Program-made: the position numbers and the translations under genes
Shown: piece after piece, positions 1-64,000 of the stretch
Position numbering within the stretch: the stretch's first letter is position 1
Layout of the letters: each line of letters opens with the position of its first letter
NCBI GenBank assembly: GCA_026874595.1
Contig: CM049306.1
Location: forward strand, 65,106,019-65,170,018
Direction: 5' to 3'
Source: Sipunculus nudus
Taxonomy: Eukaryota; Annelida; Sipuncula; Golfingiida; Sipunculidae
DNA length: 64,000 nt
Notes under the pieces: generated by a model
What the model saw: the letters and a program-made list of their open reading frames with translations, nothing else
Told to the model about the DNA's origin: nothing
Database searches by the model: none

Positions 1-480
1 CCAGTTACAGATCGAGTTCGCGTTTCGTCCCGGTTGACCTACTTTTGACCGTTTTACGGCTCCTAAACTTAGAAAATTTCATGAAAAATAGAAATTTTCA
101 TGACAAATACACATGTACGGAATTATTTTCACAATGCCTGCAGATATTGGCCTGATTTTTGGTGTGTGGGCAGATAATGACCAGTTACAGATCAAGTTCG
201 CATTTGGTCCTGGTTGACCCACTTTTGACCGTTTTACGGCTCCTAAACTTAGAAAATTTCATGAAAAATAGAAATTTTATTGACAAATACACATGTACGG
301 ACTTTTTTTCGCAATGCCTGCAGATATTGGCCTGATTTTTGGTGTGTGGGCAGATAATGACCAGTTACAGATCGAGTTCGCGTTTCGTCCCGGTTGACCT
401 ACTTTTGACCGTTTTACAGCTCCTAAACTTAGAAAAATTCATGAAAAATAGAAATTTTCATGACAAATACACATGTACAG
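1..480 (+). repeat. 180-bp tandem repeat, 2.7 copies
   Basis: CCAGTTACAGATC begins at 1, 181 and 361, giving an exact 180-bp period. Units differ by only a few substitutions. Two more diverged units start near 1219 and 1399, again 180 bp apart. Each unit carries GACCTACTTTTGACCG and an ACACATGTAC motif. The array appears to be an internal part of the Helitron-like element. Confidence 0.9.
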
Positions 481-481
481 C

Positions 482-600
482 CGTTTTTAGCCCTCAGCTC
501 ATAGGCTGAGGTCTACTGTTGTCACCCAAGCTGTCCGTCTGTCCATCTGTCTGTCCGGTGTCTGTCCGTCCGTCTGTCCGTTCCGCGTCTGTTAACTTTT
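482..600 (+). repeat. Head-type inverted repeat plus (GTCC/GTCT)n tract
   Basis: The inverted repeat CCTCAGC...GCTGAGG (about 490-510) is followed after about 20 bases by a CTGTCCGTCTGTCC tract. This is the same layout as the heads of the TAGCTCAG elements at 6317, 10364, 10766 and 23298, so it is probably the head of a related element family. Confidence 0.5.
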
Positions 601-1548
601 ACCTTGTGAGCGGGATATCTCTAAAAGGATTCACCGTTGGAATTTTATTTCATCAGTGAAGATGTATATTGATAAAATCTCGGTCAAGTTCGAAGATGGG
701 TGACCTTGACCCATTTTTCTACATTTTAGAGCTGATTATAGAAAAACACTCAGAAGTTTATATCTCAGGAACCATTGTGTGGAATTTCACAAAACTTACT
801 ATGATCATTGGGACTGATGGTCTCTATGTGCTGCACAATTTTGGTGGCGCCACCTGCAATTTCTGATTTTTTAATGAAATTTTATCGGATTTTTTCAATT
901 TTGGCCTTTTGTGCAGGATATCTCTAAAGGTATTCAACACAGGAACTTCATTTCTTCAGTGCTATTGCATTATATTTACAAAATCTTGGTCAAGTTCAAA
1001 GATGGGTGATCTTGACCTACTTTTCAATATCACAGAGCTTAGTATAGAAAAAAACTTAGGAGCTTATTTCTCAGGAAGCATTTGGTGGATTGTTATGAAA
1101 CATGGTATATACCTCTCCAATTTAAATTTATAAATGATTATCAACTTTTGCTAATATTCTAGTTTCGCAATACAATGCTTACAGATACTGGCCTAATGTT
1201 TGGTCCGTGGGCGCATAATGACCACTTACAGATCGAGTTCGCGTTTCGTCCCAGTTAACCTATTTTTCACCATATGACAGATCCTGAACATAGAAAATTT
1301 CATGAAAGACAGTAATTTTCATGAAAAATGCGCATATATGGACTTTTTTTCACAATGCCTGCAGATACTGGCCTGATTTTTGGTGTGTTGCTTGATAATG
1401 ACCCTTTACAGATCGAGTTTGCATTTTGCCCTTGTTGACCAGCTTTTGACCATACAACACTTCCTGAAATTAAAAAATTTTACAAAATTTAACAAATGTT
1501 TCTAATTTGCCCCAGGCGGGGGCATTCGTGTCGTTCCGACACATCTAG

Positions 1549-3245
1549 TTCCATTAAAAACCCATTGTTACACTTTAAGACTGCCTAATATCAAAACCAC
1601 TGATCTGATTCTGATCATATATAATATACATATTTTTCTATACATTTGTTATGCACATGCCAGAAATGATGTCAGTATTGCTTAATTGTTTTAAGTTATG
1701 GGCCCAAACATAATGCACTTATAAAAAAATCAAGAAATATATTTAATCCCTTAACAAGAGGATTGCTAAAGCTATAGATTTTTTGTCAGGGGTGTAACAT
1801 TATTTAATCAAGATTTGATTGAATACCCAAAATTAGTTCTGAATTTTTCAAATTTTATAAGTTATTAGTATAAATATAAAATTAGTACCTTAAATTTTGC
1901 CCAACTTTGACCATGGCACGTTTGTTTCCTGAGAGCACTGTAGATATAATGTTCATATCATGCACATATAAGGATTTCAGCTTTGTACTTTAGAAAGCTG
2001 AATGAAATTGGACAAAAATTGTAGCTTTTATTAATGTTTTTATGAGACCATGTAAGACCGAGGCTCTTCCCAGCGCCTCTTCAGTCACCTGTATGTTGAC
2101 CTTGTTGAACTTTCAGCAGATTATGCACGCTTGAGGCGAGGCATACACGTGGGCAGCCAGGTAGCTTATGGCCAGCCACAGTTGATCCAGTTGTCAAACC
2201 CAACTCATCTAGTAGTTGATTTGAAAAACAACATAACAATAAACAATAAATTAATAAATTTTTATTGGTTTTTAATAATAAATTAAAGAAAAATTAATAG
2301 AAAAGGAATTTGTTAGTTGATGAGTAACAGGAAATTAACTTGCAGTTACTGATGATGTAAGAATCTTGTATGGATGGATTGAATGTCAATGTCAATGTTA
2401 TTCCAAATAACACCATGCAGTCTCCTATGGTATTTTTCAGTTCAATTTTAATGATAAAAAAAATAAATCATACTATTCATTACTAATCATTAGGGATCAT
2501 ATGAAGGAAATTAATGATAGACAAAGATGCAGTTTATAATATTAATCTAGATTCCTACTGTGTCTAGTGTGTAGATTGATGTGAAAGTAGTCCAAGGCGA
2601 ATATATTACATTTATTTTTTTCAATATAAATAAAAGCCATAAAACCAGGTACTTATGATCATTTTTTAAATTTGTGAATTTTGTATATTATGAATTGTCA
2701 ACATCATTATTTGGCTAACACTGAATAAATACTAGACATGGTGGGAATGCTTTGCAAATGTATTTGAATACGAATATGAATATGCACTGCATTAAAAAAT
2801 TTCTTGCATAAGAATGGGAATTCAGGTAAAAATGAAAGTATTTGAATACCAATGCAGATACTTTCAAAATGTATTCATGAATGAATGCATGAATATATTC
2901 TATAATATTATTTTAATAATCATTTCAGTTATATTTTATTTTTAAAAATCATGATTTTCTTCTTATTATTTTTTTTAAAATTATATTAGCACAATATTTG
3001 TTATTAAAATTTAATAAGTAGTTAAACTCTTTTATTATATGTGCTGCTTATAAGTTATATGGCCAAGTCAAAATCTGTGAGACAATAGCACTCCATTTGT
3101 TAATAAAAAAAATGAAATCAATCCTCTTCCCTGTCTCCAAAGATACTATCAAAATTATACATAAGCTAAACACCAACAACTCATAATACAACTTATATTT
3201 ATTAACACACAAAACCAGCATGAGCCTCATTCCCAAATCATATTT
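1549..3245 (+). mobile_element. Interior of TAGCTCAG-type element, truncated copy
   Basis: This stretch is colinear with 7242-8911. Shared landmarks include GACTGCCTAATATCAAAACC, CATGCCAGAAATGATGTCAG, TTTGACCATGGCACGTTTG and CCTACTGTGTCTAGTGTG. It lacks both the TAGCTCAG head (displaced by the Helitron-like element on its left) and the TTGTT tail. It is AT-rich with no supportable ORF. Confidence 0.75.
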
Positions 3246-5230
3246 TATCGAACCTGTGAGCTTATGTGATAGTGCTGCGGCGTCCATTGTGTGTGGTCTG
3301 TTGTGCGTCATCTGTACGTTAACCATAGCTATCACAAAAACGGCAGAAGCTTGCATCACCAAATTTTTTGCAAATATTCAGTCATCTGAAAAACTTTTGT
3401 TTATTTTTTTCTAACCACTTGCATTTTCTTTGATTTTATAGGGAAAAGGTTAAAAAAGCTTTAAAAATCTTCTTCTCCAAAACTGTCCAGCAATATTGTC
3501 CAATATTTCACATAAATGTTCCTTGGAACAATCTGTCTCAAGTTTGTTCGAATGGTTCCAGTTCAGAGATTTTTGGCAAAGTTATAGGAAGTTGAACTTA
3601 GTCATCTGTCCAAAAAAGCAAACTAAAATTAAAATCTCAGAAATGGCTGGAACTATCATCACCAAATTTGATGCAAATGTTTGTCACATAAATCATATCT
3701 GAAATTTAGGTATTGGTGGCGCCACCTACTTTGATCTGTTTTTTACAAGCAAAAATGTAATTTAAGACTCTTCTAGCTTATACACTGATTTATGATGAAA
3801 CTGTTAAGCTGATTGGTTTAAACTTTACAAGAATTATTCTATGGTAGGGTTCTGCCAGTTTTATAAGAATGAATTGGGTAAATGTAGCCTTAAAAAGCAG
3901 TGTAGCCAATTGAAAAAGGCTTTCAGTGTTTGAAAACAGATTTGACAACAATCCAAATTCCAAAATGCCAAGTCCAGAGGTCACTCAGTTAAACAAGGTG
4001 AGGTCCAGACTTCACCATGGCAACTGACCTGGCTCTGTCTGGTGTCTAGACGATGTGTCTAGACGTCTAGATGCATAATGCCCAGTTTAGAACTATTGGA
4101 AGTATATCTCTCAACTGTTTGAAAAAACTTGGTTTGCATTTTTAGTGAATCTGTGAGCTAATGCGATGGTGTGGTGTCTTCCGTCGTCTGTCTTGTGTCA
4201 TAGCTATTTCAAAATGGGCAGGAGCTAGTATCACCAAAATTTTTTTAAAAATTAGTCATTTAAAATATTCTATCGGATTGTGCTTATTTCTTGGCTAACT
4301 GCATTTTCATAGATTTTATAGGGAAGAAGCTAAAAACATTTAAAAATGTTCTACTCAGAAACCATGCTGCCAAATTGTCTGTCCATCTGTCCCAATATTC
4401 CTGCCTGGCAAAAAGAATGTATCTGAAATATCTTGACTGATACATCCTAGTTTTAAAATGCCCTAGCCTGAATTGTAGAGGCCCAAAATGTCCGTTTTGC
4501 TGAAATCATAATGACTAAGGTAGATACACAGGACAAAAGAAGATCAATATTAAATTTTAAAAATAAACCTCCATTCATACTCTGCACAGGTTCGAATTAG
4601 GCCTGCAGGCCTTGTTATTGATTCCAGTGGATTTCTTGACCGTAAATACCTAGTATTAGATACCAAAATTACAAATCTGTGATGAAACTATATGATTTAT
4701 TGCCATCTGAGGGGCCTGGTGGCCATCTTGGAAGCTATCTTGAAAATAACGACTTTCCCAGAGTCAAGTTTTTGTAAACTTATGATATGTTATTCAGCTG
4801 GTCCTCGCTCCCCAAACTGAAACTCTGTCTCTATGGTAACGAATCATTTCCTGTATCACATACAAGTTGGCTCTTGTCCAGTACCCCTGCAAGCCATGCT
4901 TGTATTCATGCGGTCAGAAATTCAACAAACATGCAGAGGGGTTTACCAGTATGCCCAGTTAAAACAGAACTTTTCTCGCTCATGTTAGGTGATGTTAGAA
5001 AGTTCACTAAAAATGCAAACGTTAGGTCTGGTGTGTACTTGTTGACCATGAGGTGTTGTCAGAAATGACAAAAATATTTGCATCCTCACAGAGCCTTAAA
5101 GTGTGTTCCATGCTGAAGGATGTAACGGCACTCTGTCAGCCAGTGCGCGGTTGTAGACTCTCTAATGTCAGAGGGCCGAAATGGCACTAGAACTTGACTA
5201 CTTTACTGAGGCCATCTTCTTCTTTCACAG
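3246..5230. other. Repeat-rich, probably intronic DNA upstream of the RING exon
   Basis: Two related repeat stretches begin with TGTGAGCTTATGTGATAG (about 3256) and TGTGAGCTAATGCGATGG (about 4150). Each runs on through a GTCATCTGT/GTCGTCTGT segment and a caccaaaTTT stretch. A GGTGGCGCCACC palindrome lies at about 3715. No exon with clear splice sites is seen. Because the exon at 5231 starts with an acceptor, this stretch is probably intron of the same gene, but that is inferred. Confidence 0.5.
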
Positions 5231-5841
5231 GTGCAGCAGATATGAATGCTCAAAGAGCTGGAGGTCCTAATTTGATGGTTGCCTTGCCACCTCGAAGAAA
5301 TCCTTCATCTTCATCATTGACTGGGGTGTCCGGTAGTCCAGCACCTCCGCCTCGCCCTCCCCCTATCAGGACAACAGGATCAGTACACCATGATCCACCT
5401 GGAGCTGTAGGCATGGAAAAACCCCCTGCCCTTCCTCCAAAACCACAGCGGCCACCAGTGCCAAAGCCAGGAACTATCTTGACACCCACACCAGTTCACT
5501 CCACACCAGCTCCCCCTCCCCGCTCACTAATAGACCTGGATGGAGCACAAGGTGTCTCTCAGATCAACTGGTTTAAACCTAAGGACAACAAGCCAGCTGC
5601 TCCAGAACCAGAACCTGTTGAGCCTTCTACAAGTCAGGTGATGACCACACCTGAGGCAGCAGACAATGCAGCCAATGAGTGCTCAGTATGTCTAGAGAAG
5701 GCTTGTGATTGCTGTTTGTACACTTGTGGACACATGTGCCTGTGTTTTGAATGTGCTAATGATATTTATACAAATGGTGACAAATTGTGCCCAATCTGTA
5801 GGCAAGAGATTAAAGACATTATCAAAATATTCAGGTCCTAA
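5231..5841 (+). CDS. Neuralized-like E3 ubiquitin ligase, terminal coding exon (RING finger)
   Basis: This is a terminal exon of about 203 codons opened by a good acceptor (TTCTTCTTTCACAG ending at 5230) and closed by TAA at 5839-5841. The reading frame is open upstream of 5231, but that part is intron; the exon starts after the first base of a glycine codon. The first roughly 150 residues are proline-rich and probably disordered, with SH3-ligand-like runs such as PPALPPKPQRPPVPKP and PAPPPRPPP. The last 55 residues hold a C3HC4 RING (5680-5799): CSVC, YTCGHMCLC, FEC and CPIC ligands are all present. The tail IKDIIKIFRS is typical of the Neuralized family, whose members ubiquitinate Notch ligands such as Delta and drive their endocytosis. 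The NHR domains would lie in upstream exons outside this window. The long proline-rich linker differs from the Neuralized proteins I know, so another Neuralized-type RING protein is possible. Confidence 0.82.
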
Positions 5842-5893
5842 CATTATGATAACCTGTATAGTGAGATATGTTGTACATTTTCTAAATAAGATA
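5842..5893 (+). other. Start of 3' UTR of the RING gene
   Basis: Only 52 bases separate the stop codon from the left end of a TIR transposon. AATAAG at 5886 is a weak polyadenylation signal candidate; no AATAAA occurs before the transposon. The natural 3' UTR may resume after 9931. Confidence 0.45.
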
Positions 5894-8800
5894 TACCGTA
5901 AAATCTCCACTTAAAACCGCACTTCCGATTAAAACCGCACCCAGACTTCACCGAAATTCCAGGCGAGACACCGCGAGGGGCTCAAATACTAAGAACCCCC
6001 CTTTAAAACCGCACCAACTTTCGCTACGGAATGATTTGACAAAAGACAATCAAGCAATCATCTAGAAATGAACACGCGTAGGTTGCGACTCGGCCATTCC
6101 TGTCCACTTTAAAAATTCCTTGGGCATTTTATTTAAACACATCATAACACTTTTTTGCAGGGTCACTCAAGCATGAAGTTTGGGAAGACGTATGGGCCGG
6201 TGAACCTCTGCCTGTTTATACAGATTTTATATTCCATGCCATATTCTCATTTGCTACTGATTAGTCATTATATTTTGGAAAAAATATTCTGCTGATCCAT
6301 TTCAAGTCACTGTATATTTAGCTCAGCTGACTATAAGTCATCTGAGCTATAGTCGTGGTCCATTGTCCGTCTGTCCGTCCGTCCGTCCGTCCGTCTGTCC
6401 GTCCGTCCGTCCGTCCGTAGATGTGGCACGTTTTGAAACCGTAAGACCTAGGAATCCAAAATTCGGCATAATGTTAGATGTCCCCAAGATGTCCTACCAA
6501 GCCAAAAACTGGGTCTTTACGACTTCGTTCCTTTGAGAAATTAAGGAAAAACCTTAATTTTTTATTAAAAACCTATTTTCACACTTCAGGACTGCCTAAT
6601 ATCAAAACCACTCATCGGTTTTTCCTCATATTTACCATAAATATTCCTCTTTATAGTTCCTATGTACATTCAAGAAATTATGTCTGTATTATATAATTTA
6701 AAAAAGTTATGGACCCAAACATAATGCATTTTGTAAAAAATCAGGAAAGATATTTGATCACTTAACACAAAACATGTTAAAGCTATGGACCTTTTTTCCA
6801 GGAATATAACTTTAATTAATCAAAATTAAATTGTATACCCAAAATTAGATGAAAATCTTTTAAATTTTTTAAAATATTAAAAAAATTAAAAAAATTGGTA
6901 CCTTAAATTTTTGCCAACTTTGACCATGGCACGTTTTTTTCCTGTAAGTACTGTGGATTTAATTTTCACAGCATGTTTTTGTTAGCTTTTCAACTGTTAA
7001 CACCAAAAATTTGAAACCAGTTGATCAAATACTGTAGATTTTATTCAAGTTTTCAAGCACCATGTAACATTGTTTACATCAAGCTAGTGTTATGCAGTTT
7101 GCAAGAGCTCAGCTCCCCAGCTTCAGCTCTTAGTTCCTTAAATTTGGCATACAGTCAGATGTCTCCAAAATCCCCTACCATGCCAAGAATTTGGTCACTA
7201 AGACTTAATACCTTCAAGATATTAATGAAAAACTTCATTTTTCATTAAAAACCCATTGTTACACTTCAAGACTGCCTAATATCAAAACCACTGATCTGAC
7301 TTTAGTCATAAATAATATACATATTTTTCATTCTCTATGCACATGCCAGAATGATGTCAGTATTGCGTAATTGTTTTAAGTTATGGGCCCAAACATAATG
7401 CACTTTGTAAAAAATCAAGAAATATATTTACTCCCTTAACAAGGGGATTGCTGAAGCTAGAGATTTTTTGTCAGGGATGTAACATTATTTAATCAAGATT
7501 CAATTGAATACCCAAAATTAGTTATGAATTTTTCAAATTTTATAAGTTATTAGTATTAATGTAAAATTAGTAACTTAAATTTTGGCCAATTTTGACCATG
7601 GCACGTTTGTTTCCTGTGAGCACTGTTGATATAATTTTCATATCATGCAAACATAAGGATTTCAGCTTTTAAGTTTAGAAAGCTGAAAGAAATTGGCCAA
7701 AAATTGTAGCTTTTATTAATGTTTTTATGAGACCCTGTCAGACTTTGGCTCTCTCCAGCCCCTCTTGAGTCACCTGTATATTGACCTTGTTGAACTTTCA
7801 GCAAATTATGCACGCTTGAGGCGAGGCATACACCAGAATCCAGGCAGCTTATGGCCAGCCACAGTTGATCCAGGTGTCCAACCCAACTCATCTAGTAGTT
7901 TTAACCAACTACATAACAATAAACAATAAATTAATAAATTTTTATTGGTTTTTAATAAAAAATTAAAGAAAAATTGAAAAGGAATTTGTTAGTTTATAAT
8001 AACAGGAAATTAACTTGCAGTTACTGATGATATAAGAATCTTGTATCGATGGATAGAATGTCACGTATTCCAAATAAAACCATGCAGTCACCTATGGTAT
8101 TTTTCAGTTCAATTTTAATGATAAAGAAGTAAATCATATCATTCATTACTAATCATTAGGGATCATATGTTGGAAATTAATGATAGACAAAGATGCAGTT
8201 GATAATATTAATCTAGATTCCTACTGTGTCTAGTGTGTACATTGATGTGAAATTAGTCCAAAATGAATTTATTACAGTTATTTTTTAATATAAATAAAAG
8301 CCATAAAACCAGGTACTTATGATCATTATTTAAATGTGTGAATTTTGTATATTCTGGATTCTCAACATCATTGTTTAGTGAAAACTGAATAAACACCAGA
8401 CATGGTGCGAATACTTTGTAATTGTATTTAAATATGAATATGATTATGTACTCCATTATAAAATTTCTTGCATAAAGAATGGGAATTCAGGTAAAATGAA
8501 AGTATATGAATACCAGTGCAAATACTTTCAAAATGTATTCATGAATGCATTCATGAATATATTCTTTAATATTATTTTAATAATCATTTCAGTTATATTT
8601 CATTTTAAAAAATCACATGATTCTCTTATTATTTTTAATAAAAATTATATTTGGGACAATATTGGTAATTTTTTTTTAATTAATAGTTAAACCCTTATAT
8701 TATATATTCTGCTTATAAGTTATATGGCCAAGTCAAAATCTGTGTGACAATAGTACTCCATTTGTTAATAATATAAATGAAATCAATCCTCTTCCCTGTC

Positions 8801-9931
8801 TCCAACGGTACTATCAAAATCATACATAAGCTAAACAACAACAACTCATAATACAGCTTATATTTATTACCACACAAAACCAGCATGTGCCTCATTTCTA
8901 AATAATATTTTTTTATCATATATAACAGCTGAGCGTTGTGACCCATAGGTCCCTTGTTTAATTCTAAAAGTAATATTTTGAAATCTTAATTTTTGAAAAA
9001 ATTCCATTTTCTGGAATTACTCGGAAGATTCAAATCATTTTCATACCGGTTACTTCGGTATTATCTTCGTCACATCGAACGTTGACTTCGCTCCATGTCA
9101 CAATTTGCTGGTGCGTTTGAAAACATCGCTGTCAACTTAACTAAATATCAAAGTAACTGAAGTTACCTTTTCGAGATACGCACGTATAGGAAACATGACG
9201 CTTGAAAACGAGTGATTTTAAGGTAAAATTAAAGTGGCCAGTCCGGGTTATTAAGTTTTTTTCCTGAAGAAAGTTTCCGTGTGGAGAGCCATTTTGTCAA
9301 GTCAGTGTTCGCGCAAGGCACGCTGGGACAAAATAGGTGGCTGTTCTATTTACCACCCACCGCGTACAGCCGTTCAAAATATTCTTAGCAGAATACCGGG
9401 GTGTTTCAGCACATGGCGGCACTCAAACTTTATTTTAAAACGATCGTCTGCCATTGTGTGACTCTTTACGATGTCAGCTTTTTATTCATTTTACGTTTTA
9501 AACAAATAATCATTGCTAAATAATGCCGCAAATGGGTTTAAAGTGGGCTTTTATTTCAATTTTGCTTGGCCATGCCCAACGAAGTGGACCGCTGTGTGTA
9601 ACAGCAGGGTTGTAAACGTATTATTTGGTGACAATTACCAAGATTTTATAACAAGTTATATATCACACGAAAACTTATCACCAATATTTTATTTATAAAT
9701 AACAAATAATCGTAAATAATACATTTACACACGGCTCCCATGCATGCTAAGAACAGCCTTCGAAAGTTGCAATATTATCGCCCACGCGCCAGCCCAAAAA
9801 CGATGTCTGTCAGGAAGATATTCAGGAAACCCTTCTAGTATAAACCGCACAGTGCTTTTAGGAAATCAACCTGATTTCAAGATTTTGAATCTCTTGATTA
9901 AACCGCAGTTTTAAGTGGAGATTTTACGGTA
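5894..9931. mobile_element. TIR DNA transposon, non-autonomous, TA target, split by a nested element
   Basis: The left end TACCGTAAAATCTCCAC (from 5894) is mirrored by GTGGAGATTTTACGGTA (to 9931). The TIR match is perfect for 22 bp inside the TA, continuing as an imperfect AAAACCGC stretch. The flanking TA on each side fits a TA target duplication. Subterminal AAAACCGCAC motifs recur on the left (about 5914, 5930, 6005), with AAACCGCA on the right (about 9842, 9900), and could be transposase sites. No transposase frame is present. Removing the nested element at 6317-8957 leaves about 1.4 kb. The TIR start and TA target suggest a Tc1/mariner-superfamily, pogo-like origin; that family call is inference. 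Confidence 0.75.
6317..8957 (+). mobile_element. TAGCTCAG-type element (Helentron/HINE-like), full length, about 2.6 kb
   Basis: The head is TTTAGCTCAGCTGAC with an imperfect inverted partner GTCATCTGAGCT, followed by a (GTCC)n tract (about 6367-6418). The tail is CAGCTGAGCGTTGTGACCC, then ATAGGTCCCTTGTTT. The two flanks are pieces of the TIR transposon, so this copy inserted into it. The interior is AT-rich and contains two head-to-tail sub-blocks with the same landmarks (CCTAATATCAAAACCACT at about 6595 and 7276). No ORF of note is seen. Head hairpin, internal microsatellite, tail hairpin and T-rich target fit non-autonomous Helentron-type elements; that class call is inference. Confidence 0.65.
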
Positions 9932-9955
9932 TATATATATTTATATATATAGATT

Positions 9956-10017
<62 letters not shown>
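9932..10017. repeat. (TA)n microsatellite
   Basis: Nearly pure TA alternation runs directly from the right TA of the transposon. The transposon probably inserted into, or seeded, this TA tract. Confidence 0.95.
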
Positions 10018-10019
<2 letters not shown>

Positions 10020-10363
10020 AAGAGGAGAGATACTGTAAGTATATATGTGCAGGCACATGAACTTTATGATATGTTGTATAAAATGCTCCTGTTATTGAGA
10101 TTTTGTTAGGGATATTACAGTAGATATTACAATGCAACTCCAGTACTTGGAGTTGACCTAATAGCCATTGAGTGGTTATATGATACCTAATTTAATCATT
10201 TGTATCACCAGATAATTTGATATATTTAAATTTACTCATCAAATGTGTATGCCCTACCTTGTATTGCTATATGGTCTGTATGCTTATCCCTTTTTATGTT
10301 GGTCTTTGTAAAGGCATGGAAGCCCTAAAACCAGCTATTCACCTTCCTGTCTGTAGAATTTTT
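10018..10363. other. Low-copy sequence, no feature recognised
   Basis: About 350 bases show no repeat landmarks, splice sites or ORF that I can support. This could be displaced 3' UTR of the RING gene. Confidence 0.4.
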
Positions 10364-10765
10364 AGCTCAGCTGACTGTAAGTCAACTGAGGTATAGGAAT
10401 GGCGCTTTGTCTGTCGTCCGTGTGGGCATCCGGACAACCGGGGTCTGGGTGTCGGGGCGTCCGGCCTACCGTTAGCAGGGAACCAATCGTAACTGCTGGT
10501 CCTAGAAACTTTTTAATGAATATCCAGGGAGGTCAATAAAAAATCTCATTGGAAACCTGAAATTTGGTCACTGCAACCTATATTCTCTGAGCTATGGGGC
10601 TTGAAAATACCCCCCAGAATAATAAAAAAATAGATACAAATCCTCCAATATCTTGGTAATTAATGCATGGATTGTCATGAATCTTGCCTTGAATTTTTTT
10701 GTCAGTTCCCGAAAAAGTGGTGGCACCACCTGTATTTTTTGTTATTTTAACAAATATTTTTCTAT
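10364..10765 (+). mobile_element. TAGCTCAG-type element, head fragment
   Basis: The head TTTTTAGCTCAGCTGACTG, with AGTCAACTGAGG as inverted partner, is followed by GTCTGTCGTCCG and about 350 bases of interior. That interior includes GGTGGCACCACC (about 10722), a variant of the recurring GGTGGCGCCACC palindrome. It is cut off by the next head at 10766. Confidence 0.65.
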
Positions 10766-11530
10766 AATTAGCTCAGCTCTCTATAAGTCATCTGAGCTAT
10801 AGTCATGGTCCATTGTCCGTCCGGCCGTCAAATTTTTTTGGAGGCTCTTGTTGTATTCCCTTGCATTGTCGAGCATTCCACTTTGGTCACTGTAGGTCAT
10901 TCAGTGCAGCTCTGTATGCTCCTCAGGCTGTTGTTGTGTAATCCCATCACTAGGGCAAGCCCTTTCTCCACTGAGTTTAGCTTGATCAGGCTGTCTGCAG
11001 TTAATACCACAGGGAGCCTTTTTCTCCCCCCCCCCCTCCACCCCCACCCCCAACCCATTCTGTTGACAGACCTGTACTATGAACTAGATGAAACTTATAA
11101 TTAACATTTTTTTCAGCAACGAGCAGTAACAACTGAGACCCCTCCCCCCACCCACCCCTTCCATACACAGGACTAAAAACATGATGAATCTTATAATTTT
11201 AATGTTAAATAAATTCTTTTTGTTGAGACTTGGACAATTTTGATTTTTAGCTCAGCTGAATGTAAGTAATCTGAGCTATAGTTGTGGTTACAGTTACTAG
11301 GGGAGATCCCCTGCTGTGACAGGTGTACAGTTATTCTCATATCACCACCCCAAACTGTTCCCCCCATCCAATGGCAAACCCAACCAACCAAGTGTTATGC
11401 AGTAATTGTTATTGTTTTCACTGTATCTCCTTAATTGTAATACTGTTTCCACTCCAATATACAAAACTTTCCTTGAAAAAGTAATTCAAGGTGTAATATA
11501 GAAGATGCAATGTTGTGTTAATGTAGCATT

Positions 11531-13211
11531 TTTTAGCTCAGCTGAGTCATCTGAGCTTTAGCAATCATTCTTTGTCTGTCAGCCGTCCGTTCGTCTGTCC
11601 GTTAACAGGGCACAAATTGTAACCACTGAACCTGGAATCTTCTGACTTTATATCCAGAGAGGTCCATGAAAAATCTCCTTTTACACCTGGAATTAAGTCT
11701 CTGTTACTCATAATCTTCGAGCTATGGGGCTCCAAAGAACCCCCCAGAAAATGGAAAATTTTATGCAAAAGCTCAAGTATCTGAACAACTAATGCATTGA
11801 TCACCATGATTCTTTGCATAGATATTGATCATGGAGTGTTTCATCAGTTTCTGCAGACTGGTGGCGCCACCAATATTTATTTATAACAGGGCACAAAACT
11901 GGACCGAGAATCTTCTATCTTGACATGTAGGGAGGCCCGTGAAAAGTCTCCTTAGAAATCTAAAATTATGTCTCTGTTACCAAAAACCTCAGAGCTATGT
12001 GGCTCTGAAGTATCCCCCAGAATAATGGAAAATTTGATACAAAGCTCAAGTATCTCAACAACTAATGCATTGATCACCCTGAATCTTTGCATGGATTTTG
12101 ATCATGGAGCGTTTCATCAGTTTCTGCAGACTGGTAGCGCCACCTTGAGATGTGGTCAACTGATTACAGGGCACAAATCATAACTTCTGGACCTAGAATC
12201 TTCTTTCTTGACATGCAGGGAGGCCCGTGAAAAGTCTCCTTGGAAACCTAAAATTATGTCTCTGTTACCCAAAACCTCAGAGCTATGTAGCTCTGAAGTA
12301 TCCCCCAGAATAATGGAAAATTTGATACAAAAGCTGAAGTATCTGAACAACTAAGGCATTGATCACTATGGATCTTTGCATTGATTTTGATCATGGAGCG
12401 TTTCATCAGTTTCTGCAGACTGGTGGCGCCACCTGTATTTTTTTCAATTTTTTTACAATTTTTTTTTCTCTATTTTTGATACCTTAACAGATGCGGTCAA
12501 CTGATTACAGGGCACAAATCATAACGACTTGACCTAGAATCTTCTTTCTTGCAGGGAGGCCCATGAAAAGTGTCCTTGGAGACAACTAATGCATTGATCA
12601 CCATGATTCTTTGCATAGATATTGATCATGGAGTGTTTCATCAGTTTCTGCAGACTGGTGGCGCCACCAGTATTTATTCGATATTTTACAATTTTCTTTC
12701 TCAATTTTTGATTCCTTTAAAGATGTGGTCATCCTTTAACAGTGCACAAATCATAACCATTGGTCCTAGATTCTTCTTACTTGACAGGCAGGGAGGTCCA
12801 TGAAAAATCTTCTTGGAAACCTGAAATTAGGTCTCTGTTACCCATATTTTCCAAGCTATGGGGCTTATAAGAACCCCCCCAGAGTAATTGAAAATTTTAT
12901 ACCAAAGCAGGGCACAACTCAAAAGTTCTTCTCAGAAACTTGGATTGAGGTCACTGTGACCTATATTATCTGAGTTACAGGCCATGTTTGAGTACCCCGG
13001 AAATAATGCAAAATACACACAAATTGCCAGATTCCTCAGGAGCAGCTGGATGGATTGTCATCAGATTTGATGTGCTTATGGGTGTTGATGAACTTCAGCT
13101 AATATGCATTAACTATGATGCCGCCTACATGATCTTAATTTGTTGCTGTGCAAGGACATATTGTCAACATGCCAGTTGGCTGAGCGTCATGACCCATGGG
13201 TCACTTGTTAA
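11531..13211 (+). mobile_element. TAGCTCAG-type element, inner full-length copy, about 1.7 kb
   Basis: The head TTTTAGCTCAGCTGAGTCATC is at 11531 and the tail GGCTGAGCGTCATGACCC, then ATGGGTCACTTGTT, ends at about 13210. The related sequence at about 26268-26290 reads straight from TGTAGCATTTTT into AAAGAAAT, an empty site that fixes both ends. The interior has about four diverged tandem units of a few hundred bases. Each contains TTTCATCAGTTTCTGCAGAC followed by a GGTGGCGCCACC-like palindrome (about 11860, 12133, 12421, 12657). Confidence 0.75.
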
Positions 13212-13985
13212 GAAATAAATTTTCTTTTAAATGTTTTTAACAAATAAAGATATAATTTAACCCAAATAGTATGCATAAATCTATAAAATATGAAGAAAAT
13301 TATGGATAAATAAAGGCCCAATTTAAAATTGTAAAATCTTAATCAAGTATTGTGTTTTCAAGTATCAAGTTTTTTATATATTTATTGTTTTGCAAACATA
13401 AAAGATATTTTTGTTGTAAAAAATAAATATACATTTGTATGCTTGATGTGGTGTTATCTGATTGAGATTTATTGATGATGCAATTTAGAATTATGAATAA
13501 ACTTTTATATTGATATTTAGATTATATTGGAAATGTATATAAATATAAACTTAAAATAAAAAAATGATTTGATAATAAAACAAGGATCTAATACAAACAT
13601 TTGTTCATTATTTTCCTGCCACAGCAGAATTGAAGATCAGGCTTTGTTTGCCCTGTATGTATATGCAGAAGTGTTGTTAATCCAACCACCCCCCCCCCCC
13701 CCCCCACCCCCAGCTGCCATTGATTCCTTTGCACCTGTGCACTGGGACATTAATTTTAATTGAAAATGTGTAAAATCTGTTGAAAAAAAAATAATTGGAT
13801 TAGAAAAAATTAAGATCTGATTGAAACATATTCTTTCCCTAGGCAATGGAACATAAAGTGATCAGCTCTGTCTGTCCATGAAATTTTTCCTATAAGCACT
13901 GTTGAAATAACTTTCATATGCTGTATTTGTATGGATTTAAGCTATTAAAGTCTGAAATTTGAAAGCAGAAAAACATATTTAATGA

Positions 13986-13989
13986 TATA

Positions 13990-14034
<45 letters not shown>
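13986..14034. repeat. (TA)n microsatellite
   Basis: An uninterrupted TA tract inside the outer TAGCTCAG-type element. Confidence 0.9.
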
Positions 14035-14038
<4 letters not shown>

Positions 14039-14619
14039 AAACTACAGAACTGTCAACAGTTTATCAAAAAGCCAACCAGTGATCATGATATTAATATTCA
14101 TCTTATGGTCACAAACTACTCACATGCTTCAATTTTAACATTAGGAAATGCATGATATGGTCACAAAATATTATTTGAAACAATTTCTTACTGATCAATA
14201 TAAACCAATCATGTCAACCAGCCATGGCCTATATTCCCTATATTCCTCCTTGACTTTATCTCCAAATGATATTATTTTAGATGTTTTACCTTCAAGTATT
14301 TTATATAATACTTGCCATAGGCCCATTTTTTCCCTTGGTGCATCACTAAATGGTTTAGCTCATGTTCATTATTCTATAACTTACAGAGTTTAAGTTTAGC
14401 AGGGCCATTTTCTCAAAGCTTTTCAAATGATAATACACATGAAAAACCAAAAGAAACAAGTGCAAGATGTAATCCTGACATAGTCGCCCGCGTTTGCCAA
14501 GAACATTTTCTCTTTCAATTTGGTGCATGCATTTCGAGGTATAACTAAATAAAAAGCTGCAGCGCCATCTGGTATTTATTTTCCAAAATGATACAAGTAG
14601 TCTTTGAGATATTTTATGT

Positions 14620-14623
<4 letters not shown>

Positions 14624-14664
<41 letters not shown>
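14624..14664. repeat. (TA)n microsatellite
   Basis: A TA tract at the left edge of the satellite-like module field. Confidence 0.9.
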
Positions 14665-14668
<4 letters not shown>

Positions 14669-14669
14669 G

Positions 14670-16735
14670 TATAATTTATATATAACCCTTACCCCCAACT
14701 GCAAACCGGATATCCGTCCCTGATTTGACACACCCAACTGGCAAATCTGGGATCCGTCCCTGGTATAATAGCTGTGATAGTGTTTGCCATGAACACAATC
14801 ACTGCATTTAGAAACATTTCAGGGGAGCCTCTTTGTTTCAAGGGATTACCCTTTAGAACAGGTTATTAAACTGTCAATGCATGGAAATCCTCAAAGAGCG
14901 TCCATAGAGGATGAAAAGATGCCACGACCAAAAACACAGGTGGAATCACTCCCAATTGTGCCACGTCTGGGACCATCGCACACCAATGGAACATTGCTCC
15001 ATGTCAAATGTAATGCCCCTGGCGACATTTACTGTCACACACTGCTGCCATTTACGATCAAGGGAATGGGATGTACTTTCATTATTTGAGAAAAAAGATG
15101 CAAGTTTTGATGAAACCTACAATATAATCACATAATGTGAAAGAGGGTGTCAAGCGCTATCAAATGCTGTAAACTATAGGTCTATAGGTTAAAAGTGACA
15201 GAATTATAGGCGTTTCTTTGTATGGTCCCATGTTCTCGTTTGACAATAAATGGTGTGAGATATGACGAGATATACACTTATGTCACTTAAAACTAGTCAA
15301 ATGATTCTTGAACGGTATAAAAAAAAGAAACTGTAGCATTTTAATGACCGCGATATAGACATTTGTTCAAAATCTCGAATATCCTCGTTTGGCGGGAGAT
15401 GATGCGAGATTTGGTGGAATTTGTGATTTTACCATGTTAAGCTTCCGAGATGCAACCAAATGCTGAAAACTACTCCTCTTTAGCATTAACCATGATCAAG
15501 TTATAAGTATTTCTGTGAAATCTCGTAATTTCTCGTTTGACGGTAAACTGAGAGATATTTGACAAGACTGGCAATTGATTTACTTAGAACAAAGGGAATG
15601 CTACTTCAGTCCAAAAACTGGACTTTTGTAGCATAAATATTAACAGAGATAGAAGCCAAAAACTCCATATTTTCAGAATGTCAAGTTTTACCCCAAAATT
15701 AGGTAACCATGGTAACAGAAGAAGAGAGCTACATGTGCGCAGGAATAAGCCAATGATCCTAGCTTTAGATAGGACTATAAATATTGTGACATGTTAAATA
15801 TTTTTTTTAGATATTGCAGAAAAAGGATATGTTACAGTGTTTCAGGTACCATGTCCCCTGGTGGCTATTTCCAAAAAATGAAAAAAAAAATGTCGAGATA
15901 TTTATAAATAACACAAGTTAAATATTTTTTTAGATATTGCAGAAAAAGGATATGTTACAGTGTTACTTTCAAAGCCATTGTTAAAAAATTGCGACCTCTA
16001 GGTCATATTATATGAAATCTCGGAAAATCTCGTTTGACGAGAAATGGTGCGAGATTTTACGAGACTTGCAATTGTATGATAAACACCTCATTAAATACTA
16101 CCTATTGAAAAAAAACAGACCTCTGTAGCTTTAAAAATCACAAAATTAGAAAAAAAAATCAAATTTCATGATTTTTTCCCCAAAAATTAGCAACAGACTT
16201 ATATAACAGAATATTTACAACAGACTGGGACAGTTAGGTCACTGGAGGAAAGGCTGAGGGATGACAAGCAAAATGAACTGCAGTTTATGTGGCTACGATA
16301 AATTTTGACGAAGATATGAAGGAAAAACGGTTTTAATGTTTTTTTGGTGACCTTGACCTTGGACCGATCATGGCCCAAAACAATAGGCTTGGAGAGGTAC
16401 CGATTTTACACTTTTCCTGTAAGTTTCAGATCAATTGCTGCAAAACTGCGACCTGTAGAGTGCGGACAAACAGACCGACAAACAAACACACAAACAAACT
16501 AGACGACCAGAGGTCGAGCGCTTGCCGGAAGTTGAAATGACAGACAGACGGACAGACAGAACATATTGTGGGTTTTCTATTATTTGAATGACCTTCAGCG
16601 TTTGCTGAGAAGTTGTGGCCTGTAAAATGACATATCAGACAAAGCAACGAGGAAGCAGACAAAGCTGACAACAAAAGACGAACAGACAGACTTACTGACA
16701 CATCTGTGATAACAGATTACAGACAAAAGCGCCGA
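14670..16735 (+). repeat. Composite satellite-like module, first copy
   Basis: This starts with two GGATCCGTCCCTGG-type blocks (about 14709 and 14750) also found near 21229 and 35311. It then repeats CTCGTTTGACGAG-type short hairpins followed by ATGGTGCGAGATTT (about 15237, 15388, 16030). A palindromic X-box lies at 15703-15716 and a CTCF-like CCCCTGGTGGCTATT at about 15855. A TGACCTTGACCTTGGACC cluster is at about 16351, and (ACAG)-type tracts flank CTAGACGACCAGAGGTCG at 16499. Nothing here supports a gene. Confidence 0.7.
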
Positions 16736-19020
16736 AGGTGAAGAAGAGCAAAATTAGCGATAGTTTATGAAGGTAAGGTTTATAATTTTGGAGAGATAGC
16801 CAAAATATGATATGTTGGGGAGGTGAAAGTGCAGCGCCCCCTAGTGGCTATATCCGGAAAATGAAAAATCTGTTTTGAGATATTAGTGTAACACATAAGA
16901 TGTACCAGTTTTAAAAGGATTCCTGAAAAAAACTGTGGCCTTTAGAATGCTATATATGAGACGCAAGAACCAGCAAGTAGGCGGATTTTAGGACAACTGA
17001 CAAACAGACACACTGACAAAGTGACACAAGATTGAGACCAGATGACATTATCAGTTTATGGAGAAGACTCAGAGGAAAAAAATAAGCTATAGTTTATGTA
17101 ATTGAAGCTTTGGGTTTTAGAGATATGGCCAATGTAATGATATGTGTGTGAGGGTCGTTTACAGCGCCCCCTAGCAGTCATATTCAAAAAATGAAAAAAC
17201 AATTTCTAGATACTAGTGTAGGACTTATGATATGTCAGTTTCAAAAAGATTCCTGCAATAATGTGGCCTTTGGCGCAAGATGAATGAAATCTCGAAATAT
17301 CTCTATTTTTCCCCAGAAATTTGTAACCATGGTTACGGCAAATTTGAGTAAGCTATACACCAGATGACAGGCCTTGGAATGACGATTAAAATGAGCTATT
17401 GTTGAAGTAGATACGACTAATAGTCACAAAGATATGAAGAAAAAACCCTTTTCAGAAGTTTTGACGACCTTGACCTTGACCTTTGACCTATTTTAACCAA
17501 AAACAATAGGGCACCTAGAAATTATATTTTCGAACATACCTGTAAGTTTCAAGGTTATTGTGGCAAAATTGTGGCCAGGAGAGTGGTGACAAACAAACAA
17601 ACTAGACGACCATAGGTCGAACGCTTGCCGGAATTCGGAAGTGAAACACAGACGGACAGACAGAACATATTGTCGGTTTTCTATTAATGGAATGACTCTC
17701 AGGGACATTGCTGAGAATATGTGGCCCGTAGAATGACATATGAGACAAAAGAACAGGCAAGCAGACAAAGCTGACAACAAAAGACAAACATACAGACATA
17801 CTGACTTTGTGAGACAAGATTGACACCAGATGACATAAGCTAGTTATTGAGAAGATTCAAAGGAAGAAAATGAGTTATAATTTATGTAATTTAGATTTAT
17901 AGTTTACGAGGTATGGCGAATTAATGATATACTTGGGAGGCTCGACTGTATCGCCTCTAGCAGACATATTCCGAAGACGACAAATGCGTTTCGTATTATT
18001 AGTGTATGACATGAGATGTCTCAGTTTCAAAAGGATTCCGTCAAAGTTGTGGCCTGTAGAATGCTATATGTAAGGCGTAAGAACCAGCAAGCAGGTGACT
18101 TTGAGGATAACGGACAAACAGATGGACACACTGACAAAGTGACAGAAGATTGAAACCAGATGCCTTAATCAGGTTATGGAGAAGACTCAAAGGAAGAAAA
18201 TAAGCTATAGCTTATGTAACTGAGGCTTTGGGTGTAGAGATATGGCCAATACAATGGTATGTGTGTGAGAGTCATGTGCAGCGCCCACTAGTGGCCATAT
18301 CCGGAAAATGAAAAATTTATTTCTAGATATTAGTGTAAGACATAAGATGTAATAGTTTCAAAAGGATTCCGTCAAAACTGTGGCCTACAGAATGCTATAT
18401 GTGAGACGCAAGAGCCAACAAGCAGACGATTTTGAGGACAACTGACAAACAGACGAAAACACTGACAAAGTGACTCAAAATTGAGTCCAGATGACTTCTC
18501 CAGGTTATGGAGAAGACTCAAAGGAAGAAAAAAGCTAGAGTTTATGTAACTGAGGCTTATAGTTTTGGAGATATTGCCAAAGCATGATATGTTGGGAGAG
18601 GTTCGAGTTCAGCGCCCCCTAGCGGCCATATCCGGAAAATGAAAAATTGGTTTCGAGATATTAGTGTAAGACTTAAGATGTAATAGTTTCAAAAGGATTC
18701 TTTCAAAACTGTGGCCTGTAGAATGCTATTTGTGAGACGCAAGAGCAAGCAGGCGAATTTGGGGACAACTGACAAACAGACAGACACACTGACAAAGTGT
18801 CACAAAATTGTGACCAGATGACTACACTAGGTTATGGAGAAGACTCAGAGGAAGAAAATAAGCTATAGTTTATGTAATTGAGGCTTATAATTTTGGAGAT
18901 ATGGCCAAAATATGATATGTTCGGGAGGTTCGCATCCAGCGCCCCCTAGCGGCCCTATTCAAAAAGTAAAAAAACGATTTCGAGATACTAGTGTAGGACT
19001 TATAATATGTCAGTTTCAAA
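16736..19020 (+). repeat. About 330-bp tandem array A
   Basis: Units carry, in order, TTTTGGAGATATGGCC, a GCGCCCCCTAG block, TTTCGAGATATTAGTGTA, TGTGGCCTGTAGAATGCTAT, GACAAACAGACGGACACACT and GGAGAAGACTC. The GCGCC blocks fall at about 16831, 17162, 17952, 18279, 18610 and 18937. Consecutive spacings of 326-331 bp apply except across 17480-17640, where a nuclear-receptor-type cluster and a CTAG hairpin intervene. The part 17590-18650 is duplicated at 36920-37980. Confidence 0.85.
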
Positions 19021-19600
19021 AAGATTCCTGCAATAATGTGGCCTTTGGCGCAAGATGAATGAAATCTCGAAATATCTCTATTCATGAGATATTTTACGAG
19101 ATACTGCAAGACTTGTAATAAAATCTTGTAGTACTAGTTGAATGCTACCTGAAGCAAAAAATTAGATCACTCTAGCTTTAAAACTGAAAAACTTATAAAA
19201 ATAAGACCCCTTTTTTCAAATATTATGACTTCCCCCAAAACTTGTAACCATGGTTACGGCAAATTTGAGTCAGCTACACACCAGATGACAGGCCTTGGAA
19301 TGACGATTAAAATGAGCTATTGTTGAAGTAGATACGGCTAATAGTCACAAAGATATGAAGAAAAAACGGTTTTGGGAAGATTTGACGACCTTGACCTTGA
19401 CCTTTGACCTATTTTAACCAAAAACAATAGGGCACCTAGAAATTATGTTTTCGAACATCCCTGTAAGTTTCAAGGATATTGTGGCAAAATTGTGGCCAGG
19501 AGAGTGGTGACAAACAAACAAACAGACAGACAAACAGACAAACAGACATACACAACTGACCAATATGCTTGCCGAAATCTTTGATTCCGGCAAGCAACAA

Positions 19601-19631
<31 letters not shown>

Positions 19632-20959
19632 TACGCAACTGCCCAATATGCTTGCCGAAATCTTTGATTCCGGCAAGCAACAAACAAACAGACAAAGAGA
19701 CATACAGACATACGCAACTGACGAACATGCTTGCGGAAATCGAAGATTTCCGGCAAGCAATAAAGTTGTGACTTTGCCTCCAACATGTATGATAATAGAC
19801 GGGGCCCGGAGAGGCCGTCACGCACCGCTGCACACGCCGGCCGCCCACCAAAAATTTGGTAACCATGGTAACGGCAGCACAAAGCTACATGTGCGGAGGA
19901 ATAAGCCAATGTTCCTAGTTTCAGATACGACCAAAAAAATGGTGTCACGTTTAATATTTTTTGAGATATTGCAGAAAAATGATATATTACAGTGTTTCAT
20001 GTACCACGCCCCCTGGTGGGTATTTCCAAAAAATGAAAAACTGATTTCGAGATATTTATAAATAACACAAAATATATCAATTTCAAAGCCATTGTTAAAA
20101 AAATGCAACCTGTAGGTCATATTTAATAAAATCTCGAAGACTCTCGTTTGACGAGAAATGGTGCGAGATTTGGCGAGACTTTCAGTTTTATCATGTCAAG
20201 CTGCCTATAAGGTACATAATGACCAAAACCAGACGTCTGTAGCTTAAAAATTGACAAAGGTACAAAAAATGGTCGTGTTATTTCCAATTTCCATGATTTT
20301 TGCCCAAAAAATGTAACCATGGTGACGGCAAATTTAAGTAAGCTACATGTCAAAAGAAAGGCCACGTGATGACGAAAAAAATGAGAAAATGAGCTATTGC
20401 AGAAGTGGATAAGCCTATTTATGGCGAAGTTATAGTGCAAAAACCGTTAACCATACCTGTCGTGACCTTGACCCTTGACCTTGGAGCAATGTTGACCAAA
20501 AACAATAGGGCACCTAGAAATCGGTTTGTCAATCAAGCCTGTAAGTTTCAAATTGATTGATGCAAAAGTGTGACCTGGAGAGTCGTGACAAACAAACAGA
20601 CAAAGAGACTAGACGACCAGAGGTCGAACACTTGCCGGAAGCGGAAATAAGAAAGTCAGACTAGGAGAAACATTCAGCAGGCAGGCAGTTTACATTTGGA
20701 ACTAGTCAAATGAAGTACCCGAATAATGGCGTAAACAGAAGCACAATTTTGTGTGGTTATGCTGATTTTTTTAAAAGTCGCAAAAGAGTAGACAGACAAA
20801 CAGACAGACAGACGGGAAAAAAAACTCCATGTGAAGGCCATGTACTCCTGTCATGGAGAATGGAAAACAGTCTATTAGAATAAAACTCCATATTTTGAAT
20901 TTCAAGAATAAGAAGAATTTAATTGTAACGTATATTAGGTCACCATGGTAATGGAAGAA
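19021..20959 (+). repeat. Composite modules with X-boxes and hairpin cassettes
   Basis: X-box palindromes lie at 19244-19257, 19859-19872 and 20313-20326. TGACCTTTGACC is at 19398 and a CCCCTGGTGGG block at about 20008. CTCGTTTGACGAG is at about 20146, and CTAGACGACCAGAGGTCG at about 20610. Three tandem (ACAG)n plus hairpin cassettes occupy 19501-19760. A stretch at about 19790-19855 (GAGGCCGTCACGCACCGCTG) recurs near 29190. Confidence 0.75.
19501..19760. repeat. Three tandem (ACAG)n plus hairpin cassettes
   Basis: Imperfect hairpins built from GCTTGCCGAAATC and GATTCCGGCAAGC arms lie at 19567-19595, 19650-19678 and 19729-19758. The starts are 83 and 79 bp apart, separated by ACAG/ACAA tetranucleotide tracts. 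The tetranucleotide tract opens long Cys/Val/Ser/Leu-rich frames on the minus strand; they are not genes. Confidence 0.85.
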
Positions 20960-22830
20960 TATGACAGAGTCCCCACGAGAGTAATCGTATTAAATCTAGC
21001 TTCAGATGCTGCAATCAATGTTGTGACACCGTCTATAGTTTTGGAGATATGGCACAATAATGATTGCTGCAGCGCCATCTGGGGGCTATTTTCTAAACGG
21101 AAAAAAATAAGTTTCCAGATATTTTATTTTAATATATATATTTGATGTATAATTAAAACTTTACTCCTGCCCCCAACTGCTAATCCAGGGATCAGCCCAT
21201 ATTTTGACACACCCAACTACAAAATCGGGGATCCGTCCCTGGTTTCAAAGATTTGCAAGTGGTTCCTGGCAACACAAGTGGCCGCACAAGGGGACACAAT
21301 AAAAATCACAGGTGTGTTCCCTCCACATTTAGCGGCTTTTGTCCTCTATTCAATGCTGCTTTGTGAGATTCATGCATGACCGCTCACGCCAACATGCAAC
21401 TGTAATAGCCTTGCCGGCACTTACCGGTCAACCCTGAAGCCACTTGTGCTCACGGCAATTGGATGTATTTTCATCATTTGATGAAAAACGAGGCAAGATT
21501 TGACGAGAATTGCAATAAAATCACATGATGTGACTGAGAGTGTCAGACGCTGTCAAATGCTGAAAACTATAAGTCTGTAGGGTGTAAAATGACAGCATAA
21601 TAGGCATTTGTTTAAATGGCCCACTGTTCTCGTTTGACGACAAATGGTGCGAGATATAACGAGATATTCACTTATATCACTTAACACTAATCAAATGATT
21701 GTTGAACAGTAGAAAAATGAAATCTCTAGCATAAAATTGAAAGAGATATAGACATTTGTTGAAAATTTTGTTCAAAATATCGAATATTCTCGTTTGGCGG
21801 GAGATGATGCGAGATTTGGCGAGATATGCAGTTTTATCATGTTAAGCTTCCGAAAGGCTAACAGAGGCTGAAACCGTATACTCTTTAACCTAAAACGTGA
21901 TCGAGTTATCAGCATTTCTGCGAAATCTCGTAATTTCTCGTTTGACGGAAAAACAGATCGAGATTCTACGAGACTTCTAATTGACTGGATTAGAGCCAAA
22001 GTAATGCTACCTCATGCAGAAAACTAGACCCTTGTAGTATAAATATCAACAGAGATAGAAGCAAAAAACTAATTATTTTCAGATTGTCAAGTTTTACCCC
22101 AAAATTTAGTTACCATGGTAACAGCAGCACAAAGCTACATGTACGCAGGAATAAGCCAATGATCCTAGTTTCAGATAAGACAATAAACATTGTGTCACGT
22201 TTAATATTTTTTGAGATATTGCAGAAAAAGATATGTTACAGTGTTTCAGGTACCACGCCCCCTAGTGGCTATTTCCAAAAAATGAAAAATTGATTTCGAG
22301 ATTTATAAATAACACAAAATATGTCATTTTCAAGGCCATAGTTAAAAAAAATGGCGACCGACCTCAAGGTCATATTTAATGAAATCTCGAAAAATCTCGT
22401 TCGACGAGAAATGGCACGAGATTCTACGAGACTTGGTACTTTATGATGAACACCTGATTGAAAACTTCCTGATGCAAAAAAACAGACGTCTCTAGCTCTA
22501 AAAATGGAAAAATTAGAAAAAAAATCAAATTTTGTGACGTTTTCCCCCAAAATACGTTACCATGGTAATCATTGATCGGGACAATTTGCTGGCATATGAA
22601 AAGGCAACAAAATGAGGAATAAAATGAGCTAAAGATTAAGCCGCTACGATAATTATTGACACAGATATGAAGGAAAAACCGTTTTAAGGTTTTTCAGTGA
22701 CCCTGACCTTGACCTTGAACCGACCATGGCCAAAAACAATAGGCTCCGAGAAGAACCGATTATACACTCTATCTATAAGTTTCAGGACGATAGATGCAAA
22801 ATTGTGGCCTGTAGAGCGGGGACATACAGA
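20960..22830 (+). repeat. Segmental duplicate 1, copy a (partner 35042-36910)
   Basis: Landmarks match the partner at a constant offset of about 14,080 bp: the GCGCCATCTGGGGG block, ACTCCTGCCCCCAACTGC, GGCCGCACAAGGGGACAC, CTCGTTTGGCGG, X-boxes at 22109 and 22556, and GACCCTGACCTTGACCTTG. Similarity ends within the (ACAG)n tract near 22820. Confidence 0.85.
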
Positions 22831-23297
22831 CAGACAGACAAACAAACATACGCAGGTGATCAACATGCTTGCCGAATCTTTGATTCCGGCAAGCAACAAA
22901 CATACGCGGGTGATCAACATGCTTGCGAAAATCGAAGATTTCCGGCAAGCAACAAGATGACCAGAGGTCACGCGCTTGCCGGAAATGGAAATAATACAGA
23001 CAGATAGACAGAGAGTGCATGTTGAAACAGCCATATGAATGAGCAACATTGTGGGGGCAGCAGAAACGAATAATATGTTTATGTATGCATGCTGACCTTG
23101 AATAGCTGCATACCTTTCTAGTGTAAAAGGGACCAAGTTCAAACATTTCCATGAAATCCCGTTAATCTCGTTTGACAAGAAGCAGTGAGAAGTTTTCAGA
23201 ATTGTCATGTCAAGCTGACCAAATGTTATGAAATGCCGAAACTAGACCTGTCTAGCTGTAAAAGTCGCCGAGTTATTAGCATTTCTGTGAAATCTCG
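22806..23297. repeat. (ACAG)n hairpin cassettes and module remnant
   Basis: Hairpins with CTTGCCG/CGGCAAG arms lie at 22867-22894 and 22921-22950, followed by GATGACCAGAGGTCACGCG and CTTGCCGG. The remainder to 23297 is module-like (TTTCTGTGAAATCTCG), then the TAGCTCAG element begins. Confidence 0.7.
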
Positions 23298-23933
23298 TTT
23301 TTAGCTCAGCTGACTATAAGTCATCTGAGCTATAGTCATGGTCCATTGTCCGTCGTCCGTCTGTCTGTCTGTCCGTCCGTCCGTCCGTAGATGTGGCACG
23401 TTTTGAAACCGTAAGACCTAGGAATCCAAAATTCAGCATAATGTTAGATGTCCCCAAGATCTCCTACCAAGCCGAAAACTGGGTCTTTGCGACTTCGTTC
23501 CTTTGAGAAATTAAGGAAAAACCTCAATTTTTTATTAAAATTCTATTTTCACACTTCAGGACTGCCTCATTTCAAAACCACTCATCTGTTTTTCCTCATA
23601 TTTACCATAAATATTCCTCTATATAGTTCCTATGTACATGCCAGAAATTAAGTCTGTAAAGTATAAATTCTTTAAGTTGTGGGCCCAAACATATTGGACT
23701 TTGTAATAATCAGGAAAAATAATAACTCACTTAACATGAAAAATTTTTAAACTAGAGTCTATTTTTTCAAGTATATTACTATGTTTAATTAAGATTCAAT
23801 TGTTTACCCAAAATTAGATCTGAATTTTGTAAATTTTTTAAGTTATTAGCATAAAAAAAATCAGTACCTTAAATTTTGCCCAACTTTGACCATGGCACGT
23901 TTTTTTCCTGTAAGCATATTTGATTTAATTGTA

Positions 23934-25868
23934 TCGCCAGACATAGTCTGGAGATACTATGGTTTAGGCACGGTCGCGCGGCCGCCGCCGCCACCGCCGC
24001 CGCCGCAGAGATTTCTTTTGGACACAATATCTCAAAAAATATTTCACGGATCTTTACCAAACTTGGTATATGTATAGATATGGGTGAGAGGACTACGCCT
24101 ATTTAAAATGAGGTCATGACCTCAACTAGGAGAGTGACCTTGACCTTGAATAGGTTCAATTTTGGGGAAAATCACACAAATTCTTAAATATCTCAAGAAA
24201 ACTTGCATGGATTGATCCCAAAATCAAGTTGATCGAAGATCATGGATAGGGTTGTCATGTTCCAGAAACTGGTGGCGCCACCTATTATTCTTTACTTGTT
24301 TTCATGCCGTTTAATATCCCCAAAATTGCTACTTGACAGTACTGTGAGCATTATAAGTCAAAAACTAATGGACAGATTTCTTTGATATTATGCAAATACA
24401 TAGATATGGGTTATGGGATGATGTTTATTTAAATTGGGGTCATGACCTTTCCTATGAGAGTGGCCTTGACCTTGAATATTGCCATATATGGTGAAAATCA
24501 CACAAAATCATTAATTTCTCAATAAGGGATGCACGCATTGGTCCAAAAATCAACTTGACCGAAGATCTTGGATAGTAATGTCATGTTCCAGAAACAGGTG
24601 GCGCCACCTGTTATTCTTTTACTTGTTTTCGTGCCGTTTAATACCCCATCATTGCCACTTAACAGTACATTTATAACCTGTGAGCATTATAAGTCAAAAA
24701 CTAATGGACAGATTTCTTTCATATTATGCATATACATAGACATGGGTTATGGGATGATGTATATATAAATTGGGGTCATGACCTTTCCTATGAGAGTGGC
24801 CTTGACCTTGAATATTGCCATATATGGTGAAAATTACACAAAATCATTAATATCTCAATAAGGGATGCTTGCATTGGTCCAAAAATCAACATGTTCGAAG
24901 ATCTTGGAAATTATTGTCATGTACCGGAAACAGGTGGCGCCACCTGTTATTCTTTTACTTGTTTTGTGCCGTTTAATACCCCATCATTGCCATTTATCAG
25001 TACTGTGAGCATTATAAGTCAAAAACTAATGGACAAATTTCTTTCATATTATGCATATACATGGATATGGGTTATAGGATAATGTTTATTTGAATAGGGG
25101 TCATGACCTTTCCAATGAGTGGCCTTGACCTTGAATATTGCCATATATGGTGAAAATCACACAAAATCATTAATTTCTCAATAAGGGATGGATTGATTGG
25201 TCCAAAAATCAACTTGAACGAAGATCTTGGATAGTGTTGTCATGTACGGGAAACAGGTGGTGCCACCTGTTATTCTTTTACTTGTTTTCGTGCCGTTTAA
25301 TACCCCATCATTGCCACTTAACAGTACATTTATAACCTGTGAGCATTATAAGTCAAAAACTAATGGACAGATTTCTTTCATATTATGCATATACATGGGT
25401 TATGGGATAATGTATATATAAATTGGGGTCATGACCTTTCCTATTAGAGTGGCCTTGACCTTGAATATTGCCATATATGGTGAAAATTACACAAAATCAT
25501 TAATATCTCAATAAGGGTTGCATGCATTGGTCCAAAAATCAACATGTTCCAAGATCTTGGAAACTATTGTCATGTACCGGAAACAGGTGGCGCCACCTGT
25601 TATTCTTTTACTTGTTTTGTGCCGTTTAATACCCCATCATTGCCATATATCAGTACTGTGAGCATTATAAGTCAAAAACTAATGGACAGATTTCTTGCAT
25701 ATACATAGACATGGGTTAGGGGATGATGTATATTGAAATTTGGATCATGACCTTTTCTATGAGAATGACCTTTTCTATGAGTGTGGTCTGATATTAATTG
25801 TTGCTGAAGATGGGGGGCCTTAATTGTCTGGCGATACTATGGCACCTGCGGTGCCAAGAAATATCTAG
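23934..25868 (+). mobile_element. Non-autonomous Helitron, complete, 1935 bp
   Basis: It begins TCGCCAGACATAGTCTGG, with TC after an A and an immediate CCAGAC/GTCTGG inverted repeat. It ends with a hairpin GGCACC-TGC-GGTGCC (25841-25855), nine bases, then CTAG (25865-25868) before T. The flanks fit the host element: GATTTAATT on the left and ACAGCATG on the right are nearly adjacent in the paralogous sequence near 6957-6976. A (GCC)n tract sits at about 23979-24006. The interior is a tandem array of about 330-bp units. No Rep/helicase frame is present, so it depends on another element. Both ends share GTCTGG followed by GATACTATGG as a direct subterminal repeat. Confidence 0.85.
24100..25800 (+). 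repeat. About 330-bp tandem repeat with A-B-A-B order
   Basis: The palindrome GGTGGCGCCACC marks each unit at 24271, 24597, 24933, 25256 (GGTGGTGCCACC) and 25586. Units alternate between two subtypes, so the higher-order period is about 655 bp (659 and 653). Each unit carries GTGGCCTTGACCTTGAATATT. Short in-frame stretches (FVPFNTPSLPLNSTF) recur per unit but contain no domain. Confidence 0.9.
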
Positions 25869-27126
25869 TTTATACAGCATGTAAACATAAATATTTAGTT
25901 TGTCTAAATCTGAAATTTGGAAATAAAAGCTTGAAAATTAAGCTAGTTATTGATTTTTTTTCTGTAGTCACTTGCTTTGATTACAGATGCAGGGTCCCAC
26001 TCCAGGTCACTGGAAGTCAGCTATGCCAGGGTTTCTGATTTGTTACAGTCACTGGGGGAGATCCCCTGCTGTGACAGGTATACAGTTATTCTCATATTAC
26101 CACCCCAATCCCCCCCCCCCCACAAACCCAACCCACCAAGTGTTATGCAGTAATTGTTATTGTTTTCACTGTATCTCCTTAATTGTAATGCTGTTTCCAC
26201 TCCGATATGCAAAAACTTTCCTTGAAAAAATAATTCAAGGTGTAATCCAGAAGATGCAATGTTGCGTAATGTAGCATTTTTAAAGAAATCAATTTTCTTT
26301 TAAATAATTTTAACAAATATAAAGGAACCCATCAGTATGCTTAAATTATTATAAAATATGAAGCACATTATGGATAAATAAAGACACAATTAAAAATTGT
26401 GAAATCTAAATCAAGTATTATTTTTAGATATTTATTGTTTTGCAGATTTAAAAGATATATTTTTGTGGTAAAAAATAAATAAACATTTGTATGAATGATG
26501 TGGTGTTATCTGACAAGATTGAGATTTATGATGATGCAATTGAGAATTATGAATCAACTTTTATATTCAGATATATATGTTAAATTGGAAATGTATAGAA
26601 ATATAAACTTAAATTAGAAAATAATTGATGTGATAAAAAATCAGGATTTAATACAAACATTTCTTCATTATTTTCCTGCCTCAGCAGAATTTGAGATCAG
26701 GCTTTGTTTGCCCTGTTTTATGTTGTTAATTAGCTATATTTCAACTGTATACATTTCATAAATAAAATACATATATATTCAATAATATATATTATACAAA
26801 AAAAATAGATTCAATTGAACAAATGTGTAAACTACTGAAATGTCAACAGTTAATCGAAAAACCAACTAATGATCATGGTAATAGTACAGATCATTTGTTC
26901 ACAAACTGCTCACATGCTTTAGTTTCAACATTAGGAAACACATGGTCAGGTCACAAAATATTTTTTGCAACAATTTCTTGCTCATCAATACAAACCAATC
27001 ATATAAACCAACCATGGCCTTTATTACCTCTTCCTCTTACACTTTATCTCCATTAGATATTATTTGAGATTTTCACCTTCAAGGTTAACGTCAGCTGAGC
27101 ACAGTGACCCATAGGTCCCTTGTTTA

Positions 27127-28200
27127 TCGTTTGACGAGATATGGTGCGAGATTTGGCCAGTCTTGCAGGTTTGTCATGTCAAGCCGTCCAAATGTTATGA
27201 AATGCCAAAAACTAGACCTGTGTAGCCGTAAAAGTCACCTAGTTATAAGCATTTCCATGATATTTCGTTTTTTTCTCGCTTGACGAGATATGGTGCAAGA
27301 TTTGGCCTGATTTCTTTTCTGGCGTATCAAGCTGGTCATATATTATGAAATGCCGAAACCTAGACCTGTGTAGCTGTAAAAGTCGCCTAGTTATTGGCAT
27401 TTCTGTGAAATCTTATTTTTTATCGTTTGACGAGATATGGTGCGAGATTTGACCAGTCTTGCAGGTTTGTCATGTCAAGCCATCCAAATGTTATGAAATG
27501 CCAAAAACAAGACCTGTCAAGCCGTAAAAGTCGCCGACTTATATGCATTTCTGTGAAATCTCGTTTTTCCACATTTGACCAGATATAGTGCGAGATTTGG
27601 CCAGTCTCGCAGTTTTACTATGTCAAGTTGGCCGATTGTTACCAAATGTCGAAAACTAGACCTGAGTAGCTGTAAAAGTCGCCTAGTTATTGGCATTTCT
27701 GTGAAATCTCGTTTTTTATCGTTTGACGAGATATGGTGCGAGATTTGGCCAGTCTTCAGGTTTGTCATGTCAAGCCATCCAAATGTTACGAAATGCCAAA
27801 AACTAGACCTGACTAGCCGTAAAAGTCGCTGACATGTATGCATTACTGTGAAATCTCGTTTTTTCACATTTGACCAGATATAGTGCGAGATTTGGCCAGT
27901 CTTGCAGTTTTACTATGTCAAGTTGGACAAATGTTACCAAATGCCGAAAACTAGACCTGAGTAGCTGTAAAAGTCGCCTAGTTATAAGCATTTCCATGAT
28001 ATTTCTTTTTTTCTCGCTTGACGAGATATGGTGCAAGTTTTGGCCTGATTTCTTTTCTGGCGTATCAAGCTGGTCATATATTATGAAATGCCGAAAACTA
28101 GACCTGTCTAGCTGTAAAAGTCGCCGAATTATAAGCATTTCCTTGAAATCTCGTTTTTTTCTCGTTTGACGATAAACCGAGCGAAATTTGACGAGACTTG
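27127..28200 (+). repeat. 147-149 bp tandem array, 8 copies
   Basis: TTGACGAG/TTGACCAG starts at 27131, 27280, 27427, 27575, 27723, 27870, 28018 and 28166, giving spacings of 147-149. Units carry GATATGGTGCGAGATTTGGCC, TGTCATGTCAAGC, GAAATGCC and TAAAAGTCGCC. Subtypes with CGTTTGACGAG and ACATTTGACCAG alternate in part. Confidence 0.9.
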
Positions 28201-30545
28201 CAATTGAATGACTTAGAACCAAGTGGAAGCAGCCTTATGCAAAAAACTAGACCCTTGAAACATAAATATTAACTGAGATAGAAGCCAAAAACTGCATATT
28301 TTCAGATCGTCAAGTTTAACCCAAAAATTTGGTAACCATGGTAACGGCAGCACAAAGCTACATGTGCGGAGGAATAAGCCAATGTTCCTAGTTTAAGATA
28401 CGACAATGAAAATTGTGCCATGTTTAAAATTATTTTAGATATTGCAGAAAAATGATATGTTACAGTGTTTCAGGTACCACGCCCCCTGGTGGCTATTTAA
28501 AAAAAAATGAAAAATTGATTTCGAGATATTTATAAATAAAACAAAATATATCAATTTCAAAGCCATTGTTAAAAAATGCAACCTGTAGGTCATATTTAAT
28601 GAAATCTCGAAGACTCTCGTTTGACGAGAAATGGTGCGAGATTTGGCGAGACTTTCAGTTTTATCATGTCAAGCTTCCTATAAGCTACATAATGAACAAA
28701 ACCAGATGTCTGTAGCTTAAAAATTGACAAAGCTAGAAAATGTAGCATGACTATTTTCAAATCATCAAGTTTTAACCCAAAAATGCATAACCATGGTAAC
28801 GGCAGATTTGAGTCATCCCATCATATTAAAGGCCATGGAATGACGAATAAAACAAGCTATGGTTTAAGTGGCTACGACCATTTGTTACAAAGTTATGGAG
28901 CAAAAACTGTATTGCATACTTTCAATGACCTTGACCTTCACCATGATGCTTTGTTGACCAAAAACAATAGGGTTGTCTTTGGGTTGTCAATCATCCCTGT
29001 AAGTTTCAAGTCGATTGCTATAAAATTGTGGCCAGGAGAGTGGAGACAAACAGACAAAAAAACAGACAGACAGACAGACAAATAGACATACGCAACTGAC
29101 GAATATGCTCCGGAAATCGAAGATTTCCGGCAAGCAATAAAGTTTGGACTGTGCCTCCAACATGTATGATCACAGATAGGGCCCAAAAAGGCCGTCAGGG
29201 ACCGCTGCACACGCCGGCCGCCCACCGTAAGGACCCTGCCGCCACTTGCGGCGACGGCACGTGACTTCGTGGTTTGGTGAAAAACGGTGCGAGATTTGAC
29301 GAGACTTACAATGTGACCCCTGAATGTGACTGCGAGTGATAGACGCTAACCACCGCTGAAAACCATGTGTCTGTAGCGTAAAAAATGACAGAATTATAGG
29401 CATTTCTTTGAATGGTCCCGTGTTCTTGTTTCACGAGAAACGGTGCGAGATCTGACGAGACTTGCTATTGAATGACTTAGATCTAAAGGAATGCTATCTA
29501 ACGCCCAAAACCAGACCTTTCTATGGCAAATATCAACAGAGATAGAAGCAGGTGAACTTCGTATTTTCAAGTTTTACCCCAAATTTGGTAATAATGGTAA
29601 CGGCAGCACAAGGATGTATGTGCACAGGAATAAGCCAATGATCCTAGTTTTAGATGAGAGAATAAAAATTGTGACATGTGTAATATTTTTTTAGATATTG
29701 CAGAAAAATGATATGTTACAGTGTTTCATGTACCACGCCACCTGGTAGCTATTTCCAAAAAATGAAACATTGATTTCGAGATATTTATAAATGACACAAA
29801 ATATATCAATTTCAAAGCCACTGTTAAAAAAATGCGACCTGTAGGTCATATTTTATGAAATCTCGGAAACTCTCGTTTGGCGAGAAATGGTGCGAGATTT
29901 TACGAGACTTTCACTTATATGATAAAAAGCTTATTTAGTACTATCTGGTGCAAAAAACTAGAATTCTCTAGCTATAAAAATGACAAAGTTAGAAAAAATA
30001 GTACATTTATTTTCGATTTTTATCAATTTTACCCGAAAATACGTAACCATGGTGACAACAAACTTGAGTCAGCTACACCTTAGATGAAAGGCCTTGGAAT
30101 GACAATTAAAATGAGCGACAGTTGAAGTAGATACGCTTTATAGAAAAAAAGATATGAAGAAAAAACCGTTTTGAGAACTTTTGATGTCCTTGACCTTGAC
30201 CTTTGACCGATCATGGCCAAAAACAATAGGCTCAGAGGAAAACCGATTTTACACTTAATGTAAAAGTCTCAGAGCGATTGCTTTAAAATTGTGGCCTGTA
30301 GCGCTCGGACATACAGACAGACAAACAAACAAACTAGATGACCTGAGGTCACGCGCTTGCCGGAAATGATGTAAAGTTAGTCAGATGAACGAGCAGTGTC
30401 AAAGTGAAAGAAAATAATCCATAGTTTGTGAAGAAAGAACCAATATTAACAAAGTTCTAAAGAAAATAAGATTTTGATATATTTTGATTACCTTGACCTT
30501 GACCTTTGACTTATTTGAATAATAAACATACGACTTCCAGATATC
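28201..30545 (+). repeat. Composite modules between arrays
   Basis: X-boxes are at 28332-28345 and 30043-30056, with a variant at about 28787. CTCF-like blocks are at about 28478 and a weaker one at about 29732. Nuclear-receptor-type clusters are at about 28926 and 30190, one hairpin cassette at 29106-29134, and CTAGATGACCTGAGGTCACG at about 30333. The segment from 28320 to 28700 closely follows 19850-20260. Confidence 0.75.
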
Positions 30546-31600
30546 ATCACAATATATGACAAGTGTAATTTATAAAACGATTCCTGCAAAACTGTGGCCA
30601 GTAGAATGCTACATTTGAGACGCAAGAACCAGGAAGCAGGCGAAATTGAAGAAAACTGACAAACAGACAAACATACTGACAAACTGACCCAAGATTGAGA
30701 CAAGTTGACTTAATCATGTGATGGAGAAACCTCAGAGAAAGAGATAAGAAGCTATAGTTTATGTAAATGAGGTTTATACTTTTGGAGATATGGGCAAAAA
30801 ATGATATGTTGTGGAAGTTTGAGTGCACCGCCCCCTAGCGGCCATATCTGGAAAATGAAAAATTCGTTTCGAGATATTAGTGTAAGACATAAGATGTAAT
30901 AGTTTTAAAAGGATTCTTTCAAAAATGTGGCCTGTAGAATGCTACATGTGAGATGCAAGAACCGGCAAGCAGGCGAATTTGAGGACAACTGAGAAACAGA
31001 CCGACACACAGACAAAGTGACTTAAGATTAAGACCAAATGAATACATCAGGTTTTTGGAAAGACCCAGAGGAAGAAAATAAGCTATAGTTTATGTAAATG
31101 AGGTTTATAGTTTTGGAGATATGGCCAAAAAATGATATGTTGTGCAAGTTTGAGTGCACCGCCCCCTAGCGGCCAATTCTGGAAAATGAAAAATCTGTTT
31201 CGAGATATTAGTGTAAGACATAAGATGTAATAGTTTTAAAAGGATTCTTTCAAAACTGTGGATTGTAGAATGCTATATGTGAGACGCAAGAACCGGTAAG
31301 CAGGCGAATTTGAACACAACTGAGAAACAGACGGACACACTGACAAAGTGACTCAAGATTGGGAAGAAATGACTCCACCAGGACTTTGAAAAGACTCACA
31401 AGAAGAAAATAAGCTATAGTTTATGTAATTGAGGCTTACAGTTTTGGAGATATGACCAAAACATGACATGTTGGGGAGGTTTGCATACAGCGCCACCTAG
31501 CGGCCGCATTCAAAAAATGGAAAAACAATTTCGAGATAATAGTGTAGGACTTACGATATGTCAGTTTCCAAAAGATTCCTGCAAAACTGTGACCTCCAGG
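30546..31600 (+). repeat. About 330-bp tandem array B
   Basis: CCGCCCCCTAGCGG-type blocks are at about 30826, 31157 and 31488. The units are the same as in array A, with TTTTGGAGATATGGCC, TTTCGAGATATTAG, GTAGAATGCTATATGTGAG and ACAGACGGACACAC. Confidence 0.85.
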
Positions 31601-32290
31601 GCAAGATTACTGAAATCTCGAAATATCTCGTTTGACGAGATTTTATAGGAGATATCGCGAAACTTTTAATTAAATCTTGCAGTACTTGTTAAATGCTACC
31701 TGATGCAAAAAACTAGACCTCTCTAGCTTTAAAACTGACAAAGTTAGAAAAATAAGACCCCTTATTTCAGAATATCATGACTTTTCCCCCCAAATGCGTA
31801 ACCATGGTTACGGCAAATTTGAAAGAGCTACACACCAGAAGAAAGGCCTGGGAATGACGTTTAAAATGAGCTATGTTTGAAGAAGATACCCCTAATAGTA
31901 ACAAAGATATGAAGAAAAATCCGTTTTGTATACTTTTGATGGCCTTGACCTTGTCCTTTGACCTATATTGTCCAAAAACAATAGGCTTCTTGCATTTTTG
32001 ATTATCTATAAAGTGTGTAAGTTTGAAAGTGATTGGTGCAAAATTGAGACCTGTAGAGAGATGACAGACAAACAGACTAGATGACCTGAGGTCACGCGCT
32101 TGCCGGAAATGATGTAAAGTTAGTCAAATGAACGAGCAGTATAAAAGTGAAAGAAAATAATCCATAGTTTGTGAAGAAAGAACCAATATTAACAAAGTTC
32201 TAAAGAAAATAAGATTTTGATATATTTTGATCACCTTGTCCTTGACCTTTGACTTATTTGAATAATAAACATAGGACTTCCAGATATCAT
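31601..32290 (+). repeat. Composite module between arrays B and C
   Basis: It contains CTCGTTTGACGAG (about 31628), an X-box at 31798-31811, a GGCCTTGACCTTGTCC cluster at about 31940, and CTAGATGACCTGAGGTCACG at about 32079. The stretch after about 32100 repeats 30355-30540 almost base for base. Confidence 0.75.
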
Positions 32291-33330
32291 CATGATATAT
32301 GACAAGTGTAATTTACAAAACGATTCCTTCAAAACTGTCCAGTAGAATGCTACATGTGAGACGCAAGCACCTGGAAGCAGGCGAAATTGAGGACAACTGA
32401 CAAACAGACAAACATACTGACAAACTGACCCAAGATTGAGACCAGTTGACTTAATCATGTGATGGAGAAACCTCAGAGGAAGATAATAAGCTATAGTTTA
32501 TGTAAATCAGGTTTATACTTTTGGAGATATGGCCAAAAAATGATATGTTGTGCAAGTTTGAGTGCACCGCCCCCTAGCGGCCTTATCTGGAAAATGAAAA
32601 ATTCGTTTCGAGATTTTAGTGTAAGACATAAGATGTAATAGTTTTAAAAGGATTCTTTCAAAACTGTGGCCTGTAGAATGCTATATGTGAGACGCAAGAA
32701 CCGGCAAGTAGGCGAATTTGGGGACAACTGAGAAACAGACGGACACACAGACAACGTGACTCAAGATTGAGACCAAATGAATACACCAGGTTTTTGGAAA
32801 GACCCAGAGAAAAAAAATAAGCTATAGTTTATGTAAATGATGTTTATAGTTTTGGAGATATGGCCAAAAAATGATATGTTGTGCAAGTTTGAGTGCACCG
32901 CCCCCTAGCGGCCAATTCTGGAAAATGCAAAATCGGTTTCGAGATATTAGTGTGAGACATAAGATGTAATAGTTTTAAAAAGATTCTTTCAAAACTGTGT
33001 CCTGTAGAATGCTATATGTGAGACGAAAGAACCGGCAAGCAAGCGGATTTGAGGACAACTGAGAAACAGACGGACACACAGACAAAGTGACACAAGATTG
33101 AGACCAGATGACTAAACGAGTTCATGAAGAAGACTTAGAGGAAAAAAATAAACTACAGTTTTTGTAATTGAGGCTTATAATTTTGGAGATATTGCCAAAA
33201 CATGATATGTTGGAGAGGTTTGCACCCACCGCCCCCTAGCGGCCGAATTAAAAAAATGAAAAATTGATTTCGAGATAATAGTGTAGGACTTAAGATATCT
33301 CAGTTTCAAAAAGATTCCTGCAAAACTGTG
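32291..33330 (+). repeat. About 330-bp tandem array C
   Basis: CCGCCCCCTAGCGG blocks are at about 32565, 32896 and 33229. The array is very similar to array B, including its left neighbour, which suggests that about 1.7 kb (30360-32080 with 32100-33810) was duplicated as a unit. Confidence 0.85.
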
Positions 33331-34395
33331 GCCTCCAGGGCAAGATTACTGAAATCTCGAAATATCTGGTTTGACGAGATATTATACGAGATATTGCGAG
33401 ACTGTTAATAGAATCTGGTAGTACTAGGTGAATGGTACCTGAAGCAAAAAACTAGACCTCTGTAGCTTTAAAACTGACAAATTTAGAAAAATATCAGCAC
33501 TTTTCCCGAAAAATGCGTTACCATGGTTACCGCAAATTGAGTCAGCTACACACCAGAAAACAGGCCTTGGAATGACGATTAAAATGAGCTACTGTTGAAG
33601 TAGATACGACCAATATTAACACAGATATGAACAAAAAACCGTTTTGTATACTTTTGATGACCTTGACCTTGACATTTGACCTATAATGCCCAAAAACAAT
33701 AGGCCTCCAGGACTTTTGCTTGTCTACCAGCTGTATAAGTTTGAAAGCAATTGCTGGAAAATTGTGGCCTGTAGAGAGTACACAGACAGACAAACAAACA
33801 AACTAGACGACCAGAGGTCGAACACTTGCCGGAAATGGCCGGTAATAAGACAGCGAAACAGACAGACAGTTACTAGGCAGACAGACAGGGAACGTATAAC
33901 ACTGTCTATAGTTTTGGAGATATGGCACAATGATGATTGCTGCAGCGCCATCTGGCGGCTATTTCTAAAAGGGCAAAAAATGTTTCGAGACATTTTATTT
34001 TTTTATTATATATATTTGATGTATAATTAAAATTTAACCCCCGCAGAATACGACAGAGTCCCCACGAGGTTAAAGGCATTAAATCTAGTTCCGGAAATGG
34101 CTGGAAATAAGACAGCAAAACAGACGGACAGTTACTAGTCAGGCAGACAGGGAACGTTTGGATTTGATCAAATGAACAACCGCTTTCATGGTTAAAATGG
34201 AAGTACATTTTTATGTGATTTCGCTGATTTTCAATAGCCACAAATGAGTAGACAGACAGACGGAAAATAACTCCATGTGTAGGCAATGTACTCCTGTCAT
34301 GGAGAATGGAAAGCATGAATAAAATAAGCGTCAGTCAATTAGAATAAATCTTCATATTTTGAATTTCAGGAAAAAGAAGAATTTAATTGTAACCT
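33331..34395 (+). repeat. Composite module with X-box, receptor-type cluster and CTAG hairpin
   Basis: An X-box lies at 33517-33530 and GACCTTGACCTTGACATTTGACC (in two parts) at about 33659. CTAGACGACCAGAGGTCG is at about 33802 and a GCGCCATCTGGCGGC block at about 33945. Frames here are open by chance around ACAG tracts. Confidence 0.7.
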
Positions 34396-35225
34396 ATATT
34401 AGGCCCCCATGGTAACGGAAGAATATGACAGAGTCTTCACGAGGATAAACCCATTAAATCTAGTTTCAGATGCTGCAATCAATGTTGTGACACTATCTCT
34501 AGTTTTATAGATATGGCAAAAAAATGATTGCTGCAGTGCCATCTGGCGGCTATTATTAAAAGGACAAAAAGTAAGTTTCGAGATATTTTATTTTTTTTAA
34601 TAAATATTTGATGTATGATTAAATTTAAACTTCTGCTGAATATGACAATGTCCCCACGAGGAAAACGCATTAAATCTAGGTTCAGAAGCTGCAATCAATG
34701 TTGTGACACCGTCTATAGTTTTGGAGATATGGCACAATAATGATTACTGCAGCGCCATCTGAAAGGAAAAAAAATAGTTTCGAGATATTTTATTTTTAAT
34801 TATATATATTTTATGTATAATCAAACTTTAACCCCCGCGGAATACGACAGTCCCCACGAGGTTAAACGCTTTAAATCTAGTTTCAGAAGCTGCAATCAAT
34901 GTTGTGATACTGTCTATAGTTTTGGAGATATGGCACAATAATGATTGCTGCAGCGCCATCTGAAAGGGAAAAAAATAGTTTCGCGATATTTTAATTTTTA
35001 TTATATATATTTTATGTATAATTAAAATTTAACCCCCACAGAATACGACAGAGTCCCAACGAGGTTAAACGCATTAAATATAGTTTCAGAAGCTGCAATC
35101 AATGTTGTGACACTGTCTATAGTTTTGGAGATATGGCACAATAATGATTGCTGCAGCGCCATCTGGGGGCTATTTTCTAAAAAGAAAAAAATAAATTTCC
35201 AGATATTTTATTTTAATATATATAT
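34396..35225 (+). repeat. About 200-215 bp tandem array, 4 copies
   Basis: TAGTTTTGGAGATATGGCACAA-type starts lie near 34498, 34715, 34917 and 35118. Each is followed by GATTGCTGCAGCGCCATCTG (or a close variant), a TATATATTTTATG stretch, and ACGACAGAGTCCCCACGAGG. Spacing is about 200-215 bp. The last unit leads into duplicate 1. Confidence 0.8.
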
Positions 35226-36910
35226 TTGATGTATAATTAAAATTTTACTCCTGCCCCCAACTGCTTAACCAGGGATCAGCCCATATTTTGACACCCCCAA
35301 CTACAAAATCGGGGATCCGTCCCTGGTTTCAAAGATTTGCCAGTGGTTCCTGGCAACACAAGTGGCCGCACAAGGGGACACAATAAAAATCACAGGTGTG
35401 TTCCCTCCACATTTAGCGGCTTTTGTCCTCTATTCAATGCTGCTTTGTGAGGTTCATGGACGACCGCGCACGCCAACATGCAACTGTAATAGCCTTGCCG
35501 GCACTTACCGGTCAACCCTGAAGCCACTTGTGCTCACGGCAGTTGGATGTATTTTCATCATTTGATGAAAAACGAGGCAAGATTTGACGAGAATTGCAAT
35601 AAAATCACATGATGTGAATGAGAGTGTCAGACGCTGTCAAATGCTAAAAACTATATGTCTGTAGGGTATAAAATGACAGCATAATAGGCATTTGTATAAA
35701 TGGTCCACTGTTCTCGTTTGACGACAAATGGTGCGAGATATAACGAGATATTCATTTATATCACTTAACACTAATCAAATGATTGTTGAACAGTAGAAAA
35801 ATAAAATCTCTAGCATAAAATTGAAAGAGATAAAGACATTTGTTGAATATTTTGTTCAAAATATCGAATATTCTCGTTTGGCGGTAGATGATGCGAGATT
35901 TGGCGAGATTTGCAGTTTTATCATGTTAAGCTTCCGAAAGGCTACCAGAGGCTGAAACCGTATACTCTTTAACCTAAAACGTGATCGAGTTATCAGCATT
36001 TCTGCGAAATCTCGTAATTTCTCGTTTGACGGAAAAACAGATCGAGATTCTACGAGACTTCCAATTGACTGGATTGGAGCCAAAGGAATGCTACCTCATG
36101 CAGAAAACTAGACCCTTGAAGTATAAATATCAACAGAGATAGAAGCAAAAAACTAATTATTTTCAGATTGTCAAGTTTTACCCCAAAATTTGGTTACCAT
36201 GGTAACGGCAGCACAAAGCTACATGTACCCAGGAATAAGCCAATGATCCTAGTCTTAGATGCGACAAAAGAAATTGTTATATGCTTCATATTTTTTAAGA
36301 TGTTGTGCAAAAATGATAAGTTGTAGTGTTACCAGTACCACGCCCCCTGGTGGCTTTTTAAAAAAAATGAAAAAACAATTTCGAGATATTTATAAATAAC
36401 ACAAAATACATTAATTTCAAAGCCATTGTTAATAAAATGCAACCTGCAGGTCATATTTAATGAAATCTCGAAAACTCTCGTTTGACGAGAAATAGTGCGA
36501 GGTTTTGCGGGATTAACAATTCTATCATAAACAGCTCATGAAATACTACCTGATGCAGAAAACTAGAACTCTCTAGCTTTAAAAATGAAAAATTTAGAAA
36601 GAAAATATCGAATTCTATCATTTCTTCCCAAAAATACGTTACTATGGTAACGAATGATCAGAGATATTTGCTAGCATGTGGAAAGGTAACATGATGAGGA
36701 ATAAAATGAGCTAAAGATTAAGCCGCTACGATTATTTTTTACAAAGATATGAAGGAAAATCCGTTTTAAGGTTTTTCAGGGACCCTGACCTTGACCTTGA
36801 ACCGTTCAAGGCCAAAAACAATAGGCACCCAGGGTTTTCGATTTTACACTTTTTCTATAAGTTTCAGGGCGATTGCTTCAGAATTGTGGCCTGTAGAGCA
36901 CCGACAAACA
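35042..36910 (+). repeat. Segmental duplicate 1, copy b (partner 20960-22830)
   Basis: This is colinear with the partner at about 14,080 bp offset, with scattered substitutions. X-boxes are at 36193-36206 and a variant at about 36649. A CCCCCTGGTGGC block is at about 36341 and GACCCTGACCTTGACC at about 36780. It ends in the (ACAG)n tract at about 36905. Confidence 0.85.
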
Positions 36911-37985
36911 AACAGACAGACAGACAAACAAACTAGACGACCATAGGTCGAACGCTTGCCGGAAATCGGAAGTGAAACTTAGACGGACAGACAGAACATA
37001 TTGTCGGTTTTCTATTAATGGAATGACTCTCAGGGACATTGCTGAGAATATCTGGGCCGTAGAATGACATATGAGACAAAAGAACAGGCAAGCAGACAAA
37101 GCTGACAACAAAAGACGAACAGACAGACATACTGACTTTGTGAGACAAGATTGACACCAGATGACATAACCTAGTTATTTAGAAGATTCAAAGGAAGAAA
37201 ATGAGTTAAAGTTTATGTAATTTAGATTTATAGTTTTGGAGGTATGGCGAATTAATGATATACTTGGGAGGCTCGACTGTAGCGCCCTCTAGCAGACATA
37301 TTCCAAAGACGACAAATGGGTTTCGTATTATTAGTGTATGACATGAGATGTCCCAGTTTCAAAAGGATTCCGTCAAAGCTGTGGCCTGTAGAATGCTAGA
37401 TGTAAGGTGTAAGAACCAGCAAGCAGGCGACATTGAGGATAACGGACAAACAGATGGACACACTGACAAAGTGCAAAAGATTGAAACCAGATGCCTTAAT
37501 CAGGTTATTAAGAAGACTCAAAGGTAGAAAATAAGCTATAGTTTATGTAACTGAGGCTTTGGGTGTAGAGATATGGCCAATACAATGGTATGTATGTGAG
37601 GGTCGTGTGCAGCGCCCACCAGTGGCCACATCAGGAAAATGAAAAATTCATTTCTAGATATTAGTGTAAGATATAAGATGTAATAGTTTCAAAAGGATTC
37701 CGTCAAAACTGTGGCATATAGAATGCTATATGTGATATGCAAGAGCCAACAAGCAGGCGAATTTTAGGACAACTGACAAACAGACGAAAACACTGACAAA
37801 GTAACTCAAGATTGAGTCCAGATAACTTCTCCAGGTTATGGAGAAGACTCAAAGGAAGGAAAAAGCTACAGTTTATGTAACTGAGGTTTATAGTTTTGGA
37901 GATATTGCCAAAGCATGATATGTTGGGAGAGGTCCGAGTTCAGCACCCCCTAGCGGCCATATCCGGAAAATGAATTTTTCATCAT
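36911..37985 (+). repeat. About 330-bp array D; duplicate 2 (partner 17590-18650)
   Basis: This is colinear with 17590-18650 at an offset of 19,330-19,331 bp, from CTAGACGACCATAGGTCG (36933) to the CCCCCTAGCGGCC block at about 37941. Unit spacing is 330 bp (about 37281, 37611, 37941). Confidence 0.85.
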
Positions 37986-40860
37986 CCCTGTAAGTTTCAA
38001 AGTTATTGTGGCAAAATTGTGGCCAGCAGAGTGATGACAAACAAACAAACAGACAAACAGACAAGACCTCGGCGCCGTCTAGCGGTCATATTGAAGCAAA
38101 CAAAACAATGCTCTAAATAATAATGGAAGACATATTTTATATCAGTTTCAAAAGAATGTATGTAAAACTGTGGCTTGTTGGTTGATACATGTAAGATAGA
38201 AGCACCAGGGAGCAAGCGAAAATGAGATCAGCGAAAAAAGACATACACTGACAAAGTGATAACGGATATGACCAGATGACTTGATCAATTTATGTCAAAG
38301 ACTAAGACGAAGAAGATTAGCTATAATGGGTGTAATTAAGACTAATATTTTTAGAGATATGGCCGAAATATGACGTAAGTGTGGGTAGACTGCAGCTCTC
38401 CCAAGCGGCCACAGCCAGAAAAATAAAAAAAAGTGTCTAGATATTAGTGCAGAAGGAAAACTGTACGTGTCTCGAAAGTATTCATGCAAAATTGGGGAAT
38501 TGGGGCTTGTAGACAGCTAACGTAAGATGCACACACCGAAAAGCTGGTAAAAATTAGCTCAGTGGAAAAAGAGATAGACATACTGCCAACGCATGACACA
38601 AGATGGAGACCAGATATGAACCAACCAGATTATAATGAAGATTCATGGCAAGATAATAAGCTATAACTGATGTAATAAAGATCAATAGTTTTGAAGATAT
38701 CACCAACAGTATGAAACGTCATATTAAGAAGATTGTAGCGCCCCCTAACGGCATTGGTAAGAAATTGAAAAAAATGGATTTATAGATTTGATTACAAGAG
38801 GTAAGATGTACCAGTATCAAAGGATTCATGCTAAACTGTGGTTTGTGAATTCATATATGTAAGATGCAAGCACTGGCCAGCTAGTAAAACTGGGCACATC
38901 GGACAAAGACACGGACATACACACAAAGTGACACATATGAGACAAACGCTGTCAAACAAAAGTTGTGTATGAAACCAAGAGAAAAAAGTTAGTGAAGATG
39001 CGACTAAAATTGACAAAGTCATGGCCGAAAACATGATAAGTCAGATTGAATCCACTGCAGCGCCACCTAGTGACTACAGCCACAGCATGAAAATTGAGTT
39101 TCTAGATATGAGTACAATACAATGGATGTTTCAGTTTGAAAAGGATTCGTGGAAAACTGTGGCTTGCAGATTACAATTTGAATGATTGAAGCACTGGCAA
39201 ACAAGCAAAACCGAGGACAGCGGACAAAGGCACGGACATACTGATTCGTGAAGATCTCTGGCTTGCAGATAACAATATGTAAGATGCAAATACCGTCAAA
39301 CAAGCAAAAATGAGGACAGCGGACAAAGACACGGACATATTGACCAAGTTACATATCTGAGAGAAAAATGGTCCAAACAAAAGGTGTGGGGAGGACCAAG
39401 AGGAAGAAAATGAACCTAAGATTGTGACGATACGACCAAAACTGACAAAGTAATGAAGAAAATGAAATTTCAAGGTATTTCGATGACCTTGACCTTTGAC
39501 CTCTATTGACCAATAGCAATAGGGTTCTTGCATTTTTGATTGTCCACCAAATGTATAAGTTTGAAAGCGATTGAAGCAATATTGTGTCCTGTAGAGACTG
39601 GACAGACAAAAGAACAAACATACAGACAAGTTTATACATCAAATATTTTTGGAATTATCGCCAAGAGAAAAAGGATGAGCCTAAGTTTGTGAAGATACGA
39701 CTAAACTTGACAGAGTTCTGTCTGAAAACATGATACGTCAGCTTGGGTTGACTGCAGCGCCTCCTAGCGGGCACAGCCAGAAAATAAAAAACCCATTTCT
39801 CGATATTAGTGCAAGACATAATACGTACCAGTTTCAAATAGATTTGTGCAAAACTATGGCTTGTGCATTGCTATAGGTAACATGTTACACAAACGAGCGG
39901 GCGTGATTGTGGACAACTGGCAAACAGAGAGACATACTGAGACAATGACACGAGATTGTGACCAGATGATATCACTATTTGATGAGAAGACTCAGGGCAA
40001 GAAAATAAGCTCTAATTTATGTACATACTACTTATATTTTTGGAGATATGGTCAAAAGACGATATGCTAGGGTGGGTTGACTGCTGCGCCCCCTAGCGGC
40101 CATATTCACAAAATGAAAAACAAATTTCTAGATATTAGTACAAGACAGAAGATGTACCAGTTTCAAAAGGATTCGTGCAAAAATGTGGCCTGTACATTGC
40201 TATATGTAAGATACAAGCACCGGCAAGCAAGCGAAACTGAAGACACCGGACAAACAGACGGCCATACTGACAAAGTGACAAATGATTCAGGCCAGATGAC
40301 CCATCGATAACATCCAGAAGACTCAAGGCAAGAATATAAGCTATAATATATGTAATTACGACTAACATTTTTGGAGATATGGCCGAAAGACGACATGTTC
40401 GAGCGGGGTTGACTGCAGCGCCCCCTAGCGGCCACAGCCAGAAAATGAAATACCTGTTTCTAGATATTAGTCTCAGAAATAAGATGTACTAGTTTCAAAA
40501 AGATTCGTTAAAAACTATGGCTTGTACTTTGCTATATGTAACATGTTACACCAACCAGCGGGCGTGGTTGTGGACAGCAGACAAACAGACAGACACACTG
40601 ACAAAGTGACACAAGATTGAGACCAGATGACCCAACCAGAATATAGGGAAGACTCAGGACAAGAAAATAAGCTATAATTTATGTAAGTAAGATCAATTGT
40701 TTTGGAGATATGGTCAAAACAAGATATGTCACTGTGTATTCGCTGCAGCGCCCCCTGGCGGTCAAATTCAAAAAATGGAAAAATAATTTCGAGATATTGC
40801 TGTTGGATATAAAATATATCAGTTTCATAACAAATACTTCAAATTTGTGGCATCTAGGGT
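37986..40860 (+). repeat. About 330-bp tandem array E, more diverged
   Basis: GCGCC blocks lie at about 38067, 38393, 38736, 39059, 39754, 40084, 40416 and 40746, mostly 323-343 bp apart. The gap at 39100-39700 includes TGACCTTTGACCT at 39490. Units keep TTTGGAGATATGG, TTCTAGATATTAGT and GTGGCYTGTA but diverge more than arrays A-D, so this array looks older. Confidence 0.8.
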
Positions 40861-41400
40861 ATCATTAATGATATCACGAAATATCTCGTATGGCGAGATT
40901 TCATGCTAGAATTGGCGAGACTTGGATCGTCGAGAACTCTTGACGGGCTACATTATGCAAAAAACCAGACCTCTCTAGCTATAAAACTGACAAAGTTACA
41001 AAAATTAGGCCTTTTATTTTCGAAAACCATGAGTTTTCCCCAAAAATGTGTAACCATAGAAACAGCAGATTTCAGCAACATATATATATCAGAAGAAAGG
41101 CCTTGGAATGCCGATTAAAATGAGCCATGTTTGAAGTGGCTATGACAAATAGTAATGGAGATATGAAGAAAAGAGCACTTTAGGAACTTTTGATGACCTT
41201 GACCTTGACCTTTGACCTATATTGCCCAAAAACAATAGGCTTCTTGCATTTTTGATTTTACACAAACTGTGAAAGTTTGAAAGCGATGGGATCAAAATTG
41301 GGACCTGTAGAGACTGGACAGACAAACAAACAAACAGACAAACAGACATCCGCGACTGACCAACCAGCTTGCGAAAATCGAAGATTTCCGGCAAGAAACA
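40861..41400 (+). repeat. Composite module leading into the 1274-bp array
   Basis: It holds a degenerate X-box (about 41051), TGACCTTTGACCT at 41206, an AACAATAGG site at about 41230, an (ACAA/ACAG)n tract and a hairpin at 41367-41395. Confidence 0.7.
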
Positions 41401-44400
41401 AACGGAACTGATCAACATACTTGTCGAAATCTCTGATTCCGGCAAGCAATAAACTATAACGCGACAGAAATGGCAAACCGGCCCGCAAAGAGTGCCTGTG
41501 GCCACTTATTTTATACGGCGAACGCTATAATTTTTGCAGTCACGTGAAAGCGTGTCTGTCTTTCATACTAAAACGCGTGCATGCATGCGTGATGGCATAT
41601 GTATTTGTGCATGCGGGTTTTAATTTTTACAAAGTTGCTAAAATTGGCGGGGACCATGTATGATTAAACAAAAGAGGTCATGGGCAGAAAGGCCATGAAA
41701 GGCCAATTCATATGGTGTACAGTTTATGTACCTAAAATGTGTAGTTGTGGAGATATGGTTAAACAATGATAGTAGGTACGGGGTTGCAGTGCAGCGCCCC
41801 CTAGCGGTAATTTTCCAAAAACTGAACAATTGCTCTCGAGATATTAGTGTATGACGTAACATGTATCAGTTTCAAAAGGATGCCTGCATATCTGTGGCCT
41901 ATAGGGCATGTCACCGTGAAATCGCGAAATCTCATTCGACGAGAAACGGTGCGAGATTTTGCAAGATTTTTGGTTGGATCACCGAGAACTCACAAGGGCT
42001 ACAAGATGCAAAAATTTCGACCTCTCTAGCATAAAAACTGACAGAGTTAGAAGCTGAAAACTGCATATTTTCAAAATTCAAAGGTTTTACCCCAAAAATA
42101 GAGAAATCTGGCAATAGCGCACTTTGGCACCTATGCGCAAAAATAAGCCCATGGACCCTAGTTTAAGGTGCTGTGATGGAAATGGCCCAATGTTTAATAG
42201 TTCTGGAGGTATAGCACCAAAACAAATTTTCATGTTTTTTCATCTGCAACGCCCCCTGGCGGCCATTTCCAAAATCTGAAAAACCCGTTTCGAGATATTC
42301 TTATGTTACATAAAATATCTCAGAATCAGTAAAATTGCTGCAAATTTGAAAAATATCACGAAATTCCATGATTTCTCCCCAAAATTGCGTAACCATGGTA
42401 ACAGCGAAATGAGGCAATTTGGCAGTGTTGGAAGTGGCCATGCAGTGGCAAATAAAACGGGCTACAGATTAGGTGCCTACGGCTATTTTTGACGCAGGTA
42501 TAAAGAAAAAACCGTTTTTGAGCTTTTTGGTGACCCTGACCTTGACCCTTGACCGATCATGACCAAAAACAACAGGCTCCGAGAAGAACCGATTATACAC
42601 TCTATCTATAAGTTTCAGGACGATTGGTGCAAAATTGTGGCCTGTAGAGCGGGGACATACAGACAAACAAACAAACGGAACTGATCAACATACTTGTCGA
42701 AATCTCTGATTCCAGCAAGCAATAAACTATAACGCGACAGAAATGGCAAACCGGCCCGCAAAGAGTGCCTGTGCTCACTTATTTTATACGGCGAACGCTA
42801 TAATTTTTGCAGTCACGGGAAAGCGTGTCTGTCTTTCATACTAAAACGCGTGCATGCATGCGTGATGGCATATGTATTTGTGCATGCGGGTTTTAATTTT
42901 TACAAAGTTGCTAAAATTTGTGGGGACCGTGTATGATTAAACAAAAGAGGTCATGGGCAGAAAGGCCATGAAACGCCAATTCATATGGTGTACAGTTTAT
43001 GTACCAAAAATGTGTAGTTTTGGAGATATGGTTAAACAATGATAGTAGGTACGGGGTTGCAGTGCAGCGCCCCCTAGCGGTAATTTTCCAAAAACTGAAC
43101 AATTGCTCTCGAGATATTAGTGTATGACGTAACATGTATCAGTTTCAAAAGGATGCCTGCATATCTGTGGCCTATAGGGCATGTCACCGTGAAATCGCGA
43201 AATCTCATTCGACGAGAAACGGTGCGAGATTTTGCAAGATTTTTGGTTGGATCACCGAGAACTCACCAAGGGCTACAAGATGCAAAAATTTCGACCTCTC
43301 TAGCATAAAAACTGACAGAGTTAGAAGCTGAAAACTGCATATTTTCAAAATTCAAAGGTTTTACCCCAAAAATAGAGAAATCTGGCAATAGCGCACTTTG
43401 GCACCTATGCGCAAAAATAAGCCCATGGACCCTAGTTTAAGGTGCTGTGATGGAAATGGCCCAATGTTTAATAGTTCTGGAGGTATAGCACCAAAACAAA
43501 TTTTCATGTTTTTTCATCTGCAACGCCCCCTGGCGGCCATTTCCAAAATCTGAAAAACCCGTTTCGAGATATTCTTATGTTACATAAAATATCTCAGAAT
43601 CAGTAAAATTGCTGCAAATTTGAAAAATATCACGAAATTCCATGATTTCTCCCCAAAATTGCGTAACCATGGTAACAGCGAAATGAGGCAATTTGGCAGT
43701 GTTGGAAGTGGCCATGCAGTGGCAAATAAAACGGGCTACAGATTAGGTGCCTACGGCTATTTTTGACGAAGGTATAAAGAAAAAACCGTTTTTGAGCTTT
43801 TTGGTGACCCTGACCTTGACCCTTGACCGATCATGACCAAAAACAATAGGCTCCGAGAAGAACCGATTATACACTCTATCTATAAGTTTCAGGACGATTG
43901 GTGCAAAATTGTGGCCTGTAGAGCGGGGACATACAGACAAACAAACAAACGGAACTGATCAACATACTTGTCGAAATCTCTGATTCCGGCAAGCAATAAA
44001 CTATAACGCGACAGAAATGGCAAACCGGCCCGCAAAGAGTGCCTGTGCTCACTTATTTTATACGGCGAACGCTATAATTTTTGCAGTCACGGGAAAGCGT
44101 GTCTGTCTTTCATACTAAAACGCGTGCATGCATGCGTGATGGCATATGTATTTGTGCATGCGGGTTTTAATTTTTACAAAATTGCTAAAATTTGTGGGGA
44201 CCGTGTATGATTAAACAAAAGAGGTCATGGGCAGAAAGGCCATGAAATGCCAATTCATATGGTGTACAGTTTATGTACCAAAAATGTGTAGTTTTGGAGA
44301 TATGGTTAAACAATGATAGTAGGTACGGGGTTGCAGTGCAGCGCCCCCTAGCGGTAATTTTCCAAAAACTGAACAATTGCTCTCGAGATATTAGTGTATG

Positions 44401-45221
44401 ACGTAACATGTATCAGTTTCAAAAGGATGCCTGCATATCTGTGGCCTATAGGGCATGTCACCGTGAAATCGCGAAATCTCATTCGACGAGAAACGGTGCG
44501 AGATTTTGCAAGATTTTTGGTTGGATCACCGAGAACTCACCAAGGGCTACAAGATGCAAAAATTTCGACCTCTCTAGCATAAAAACTGACAGAGTTAGAA
44601 GCTGAAAACTGCATATTTTCAAAATTCAAAGGTTTTACCCCAAAAATAGAGAAATCTGGCAATAGCGCACTTTGGCACCTATGCGCAAAAATAAGCCCAT
44701 GGACCCTAGTTTAAGGTGCTGTGATGGAAATGGCCCAATGTTTAATAGTTCTGGAGGTATAGCACCAAAACAAATTTTCATGTTTTTTCATCTGCAACGC
44801 CCCCTGGCGGCCATTTCCAAAATCTGAAAAACCCGTTTCGAGATATTCTTATGTTACATAAAATATCTCAGAATCAGTAAAATTGCTGCAAATTTGAAAA
44901 ATATCACGAAATTCCATGATTTCTCCCCAAAATTGCGTAACCATGGTAACAGCGAAATGAGGCAATTTGGCAGTGTTGGAAGTGGCCATGCAGTGGCAAA
45001 TAAAACGGGCTACAGATTAGGTGCCTACGGCTATTTTTGACGAAGGTATGAAGAAAAAACCGTTTTTGAGCTTTTTGGTGACCCTGACCTTGACCCTTGA
45101 CCGATCATGACCAAAAACAATAGGCTCCGAGAAGAACCGATTATACACTCTATCTATAAGTTTCAGGACGATTGGTGCAAAATTGTTGCCTGTAGAGCGG
45201 GGACATACAGACAAACAAACA
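41401..45221 (+). repeat. Three near-identical 1273-1274 bp tandem units
   Basis: AACGGAACTGATCAA begins at 41401, 42674, 43948 and 45222, giving unit lengths of 1273, 1274 and 1274. Units two and three differ at only a handful of positions; unit one is slightly more distinct. Each unit holds, in order, a GATTCCGGCAAGC hairpin, GCATGCATGCGTGATG, a GCGCCCCCTAGCGG block, CTCATTCGACGAG, a CGCCCCCTGGCGGCC block, an X-box (42389, 43663, 44937), a GACCCTGACCTTGACCC cluster, an AAACAAYAGGCTCC site and an ACAAACAAAC tract. No conserved long ORF is present. Confidence 0.97.
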
Positions 45222-45450
45222 AACGGAACTGATCAATATACTTGTCGAAATCACTGATTCCGGCAAGCAACAAACAAACAAACAGACAAACAGACATCCG
45301 CGACTGACCAACCTGCTTGCAGAAATCGAAGATTTCCGGCAAGCAACAAACAGACAGACATCCGCGACTGACCAACCAGCTTGCGAAAATCGAAGATTTC
45401 CGGCAAGCAACTAGACAACCTGAGGTTGAACGCTTGCCGGAAGGCAAAAT
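45222..45450. repeat. Hairpin cassettes closing the 1274-bp array
   Basis: Hairpins lie at 45241-45268, 45315-45344 and 45379-45408, separated by ACAG/ACAA tracts and CATCCGCGACTGACCAACC. These are followed by CTAGACAACCTGAGGTTG (45411) and CGCTTGCCGGAA. Confidence 0.85.
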
Positions 45451-46140
45451 GTGGAAATGAAGAGGTTAAAGGGACATAGTATTTGAGGTGGAAATCATCC
45501 CATGTTCTTATGGAATACGAGAGGTTGCGGCAATATTTGCTGAGAATGATGACAAAAGAGAGATAGAGTTTATGTGATAGATTTAATATGACTGTGATCC
45601 TTTTGACAAATATATGAGGGAAACACCTTTGTTTTTCTAGGTGATTTCATAACCTTGACCTTTGATTTATTTAATTAATACACCTAGTGCTTCAAGAAAT
45701 CATTCTGATCTACAAAATGTTGAAGTTACAAAATGATTGCTGGTAAACTATGGCCTGTAGAATGCTATATGTAATTAAGACGCAAGAACTAGCAAGAGGG
45801 CAAACTTGAGGACAACTGACACACAGATATACTGACAAAGAGATATAAAGTGCCTGTAGAATGCTATATGTAATTAAGACACAAGAACTAGCAAGAGGGC
45901 AAACTTGAGGACAACTGACACACAAATATACTGACAAAGAGATATAAAGTGCAGGAAAGTTGACTAGACCAGGCTATGGAGAATTCCCAGGTAAAGAAAT
46001 TGAGCAAAAATTTGTGAAGATAGGATTAAGATTGCCGAAGTTATGACAAAAATATTTTCTTTTATGTTTTTAGTCCTTGACCTATATTTACAAAAACAAT
46101 AGGCTCCTCAAATGTATGAATTTTTAAAGCAATTCCTGCA
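45451..46140. repeat. Module edge with a 99-bp tandem duplication
   Basis: GCCTGTAGAATGCTATATG is at 45753 and 45852, so about 99 bp is duplicated almost exactly, through ACTGACAAAGAGATATAAAG. This looks like the last, diverged array unit. ACAATAGGCTCC appears once more at about 46096. Confidence 0.8.
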
Positions 46141-46220
46141 AATTTGCGATCTTTAGAGTGGAGACAGGCTGACAGACAACCATCTAAACAGAGAGACAAA
46201 CAGAGATACGGAACTGACAT

Positions 46221-46263
<43 letters not shown>

Positions 46264-46330
46264 TACACATACATATACAAAAACTCAACACACGCACAAA
46301 TATACACACATACAGACACAGGGCTGTGAC
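46141..46330. repeat. ACAG-type tract and (TA)n/(CA)n microsatellites
   Basis: GACAGACAACC-type tetranucleotides (46160-46215), then TA repeats (46224-46260), then ACACACATACAGACACA. This is the right edge of the 31-kb module field. Confidence 0.85.
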
Positions 46331-47700
46331 GCAGGGCGTCCAAATTACGTGGCCTCATGCCAATAGCAGCCAACCCAATTTTGGAGCGAACATTCTCATC
46401 ACAAATACAAACAAAACTGTGTGTATATATGTTCATGTTTATTGCTCATAAAGGTACTACTGACACTGTTCCTATTTTGAATCCCCTTCCAAAAATACAC
46501 ACAGCCTCACGTTATAGAAAGAATCCTAATTTTACTGAGATCAGAATTGAGACCGCGCCAACTCGTTTCAGGAGCCCCGCCCAAATCCACCAAAAAATTA
46601 AGGTCAACTGACCTCAAGGTTTTAAGTATCAGCTAATAAGTGTCAACAAAAGCTCCTTGTTCTGACTAATTAAGACAGTTTTATTAGGTATAAACCAGTA
46701 AATTCACCTGCAGCGGCATGTAAAGTTGTGGTTATGTTCCATAAACGTATGCAAATTCAGCACGGAGAAGACTCATGGATGTTTATGAATACCATGGCAA
46801 ACACTGTCACCTCAAAACGGCAAACCCTTCGTCACAAATCAATCCGCAACTCGAAAAAATAATTTCAAGCATGCTCAAGCCGTAGTTTGTTTATTGAAGA
46901 AGGAATCTCTCGACGCAGACACAACAACACATTACATTCGATCTGGTTACTAAAAAAATACCAGTGTTTCCATCACTATCTGCGCTATCGCGGCTTCATG
47001 GTCTATGTAAATTGGAGAGAAATAGGGTGTTTACGTTTTTCGATGGTCTATTCTTAAACGATTTAGATTTTAATCTTGAGTAATTGTAGATTTTACCAGA
47101 AACCTGGTGTTTCTATGTTAGATTACTGCCAAAGACCCGTCATTGTCTCTATAATTTTGTTGCATGTGCGGGTTAAAAATCGTTATTGTTCTGCGGGTAG
47201 GCCCCATTTGAAACGTGCAGGTGCAAGTATTGAAGCGTGCAGGTGCGGAGATCCTCGCGCGCAAAGCCAACAGTGCAGGTGTCCGGCTCACTTGGAAGGA
47301 GGCAGTTGGTAAAACAAGGATTCAGAGGAAGTCTAACGTAATGATCGGCAGACCCCGAAAGAACAGCTTATAGATATATTGTATGGATTGTTGTTTAATA
47401 ACAATTTTACAAGTGTTAGAAGCTTAATGTTTCTGCTGTTGCTGCTGTTTTATGGTGCGATGATTATTACTGTGGGGCCCTAGTCATGAGTCACAGTCCG
47501 GGTTTTACTAAGTAGCGGTAACATGACGTTTGGGCGTTTGGGCTTGAATGAGATCCAGAATATCAGCATTCTTTATTTTTTCAATGTGTTTAATTCAGAT
47601 TTAGGTGTTTTAAATTAGATTAAAAAAAATCCTGCTAATAACAGATATTTTTGTTTGACTGGCCTGTAATGTGCGACTTTTAATAACATGTGGAATCTTA
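46331..47700. other. Low-copy DNA with a local CpG-rich stretch
   Basis: No repeat landmark from the module field appears. A more CpG-rich part (about 47160-47310) contains three spaced GTGCAGGTG-type words (near 47216, 47238, 47274). It could be promoter-proximal to the candidate exon at about 47700, but no TATA box or conserved ORF supports this. Confidence 0.3.
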
Positions 47701-47794
47701 TAACTTTAACCTACCAAGGATTTTCCCGAGCTAGGGCCACCTCAGGACTGGCAAACCAGAAGCTTCCTTTCGCTCCGCAAGATGCCAGAAACAA
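47701..47794 (+). other. Candidate 5' exon with strong splice donor (hypothetical gene)
   Basis: ATGCCAGAAACAA is followed by GTAAGT at 47795, a strong donor. The ATG (47782) gives M-P-E-T plus one base. The exon left edge is not defined. Further donor-like GTAAGT/GTAGGT words occur at about 47925 and 48053. The pairing with 52237 is phase-compatible but unproven; a non-coding transcript is equally possible. Confidence 0.25.
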
Positions 47795-48668
47795 GTAAGT
47801 ATTCCGAAAATTTTCCGAAAATGTGAAGTTGAAGGACAAGGTTTGTTATTTTGCAAATGCATTTTATGGGGAAAAGTAAATACGAAGTAATTGTACGTGT
47901 GAAGATTTATGGCGAAAGACCAGGTAGGTTGTCTATTTTTTAGAATATGGCTAATAAGGAAAGAGAAGATTAATATGGCGGTCTAAAAGCCCTTCGCTAG
48001 GAAAATATGGACAAGTAGACGGGAAAAGACAACCGTGCGAAGCCAAAGCAGAGTAAGTATGCTATTTAAAATTGATACACAGAAGGTGGGTTATGAGGAG
48101 ATAATCTTAGACTGAAAGCATACATTGGGAGAGCAGTGGTTTTCTGAGTGTTTTATTTGATAATTCAAAGACATAAATAACAGGTTAAACTCGGTGTATG
48201 TTTTAACAGGGATTTATACTTTTTAAATATTAGTCGGAGAGGGAACTATTTGAGGCTACTCCACTGACAGTGCACTAAGTGTGAAGAAGAGAAGAAAAAT
48301 TATTTCCCCAAAAGTTTGTGTTATGAAATCGGGTGTTACAAAAGACTTGGGGATGTATCAGGATTATGCTTATTTTGGGAATAAAAGGAAGATTCGCAGT
48401 GACATCTGCAAATAAATAATGTTGTTATTTATTTTTACCATATGTTATATGAAAAGGGTAAAATTGGTTGAGGGTTTAGTTAAACGGCCTGATTGCTTAA
48501 CAGTTTGGGGCAGCCATGTTCGCAACTTTGATGTCACAAGCTGGTGAAGGATACCAGGAAGTCGAAGAGCAATTATGGAATAATCTTGTTAATATAAATG
48601 TGAAATGTTTATTTATGATATAGCATGAATAGAAAAAAAATATCGAGAAGTGTTTTTTTATTTTGCGT

Positions 48669-48675
<7 letters not shown>

Positions 48676-48713
<38 letters not shown>
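48676..48713. repeat. (TA)n microsatellite
   Basis: A pure TA tract within AT-rich, low-copy DNA. Confidence 0.9.
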
Positions 48714-48718
<5 letters not shown>

Positions 48719-49689
48719 TTGGTTTGAAGAGATTATTTGGTAGGTTTTTGATACGAGTATATCCTTGAAAACAGTATTTTTTTTAATTGCGTTTTTAATC
48801 TACGAATGTATATACAAGTTAGTCGTCTATTATTTATTTAGATATATACAGTTAAAAATAAAATAATTAAATAAAAGGTATTTGGATTATGATAGTTAAA
48901 AATTAATCTTGGCGAGAAATTTTTTTGAAGATTGCTCCATTGAGTGTTTTGTTCTAAACTTTTTATCAATTGTATATCAGGCTTTCAGGAGTCATAATTT
49001 TTTAATCATTTGGAAATCGGGCATTCCTTGTTACAACATGTTTAATGAATTAATGGATTTATACTGTACATTGAGATTATCCCGAATATAGATTGGGTAC
49101 AGAGAGTAAAACATGATAAAATTATTCCACGTTTACATATTAGAGTGGGTTCCAATTCTTATGTCAATTCAAATCTCGGTGCTGGGATTATTCGAATCGG
49201 TGCCCAATACACTTTCAGTGTTTCAATAAAATCAGTAAAATCTATTTAAAATGCACGTGGTAGTAGTTAGATATTAATTTTTTTCCTCGATGTACATATC
49301 TTCCCTTGTATTCGTATATAGGCTCACATGTTGTTACATGAACGTGATTATTGGTATGTAGCCTTGCAGGTTGTTTTCGGGTGAGCTTGATGATTCAGTA
49401 ATATTTTATTTTTGAATTGATACTGATTATGAATGATGGGCGGCCAGCTGTAGTTGTTAATTGTATTGATATATAGTTCGATAAAGATGAGTCTAAAATT
49501 GTCACATATTTGATCTATATACCCAACAGACTTTGCAATTGTGCACTGATAGGGCCAGGGGATAGGAACAATGAGTGGAGTGTATATTTTGTCGAATGAT
49601 TAAAATACCTGGACTGTACGAATAAAGTAGCAGTATCTTGTAGGATTGAATAAACGTTGAGGATGAGGTATCTATTTTAATTTTACACG

Positions 49690-51080
49690 GAAGTGCATAA
49701 TTTTTATTAAAAATAAATATCGCAAGCGGTTGGTTTCAAGCTCTCACTTGATGTGCGGATTTAGGCTCCAAAGTTTTATCCAGATCAGAATTGTGATGCA
49801 TTGTATATACATTAAATTTAGCCTTGGTGCTGTTGATTTGTTGTGAAGTAGTTTAATACGAGAATATGTTGTTTGCCACTCTTCCATAGTTGCATACTTT
49901 CAAAAATTGCAAAGTCTATCATATGTCAGGTATTTTTTAGTAATGTTATTTCAGGTTCATCGACTTGCGGTGGTTTGTGCGGAAGAACTGTGTGTAGTGT
50001 GTCGCTGTATATTGCATATAATAATTGAAATATCTGTACGAATAAAGTTTGAATATTTTGTTATCTTGAACACATGGCAAGTACGACATCTTCGGACTCA
50101 TCCTGCCAAATTTTAATAAAAATAAGTTTTTATGCATTGTACATACATTGTTTAGCGTTGTTGCTGATGATTCGTTGTGGAGTGTATGAGGAGAGCACTC
50201 TAGTAACTTATTCTAATTGATAGCTTTATAAAAAAAATATGAAAAGTCTAATATTTGTAAGATATTTTTTAGTAATTTTATTATAGATTCATAGACTGGC
50301 TATTGTTTTCTGACATTGTTTGGGCGAAAGAACAGTATGTACAGTGTCGCTGTATATTGCATTGTATAATTGAAATAACTGTGCAAATAAAGTATGAATA
50401 TGTTGTGGATATGCAAGTATATCTTTATCAGAAAGGTTTGGTTTAAAGTTATCACTTAATGTTCGGACTTATCTTGCAATGCTATTGTCAGGTGAGCATT
50501 TTGATGGATTGTATATACATTAATTTTAGCCTTGATGCTGATAGTTCCTTATGACCAGAGTACTGTAGTTGCTTATTCTAATTGATATTTAAAAAATATG
50601 TAGATATTTTTTAAAAAATATGTAAAGTCTAACATTTGTCAGATATATTTTTATTAATTCTATTTTAGATTCGTAGATTTGTGTTGTATTCTGACACTGC
50701 TTGGGCCGGAGAACAATGTCTACGAGTGTCGCTGCATATAATAATTGAAATAAGTGTACGAATAAAATATGAATATCTTGTCTTGTTTTCATGATCAAAC
50801 GGTAAGTACGACAGTTATTAAAATTAATTACAAAAGCGGAATAAAATTGTATTAAATCTTAAGTAGGCCTTAGAAAACGTGGATATGTAAGATGTTTATC
50901 GAAACGGTCGGGTTTCAAGTCGAAATTGATGTTCGTATTTAGGCTGCCAGGTTTTCTCAGATGAGAGAGTTGATGTATTGTGTATCATTAAGTTAAACCT
51001 TGATGCTGGTATTATGTTGTGAAGTAGTTTAAGGCGACAGTACTGTATTTGCTTATTCTATTTGATGAAAAAAATAGAAT
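49690..51080 (+). repeat. Diverged tandem repeat, about 340-470 bp units, 4 copies
   Basis: Each unit has a GGTTTCAAG-like stretch, TTGTATATACATTA (about 49801; variants near 50138, 50509, 50979), CCTTGRTGCTG, and CTTATTCTAATTGAT. Spacing between landmarks is about 337, 371 and 470 bp. Flanking AATTGAAATAWSTGTACGAATAAA words also recur (about 50026, 50366, 50744). It lies inside the inferred intron. Confidence 0.7.
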
Positions 51081-52236
51081 TTGGATGCAAGATGTTTTGT
51101 TTCTGGTTAGTGGCATACAAAAAAGGATTTAAAGGCAAGTACTTAATTTCAACTGGAATGCGGTCTAGCAAAGAGATTTAAGTAAAATTTGAAGTTTATA
51201 AAAATTGACCTACATTTAATGTGACGGACCTATTTGTATAAAAAAAATACATCAGGAACTAGTGGGTCGTTTGATATAAATATGATTGTCAGTAATTTCT
51301 GCATAAACGGAACATGAATGTGGTATTATGTATACTTGTGTTTTTAATCGCTTATCATAGGCGTTTATGTACTTGATAAATTTAACTGTAGACTTGTGAG
51401 CAGCGTTGTCTTTATACTGTCAGTGTACCTATATACATATTTAAAATATCGTTAACGTTATATAATATGTAATAAAAGAACGTGGGACAGGCAGCGGGAC
51501 AAGTGAGCGAGTTTCGAATTGATGCAAGTTTTTCTTTTGTTTCTGGTAAGTGGGCTATATTTAAAGTATTTAAAGCTAGGTAGTTAATTTCATTTGTGAA
51601 AAATGTATAGCAAGGAGATTTTTGGCAAAATTCATCAAGGGCATCTGGTAGCGAGTCCGGTAAGTGAGAGCTTTGTAAATGGTGTTTTGTAACAGATGAC
51701 CTTTCGACTTCCTCGTATATACAACTTGCCACCTTAGGTTACATGTTTTTCCCCGTTTGTCAACATTGTGTTTACAAGGACATTGTTGATAAGTTCATAC
51801 ATCCTGCACGGAGGCATGAAAAGAACTTTTCATAACCAGAATACCCTTAGGTCATTACTATATACACAGAAGAAGTCAGAAATCACAAATTCTGTTTCAA
51901 AAGGTAGGTGAATGGGCACCTTTAAGATACCTTATTTATACTTTTCTTGAAATGAGTGAGATTCTGAATGCCTACTCATTCATATGATTAGTTATGACTA
52001 GTTATAAATGTTTGTGTGCATGTGTTCAGAACTTGGACTAAAATGATATTTCACGATTTCATTAAGCTCTTTCTTAATACTGTTATACTTAAAATTTCAT
52101 AAATTTTCATAGTGTAACTACATTTTACAGATCGTCAGGGGTTTAATTGTAATTGCTGTTCAAAGAAGTTGGTAGATGATTGTTTTAATACTTCTTCTGA
52201 AATGTGAAATTTCTAATGCAAGTATTTTTGTTGCAG

Positions 52237-52620
52237 GTGCTGCTTTCATGTTCCTGGTTCGTCTCATTTTCATTCATCCACACATCTCCCATTTCATCTG
52301 TGGAAACTTAACCTCATTAAAAACAAGTCTCATACCATCATCTCACCGAGGAAGCACCTCGTTAAAAAACGCACAAGTGCAAACACGCTCTTTAGCATTG
52401 TCACTTACAAATAAGCAATCTAATCAAGAACTGGTCAAGAAATAGTCCAGAACTGAAAAAGAACTGAAAAAAAAAACTTTGTACTGTGTTGTCATTGTTC
52501 ATGTGTAACCGTGTTGTCATTGTTTAAGTGTAACATTTTTGGACTCAAAGAGGAAGGTTTGTATCATATATAACTTAAAATTATTGTTAATTGCCTGCAA
52601 TAAAATCCAGTATAATAACT
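52237..52620 (+). CDS. Candidate terminal exon of a small hypothetical protein
   Basis: A plausible acceptor (GTATTTTTGTTGCAG ending at 52236) opens a frame that runs to TAG at 52443-52445. AATAAA follows at about 52600 (TGCAATAAAATCC) and could serve as polyA signal. The 69 codons are hydrophobic at the start (FMFLVRLIFIHPHISHF) and then Ser/Thr/Leu-rich; no domain is recognised. Joining to 47794 would give about 73 residues with an N-terminal hydrophobic segment. Short length and lack of homology make coding status doubtful. Confidence 0.3.
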
Positions 52621-53149
52621 GATTTAGTATTTGGTAATATTTGTATTTTCTCTTCAGAAGTTCGTTAAATATAGATATTATAAATTATTTGTACATATAA
52701 GAGACGGTTTCCTCAAAGTGAACAATAATGGTAGATTTTATTAAGGTCTGTTGTGGTCAAAACTTATCAGTGTCTCTATTTAACAATTTTTTAGTCCAAG
52801 GCGGTCTGTACAATATTATTTGGTATTATATATAGAACTTGAGTGTATATTGTTGAAAATAAAATCCAGTAAAACAAGTAATATTGTCTTTCAATTCATT
52901 TTCCTCCTTCACAAGTCGCATTAATTTTCTGATAAATTATTTCAAGATATAAATATATCTGAATAATTCGATAATAAAATATATTAAATAATAATTTGAA
53001 TTCTAAAAGGGAATTTAAACATATATATTATAATGTTTACCTGTTTCTACAATAGCGTTTATATAGTTCGGTATTTCAGCAAAGTAAATATTTTTAGCAC
53101 GTAAGATTTGTGGAATACAGGTGTTTTACATTCGCTTTTATCATATATA

Positions 53150-54381
53150 ATAATGCCGAGAACAAAACGGAAGAGTTACAAACAAAAAAAGAAAGCAGAT
53201 CAGTTGAACAAAAGAGATCAAAGATCAGCAGAAACTGAAAAAGAAAAAAAAGACTCTGGTTACAAAAAAAAAAAAAACGACAGAGTGAATAACGTGATCA
53301 TGAAACCGCTGAGGAAAAGCAAGCCAGAGTCAGCTCACAAAGGAAGAGGCAGAGTGAATTACGTGATTGTGAAATCCCTGAGAAAAAGCAAGAGAGACTG
53401 TACAAAGATCAGGAAAGGCACTTATGGAACGTGAACTTGAAACCTCTGAGAAAAGGGAAAAAAGACTCCAGTCACAAAGGAAGAGACAGAGTGAATTACG
53501 TGATCATGAAACCGCTGAGGAAAAGCAAGCCAGAGTCAGCTCACAAAGGAAGAGGCAGAGTGAATTACGTGATTGTGAAATCCCTGAGAAAAAGCAAGAG
53601 AGACTGTACAAAGATCAGGAAAGACACTTTATGGAACGTGAACTTGAAACCTCTGAGAAAAGGGAAAAAAGACTCCAGTCACAAAGGAAGAGACAGAGTG
53701 AATTACGTTTTTGTGAAATCCCTGAGAAAAAGCAAGAGAGACTGTCCAAAGATCAGGAAAGACACTTTATGGAACGTGAACTTGAAACCTCTGAGAAAAG
53801 GCAAAAAAGACTCCAGTCACAAAGGAAGAGACAGAGTGAATTACGTTTTTGTGAAATCCCTGAGAAAAAGCAAGAGAGACTCTCCAAAAATCGGAAAAGA
53901 CATTGAACGTGAACTTGAAACCCCTGAGAAAAAGCAAAAAAGAGTCCACTTACAAAGGAAGCGACAGAATACATTGCGTCAATCCGAAACAAGTGATGAA
54001 AAAAGAGAAAGACTTTATTTAGACTCAAGGCGTAAAAGCGAATTAAGGGCGAAAGAAACCGAAAAAGAAACTCAACGAAGATTGAGCAAAGCAGCATGTT
54101 ATACCAGAAAGCACCGACATCAGTGTCGTAATATTGTTCCTGATAATGAGATTGTTATCTCGGAATTCTTAGAAAAGGTACGTGATTCTGCAAATTACGT
54201 CTGCTGTTGTTGTCATCGCTTGATGTTTAGGACGTCAGTTGTGCATCTGAAAGAGGAGAAGTACAACAAAGTATCACAGTCTCTGTTGCAAAATGTACTT
54301 GCATTTCGTCAAACCTCTTACAACAATGAAGAATGGATATGTAGAACATGCCACTTCCCTGCAAACAATAATGCGTTCTAA
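53150..54381 (+). pseudogene. Helitron replicase/helicase-type protein, decayed N-terminal piece
   Basis: The 5' two thirds encode Lys/Arg/Glu-rich 23-residue repeats of the type (K/R)RLQSQRKRQSELRD, as often precede the Rep part of animal Helitron proteins. The last about 80 codons (54140-54381) hold a Cys-rich segment, EFLEKVRDSANYVCCCC-H, RTSVVHL and WICRTCH, that I recognise from the N-terminal region of such proteins. The frame is broken. An A14 run near 53264 shifts frame, TAA replaces TTA in the repeat frame near 53290, and a 5-base loss near 53902 shifts it again. It then stops at 54381 with no Rep HUH or helicase domain. This is a relic; the family call rests on memory of the pattern. 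Confidence 0.6.
53283..53930 (+). repeat. 69-bp coding tandem repeat
   Basis: GTGAACTTGAAACCTCTGAG recurs at 53431, 53638 and 53776 (spacings 207 and 138, that is 3 x 69 and 2 x 69), and as GTGAACTTGAAACC at 53909 after a 5-base loss. The unit length is a multiple of three, so any frame lacking a stop in one unit stays open across the array. Confidence 0.9.
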
Positions 54382-54384
54382 AAA

Positions 54385-56290
54385 CGTCCTCACAACATTT
54401 TAGTTAGGTTCGGAAAACATTATTTTGAAACGTTCTGTGCACGCAAAAATGTATGGTTTTATGTACGGACTGTGAACATAAAATCAGACGTTCGTTGCCG
54501 TTGTTTTTATTACGTGTTTGCAACGTTTTATCAAGTCGTTGTAGTTATGTTAAGAATACGTCTCATAAACGTTTGCTCCTAGTACAATGCTAACGTGTAA
54601 GCAACATTTCTGTTAAAACGTTCTGTGCACGCAAAAATGTATGGTTTTATGTACGGTCTGTGAACGTAAAATCAAACGTTCGTTGTCGTAGTTTTTATTA
54701 CGTGTTTGCAACGGTCATCAAGTCGTTGTGGTAATGTTAAGAATACGCCTTATAAACGTTTGCTATTAGTATAATGCTAACGTGTAAGCAACATTTCTGT
54801 TAAAACGTACTGTGCACGCAAAAATGTATGGTTTTATGTACAGACTATGAACGTAAAATCAAACGTTCGTTGTCGTAGCTTTTATTACGTGTTTGCAACG
54901 GTCATCAAGTCGTTGTGGTAATGTTAGGAAAACGTCTGATAAACGTTAGCTATTAGTATAATGCTTACGTGTAAGCAACATTTCTGTTAAAACGTTTTGT
55001 GCACGCAAAAATGTATGGTTTTATTTACGGACTGTGAACGTAAAATCAAACGTTCGTTGTCATTGTTTTAATTACGTGTTTGCGACGTTCATCAAGTCGT
55101 TGTAGTAATGTTAGGAAAACGTCTCATAAACGTTTGCTATTAGTATAATGCTAACGTGTAAGCAACATTTCTGTTAAAACGTTCTGTGCACGCAAAAATG
55201 TATGGTTTTGTGTACGGACTTTGAACATAAAATCAAACGTTCGTTGTCGTTGTTTTCATTACGTGTTTGCAACGGTCATCAAGTCGTTGTATTTATGTTA
55301 AGAATACGCCTCATGAACGTTTGCTATTAGTATAATGCTAACGTGTAAGCAACATTTCCGTTAAAAAGTTTTGTGCACGCAAAAATGTATGGTTTTATTT
55401 ACGGACTGTGAACGTAAAATCAAACGTTCGTTGTCATTGTTTTAATTACGTGTTTGCGACGTTCATCAAGTCCTTGTTGTAATGTTAAGAATACGTCTTA
55501 TAAACGTGTGTTATTAGTAAAATGCTAACGTGTAAGCAACATTTTTGTTAAAACGTTCTGTGCACGTAAAAATGTATGGTTTTGTGTACGGACTTTGAAC
55601 ATAAAATAAAACGTTTGTTGTCGTTTTTATTACGTTTTTGCAACGTTTCATCAAGTCGTTGTAGTTACGTTAAGAATACGTGTCATAAACGTTTGGTCTT
55701 AGTATAATGCTAACGTGAAGGAAACATTTCCGTTAAAACGTTCTGTGCACGCAAAAATGTATGGTTTTATGTACGGACTTTGAACGCGAAGCCAAACGTT
55801 CCTTGTTGCGTTTTTATAACGTGTCCGCAATGTTTCATATAATCGTTGCAGTAATGTTGGGAATACGTCTCACCGACGTTTGTTCTTAGGTATAATGATA
55901 ACATGTTAGAAACGTTTCTGTTAGAAATTTCTTAGCACATACTAATGTATGGTTTTATGTACGGACTTTGATCGTAAACCCTAACGTTCTTCATAGTTTT
56001 TATTACTTGTATGAAAAGTTTCACGTTGTAGATACGCTGGGAATGTCTCATACATATTTGCTCTTAGTTTAATAAAGTGTTAGCGACATTTTTGTTAACG
56101 TTCTTTGGTCACATAAATGTGGTTTTATCTAAGGAATATTTAACGTAAGATAACACCTTCTCTGTCGACGATTTTCTCATGAATCTACAACGTTTCACAA
56201 TGTTGTTGCAGTTACGTTGGGAATACATCTCATCAATGTTTGCTCCTAAGTATAATGATAACATATTAACGATATTCTTAAAACATAAAA
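54385..56290 (+). repeat. 187-bp satellite, about 10 copies, decaying to the right
   Basis: CGTTCTGTGCACGCAAAAATG-type starts lie at 54431, 54619, 54806, 54993, 55180, 55367, 55554 and 55739, giving periods of 188, 187, 187, 187, 187, 187 and 185. Diverged copies follow near 55927 and 56093. Units are unusually rich in ACGT/AACGTT words (TTACGTGTTTGC, AAACGTTCGTTG, GCTAACGTGTAAGC). It starts immediately after the Helitron-like relic. Confidence 0.95.
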
Positions 56291-56980
56291 AAATGTATTG
56301 CTAAGGTACAAAAATACCGGAAAAGGGGAAAGTGCTCAATGCCTGTATACTCGATATATCGTAATATTTGTTCACTCGGAGTAAGTCCATTGAAAAATTG
56401 TCTATATCAAGTTAACATTAATTCTGTTAAACAGTTTCGAGTATTTAAACAATATCTTGATGATTCAACAAGTTATCAATATGTTGACAATTCTTATGAT
56501 CTGTCACCGACCGTGTGAACCGGCATGATTAATCCACATACATTAATACATTTTAAAAGATAGTACATTGTACTTTATTTATACAGCACAGAGTAGGCTT
56601 TCATATAACTGGCAATACTTCAGCTTCTGATTAGACCGCAGGTGTATTTTCCATTTCAGTCTGTGGAAGACATTTTCAATGAAGTGTTAAAATTGATGAG
56701 TGCATGTGCATAGCTTTAATCATAAATCTGACCATGACAGTGGTTTCCAGTCATATCTATTGTTTGCCGGCAAAAAATAGGAGATCATCCATTTGTCAAA
56801 TCCATTTACCAACAGAAAGGTACCAACCAAACGTTCTCTTCATGTATTCAACAAAATACTAAAAGACATTAAAATTATTTATTTATTTTACAACAGAGTC
56901 AGAGTACTTGTAGTACTCTCAGAGTTCAAGTATTTCTGTGTGATACCACTCTTGATCCCTCTCAGCCTTTCTTCTTTCAG
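56291..56980. other. Low-copy DNA, no gene recognised
   Basis: AT-rich sequence without repeat landmarks. The right end (56930-56980) is pyrimidine-rich and forms a good splice acceptor. Confidence 0.4.
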
Positions 56981-57005
56981 GTTTTACACAGCCTGTAAAA
57001 GAAAA
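56981..57005 (+). other. Candidate 25-nt microexon
   Basis: CTTTCTTCTTTCAG ends at 56980, an excellent acceptor, and AAAAGTAAGTTAA supplies a strong donor with GT at 57006. The 25 nt between (GTTTTACACAGCCTG then TAAAAGAAAA) is not a multiple of three, so inclusion would shift frame. No flanking exon is visible in the window. Confidence 0.3.
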
Positions 57006-57019
57006 GTAAGTTAATTGTA

Positions 57020-57090
<71 letters not shown>
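57020..57090. repeat. (TA)n microsatellite
   Basis: A TA tract broken by single TG steps, just downstream of the candidate microexon donor. Confidence 0.9.
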
Positions 57091-58185
57091 CAATTACTTT
57101 AAATCGACTTCATCCATTTTGTATTCAGTAATTTCATAGGAGCATTGTTAAAGTTGCTCGTACTCTTCAAGTATTGGGAACAATACAAATCCTATTTTTA
57201 TATATATTTATTAATATATATTTATAGTCCAATACTTATTTAATGACAGGAAAACATAGCATTCCTGCAAACTGTCTTACAGGACCCCTTCCCCTTCATT
57301 CATGCATAACAACATACAGCGAACAACTATAGGTGTTTCTACACTGAAAGAAGTCACCCAGGCATCATTCCAGCTGACTGATATATTTGTACTGGCTACA
57401 ATATTTTTCGTACTGGTTGTCTTGAGGAACACTACAAATTCTGTAAAATAAGCCAAAAAGGCCATAGTGACCTAATCACCCATGTGGTGATCCAATGATT
57501 ACAATTAGTGCCCTGCAATACATCCAAATTCCACAGGTTGAGTGAATGAAAATTTGTAACAGAAATTTAAACGCATGGATCTCAATTAGTTAATACTATT
57601 CTGTCCAAAAAGTGTGAAATGGGCAAAATGATAATTTAAAAAAAAATTGATATGGTCAATCTCTACCCAGGTCTGAAAAAAAGAATGTCCGAGGTTAAAA
57701 CCCATTGATTAACCATTAAGTACTATATAATATACGCTGAAACTTCAATTGCTTTTTCCGTTTGTGTTTTTTTACAAAACAAATGACGCTCATGGTTCAT
57801 GACACTCAGCATGGTGACATGCTGACAGTATGTCCATGCACAGGCAACAAATTAAGATAATATAGGTGGTATCATCATTCATGCATATTAGCATAAGTTC
57901 ATCAAGACTCATTATCACACCAAATTTGATGAAAATCCACCCAGCCATTTATGAGGAATCCGGCAATTTGTGTGTATTTTGCATTATTTCTGGGTGCTCA
58001 AACATGCTCCGCAACTCTTCACAGTGACCTGATATTAGCATGACGCTACATCCCCATTAAAAATCTTGGACAAAATTCTGGGGTCCTCCCACCCTACTGG
58101 TACTTAATAGGCCATCATTGAGGTAATCAGTTGATACAGACCTGATCAGCAGTGTGATGATGATCCGGAACTACTTTTTTTGGTT

Positions 58186-58203
58186 GGGGGGGGGGGGGGG
58201 GGG
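58186..58203 (+). repeat. 18-base poly-G run
   Basis: An uninterrupted G run followed by further G tracts within 20 bases (AAAGGGACGGGG). It could form a G-quadruplex, and its length may be an assembly estimate. Confidence 0.85.
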
Positions 58204-58649
58204 TTAAAGGGACGGGGAGAAAAGCTTATCAATTTTGCTTCATAAAGTTTTACGGAATACAAATGGGGGAAAATATTTTTGATCAAGACATGCTCAGGAG
58301 TCACTGAGTTTATTGTTTAGAGCAAGGGAAAATGGAATGTGTTCCAAAAAAAAAAAAACAAGTGTGGGTATCTAGATAGTGTAGAAAAACATGACTACAT
58401 GGGACAATTATGATTGCACAAACTGGTCCCACAAATCATGCCAAACAGTGACAACTTTTGGAAAGAGGAAATACTGTGCACAATGCCTGAAATGACTTGG
58501 ATCATTTTTACGACATGTGGTTGCATTTTTAAATCAATGTCAACCCAATATGCATGGTATAGGTAGACTACAATGAGACCTAAATTATTTAGGTATGTTC
58601 AGTATAGAGACAATTTGGATCTATAATGTCCTTAGTCAGCTTTATTTCC

Positions 58650-58856
58650 CAGGAGCGGATCAATGGTGAAGGTCCAGGGGGGCCCGGGCCCCCCCCCCTC
58701 CCTTTTTCAGCCATCACAACTTTTTTTTAAGGGTTTCCGACCTATTTTTGCGGCCTGGACCCCCCTTTTCCGAACCTGGGGATTTTTTTTTTAGCTTTTG
58801 TCATTTGTCCTCTTGTGTTAGACCCCTCCTTTTCCTAAATCCTGGATCCGCCCCTG
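58650..58856. mobile_element. MITE with CAGGRGCGGATC termini, 207 bp
   Basis: Left end CAGGAGCGGATC (58650-58661) and right end GATCCGCCCCTG (58845-58856) form imperfect terminal inverted repeats. The interior is C-rich then T-rich (GGGGGGCCCGGGCCCCCC near 58677). This terminus type is widespread in animal genomes. No coding capacity. Confidence 0.7.
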
Positions 58857-59640
58857 TTTCTTAGGTAAGAAGGAGGAGGTTATGATACAGGCAGGACCAT
58901 AATAGATAATAGGGAGTTTATGTTGATATGGCATCAGATGAAGTATTAATAGTAAAACTATAGTGTTTTGTAGTTGTATTTTTGTATGTTTGTGTTTGAA
59001 TTATGAGAATGAAAGAGGTAGTTAATGTTTAAGTTAGTACTTTGCAATGATGCAACAAATATATTCTAATTATGAGTTGCCTCAATGATATTAACTGATT
59101 ATGTGTGTAAGCTGACACTGTATAAATGAATTTATAATAATAGTCAACGCAAAGTGCTGTGTTAATTCAAACAACTATGTTGTTCTTTATTTCTTTTAAA
59201 CTATATTTATCACAATTTTAGAAGTTTTCATCCTATATCCCTGATTTCAAAAGTGCTAGAATATAGTACATAATGTTTTACTGTATAATAATTTTAGGTT
59301 TACACTTTACAAATGTACTTAGCTTATCAATTTCATATAGTATTGATTTTTTATGAGCCAATGTTTATCAGCTGAATAATTATATGCACAAGATACATAC
59401 TTATTTATTAAAGGGTGTGCTATCATGATTCTTTAGGTCTTTAGTGAAAAGTGATGCTCTTATGTATTCAAATATTTTAAAGTAAATTTATAACAATTCT
59501 GTAAGTTCTAGATCTTTGCAAATGCTTGAATATTATATCTATGACAGAGCTTCAATGTAACTATTTTTCTGTGAGATTTATGTATATTTATGTATTAATG
59601 TGTGTCTGCCTCATGATTGTGAATTATGACTATTAAAATG
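58857..59640. other. AT-rich low-copy DNA, nothing recognised
   Basis: No repeat landmark, ORF or convincing splice site pair is seen in about 780 bases. Confidence 0.4.
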
Positions 59641-60600
59641 GTTTTGTTCAGTGTTAAGGGTGCCCAATCACCTTTAAATCTTGTTGAATTAACATGAAAA
59701 ATAGCTTCCTCCCTTTAAAATAAATGTATTACATGTTCCCCCTGCCCTGAAACCATTTGCCTAAAAACGGTGGACTGGGCGCGATCAAAGGTGTCAACAA
59801 AATCATAGTGCGTTGAACTCTGTGCATCGCTGAGCCACGGCTTTCTCAGAACTTTTGAGAAACCCTCAGAATGTCAAGTAAGAAGATTCTATGTCCAATG
59901 GTTATGAATTGTGCCCTGCTTTGGTATCAAATTTTCAATTAATCTTGGTTGAGCTTATAAGCCCCATAGCAAGGAGAATATATGTAACTGGGACCTAATT
60001 TCTGATTGGCAAGGAGAATTTTTCATCAACCTCCCTGGATGTCAAGTAAGAAGATTCTAGGACCAACGGTTATGATTTGTGCCCTGTTAACGGATGACCA
60101 CATATTTAAAGGTGTCAAAATTGAGAAAAATATGTGTTAAAATTAGAAAAAAGTACAAGTGGCGCCACCAGTCTGCAGGAACTGATGAAACACTCCATGT
60201 TCAATATGCATGCAAAGAATCATGGTGATCAATGCATTAGTTGTTCAGATACTGGTGCTTTTGTATCAAATTTTTAATATTCTGGGGGTACTTCTGACCT
60301 GGGCATAGCTCATAGGATATGGACAACAGTGACCTAGTTTCAGGTTTCCAAGGAGACTTTTCATGGACTTCCCAGGATGTCGAGTAAAAGTAGTTACGAT
60401 TTGTGCCCTGTTGACAGATGACTGCATCTTTAAATAAACCGTTGAAACACTCCATAATGAAGATGCATGCACAGAATCATGGTGATCAATGCATTAGTTG
60501 TTCAGATACTGGAGCTTTTGTATTGTATTTTTTTTATTATTCTGGGGGGGGGGGGGGTTATCATTATTCCTCATGACCTCAGATTCAATAAAGTTCTTAC

Positions 60601-61160
60601 ATAAGTAAGTAAAGTATAAAATCCAAATGTCAACCCAAACTGGAGTTACCATCTAGAAACAAATTTGTGGAAGGACAAACATGGTGATTACAGTAGGGCA
60701 GCCAGATGAAACCAAAGTTAGTGTAATTATTGACCTGATCGTGTCAATAATTTTTTTTTATTTTCAAAATAATAGAAATGCATTAAAAACATAAAAAAAA
60801 TACAGGTGGCAACACCTGTCCTCAGTAGAGGAAGAAACAGTCAAGATAAACATCTCTCAGCTGAGTTTTGGAAAATTATTTCTTTGGGTTTTTTTTTTCA
60901 TATATATTAGCATTTGTAAAGCTAAGGGGAAAAAGGCCCTGCTAAGATGAAACCTTATAAATTATAGAATATGGACATGAGCCAAGTATAATAATAGACA
61001 TTAATTTATCAACTGAGATAAAATGCTGTAAACATTTGGTATAAATTTCATATGCACTGTTAAATAAATGAAACTTGAGGCTTGAAACCATTTAATGATG
61101 CAACAAGGAATAAATAGGCTTAAGTGTTATATGAAAGGATACAGTCCATAGACAAACAAT
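60601..61160. other. AT-rich DNA with element remnants
   Basis: It contains a GGTGGCAACACCTG variant palindrome (about 60805) and AATGGTTTTAG-like landmarks in reverse. Parts resemble 61200-61520 (GGCCCTGCTAARATGAAACC, TATCAACTGAGATAAA), so two diverged copies of one element interior lie side by side. Confidence 0.45.
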
Positions 61161-61161
61161 T

Positions 61162-61973
61162 AAGGGACCCATGGGTCACATCACTCAGCTGAATTTTGGA
61201 AAATTTTACCAAATGCAAAATTCGTTTTGGTTTTTGATATATATTAGCAGTTGATAAGCCATGAGTAAATGGCCCTGCTAAAATGAAACCCTAAACATTA
61301 CAAAATAATTGACATGAGCCAAGGTTTTAATAATAAACATTAATATATCAACTGAGATAAATTGCTGTAAAATTTAAATGAGCATAAACAAAATTTTTGT
61401 ATGTTTAAAAAAGCCAATTAGATATATATAAATCGCATTTGCACTGTGTTATAAACAAAACTTTTAGCCTAAAACCATTTAATGATGCAATAAGGCAAAC
61501 ATGAGCCTAAATGTTATATGAAAGGATACATTTCATAAACGAAAGAAGTGTGAATTTTATTTAATTTTATTTATCTTATTAAGGTTTAAATAGTTAAATA
61601 AATGGCAATATGAGCTAAAAATTAATACCACGAATATTTGCCCAATATTTCTGATTTACAGTGTTATTCATATCAAAGCCCAGGGGCAACTTAATATATT
61701 AGAGCTATGAATGAAGTGCTACAAAGTATTTATATCTTATTTAATCTTATCAATGAGCACTTACACTAGATCCAAATATTTTATCACATTTGAATGTTAG
61801 GATTCAAATCCTGAATTTTTTTTTAAATTCAAAATTGGTAAAGTTTCAACAAAAAATTAAATTTAGCATTGAAATTATGAGTCATCTTCTTTATAATCCT
61901 GCTGGTTGCTAAAAAAAAGGTGATATTATAAGATTTGTCTTGTTTATTGAACAGGCATGTCAACAGGATAGGG

Positions 61974-62019
<46 letters not shown>

Positions 62020-62124
62020 AAAGGCTCTTTGTGGTAGTTACTCCAGACAGCCTGATCCAGACAGAGGAGCTGGCCAGGAGTGAAGCAGTCACATAACACT
62101 GCATACCACTGGCTTGATGTAAAC
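61162..62124 (-). mobile_element. TAGCTCAG-type element on the minus strand, tail and interior
   Basis: The tail at the low end reads, on the minus strand, CAGCTGAGTGATGTGACCC then ATGGGTCCCTTAA (61162-61194). The interior resembles the reverse of 26640-27060 and 13560-14400. A (GA)n tract lies at 61976-62013, and CAGACAGCCTGATCCAG (about 62045) mirrors CTTGATCAGGCTGTCTGC at about 10981. Confidence 0.6.
61976..62013. repeat. (GA)n microsatellite
   Basis: A nearly pure GA tract; it opens a meaningless SLSLSL frame on the minus strand. Confidence 0.95.
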
Positions 62125-63730
62125 AAATGACCCATGGGTCATGGCACTCAGCTTTAATTTATGATCATAAAATATGATTTGGAAGAAGGATAGGACAAAT
62201 GTTAGTTTTGTGTTGTAATGAATGATAATTTATAAGGATGATGGCATTTAACTGAAGATATGTAAAGATCTTGATAAAAAATCTTGGAGAGGGAAGTGGG
62301 CTGGTGTCATTTATATTTTTTACATTTGGAAAAAGAACGCTATTGTCACAAAGGTTTTGACTTTATCTACATTGCAGCAGAAGTATTTGAAAAAAAAAAT
62401 GTCCACTATAAGTCATGTTAATTATCATGCTTTTAATGACGGAGTTTACAGTTATTCAATAATTACAGGTTACCTATGCCCAAGAGTAGCACTAGCACAA
62501 ATGATATAAGAGTTTAACTATTTATTAAAAACTAGAATACGGGTAGTCGACAGTTTTTTTCCCTGATTGGTTGAACGAATCTGGAGATATAAGCATGGAT
62601 GTCTACAATGTGAACATGAATTTATGTGGCGCCACCTGTCAAAAAATCAAGAAAGCTATCTTGGATGTATACGCATGACGAATTTTAGGTTATTGGTCAA
62701 ACCACTGCAGAGATATGGGTGATTTTAACCCAAGGCAGACAAACAGATGGACACTGTGCAAATAAGGCTGCAGGTGGCGCCACCATTTTTGTGTACTTTA
62801 TAAAGCTATCCAAGGGCTACATTTGTATAAATTTTTTTTTCCTGATTGCTCAAACGGTTCCCGAGATATGAGCTTGGATGTCTGCAGCGTGAACGTGAAT
62901 GTAGGTGGCGCCACCTGTCAAAAAATCAAGAAAGCTATCTAGAATGTATACGCATGCCGAATTTCAGGTGAATTAGTCAAACCACTGCAGAGATATGAGT
63001 GATTTAACCCAAGCCAGATGAACAGATGGACACTGTGCAAATATGGTTGCAGGTGGCCCCACCATTTTTTGTGTATGTTATAAAGCTATCCAAGGGCTAC
63101 ATTTGTACAAAGTTTTTTTCTTGATTGGTCAAACGGTTCCTGAGATATGTGGGTTTATGTGTGGAAAAAGATGCACAAACAGTTGCTGGGCAGAGAGGAA
63201 AGGTCAGAGGTCAAGGCCAATAGGTAAGGCCCCAATTTTACATGTGACCCGACAATTAGTGCAAGTTTCGAAAAAATCCGTCCAGTAGTCTCAGAGGAGT
63301 TCTCTGGAAACAAATGCGGCGGCAGCAGAACCCGGTCAAAAACATAGTATCAACAAAACTTTGTTTTGGCGGATACAGTTATATAATAAAGACCTAATTT
63401 CTGGCATGTACATAGGATCTATATAGAGGAATATATATGGTAAATATGAGGAAAAACAGATTCAGTGGTTTTGATATTAGGCAGACCTGAAGTGTGAAAA
63501 TAGGTCTGTAATAAAAAATTTAGGTTTTTCCTTAATTTCTCAAAGGAACAAAGTTGCAAAGACCCAGTTTTCAGCTTGGTAGGAGATCTTGTGGACGTCT
63601 AGTATTATGCAGAATTTTGGATTCCTAGGTCTTACGGTTTCAAAACGTGCCACATCTATGGACGGATGGACAGACAGACAATGGACAACGACTACAGCTC
63701 AGATGACTAACAGTCAGCTGAGGTAAAAAA
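62125..63730 (-). mobile_element. TAGCTCAG-type element on the minus strand, full length, with a Helitron inside
   Basis: The head is at the high end: on the minus strand CTCAGCTGACTGTTAGTC, ATCTGAGCTGTAG (63685-63725), then GTCTGTCTGTCC. The tail at 62125-62155 reads GCTGAGTGCCATGACCC then ATGGGTCATTTGTTT. 63374-63680 is the reverse of 6420-6720 and 23400-23660. The region between is taken up by the Helitron at 62532-63373. Confidence 0.7.
62532..63373 (-). mobile_element. Non-autonomous Helitron on the minus strand, 842 bp
   Basis: Read on the minus strand it starts TCCGCCAAAACAAAGTTTTG (inverted repeat CAAAAC/GTTTTG), then GATACTATG, GACCGGG and a GCCGCCGC stretch. This is the same head layout as the Helitron at 23934. 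It ends CCCGTATTCTAG at 62532, with A before TC and T after CTAG. The interior has about 2.5 tandem units of about 278 bp with GGTGGCGCCACC palindromes (62626, 62771, 62904, and the variant GGTGGCCCCACC at about 63051). A clear 3' hairpin is not seen. Confidence 0.7.
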
Positions 63731-64000
63731 AAAAACATTCCATGGCCAAGGTTGATTTTTATATTTATGCAAATAAATTAAAAATATTGCAAATTCAGTT
63801 TTTAATAAAGTCATATCCTTGAAAAAAAGTCTCTAGCTTCAGCAATTTTCATGGTCAGTGAGTAAATATATTTCCTGATTTTTTTACAAAGTGCATTATG
63901 TGTGGGCCCATGACTAAAAAAAATAAAGCAATACTGACATAATATCTGGTATGATTAGAGGAAATATATAGAGGAACATGTACATATGAAAAATGATCAA
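63731..64000 (-). mobile_element. TAGCTCAG-type element interior, minus strand, cut by window end
   Basis: The reverse of about 6690-6930 and 23670-23890: GTCATGGGCCCACACATAATG, then AGTGCATTATGTGTGGG on the plus strand, with CATGGCCAAGG near 63750. The rest lies beyond the window. Confidence 0.55.

Follow-up and report, generated by a model that had tools for sequence, protein, structure and literature searches.

A HINE-like Helentron may have scattered thousands of predicted CTCF sites across its host genome

Introduction

Rodent B2 SINEs have spread CTCF sites. The Cg_HINE elements of the Pacific oyster are non-autonomous Helentrons with satellite-like central repeats, as described in the accessible text of PMC7492417, and the term CTCF is absent from the main text of that paper. 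Tandem arrays in which a CTCF site recurs per unit are described for DXZ4, FIRRE and ICCE of the mammalian X in the accessible part of PMC6985041. In vitro, human CTCF binds oligonucleotides with a CpG at motif position C2 with a KD of about 150-160 nM, and full methylation weakens the binding (PMC10325916, accessible part).

Whether CTCF serves as an oriented loop anchor outside vertebrates is an open question. In the accessible parts of the sources, the direction of CTCF motifs is without pattern in echinoderms (PMC13317027) and in an annelid, and for squid a review states that directionality could not be identified.

Results

In a window of 64,000 nucleotides (the whole stretch of DNA that was analysed), a sequence-only reading had reported about 40 CTCF-like motifs over 28 kb, and a matrix scan bears this out. 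A CTCF matrix (after JASPAR MA0139.1, vertebrate; threshold p<1e-5) gives 40 matches in the window, with 1.3 expected and 0-5 in ten Markov-1 controls, and 38 of the matches lie in 15-46.5 kb. The fit of the word to this matrix covers 19 bp. Five exact copies of GCGCCCCCTAGYGGC are present, and 33 copies at up to 3 mismatches span 16834-44811. The copy said to match all 15 positions at 16831 was found two bases off, at 16833-16847, and is the only strict 15/15 match to CCASYAGRKGGCRSY in the window; the number rises to 16 once position 3 is read as A/G, and in most array words this position is G instead of A.

All copies were also said to point the same way, and they do: the 33 copies of GCGCCCCCTAGYGGC are all on the plus strand, and 37 of the 38 matches of 15-46.5 kb to the vertebrate matrix are on the minus strand. 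However, this common direction is no evidence of function, because the modules were duplicated in the same direction (384 same-strand self-matches vs 2 opposite). The spacing of about 330 bp reported for arrays A-E is seen in 13 of 32 neighbour distances of word copies (323-335 bp), grouped in five arrays.

The modules were located with a profile that was built from 17 seeds chosen by the word, after which the word and 6 bases on each side were masked. This word-masked profile has 63 matches in the window at E<1e-3, all on a single strand, 51 of which span the word slot, and 11 shuffled or reversed controls gave nothing below E 0.098. The features of the field, where NR-like denotes a nuclear-receptor-like word, are as follows.

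15806..46160, minus: composite field of HINE-like copies by the word-masked profile, element 5' to 3' on the minus strand throughout
30335..32077, minus: one element copy, 3' palindrome end at 30335
32078..33803, minus: second element copy, in tandem with the 30335..32077 copy and alike in word order
16834..18953, minus: array A, 331-bp modules in two parts, CTCF-like words at 16834, 17164 and at 18281, 18612, 18939
17949, minus: extra module of array A, word with a one-base gap
30828..31504, minus: array B, CTCF-like words at 30828, 31159, 31490
32567..33243, minus: array C, CTCF-like words at 32567, 32898, 33229
37282..37957, minus: array D, CTCF-like words at 37282, 37612, 37943
39757..40762, minus: array E, CTCF-like words at 39757, 40086, 40418, 40748
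41393..45275, minus: 1273-bp unit, three times at 98-99% identity, right end of the field
41794/42249, 43067/43523, 44341/44797, minus: two CTCF-like words in each 1273-bp unit
34559..35165, minus: distantly homologous 201-bp AT-rich tandem family, words of AGATGGCGC type or decayed (34751, 34952)
21071, 33944, 34535: copies resembling the 201-bp AT-rich family
17477..17488, minus: NR-like word TGACCTTTGACC, slot homologous to that of the CTCF word
16348, 19398, 28926, 30197, 33658, 36786, 39490, 41206, 45085, minus: further NR-like words, TGACCTTTGACC or TGACCTTGACC
46072, minus: weak NR-like word
45412..45442, minus: element 3' end, palindrome and subterminal inverted repeat
16500, 17603, 20610, 30335, 32078, 33804, 36934, minus: other element 3' ends
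45315..45408, minus: element 5' end, subTIR (plus reading ATTTCCGGCAAGC) with complementary IR
19747, 22939, 29124, 45333, 45397: further subTIR copies

The carrier of the words had been called satellite-like. It consists instead of copies, nested or in tandem, of a non-autonomous, HINE-like Helentron that is found over many contigs. From 5' to 3', a typical copy contains the subTIR with its complementary IR, a GTCY-like microsatellite, an NR-like module, two or three 331-bp modules with one CTCF-like word each, a second NR-like module, the 3' subterminal inverted repeat and finally the palindrome. For example, the copy at 30335..32077 has three CTCF-like words, 331 bp apart, between two NR-like words, and its 5' terminus is missing at the tandem junction; it aligns at about 90-94% to copies on other contigs, which share its 3' end.

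This anatomy was read directly in the copies L048, L049, L052 and L053; in the first three neither flank is related to the element, and the right flank of L053 is found again in the window, near 29,145. The published HINE plan served for comparison (PMC7492417 and PMC4067079, accessible text). The 13-nt subTIR GCTTGCCGGAAAT (about 11-15 bp in that plan) lies close to either end in copies on other contigs, and the IR complementary to the 5' subTIR follows within a few bases, as GCTTGCCGGAAATC-TTC-GATTTTCGCAAGC. The palindrome TGACCTGAGGTCA adjoins the 3' subTIR, and a palindrome is retained in 8/8 window ends despite three stem versions (CGACC/GGTCG, TGACC/GGTCA, CAACC/GGTTG); these eight 3' ends are all on the minus strand vs 0 on the plus strand. 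The microsatellite (ACAG/ACAA)n on the plus strand is GTCY-like on the element strand and, like the 331-bp central tandem modules, belongs to the plan. The plan also includes insertion into oligo-T without target-site duplication, which here is at most putative: read in element orientation, the ends of four inspected copies are T-rich. As candidates for an autonomous partner, the genome contains 143 Helitron_like_N matches, several in open frames of more than 2,200 aa.

Neither Rfam (gathering score) nor a tRNA scan found anything in the window, so that nothing points to a known RNA family or to a SINE derived from a tRNA. A Pfam search with the ORF at 53293-54378 was without match.

Forty flank matches at 98-100% lie on 15 contigs (40 of 1521 candidates scored), and one 70-mer has 31 exact copies on 12 contigs, on both strands. 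The 5'-end pattern (subTIR and IR with 2-6 bases between) has 1802 genome copies vs 0 for the control, and CTCF-like 15-mers number 13,741 genome-wide vs 94 for the reversed control. Among the places listed, the first 7.7 Mb of contig C1 hold at least fields of 25, 12, 10 and 11 words, each one-directional, the largest at C1:307-327 kb. Given these fields and the 13,741 15-mers, the idea that the locus is special is not supported. The element is densely clustered at C1:64.3-66.2 Mb, with a strand switch at C1:65.87-65.95 Mb, about 0.7-0.8 Mb from the window; a 129-bp satellite lies at C1 65.81 Mb, and the 1273-bp unit occurs again at 65.83-65.87 Mb. Of 20 isolated CTCF-like sites, picked by eye among 100 places listed, 16 are outside this repeat. 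A search for related modules in viral_contigs and genome_contigs found none.

Modules found outside the window with the word masked contain a CTCF-like or NR-like word in 208 of 212 slots: 144 CTCF-like (111 without mismatch), 64 NR-like (48 without mismatch) and 4 other. In the window, 11 of 51 modules have the NR-like word. In both sets position 3 of the CTCF alphabet was widened to A/G, and words were sought within about 75 bases (window) and 95 bases (outside). The NR share describes 30 genome loci found via the word-free left flank of a CTCF-type unit, not the genome as a whole; a larger stretch covered 11 of 29 small loci, which were left out. As first defined, TGACCTTTGACC is not clearly above its flanks in conservation (ratio 0.85, rank 60/175, p 0.42); the neighbouring GACCTTGACCTT has the lowest change ratio of the NR-module windows (0.31).

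The word was also claimed to be more conserved than the flanks of its unit, and the alignments agree. In the window, 34 of 40 CTCF-type modules, chosen by the word-masked profile, were aligned, and six distant 201-bp AT-rich copies, which are not alignable, were left out. The word has 2.25 parsimony changes per column; the flanks have 4.02, their G/C columns 5.12, and of 180 windows CAGCGCCCCCTAGCGG changes least. In a larger set of 160 sequences, two AT-rich blocks were more conserved than the word before base-composition correction, and after it the word ranks first in conservation among 180 windows. Excluded from this set were 201-bp-like modules, matches with E>1e-10, modules near a locus end, identical sequences and the NR module at 46072; modules classed as other were retained in the CTCF set if long enough. 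With one module per locus, the word has 1.09 changes per column vs 2.25 for G/C flanks, and the difference was kept in 20/20 draws.

The constraint on the word is mainly on internal branches, with 14 word changes vs 54.5 expected (p=5e-6). On terminal branches there are 56 vs 76.3 expected (p=0.012), where the word ranks 15th of 180; the internal-terminal contrast is significant (Fisher p=4e-4). At the two CpGs of the word, C>T or G>A accounts for 24 of 30 changes, as expected if the copies were methylated and unprotected in the germline.

Word substitutions fall inside the CTCF-tolerated alphabet in 20 of 34 cases vs 11.9 +- 2.7 expected (position 3 excluded), a modest result with z 3.06, as slid controls reach z 2.87 and 54 of 2187 alphabet assignments, CTCF's own included, score as well. 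We prefer this stricter version to an earlier one (29/43), in which position 3 had been widened to A/G post hoc. Per-position change is not significantly correlated with the information of the matrix (rho -0.40, p 0.14).

The species' own CTCF, which the sequence-only reading had proposed as a check, agrees in part. Fingers 3-5 have 12/12 base-contact positions as in human and cover the GRKGGCRSY half of the word; fingers 6 and 7 have only 1/4 and 2/4 (3/8 together), with I in finger 7 where human has V454, and the CCASYA half that they read is covered only in part. The matrix fit, the conservation relative to composition-matched flanks, the substitutions and the contacts of fingers 3-5 make CTCF recognition a supported prediction, and the word in each module is probably recognised by the animal's own CTCF. 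The CTCF finger query has 318 matches in the genome, with hundreds of zinc-finger stretches.

Discussion

In summary, the earlier interpretation is partly supported, and we consider it fairly probable that the field is a pile-up of HINE-like copies whose words are bound by host CTCF. Copies with preserved words would spread more; CTCF and nuclear receptors may help by holding germline chromatin open and accessible at the element. Once a copy is inserted, its words, weakly protected, would decay. A dense one-directional CTCF cluster such as this field would then be a by-product of element amplification. Several results weigh against this reading: the contacts of fingers 6 and 7, the G at position 3 of most array words, the changes at the CpGs, the modest substitution result, the non-significant correlation with the matrix, the lead of two AT-rich blocks before composition correction and the rank of the word on terminal branches.

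A word kept for another protein (for instance a replication protein that the element encodes, or a different zinc-finger protein) and merely resembling a CTCF site would equally show constraint on internal branches, which is expected of any part needed for spreading, and zinc-finger stretches are plentiful in this genome. However, the word is internal and not terminal in the element, it fits CTCF over 19 bp, its substitutions lean to CTCF-tolerated bases and CTCF-like 15-mers also occur beyond the element, which makes this explanation unlikely. We regard it as rather improbable, too, that the host keeps the locus itself as a strong loop anchor or boundary acting in one direction. The 38 CTCF-like sites in about 29 kb, 37 of them one way, speak for such a role, as do tandem CTCF arrays that form boundaries, such as mammalian DXZ4 (PMC6985041, accessible part), and the CTCF-like motif enriched at squid TAD boundaries according to the accessible text of PMC9023564. 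Nevertheless, comparable fields such as that at C1:307-327 kb exist elsewhere, the word direction derives from duplication, protection on terminal branches is weak and the echinoderm data in the accessible part of PMC13317027 have no orientation pattern.

The arrays are clearly homogenised, the 1273-bp units being 98-99% alike, but conservation of the word as a by-product of gene conversion or unequal crossing-over, with no selection, is very improbable, since the flanks would be affected equally and the draws of one module per locus keep the word-flank difference. A box for a satellite or centromere protein in a pericentromeric block, comparable to the CENP-B box of a centromere protein, would suit the dense cluster with its strand switch at C1:64.3-66.2 Mb and the nearby 129-bp satellite and 1273-bp units; given that element copies are dispersed over many contigs and that the word fits the CTCF matrix, we give this reading hardly any credence.

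Under the preferred reading, a pile-up of HINE-like copies bound by host CTCF, jumping DNA may have scattered thousands of predicted CTCF sites in this genome. Judging by the constraint on internal branches, the words may be of use to the element itself. A bolder view, possible though doubtful, is that the Helentron modules are interchangeable regulatory cassettes, with a CTCF or NR site in the slot and the words kept as spread aids. The transposon would then have distributed oriented CTCF sites by the thousand and given rise to one-directional domains of Mb scale, which switch strand at C1:65.87-65.95 Mb, and it may have reshaped chromosome folding. With its thousands of CTCF-like sites, often arrayed in strict orientation, and its strand switch, this genome would be a natural experiment on direction.

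A literature search for the bare word returned no title on molluscs or repeats; among the papers found is a CTCFL study with a similar oligonucleotide. Helentron and CTCF occur together in no paper found, and Helitron and 'CTCF binding sites' do co-occur, within the text open to the search. If true, this would be the first case of a Helentron carrying CTCF sites, as far as the literature searched shows.

The CTCF-like sites sit inside a dispersed mobile element that multiplies them, and to this extent the parallel with B2 SINEs drawn by the sequence-only reading is apt in principle, though the carrier is no SINE. It is a rolling-circle DNA transposon of an invertebrate-type genome, and each copy has several predicted CTCF words, set in tandem modules. 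The recurrence of one site per tandem unit, here a CTCF-like word, is shared with DXZ4, FIRRE and ICCE, which are single X-linked loci with 3-kb units, DXZ4 being a proven boundary (PMC6985041, accessible part), whereas here thousands of dispersed copies carry predicted sites. With H19-type vertebrate CTCF sites (PMC10325916, accessible part) the word shares the CpG at motif position C2, but those are single sites in a mammal, and here the sites are repeats of another animal, whose finger 7 has I for human V454. Another close system is Cg_HINE (PMC7492417, accessible text), which has in common with this element the 5' subTIR, complementary IR, GTCY-type microsatellite, central tandem repeats, 3' subTIR, palindrome and genome-wide dispersal. 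Unlike in Cg_HINE, the modules here contain CTCF-like and NR-like words, and tandem copies can be without the 5' terminus.

CTCF-like words and their carrier

The sequence-only reading had described a one-directional field of CTCF-like motifs in satellite-like units, and the word and its relatives are located where it placed them. GCGCCCCCTAGYGGC with at most three mismatches is found 33 times in the window, in all 33 cases on the plus strand. A vertebrate CTCF matrix gave 38 matches at p<1e-5 in the interval 15-46.5 kb, with 37 on the minus strand; about 1 is expected by chance in the whole window. The full 15-base consensus, claimed at 16831, occurs once, at 16833-16847.

Genome-wide, there are 3,435 occurrences of the exact word (0 for the reversed control) and 13,741 of the CTCF-like 15-mer, with A or G allowed at position 3, versus 94 for its reversed control (~146x). 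A sample of 20 isolated CTCF-like sites was taken from the places that the 15-mer search listed (loci L057-L076); 16 of them are outside the element, 4 of these forming two duplicated pairs, so the motif is also present away from the element.

Units of about 331 bp do exist, but a free satellite was rejected, because the word-free unit flank recurs on 15 contigs with 98-100% identity (40 matches scored of 1521 candidates) and the units belong to a dispersed element. When stretches of ten kilobases from 12 contigs were aligned, the same element of about 1.5-1.8 kb recurred, and its ends were constant: CTAGATGACCTGAGGTCACGCGCTTGCCGGAAATG on one side, ...ACAGACATCCGCGACTGACCAACCAGCTTGCGAAAATCGAAGATTTCCGGCAAGC followed by an A-rich tail on the other. 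Between copies on other contigs similarity is mostly 95-98%, versus about 90-94% in comparisons with the window copies. In the window the copies are arranged in tandem or nested, and self-matches within 14-47 kb are 384 on the same strand versus 2 on opposite strands, indicating that the common direction of the words is due to duplication.

Two words in one slot

We masked the word and 6 bases to either side of it in 17 units and derived a module profile from them. At E<1e-3 this profile has 63 hits in the window, which share one strand, and none of 11 shuffled or reversed controls fell below E 0.098. The slot is spanned by 51 window modules: 39 carry a CTCF-like word (at most 3 mismatches), 1 is gapped by one base, and 11 carry TGACCTTTGACC or TGACCTTGACC (10 exact, 1 with two mismatches). 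We take these nuclear-receptor-like (NR-like) words to be DR1- and ERR/NR5A-like, a putative assignment. Outside the window, 30 loci (175,531 bases) contain 212 slot-spanning modules, including 144 CTCF-like (111 mismatch-free), 64 NR-like (48 mismatch-free) and 4 others. The typical order in an element is NR - CTCF - CTCF - (CTCF) - NR.

Features of the window
16348, 17477, 19398, 28926, 30197, 33658, 36786, 39490, 41206, 45085: NR-like words (TGACCTTGACC / TGACCTTTGACC) in the slot
5191-5838, plus strand: open frame with a C3HC4 RING finger at its end (PF13920, E 2.9e-11)
53293-56262: open frame of low complexity, internally repetitive (69/138/206 bp), then a 187-bp tandem array
11598-12924 and 59902-60549: a different repeat family, in inverted pairs (~71-85% identity), flanking the field

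The frame at 5191-5838 probably represents the final exon of a gene for a RING E3 ligase, and a Pfam search of the low-complexity frame within 53293-56262 gave no match.

Conservation of the words

The trees were built from flanks only, which biases against a claim of conservation for the word. Even so, the word is better conserved than its flanks, as the sequence-only reading had noted: across 160 sequences it has 4.67 changes per column, versus 6.93 in the flanks (9.49 if only their G/C columns are counted). Once base composition is corrected for, no other of the 180 windows is as low as the word, whose ratio is 0.56, or 0.58 when the background also contains the word; without the correction two AT-rich blocks fall below it. 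The contrast with G/C flanks is found without the window copies (3.4 vs 6.3), in the window copies alone (2.0 vs 5.2), and in 20 of 20 draws limited to a single module per locus.

Internal branches show the contrast most strongly: there the word has 14 changes vs 54.5 for matched sets of columns (p=5e-6); on terminal branches, where it ranks 15th of 180 windows, it has 56 vs 76.3 (p=0.012), and the internal-terminal contrast with G/C flanks is significant (Fisher's test, p=4e-4). Our reading is that spreading lineages are under constraint and that inserted copies are weakly protected.

Of the windows in NR modules, GACCTTGACCTT ranks lowest on internal branches (0.12 of expectation) and third on terminal branches (0.38). 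The TGACCTTTGACC stretch, our first choice as the NR word, does not stand out overall (rank 60 of 175). Good conservation is also seen, in the 11 window copies, for CCAAAAACAATAGG, which lies a few bases beyond the NR-like word on the downstream side.

Predicted recognition by CTCF

At seven degenerate word positions, 20 of 34 changes stay inside the CTCF alphabet, where the flank spectrum predicts 11.9 +- 2.7. This support is moderate, since slid controls reach z 2.87 (3.06 for the word) and 54 of 2187 assignments, CTCF's own among them, do as well.

The genome encodes an 11-finger CTCF (locus L009, C11:67037578-67038510), whose finger region is 56% identical to the human one. Fingers 3, 4 and 5 are listed as reading GRKGGCRSY in Table 1 of PMC8629902. 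Contact positions equal the human ones in 12 of 12 cases in fingers 3-5, in 1 of 4 in finger 6 and in 2 of 4 in finger 7.

Most array words have CCG instead of CCA. Sites of the H19 type, in which C2 belongs to a CpG, are described as bound in vitro by human CTCF, and less when methylated (PMC10325916); by analogy, the array words would be methylation-sensitive, as we predict. At the two word CpGs, C>T or G>A accounts for 24 of 30 changes, which suggests past germline methylation of element copies and counts against constant protection; the word CpG columns have 7.5 changes vs 14.7 in six flank CpG columns, about half. CTCF recognition of the word is thus best taken as a supported prediction, and the candidate boundary reading is not special to this locus.

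Place in the genome

The genome contains 1,802 copies of the element 5' end pattern (control, 0). Of the first 100 listed, which are all on contig C1, 67 fall in 64.34-66.17 Mb, the region that contains the window. Counted by hand, 54 of 54 listed ends in 64.342-65.778 Mb are on the minus strand and 12 of 12 in 65.950-66.069 Mb on the plus strand, followed by one minus at 66.167 Mb. Two unit-flank matches at 65.954 and 65.958 Mb are likewise reversed. A 129-bp satellite fills C1:65810000-65811499 (locus L078, 65.81 Mb), and three loci spanning 40 kb (L079-L081; 65.83, 65.85 and 65.87 Mb) carry the window's 1273-bp unit at 98-99% in the window's orientation, placing the strand switch between 65.87 and 65.95 Mb. 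If the plus block has words like the others, motifs of the two blocks face in opposite, outward directions. The cluster at 64.34-66.17 Mb may, as a guess, be a pericentromeric block.

Comparison with known Helentrons

Eight element 3' ends are found on one strand of the window and 0 on the other. The palindrome is kept in all 8 despite three stem versions (TGACC/GGTCA, CGACC/GGTCG, CAACC/GGTTG), which speaks for a kept hairpin. ACTGTGCCTCCAACATGTATGAT... comes after an element 5' end both in the window (~29,145) and in another sampled locus (L053, 5834-5913), so this flank is itself repeated or both copies have one origin.

Helitron_like_N has 143 matches in the genome. Some are in stop-free frames of 1,882-2,250 aa (C7:31578448, C11:50385293, C4:36174940, C8:80139053 and others), which suggest long, perhaps intact autonomous Helitron-type elements. 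No paper naming Helentron and CTCF together was found in the literature searched, and the main text of the oyster HINE paper does not mention CTCF (PMC7492417). By its anatomy, identification of the carrier as a Helentron is well supported: on the opposite strand it consists of a 5' subterminal inverted repeat (subTIR), a complementary inverted repeat, a GTCY microsatellite, central repeats, a 3' subTIR and a palindrome, and these are the parts, in the same order, of the HINE plan as outlined in PMC7492417 and PMC4067079.
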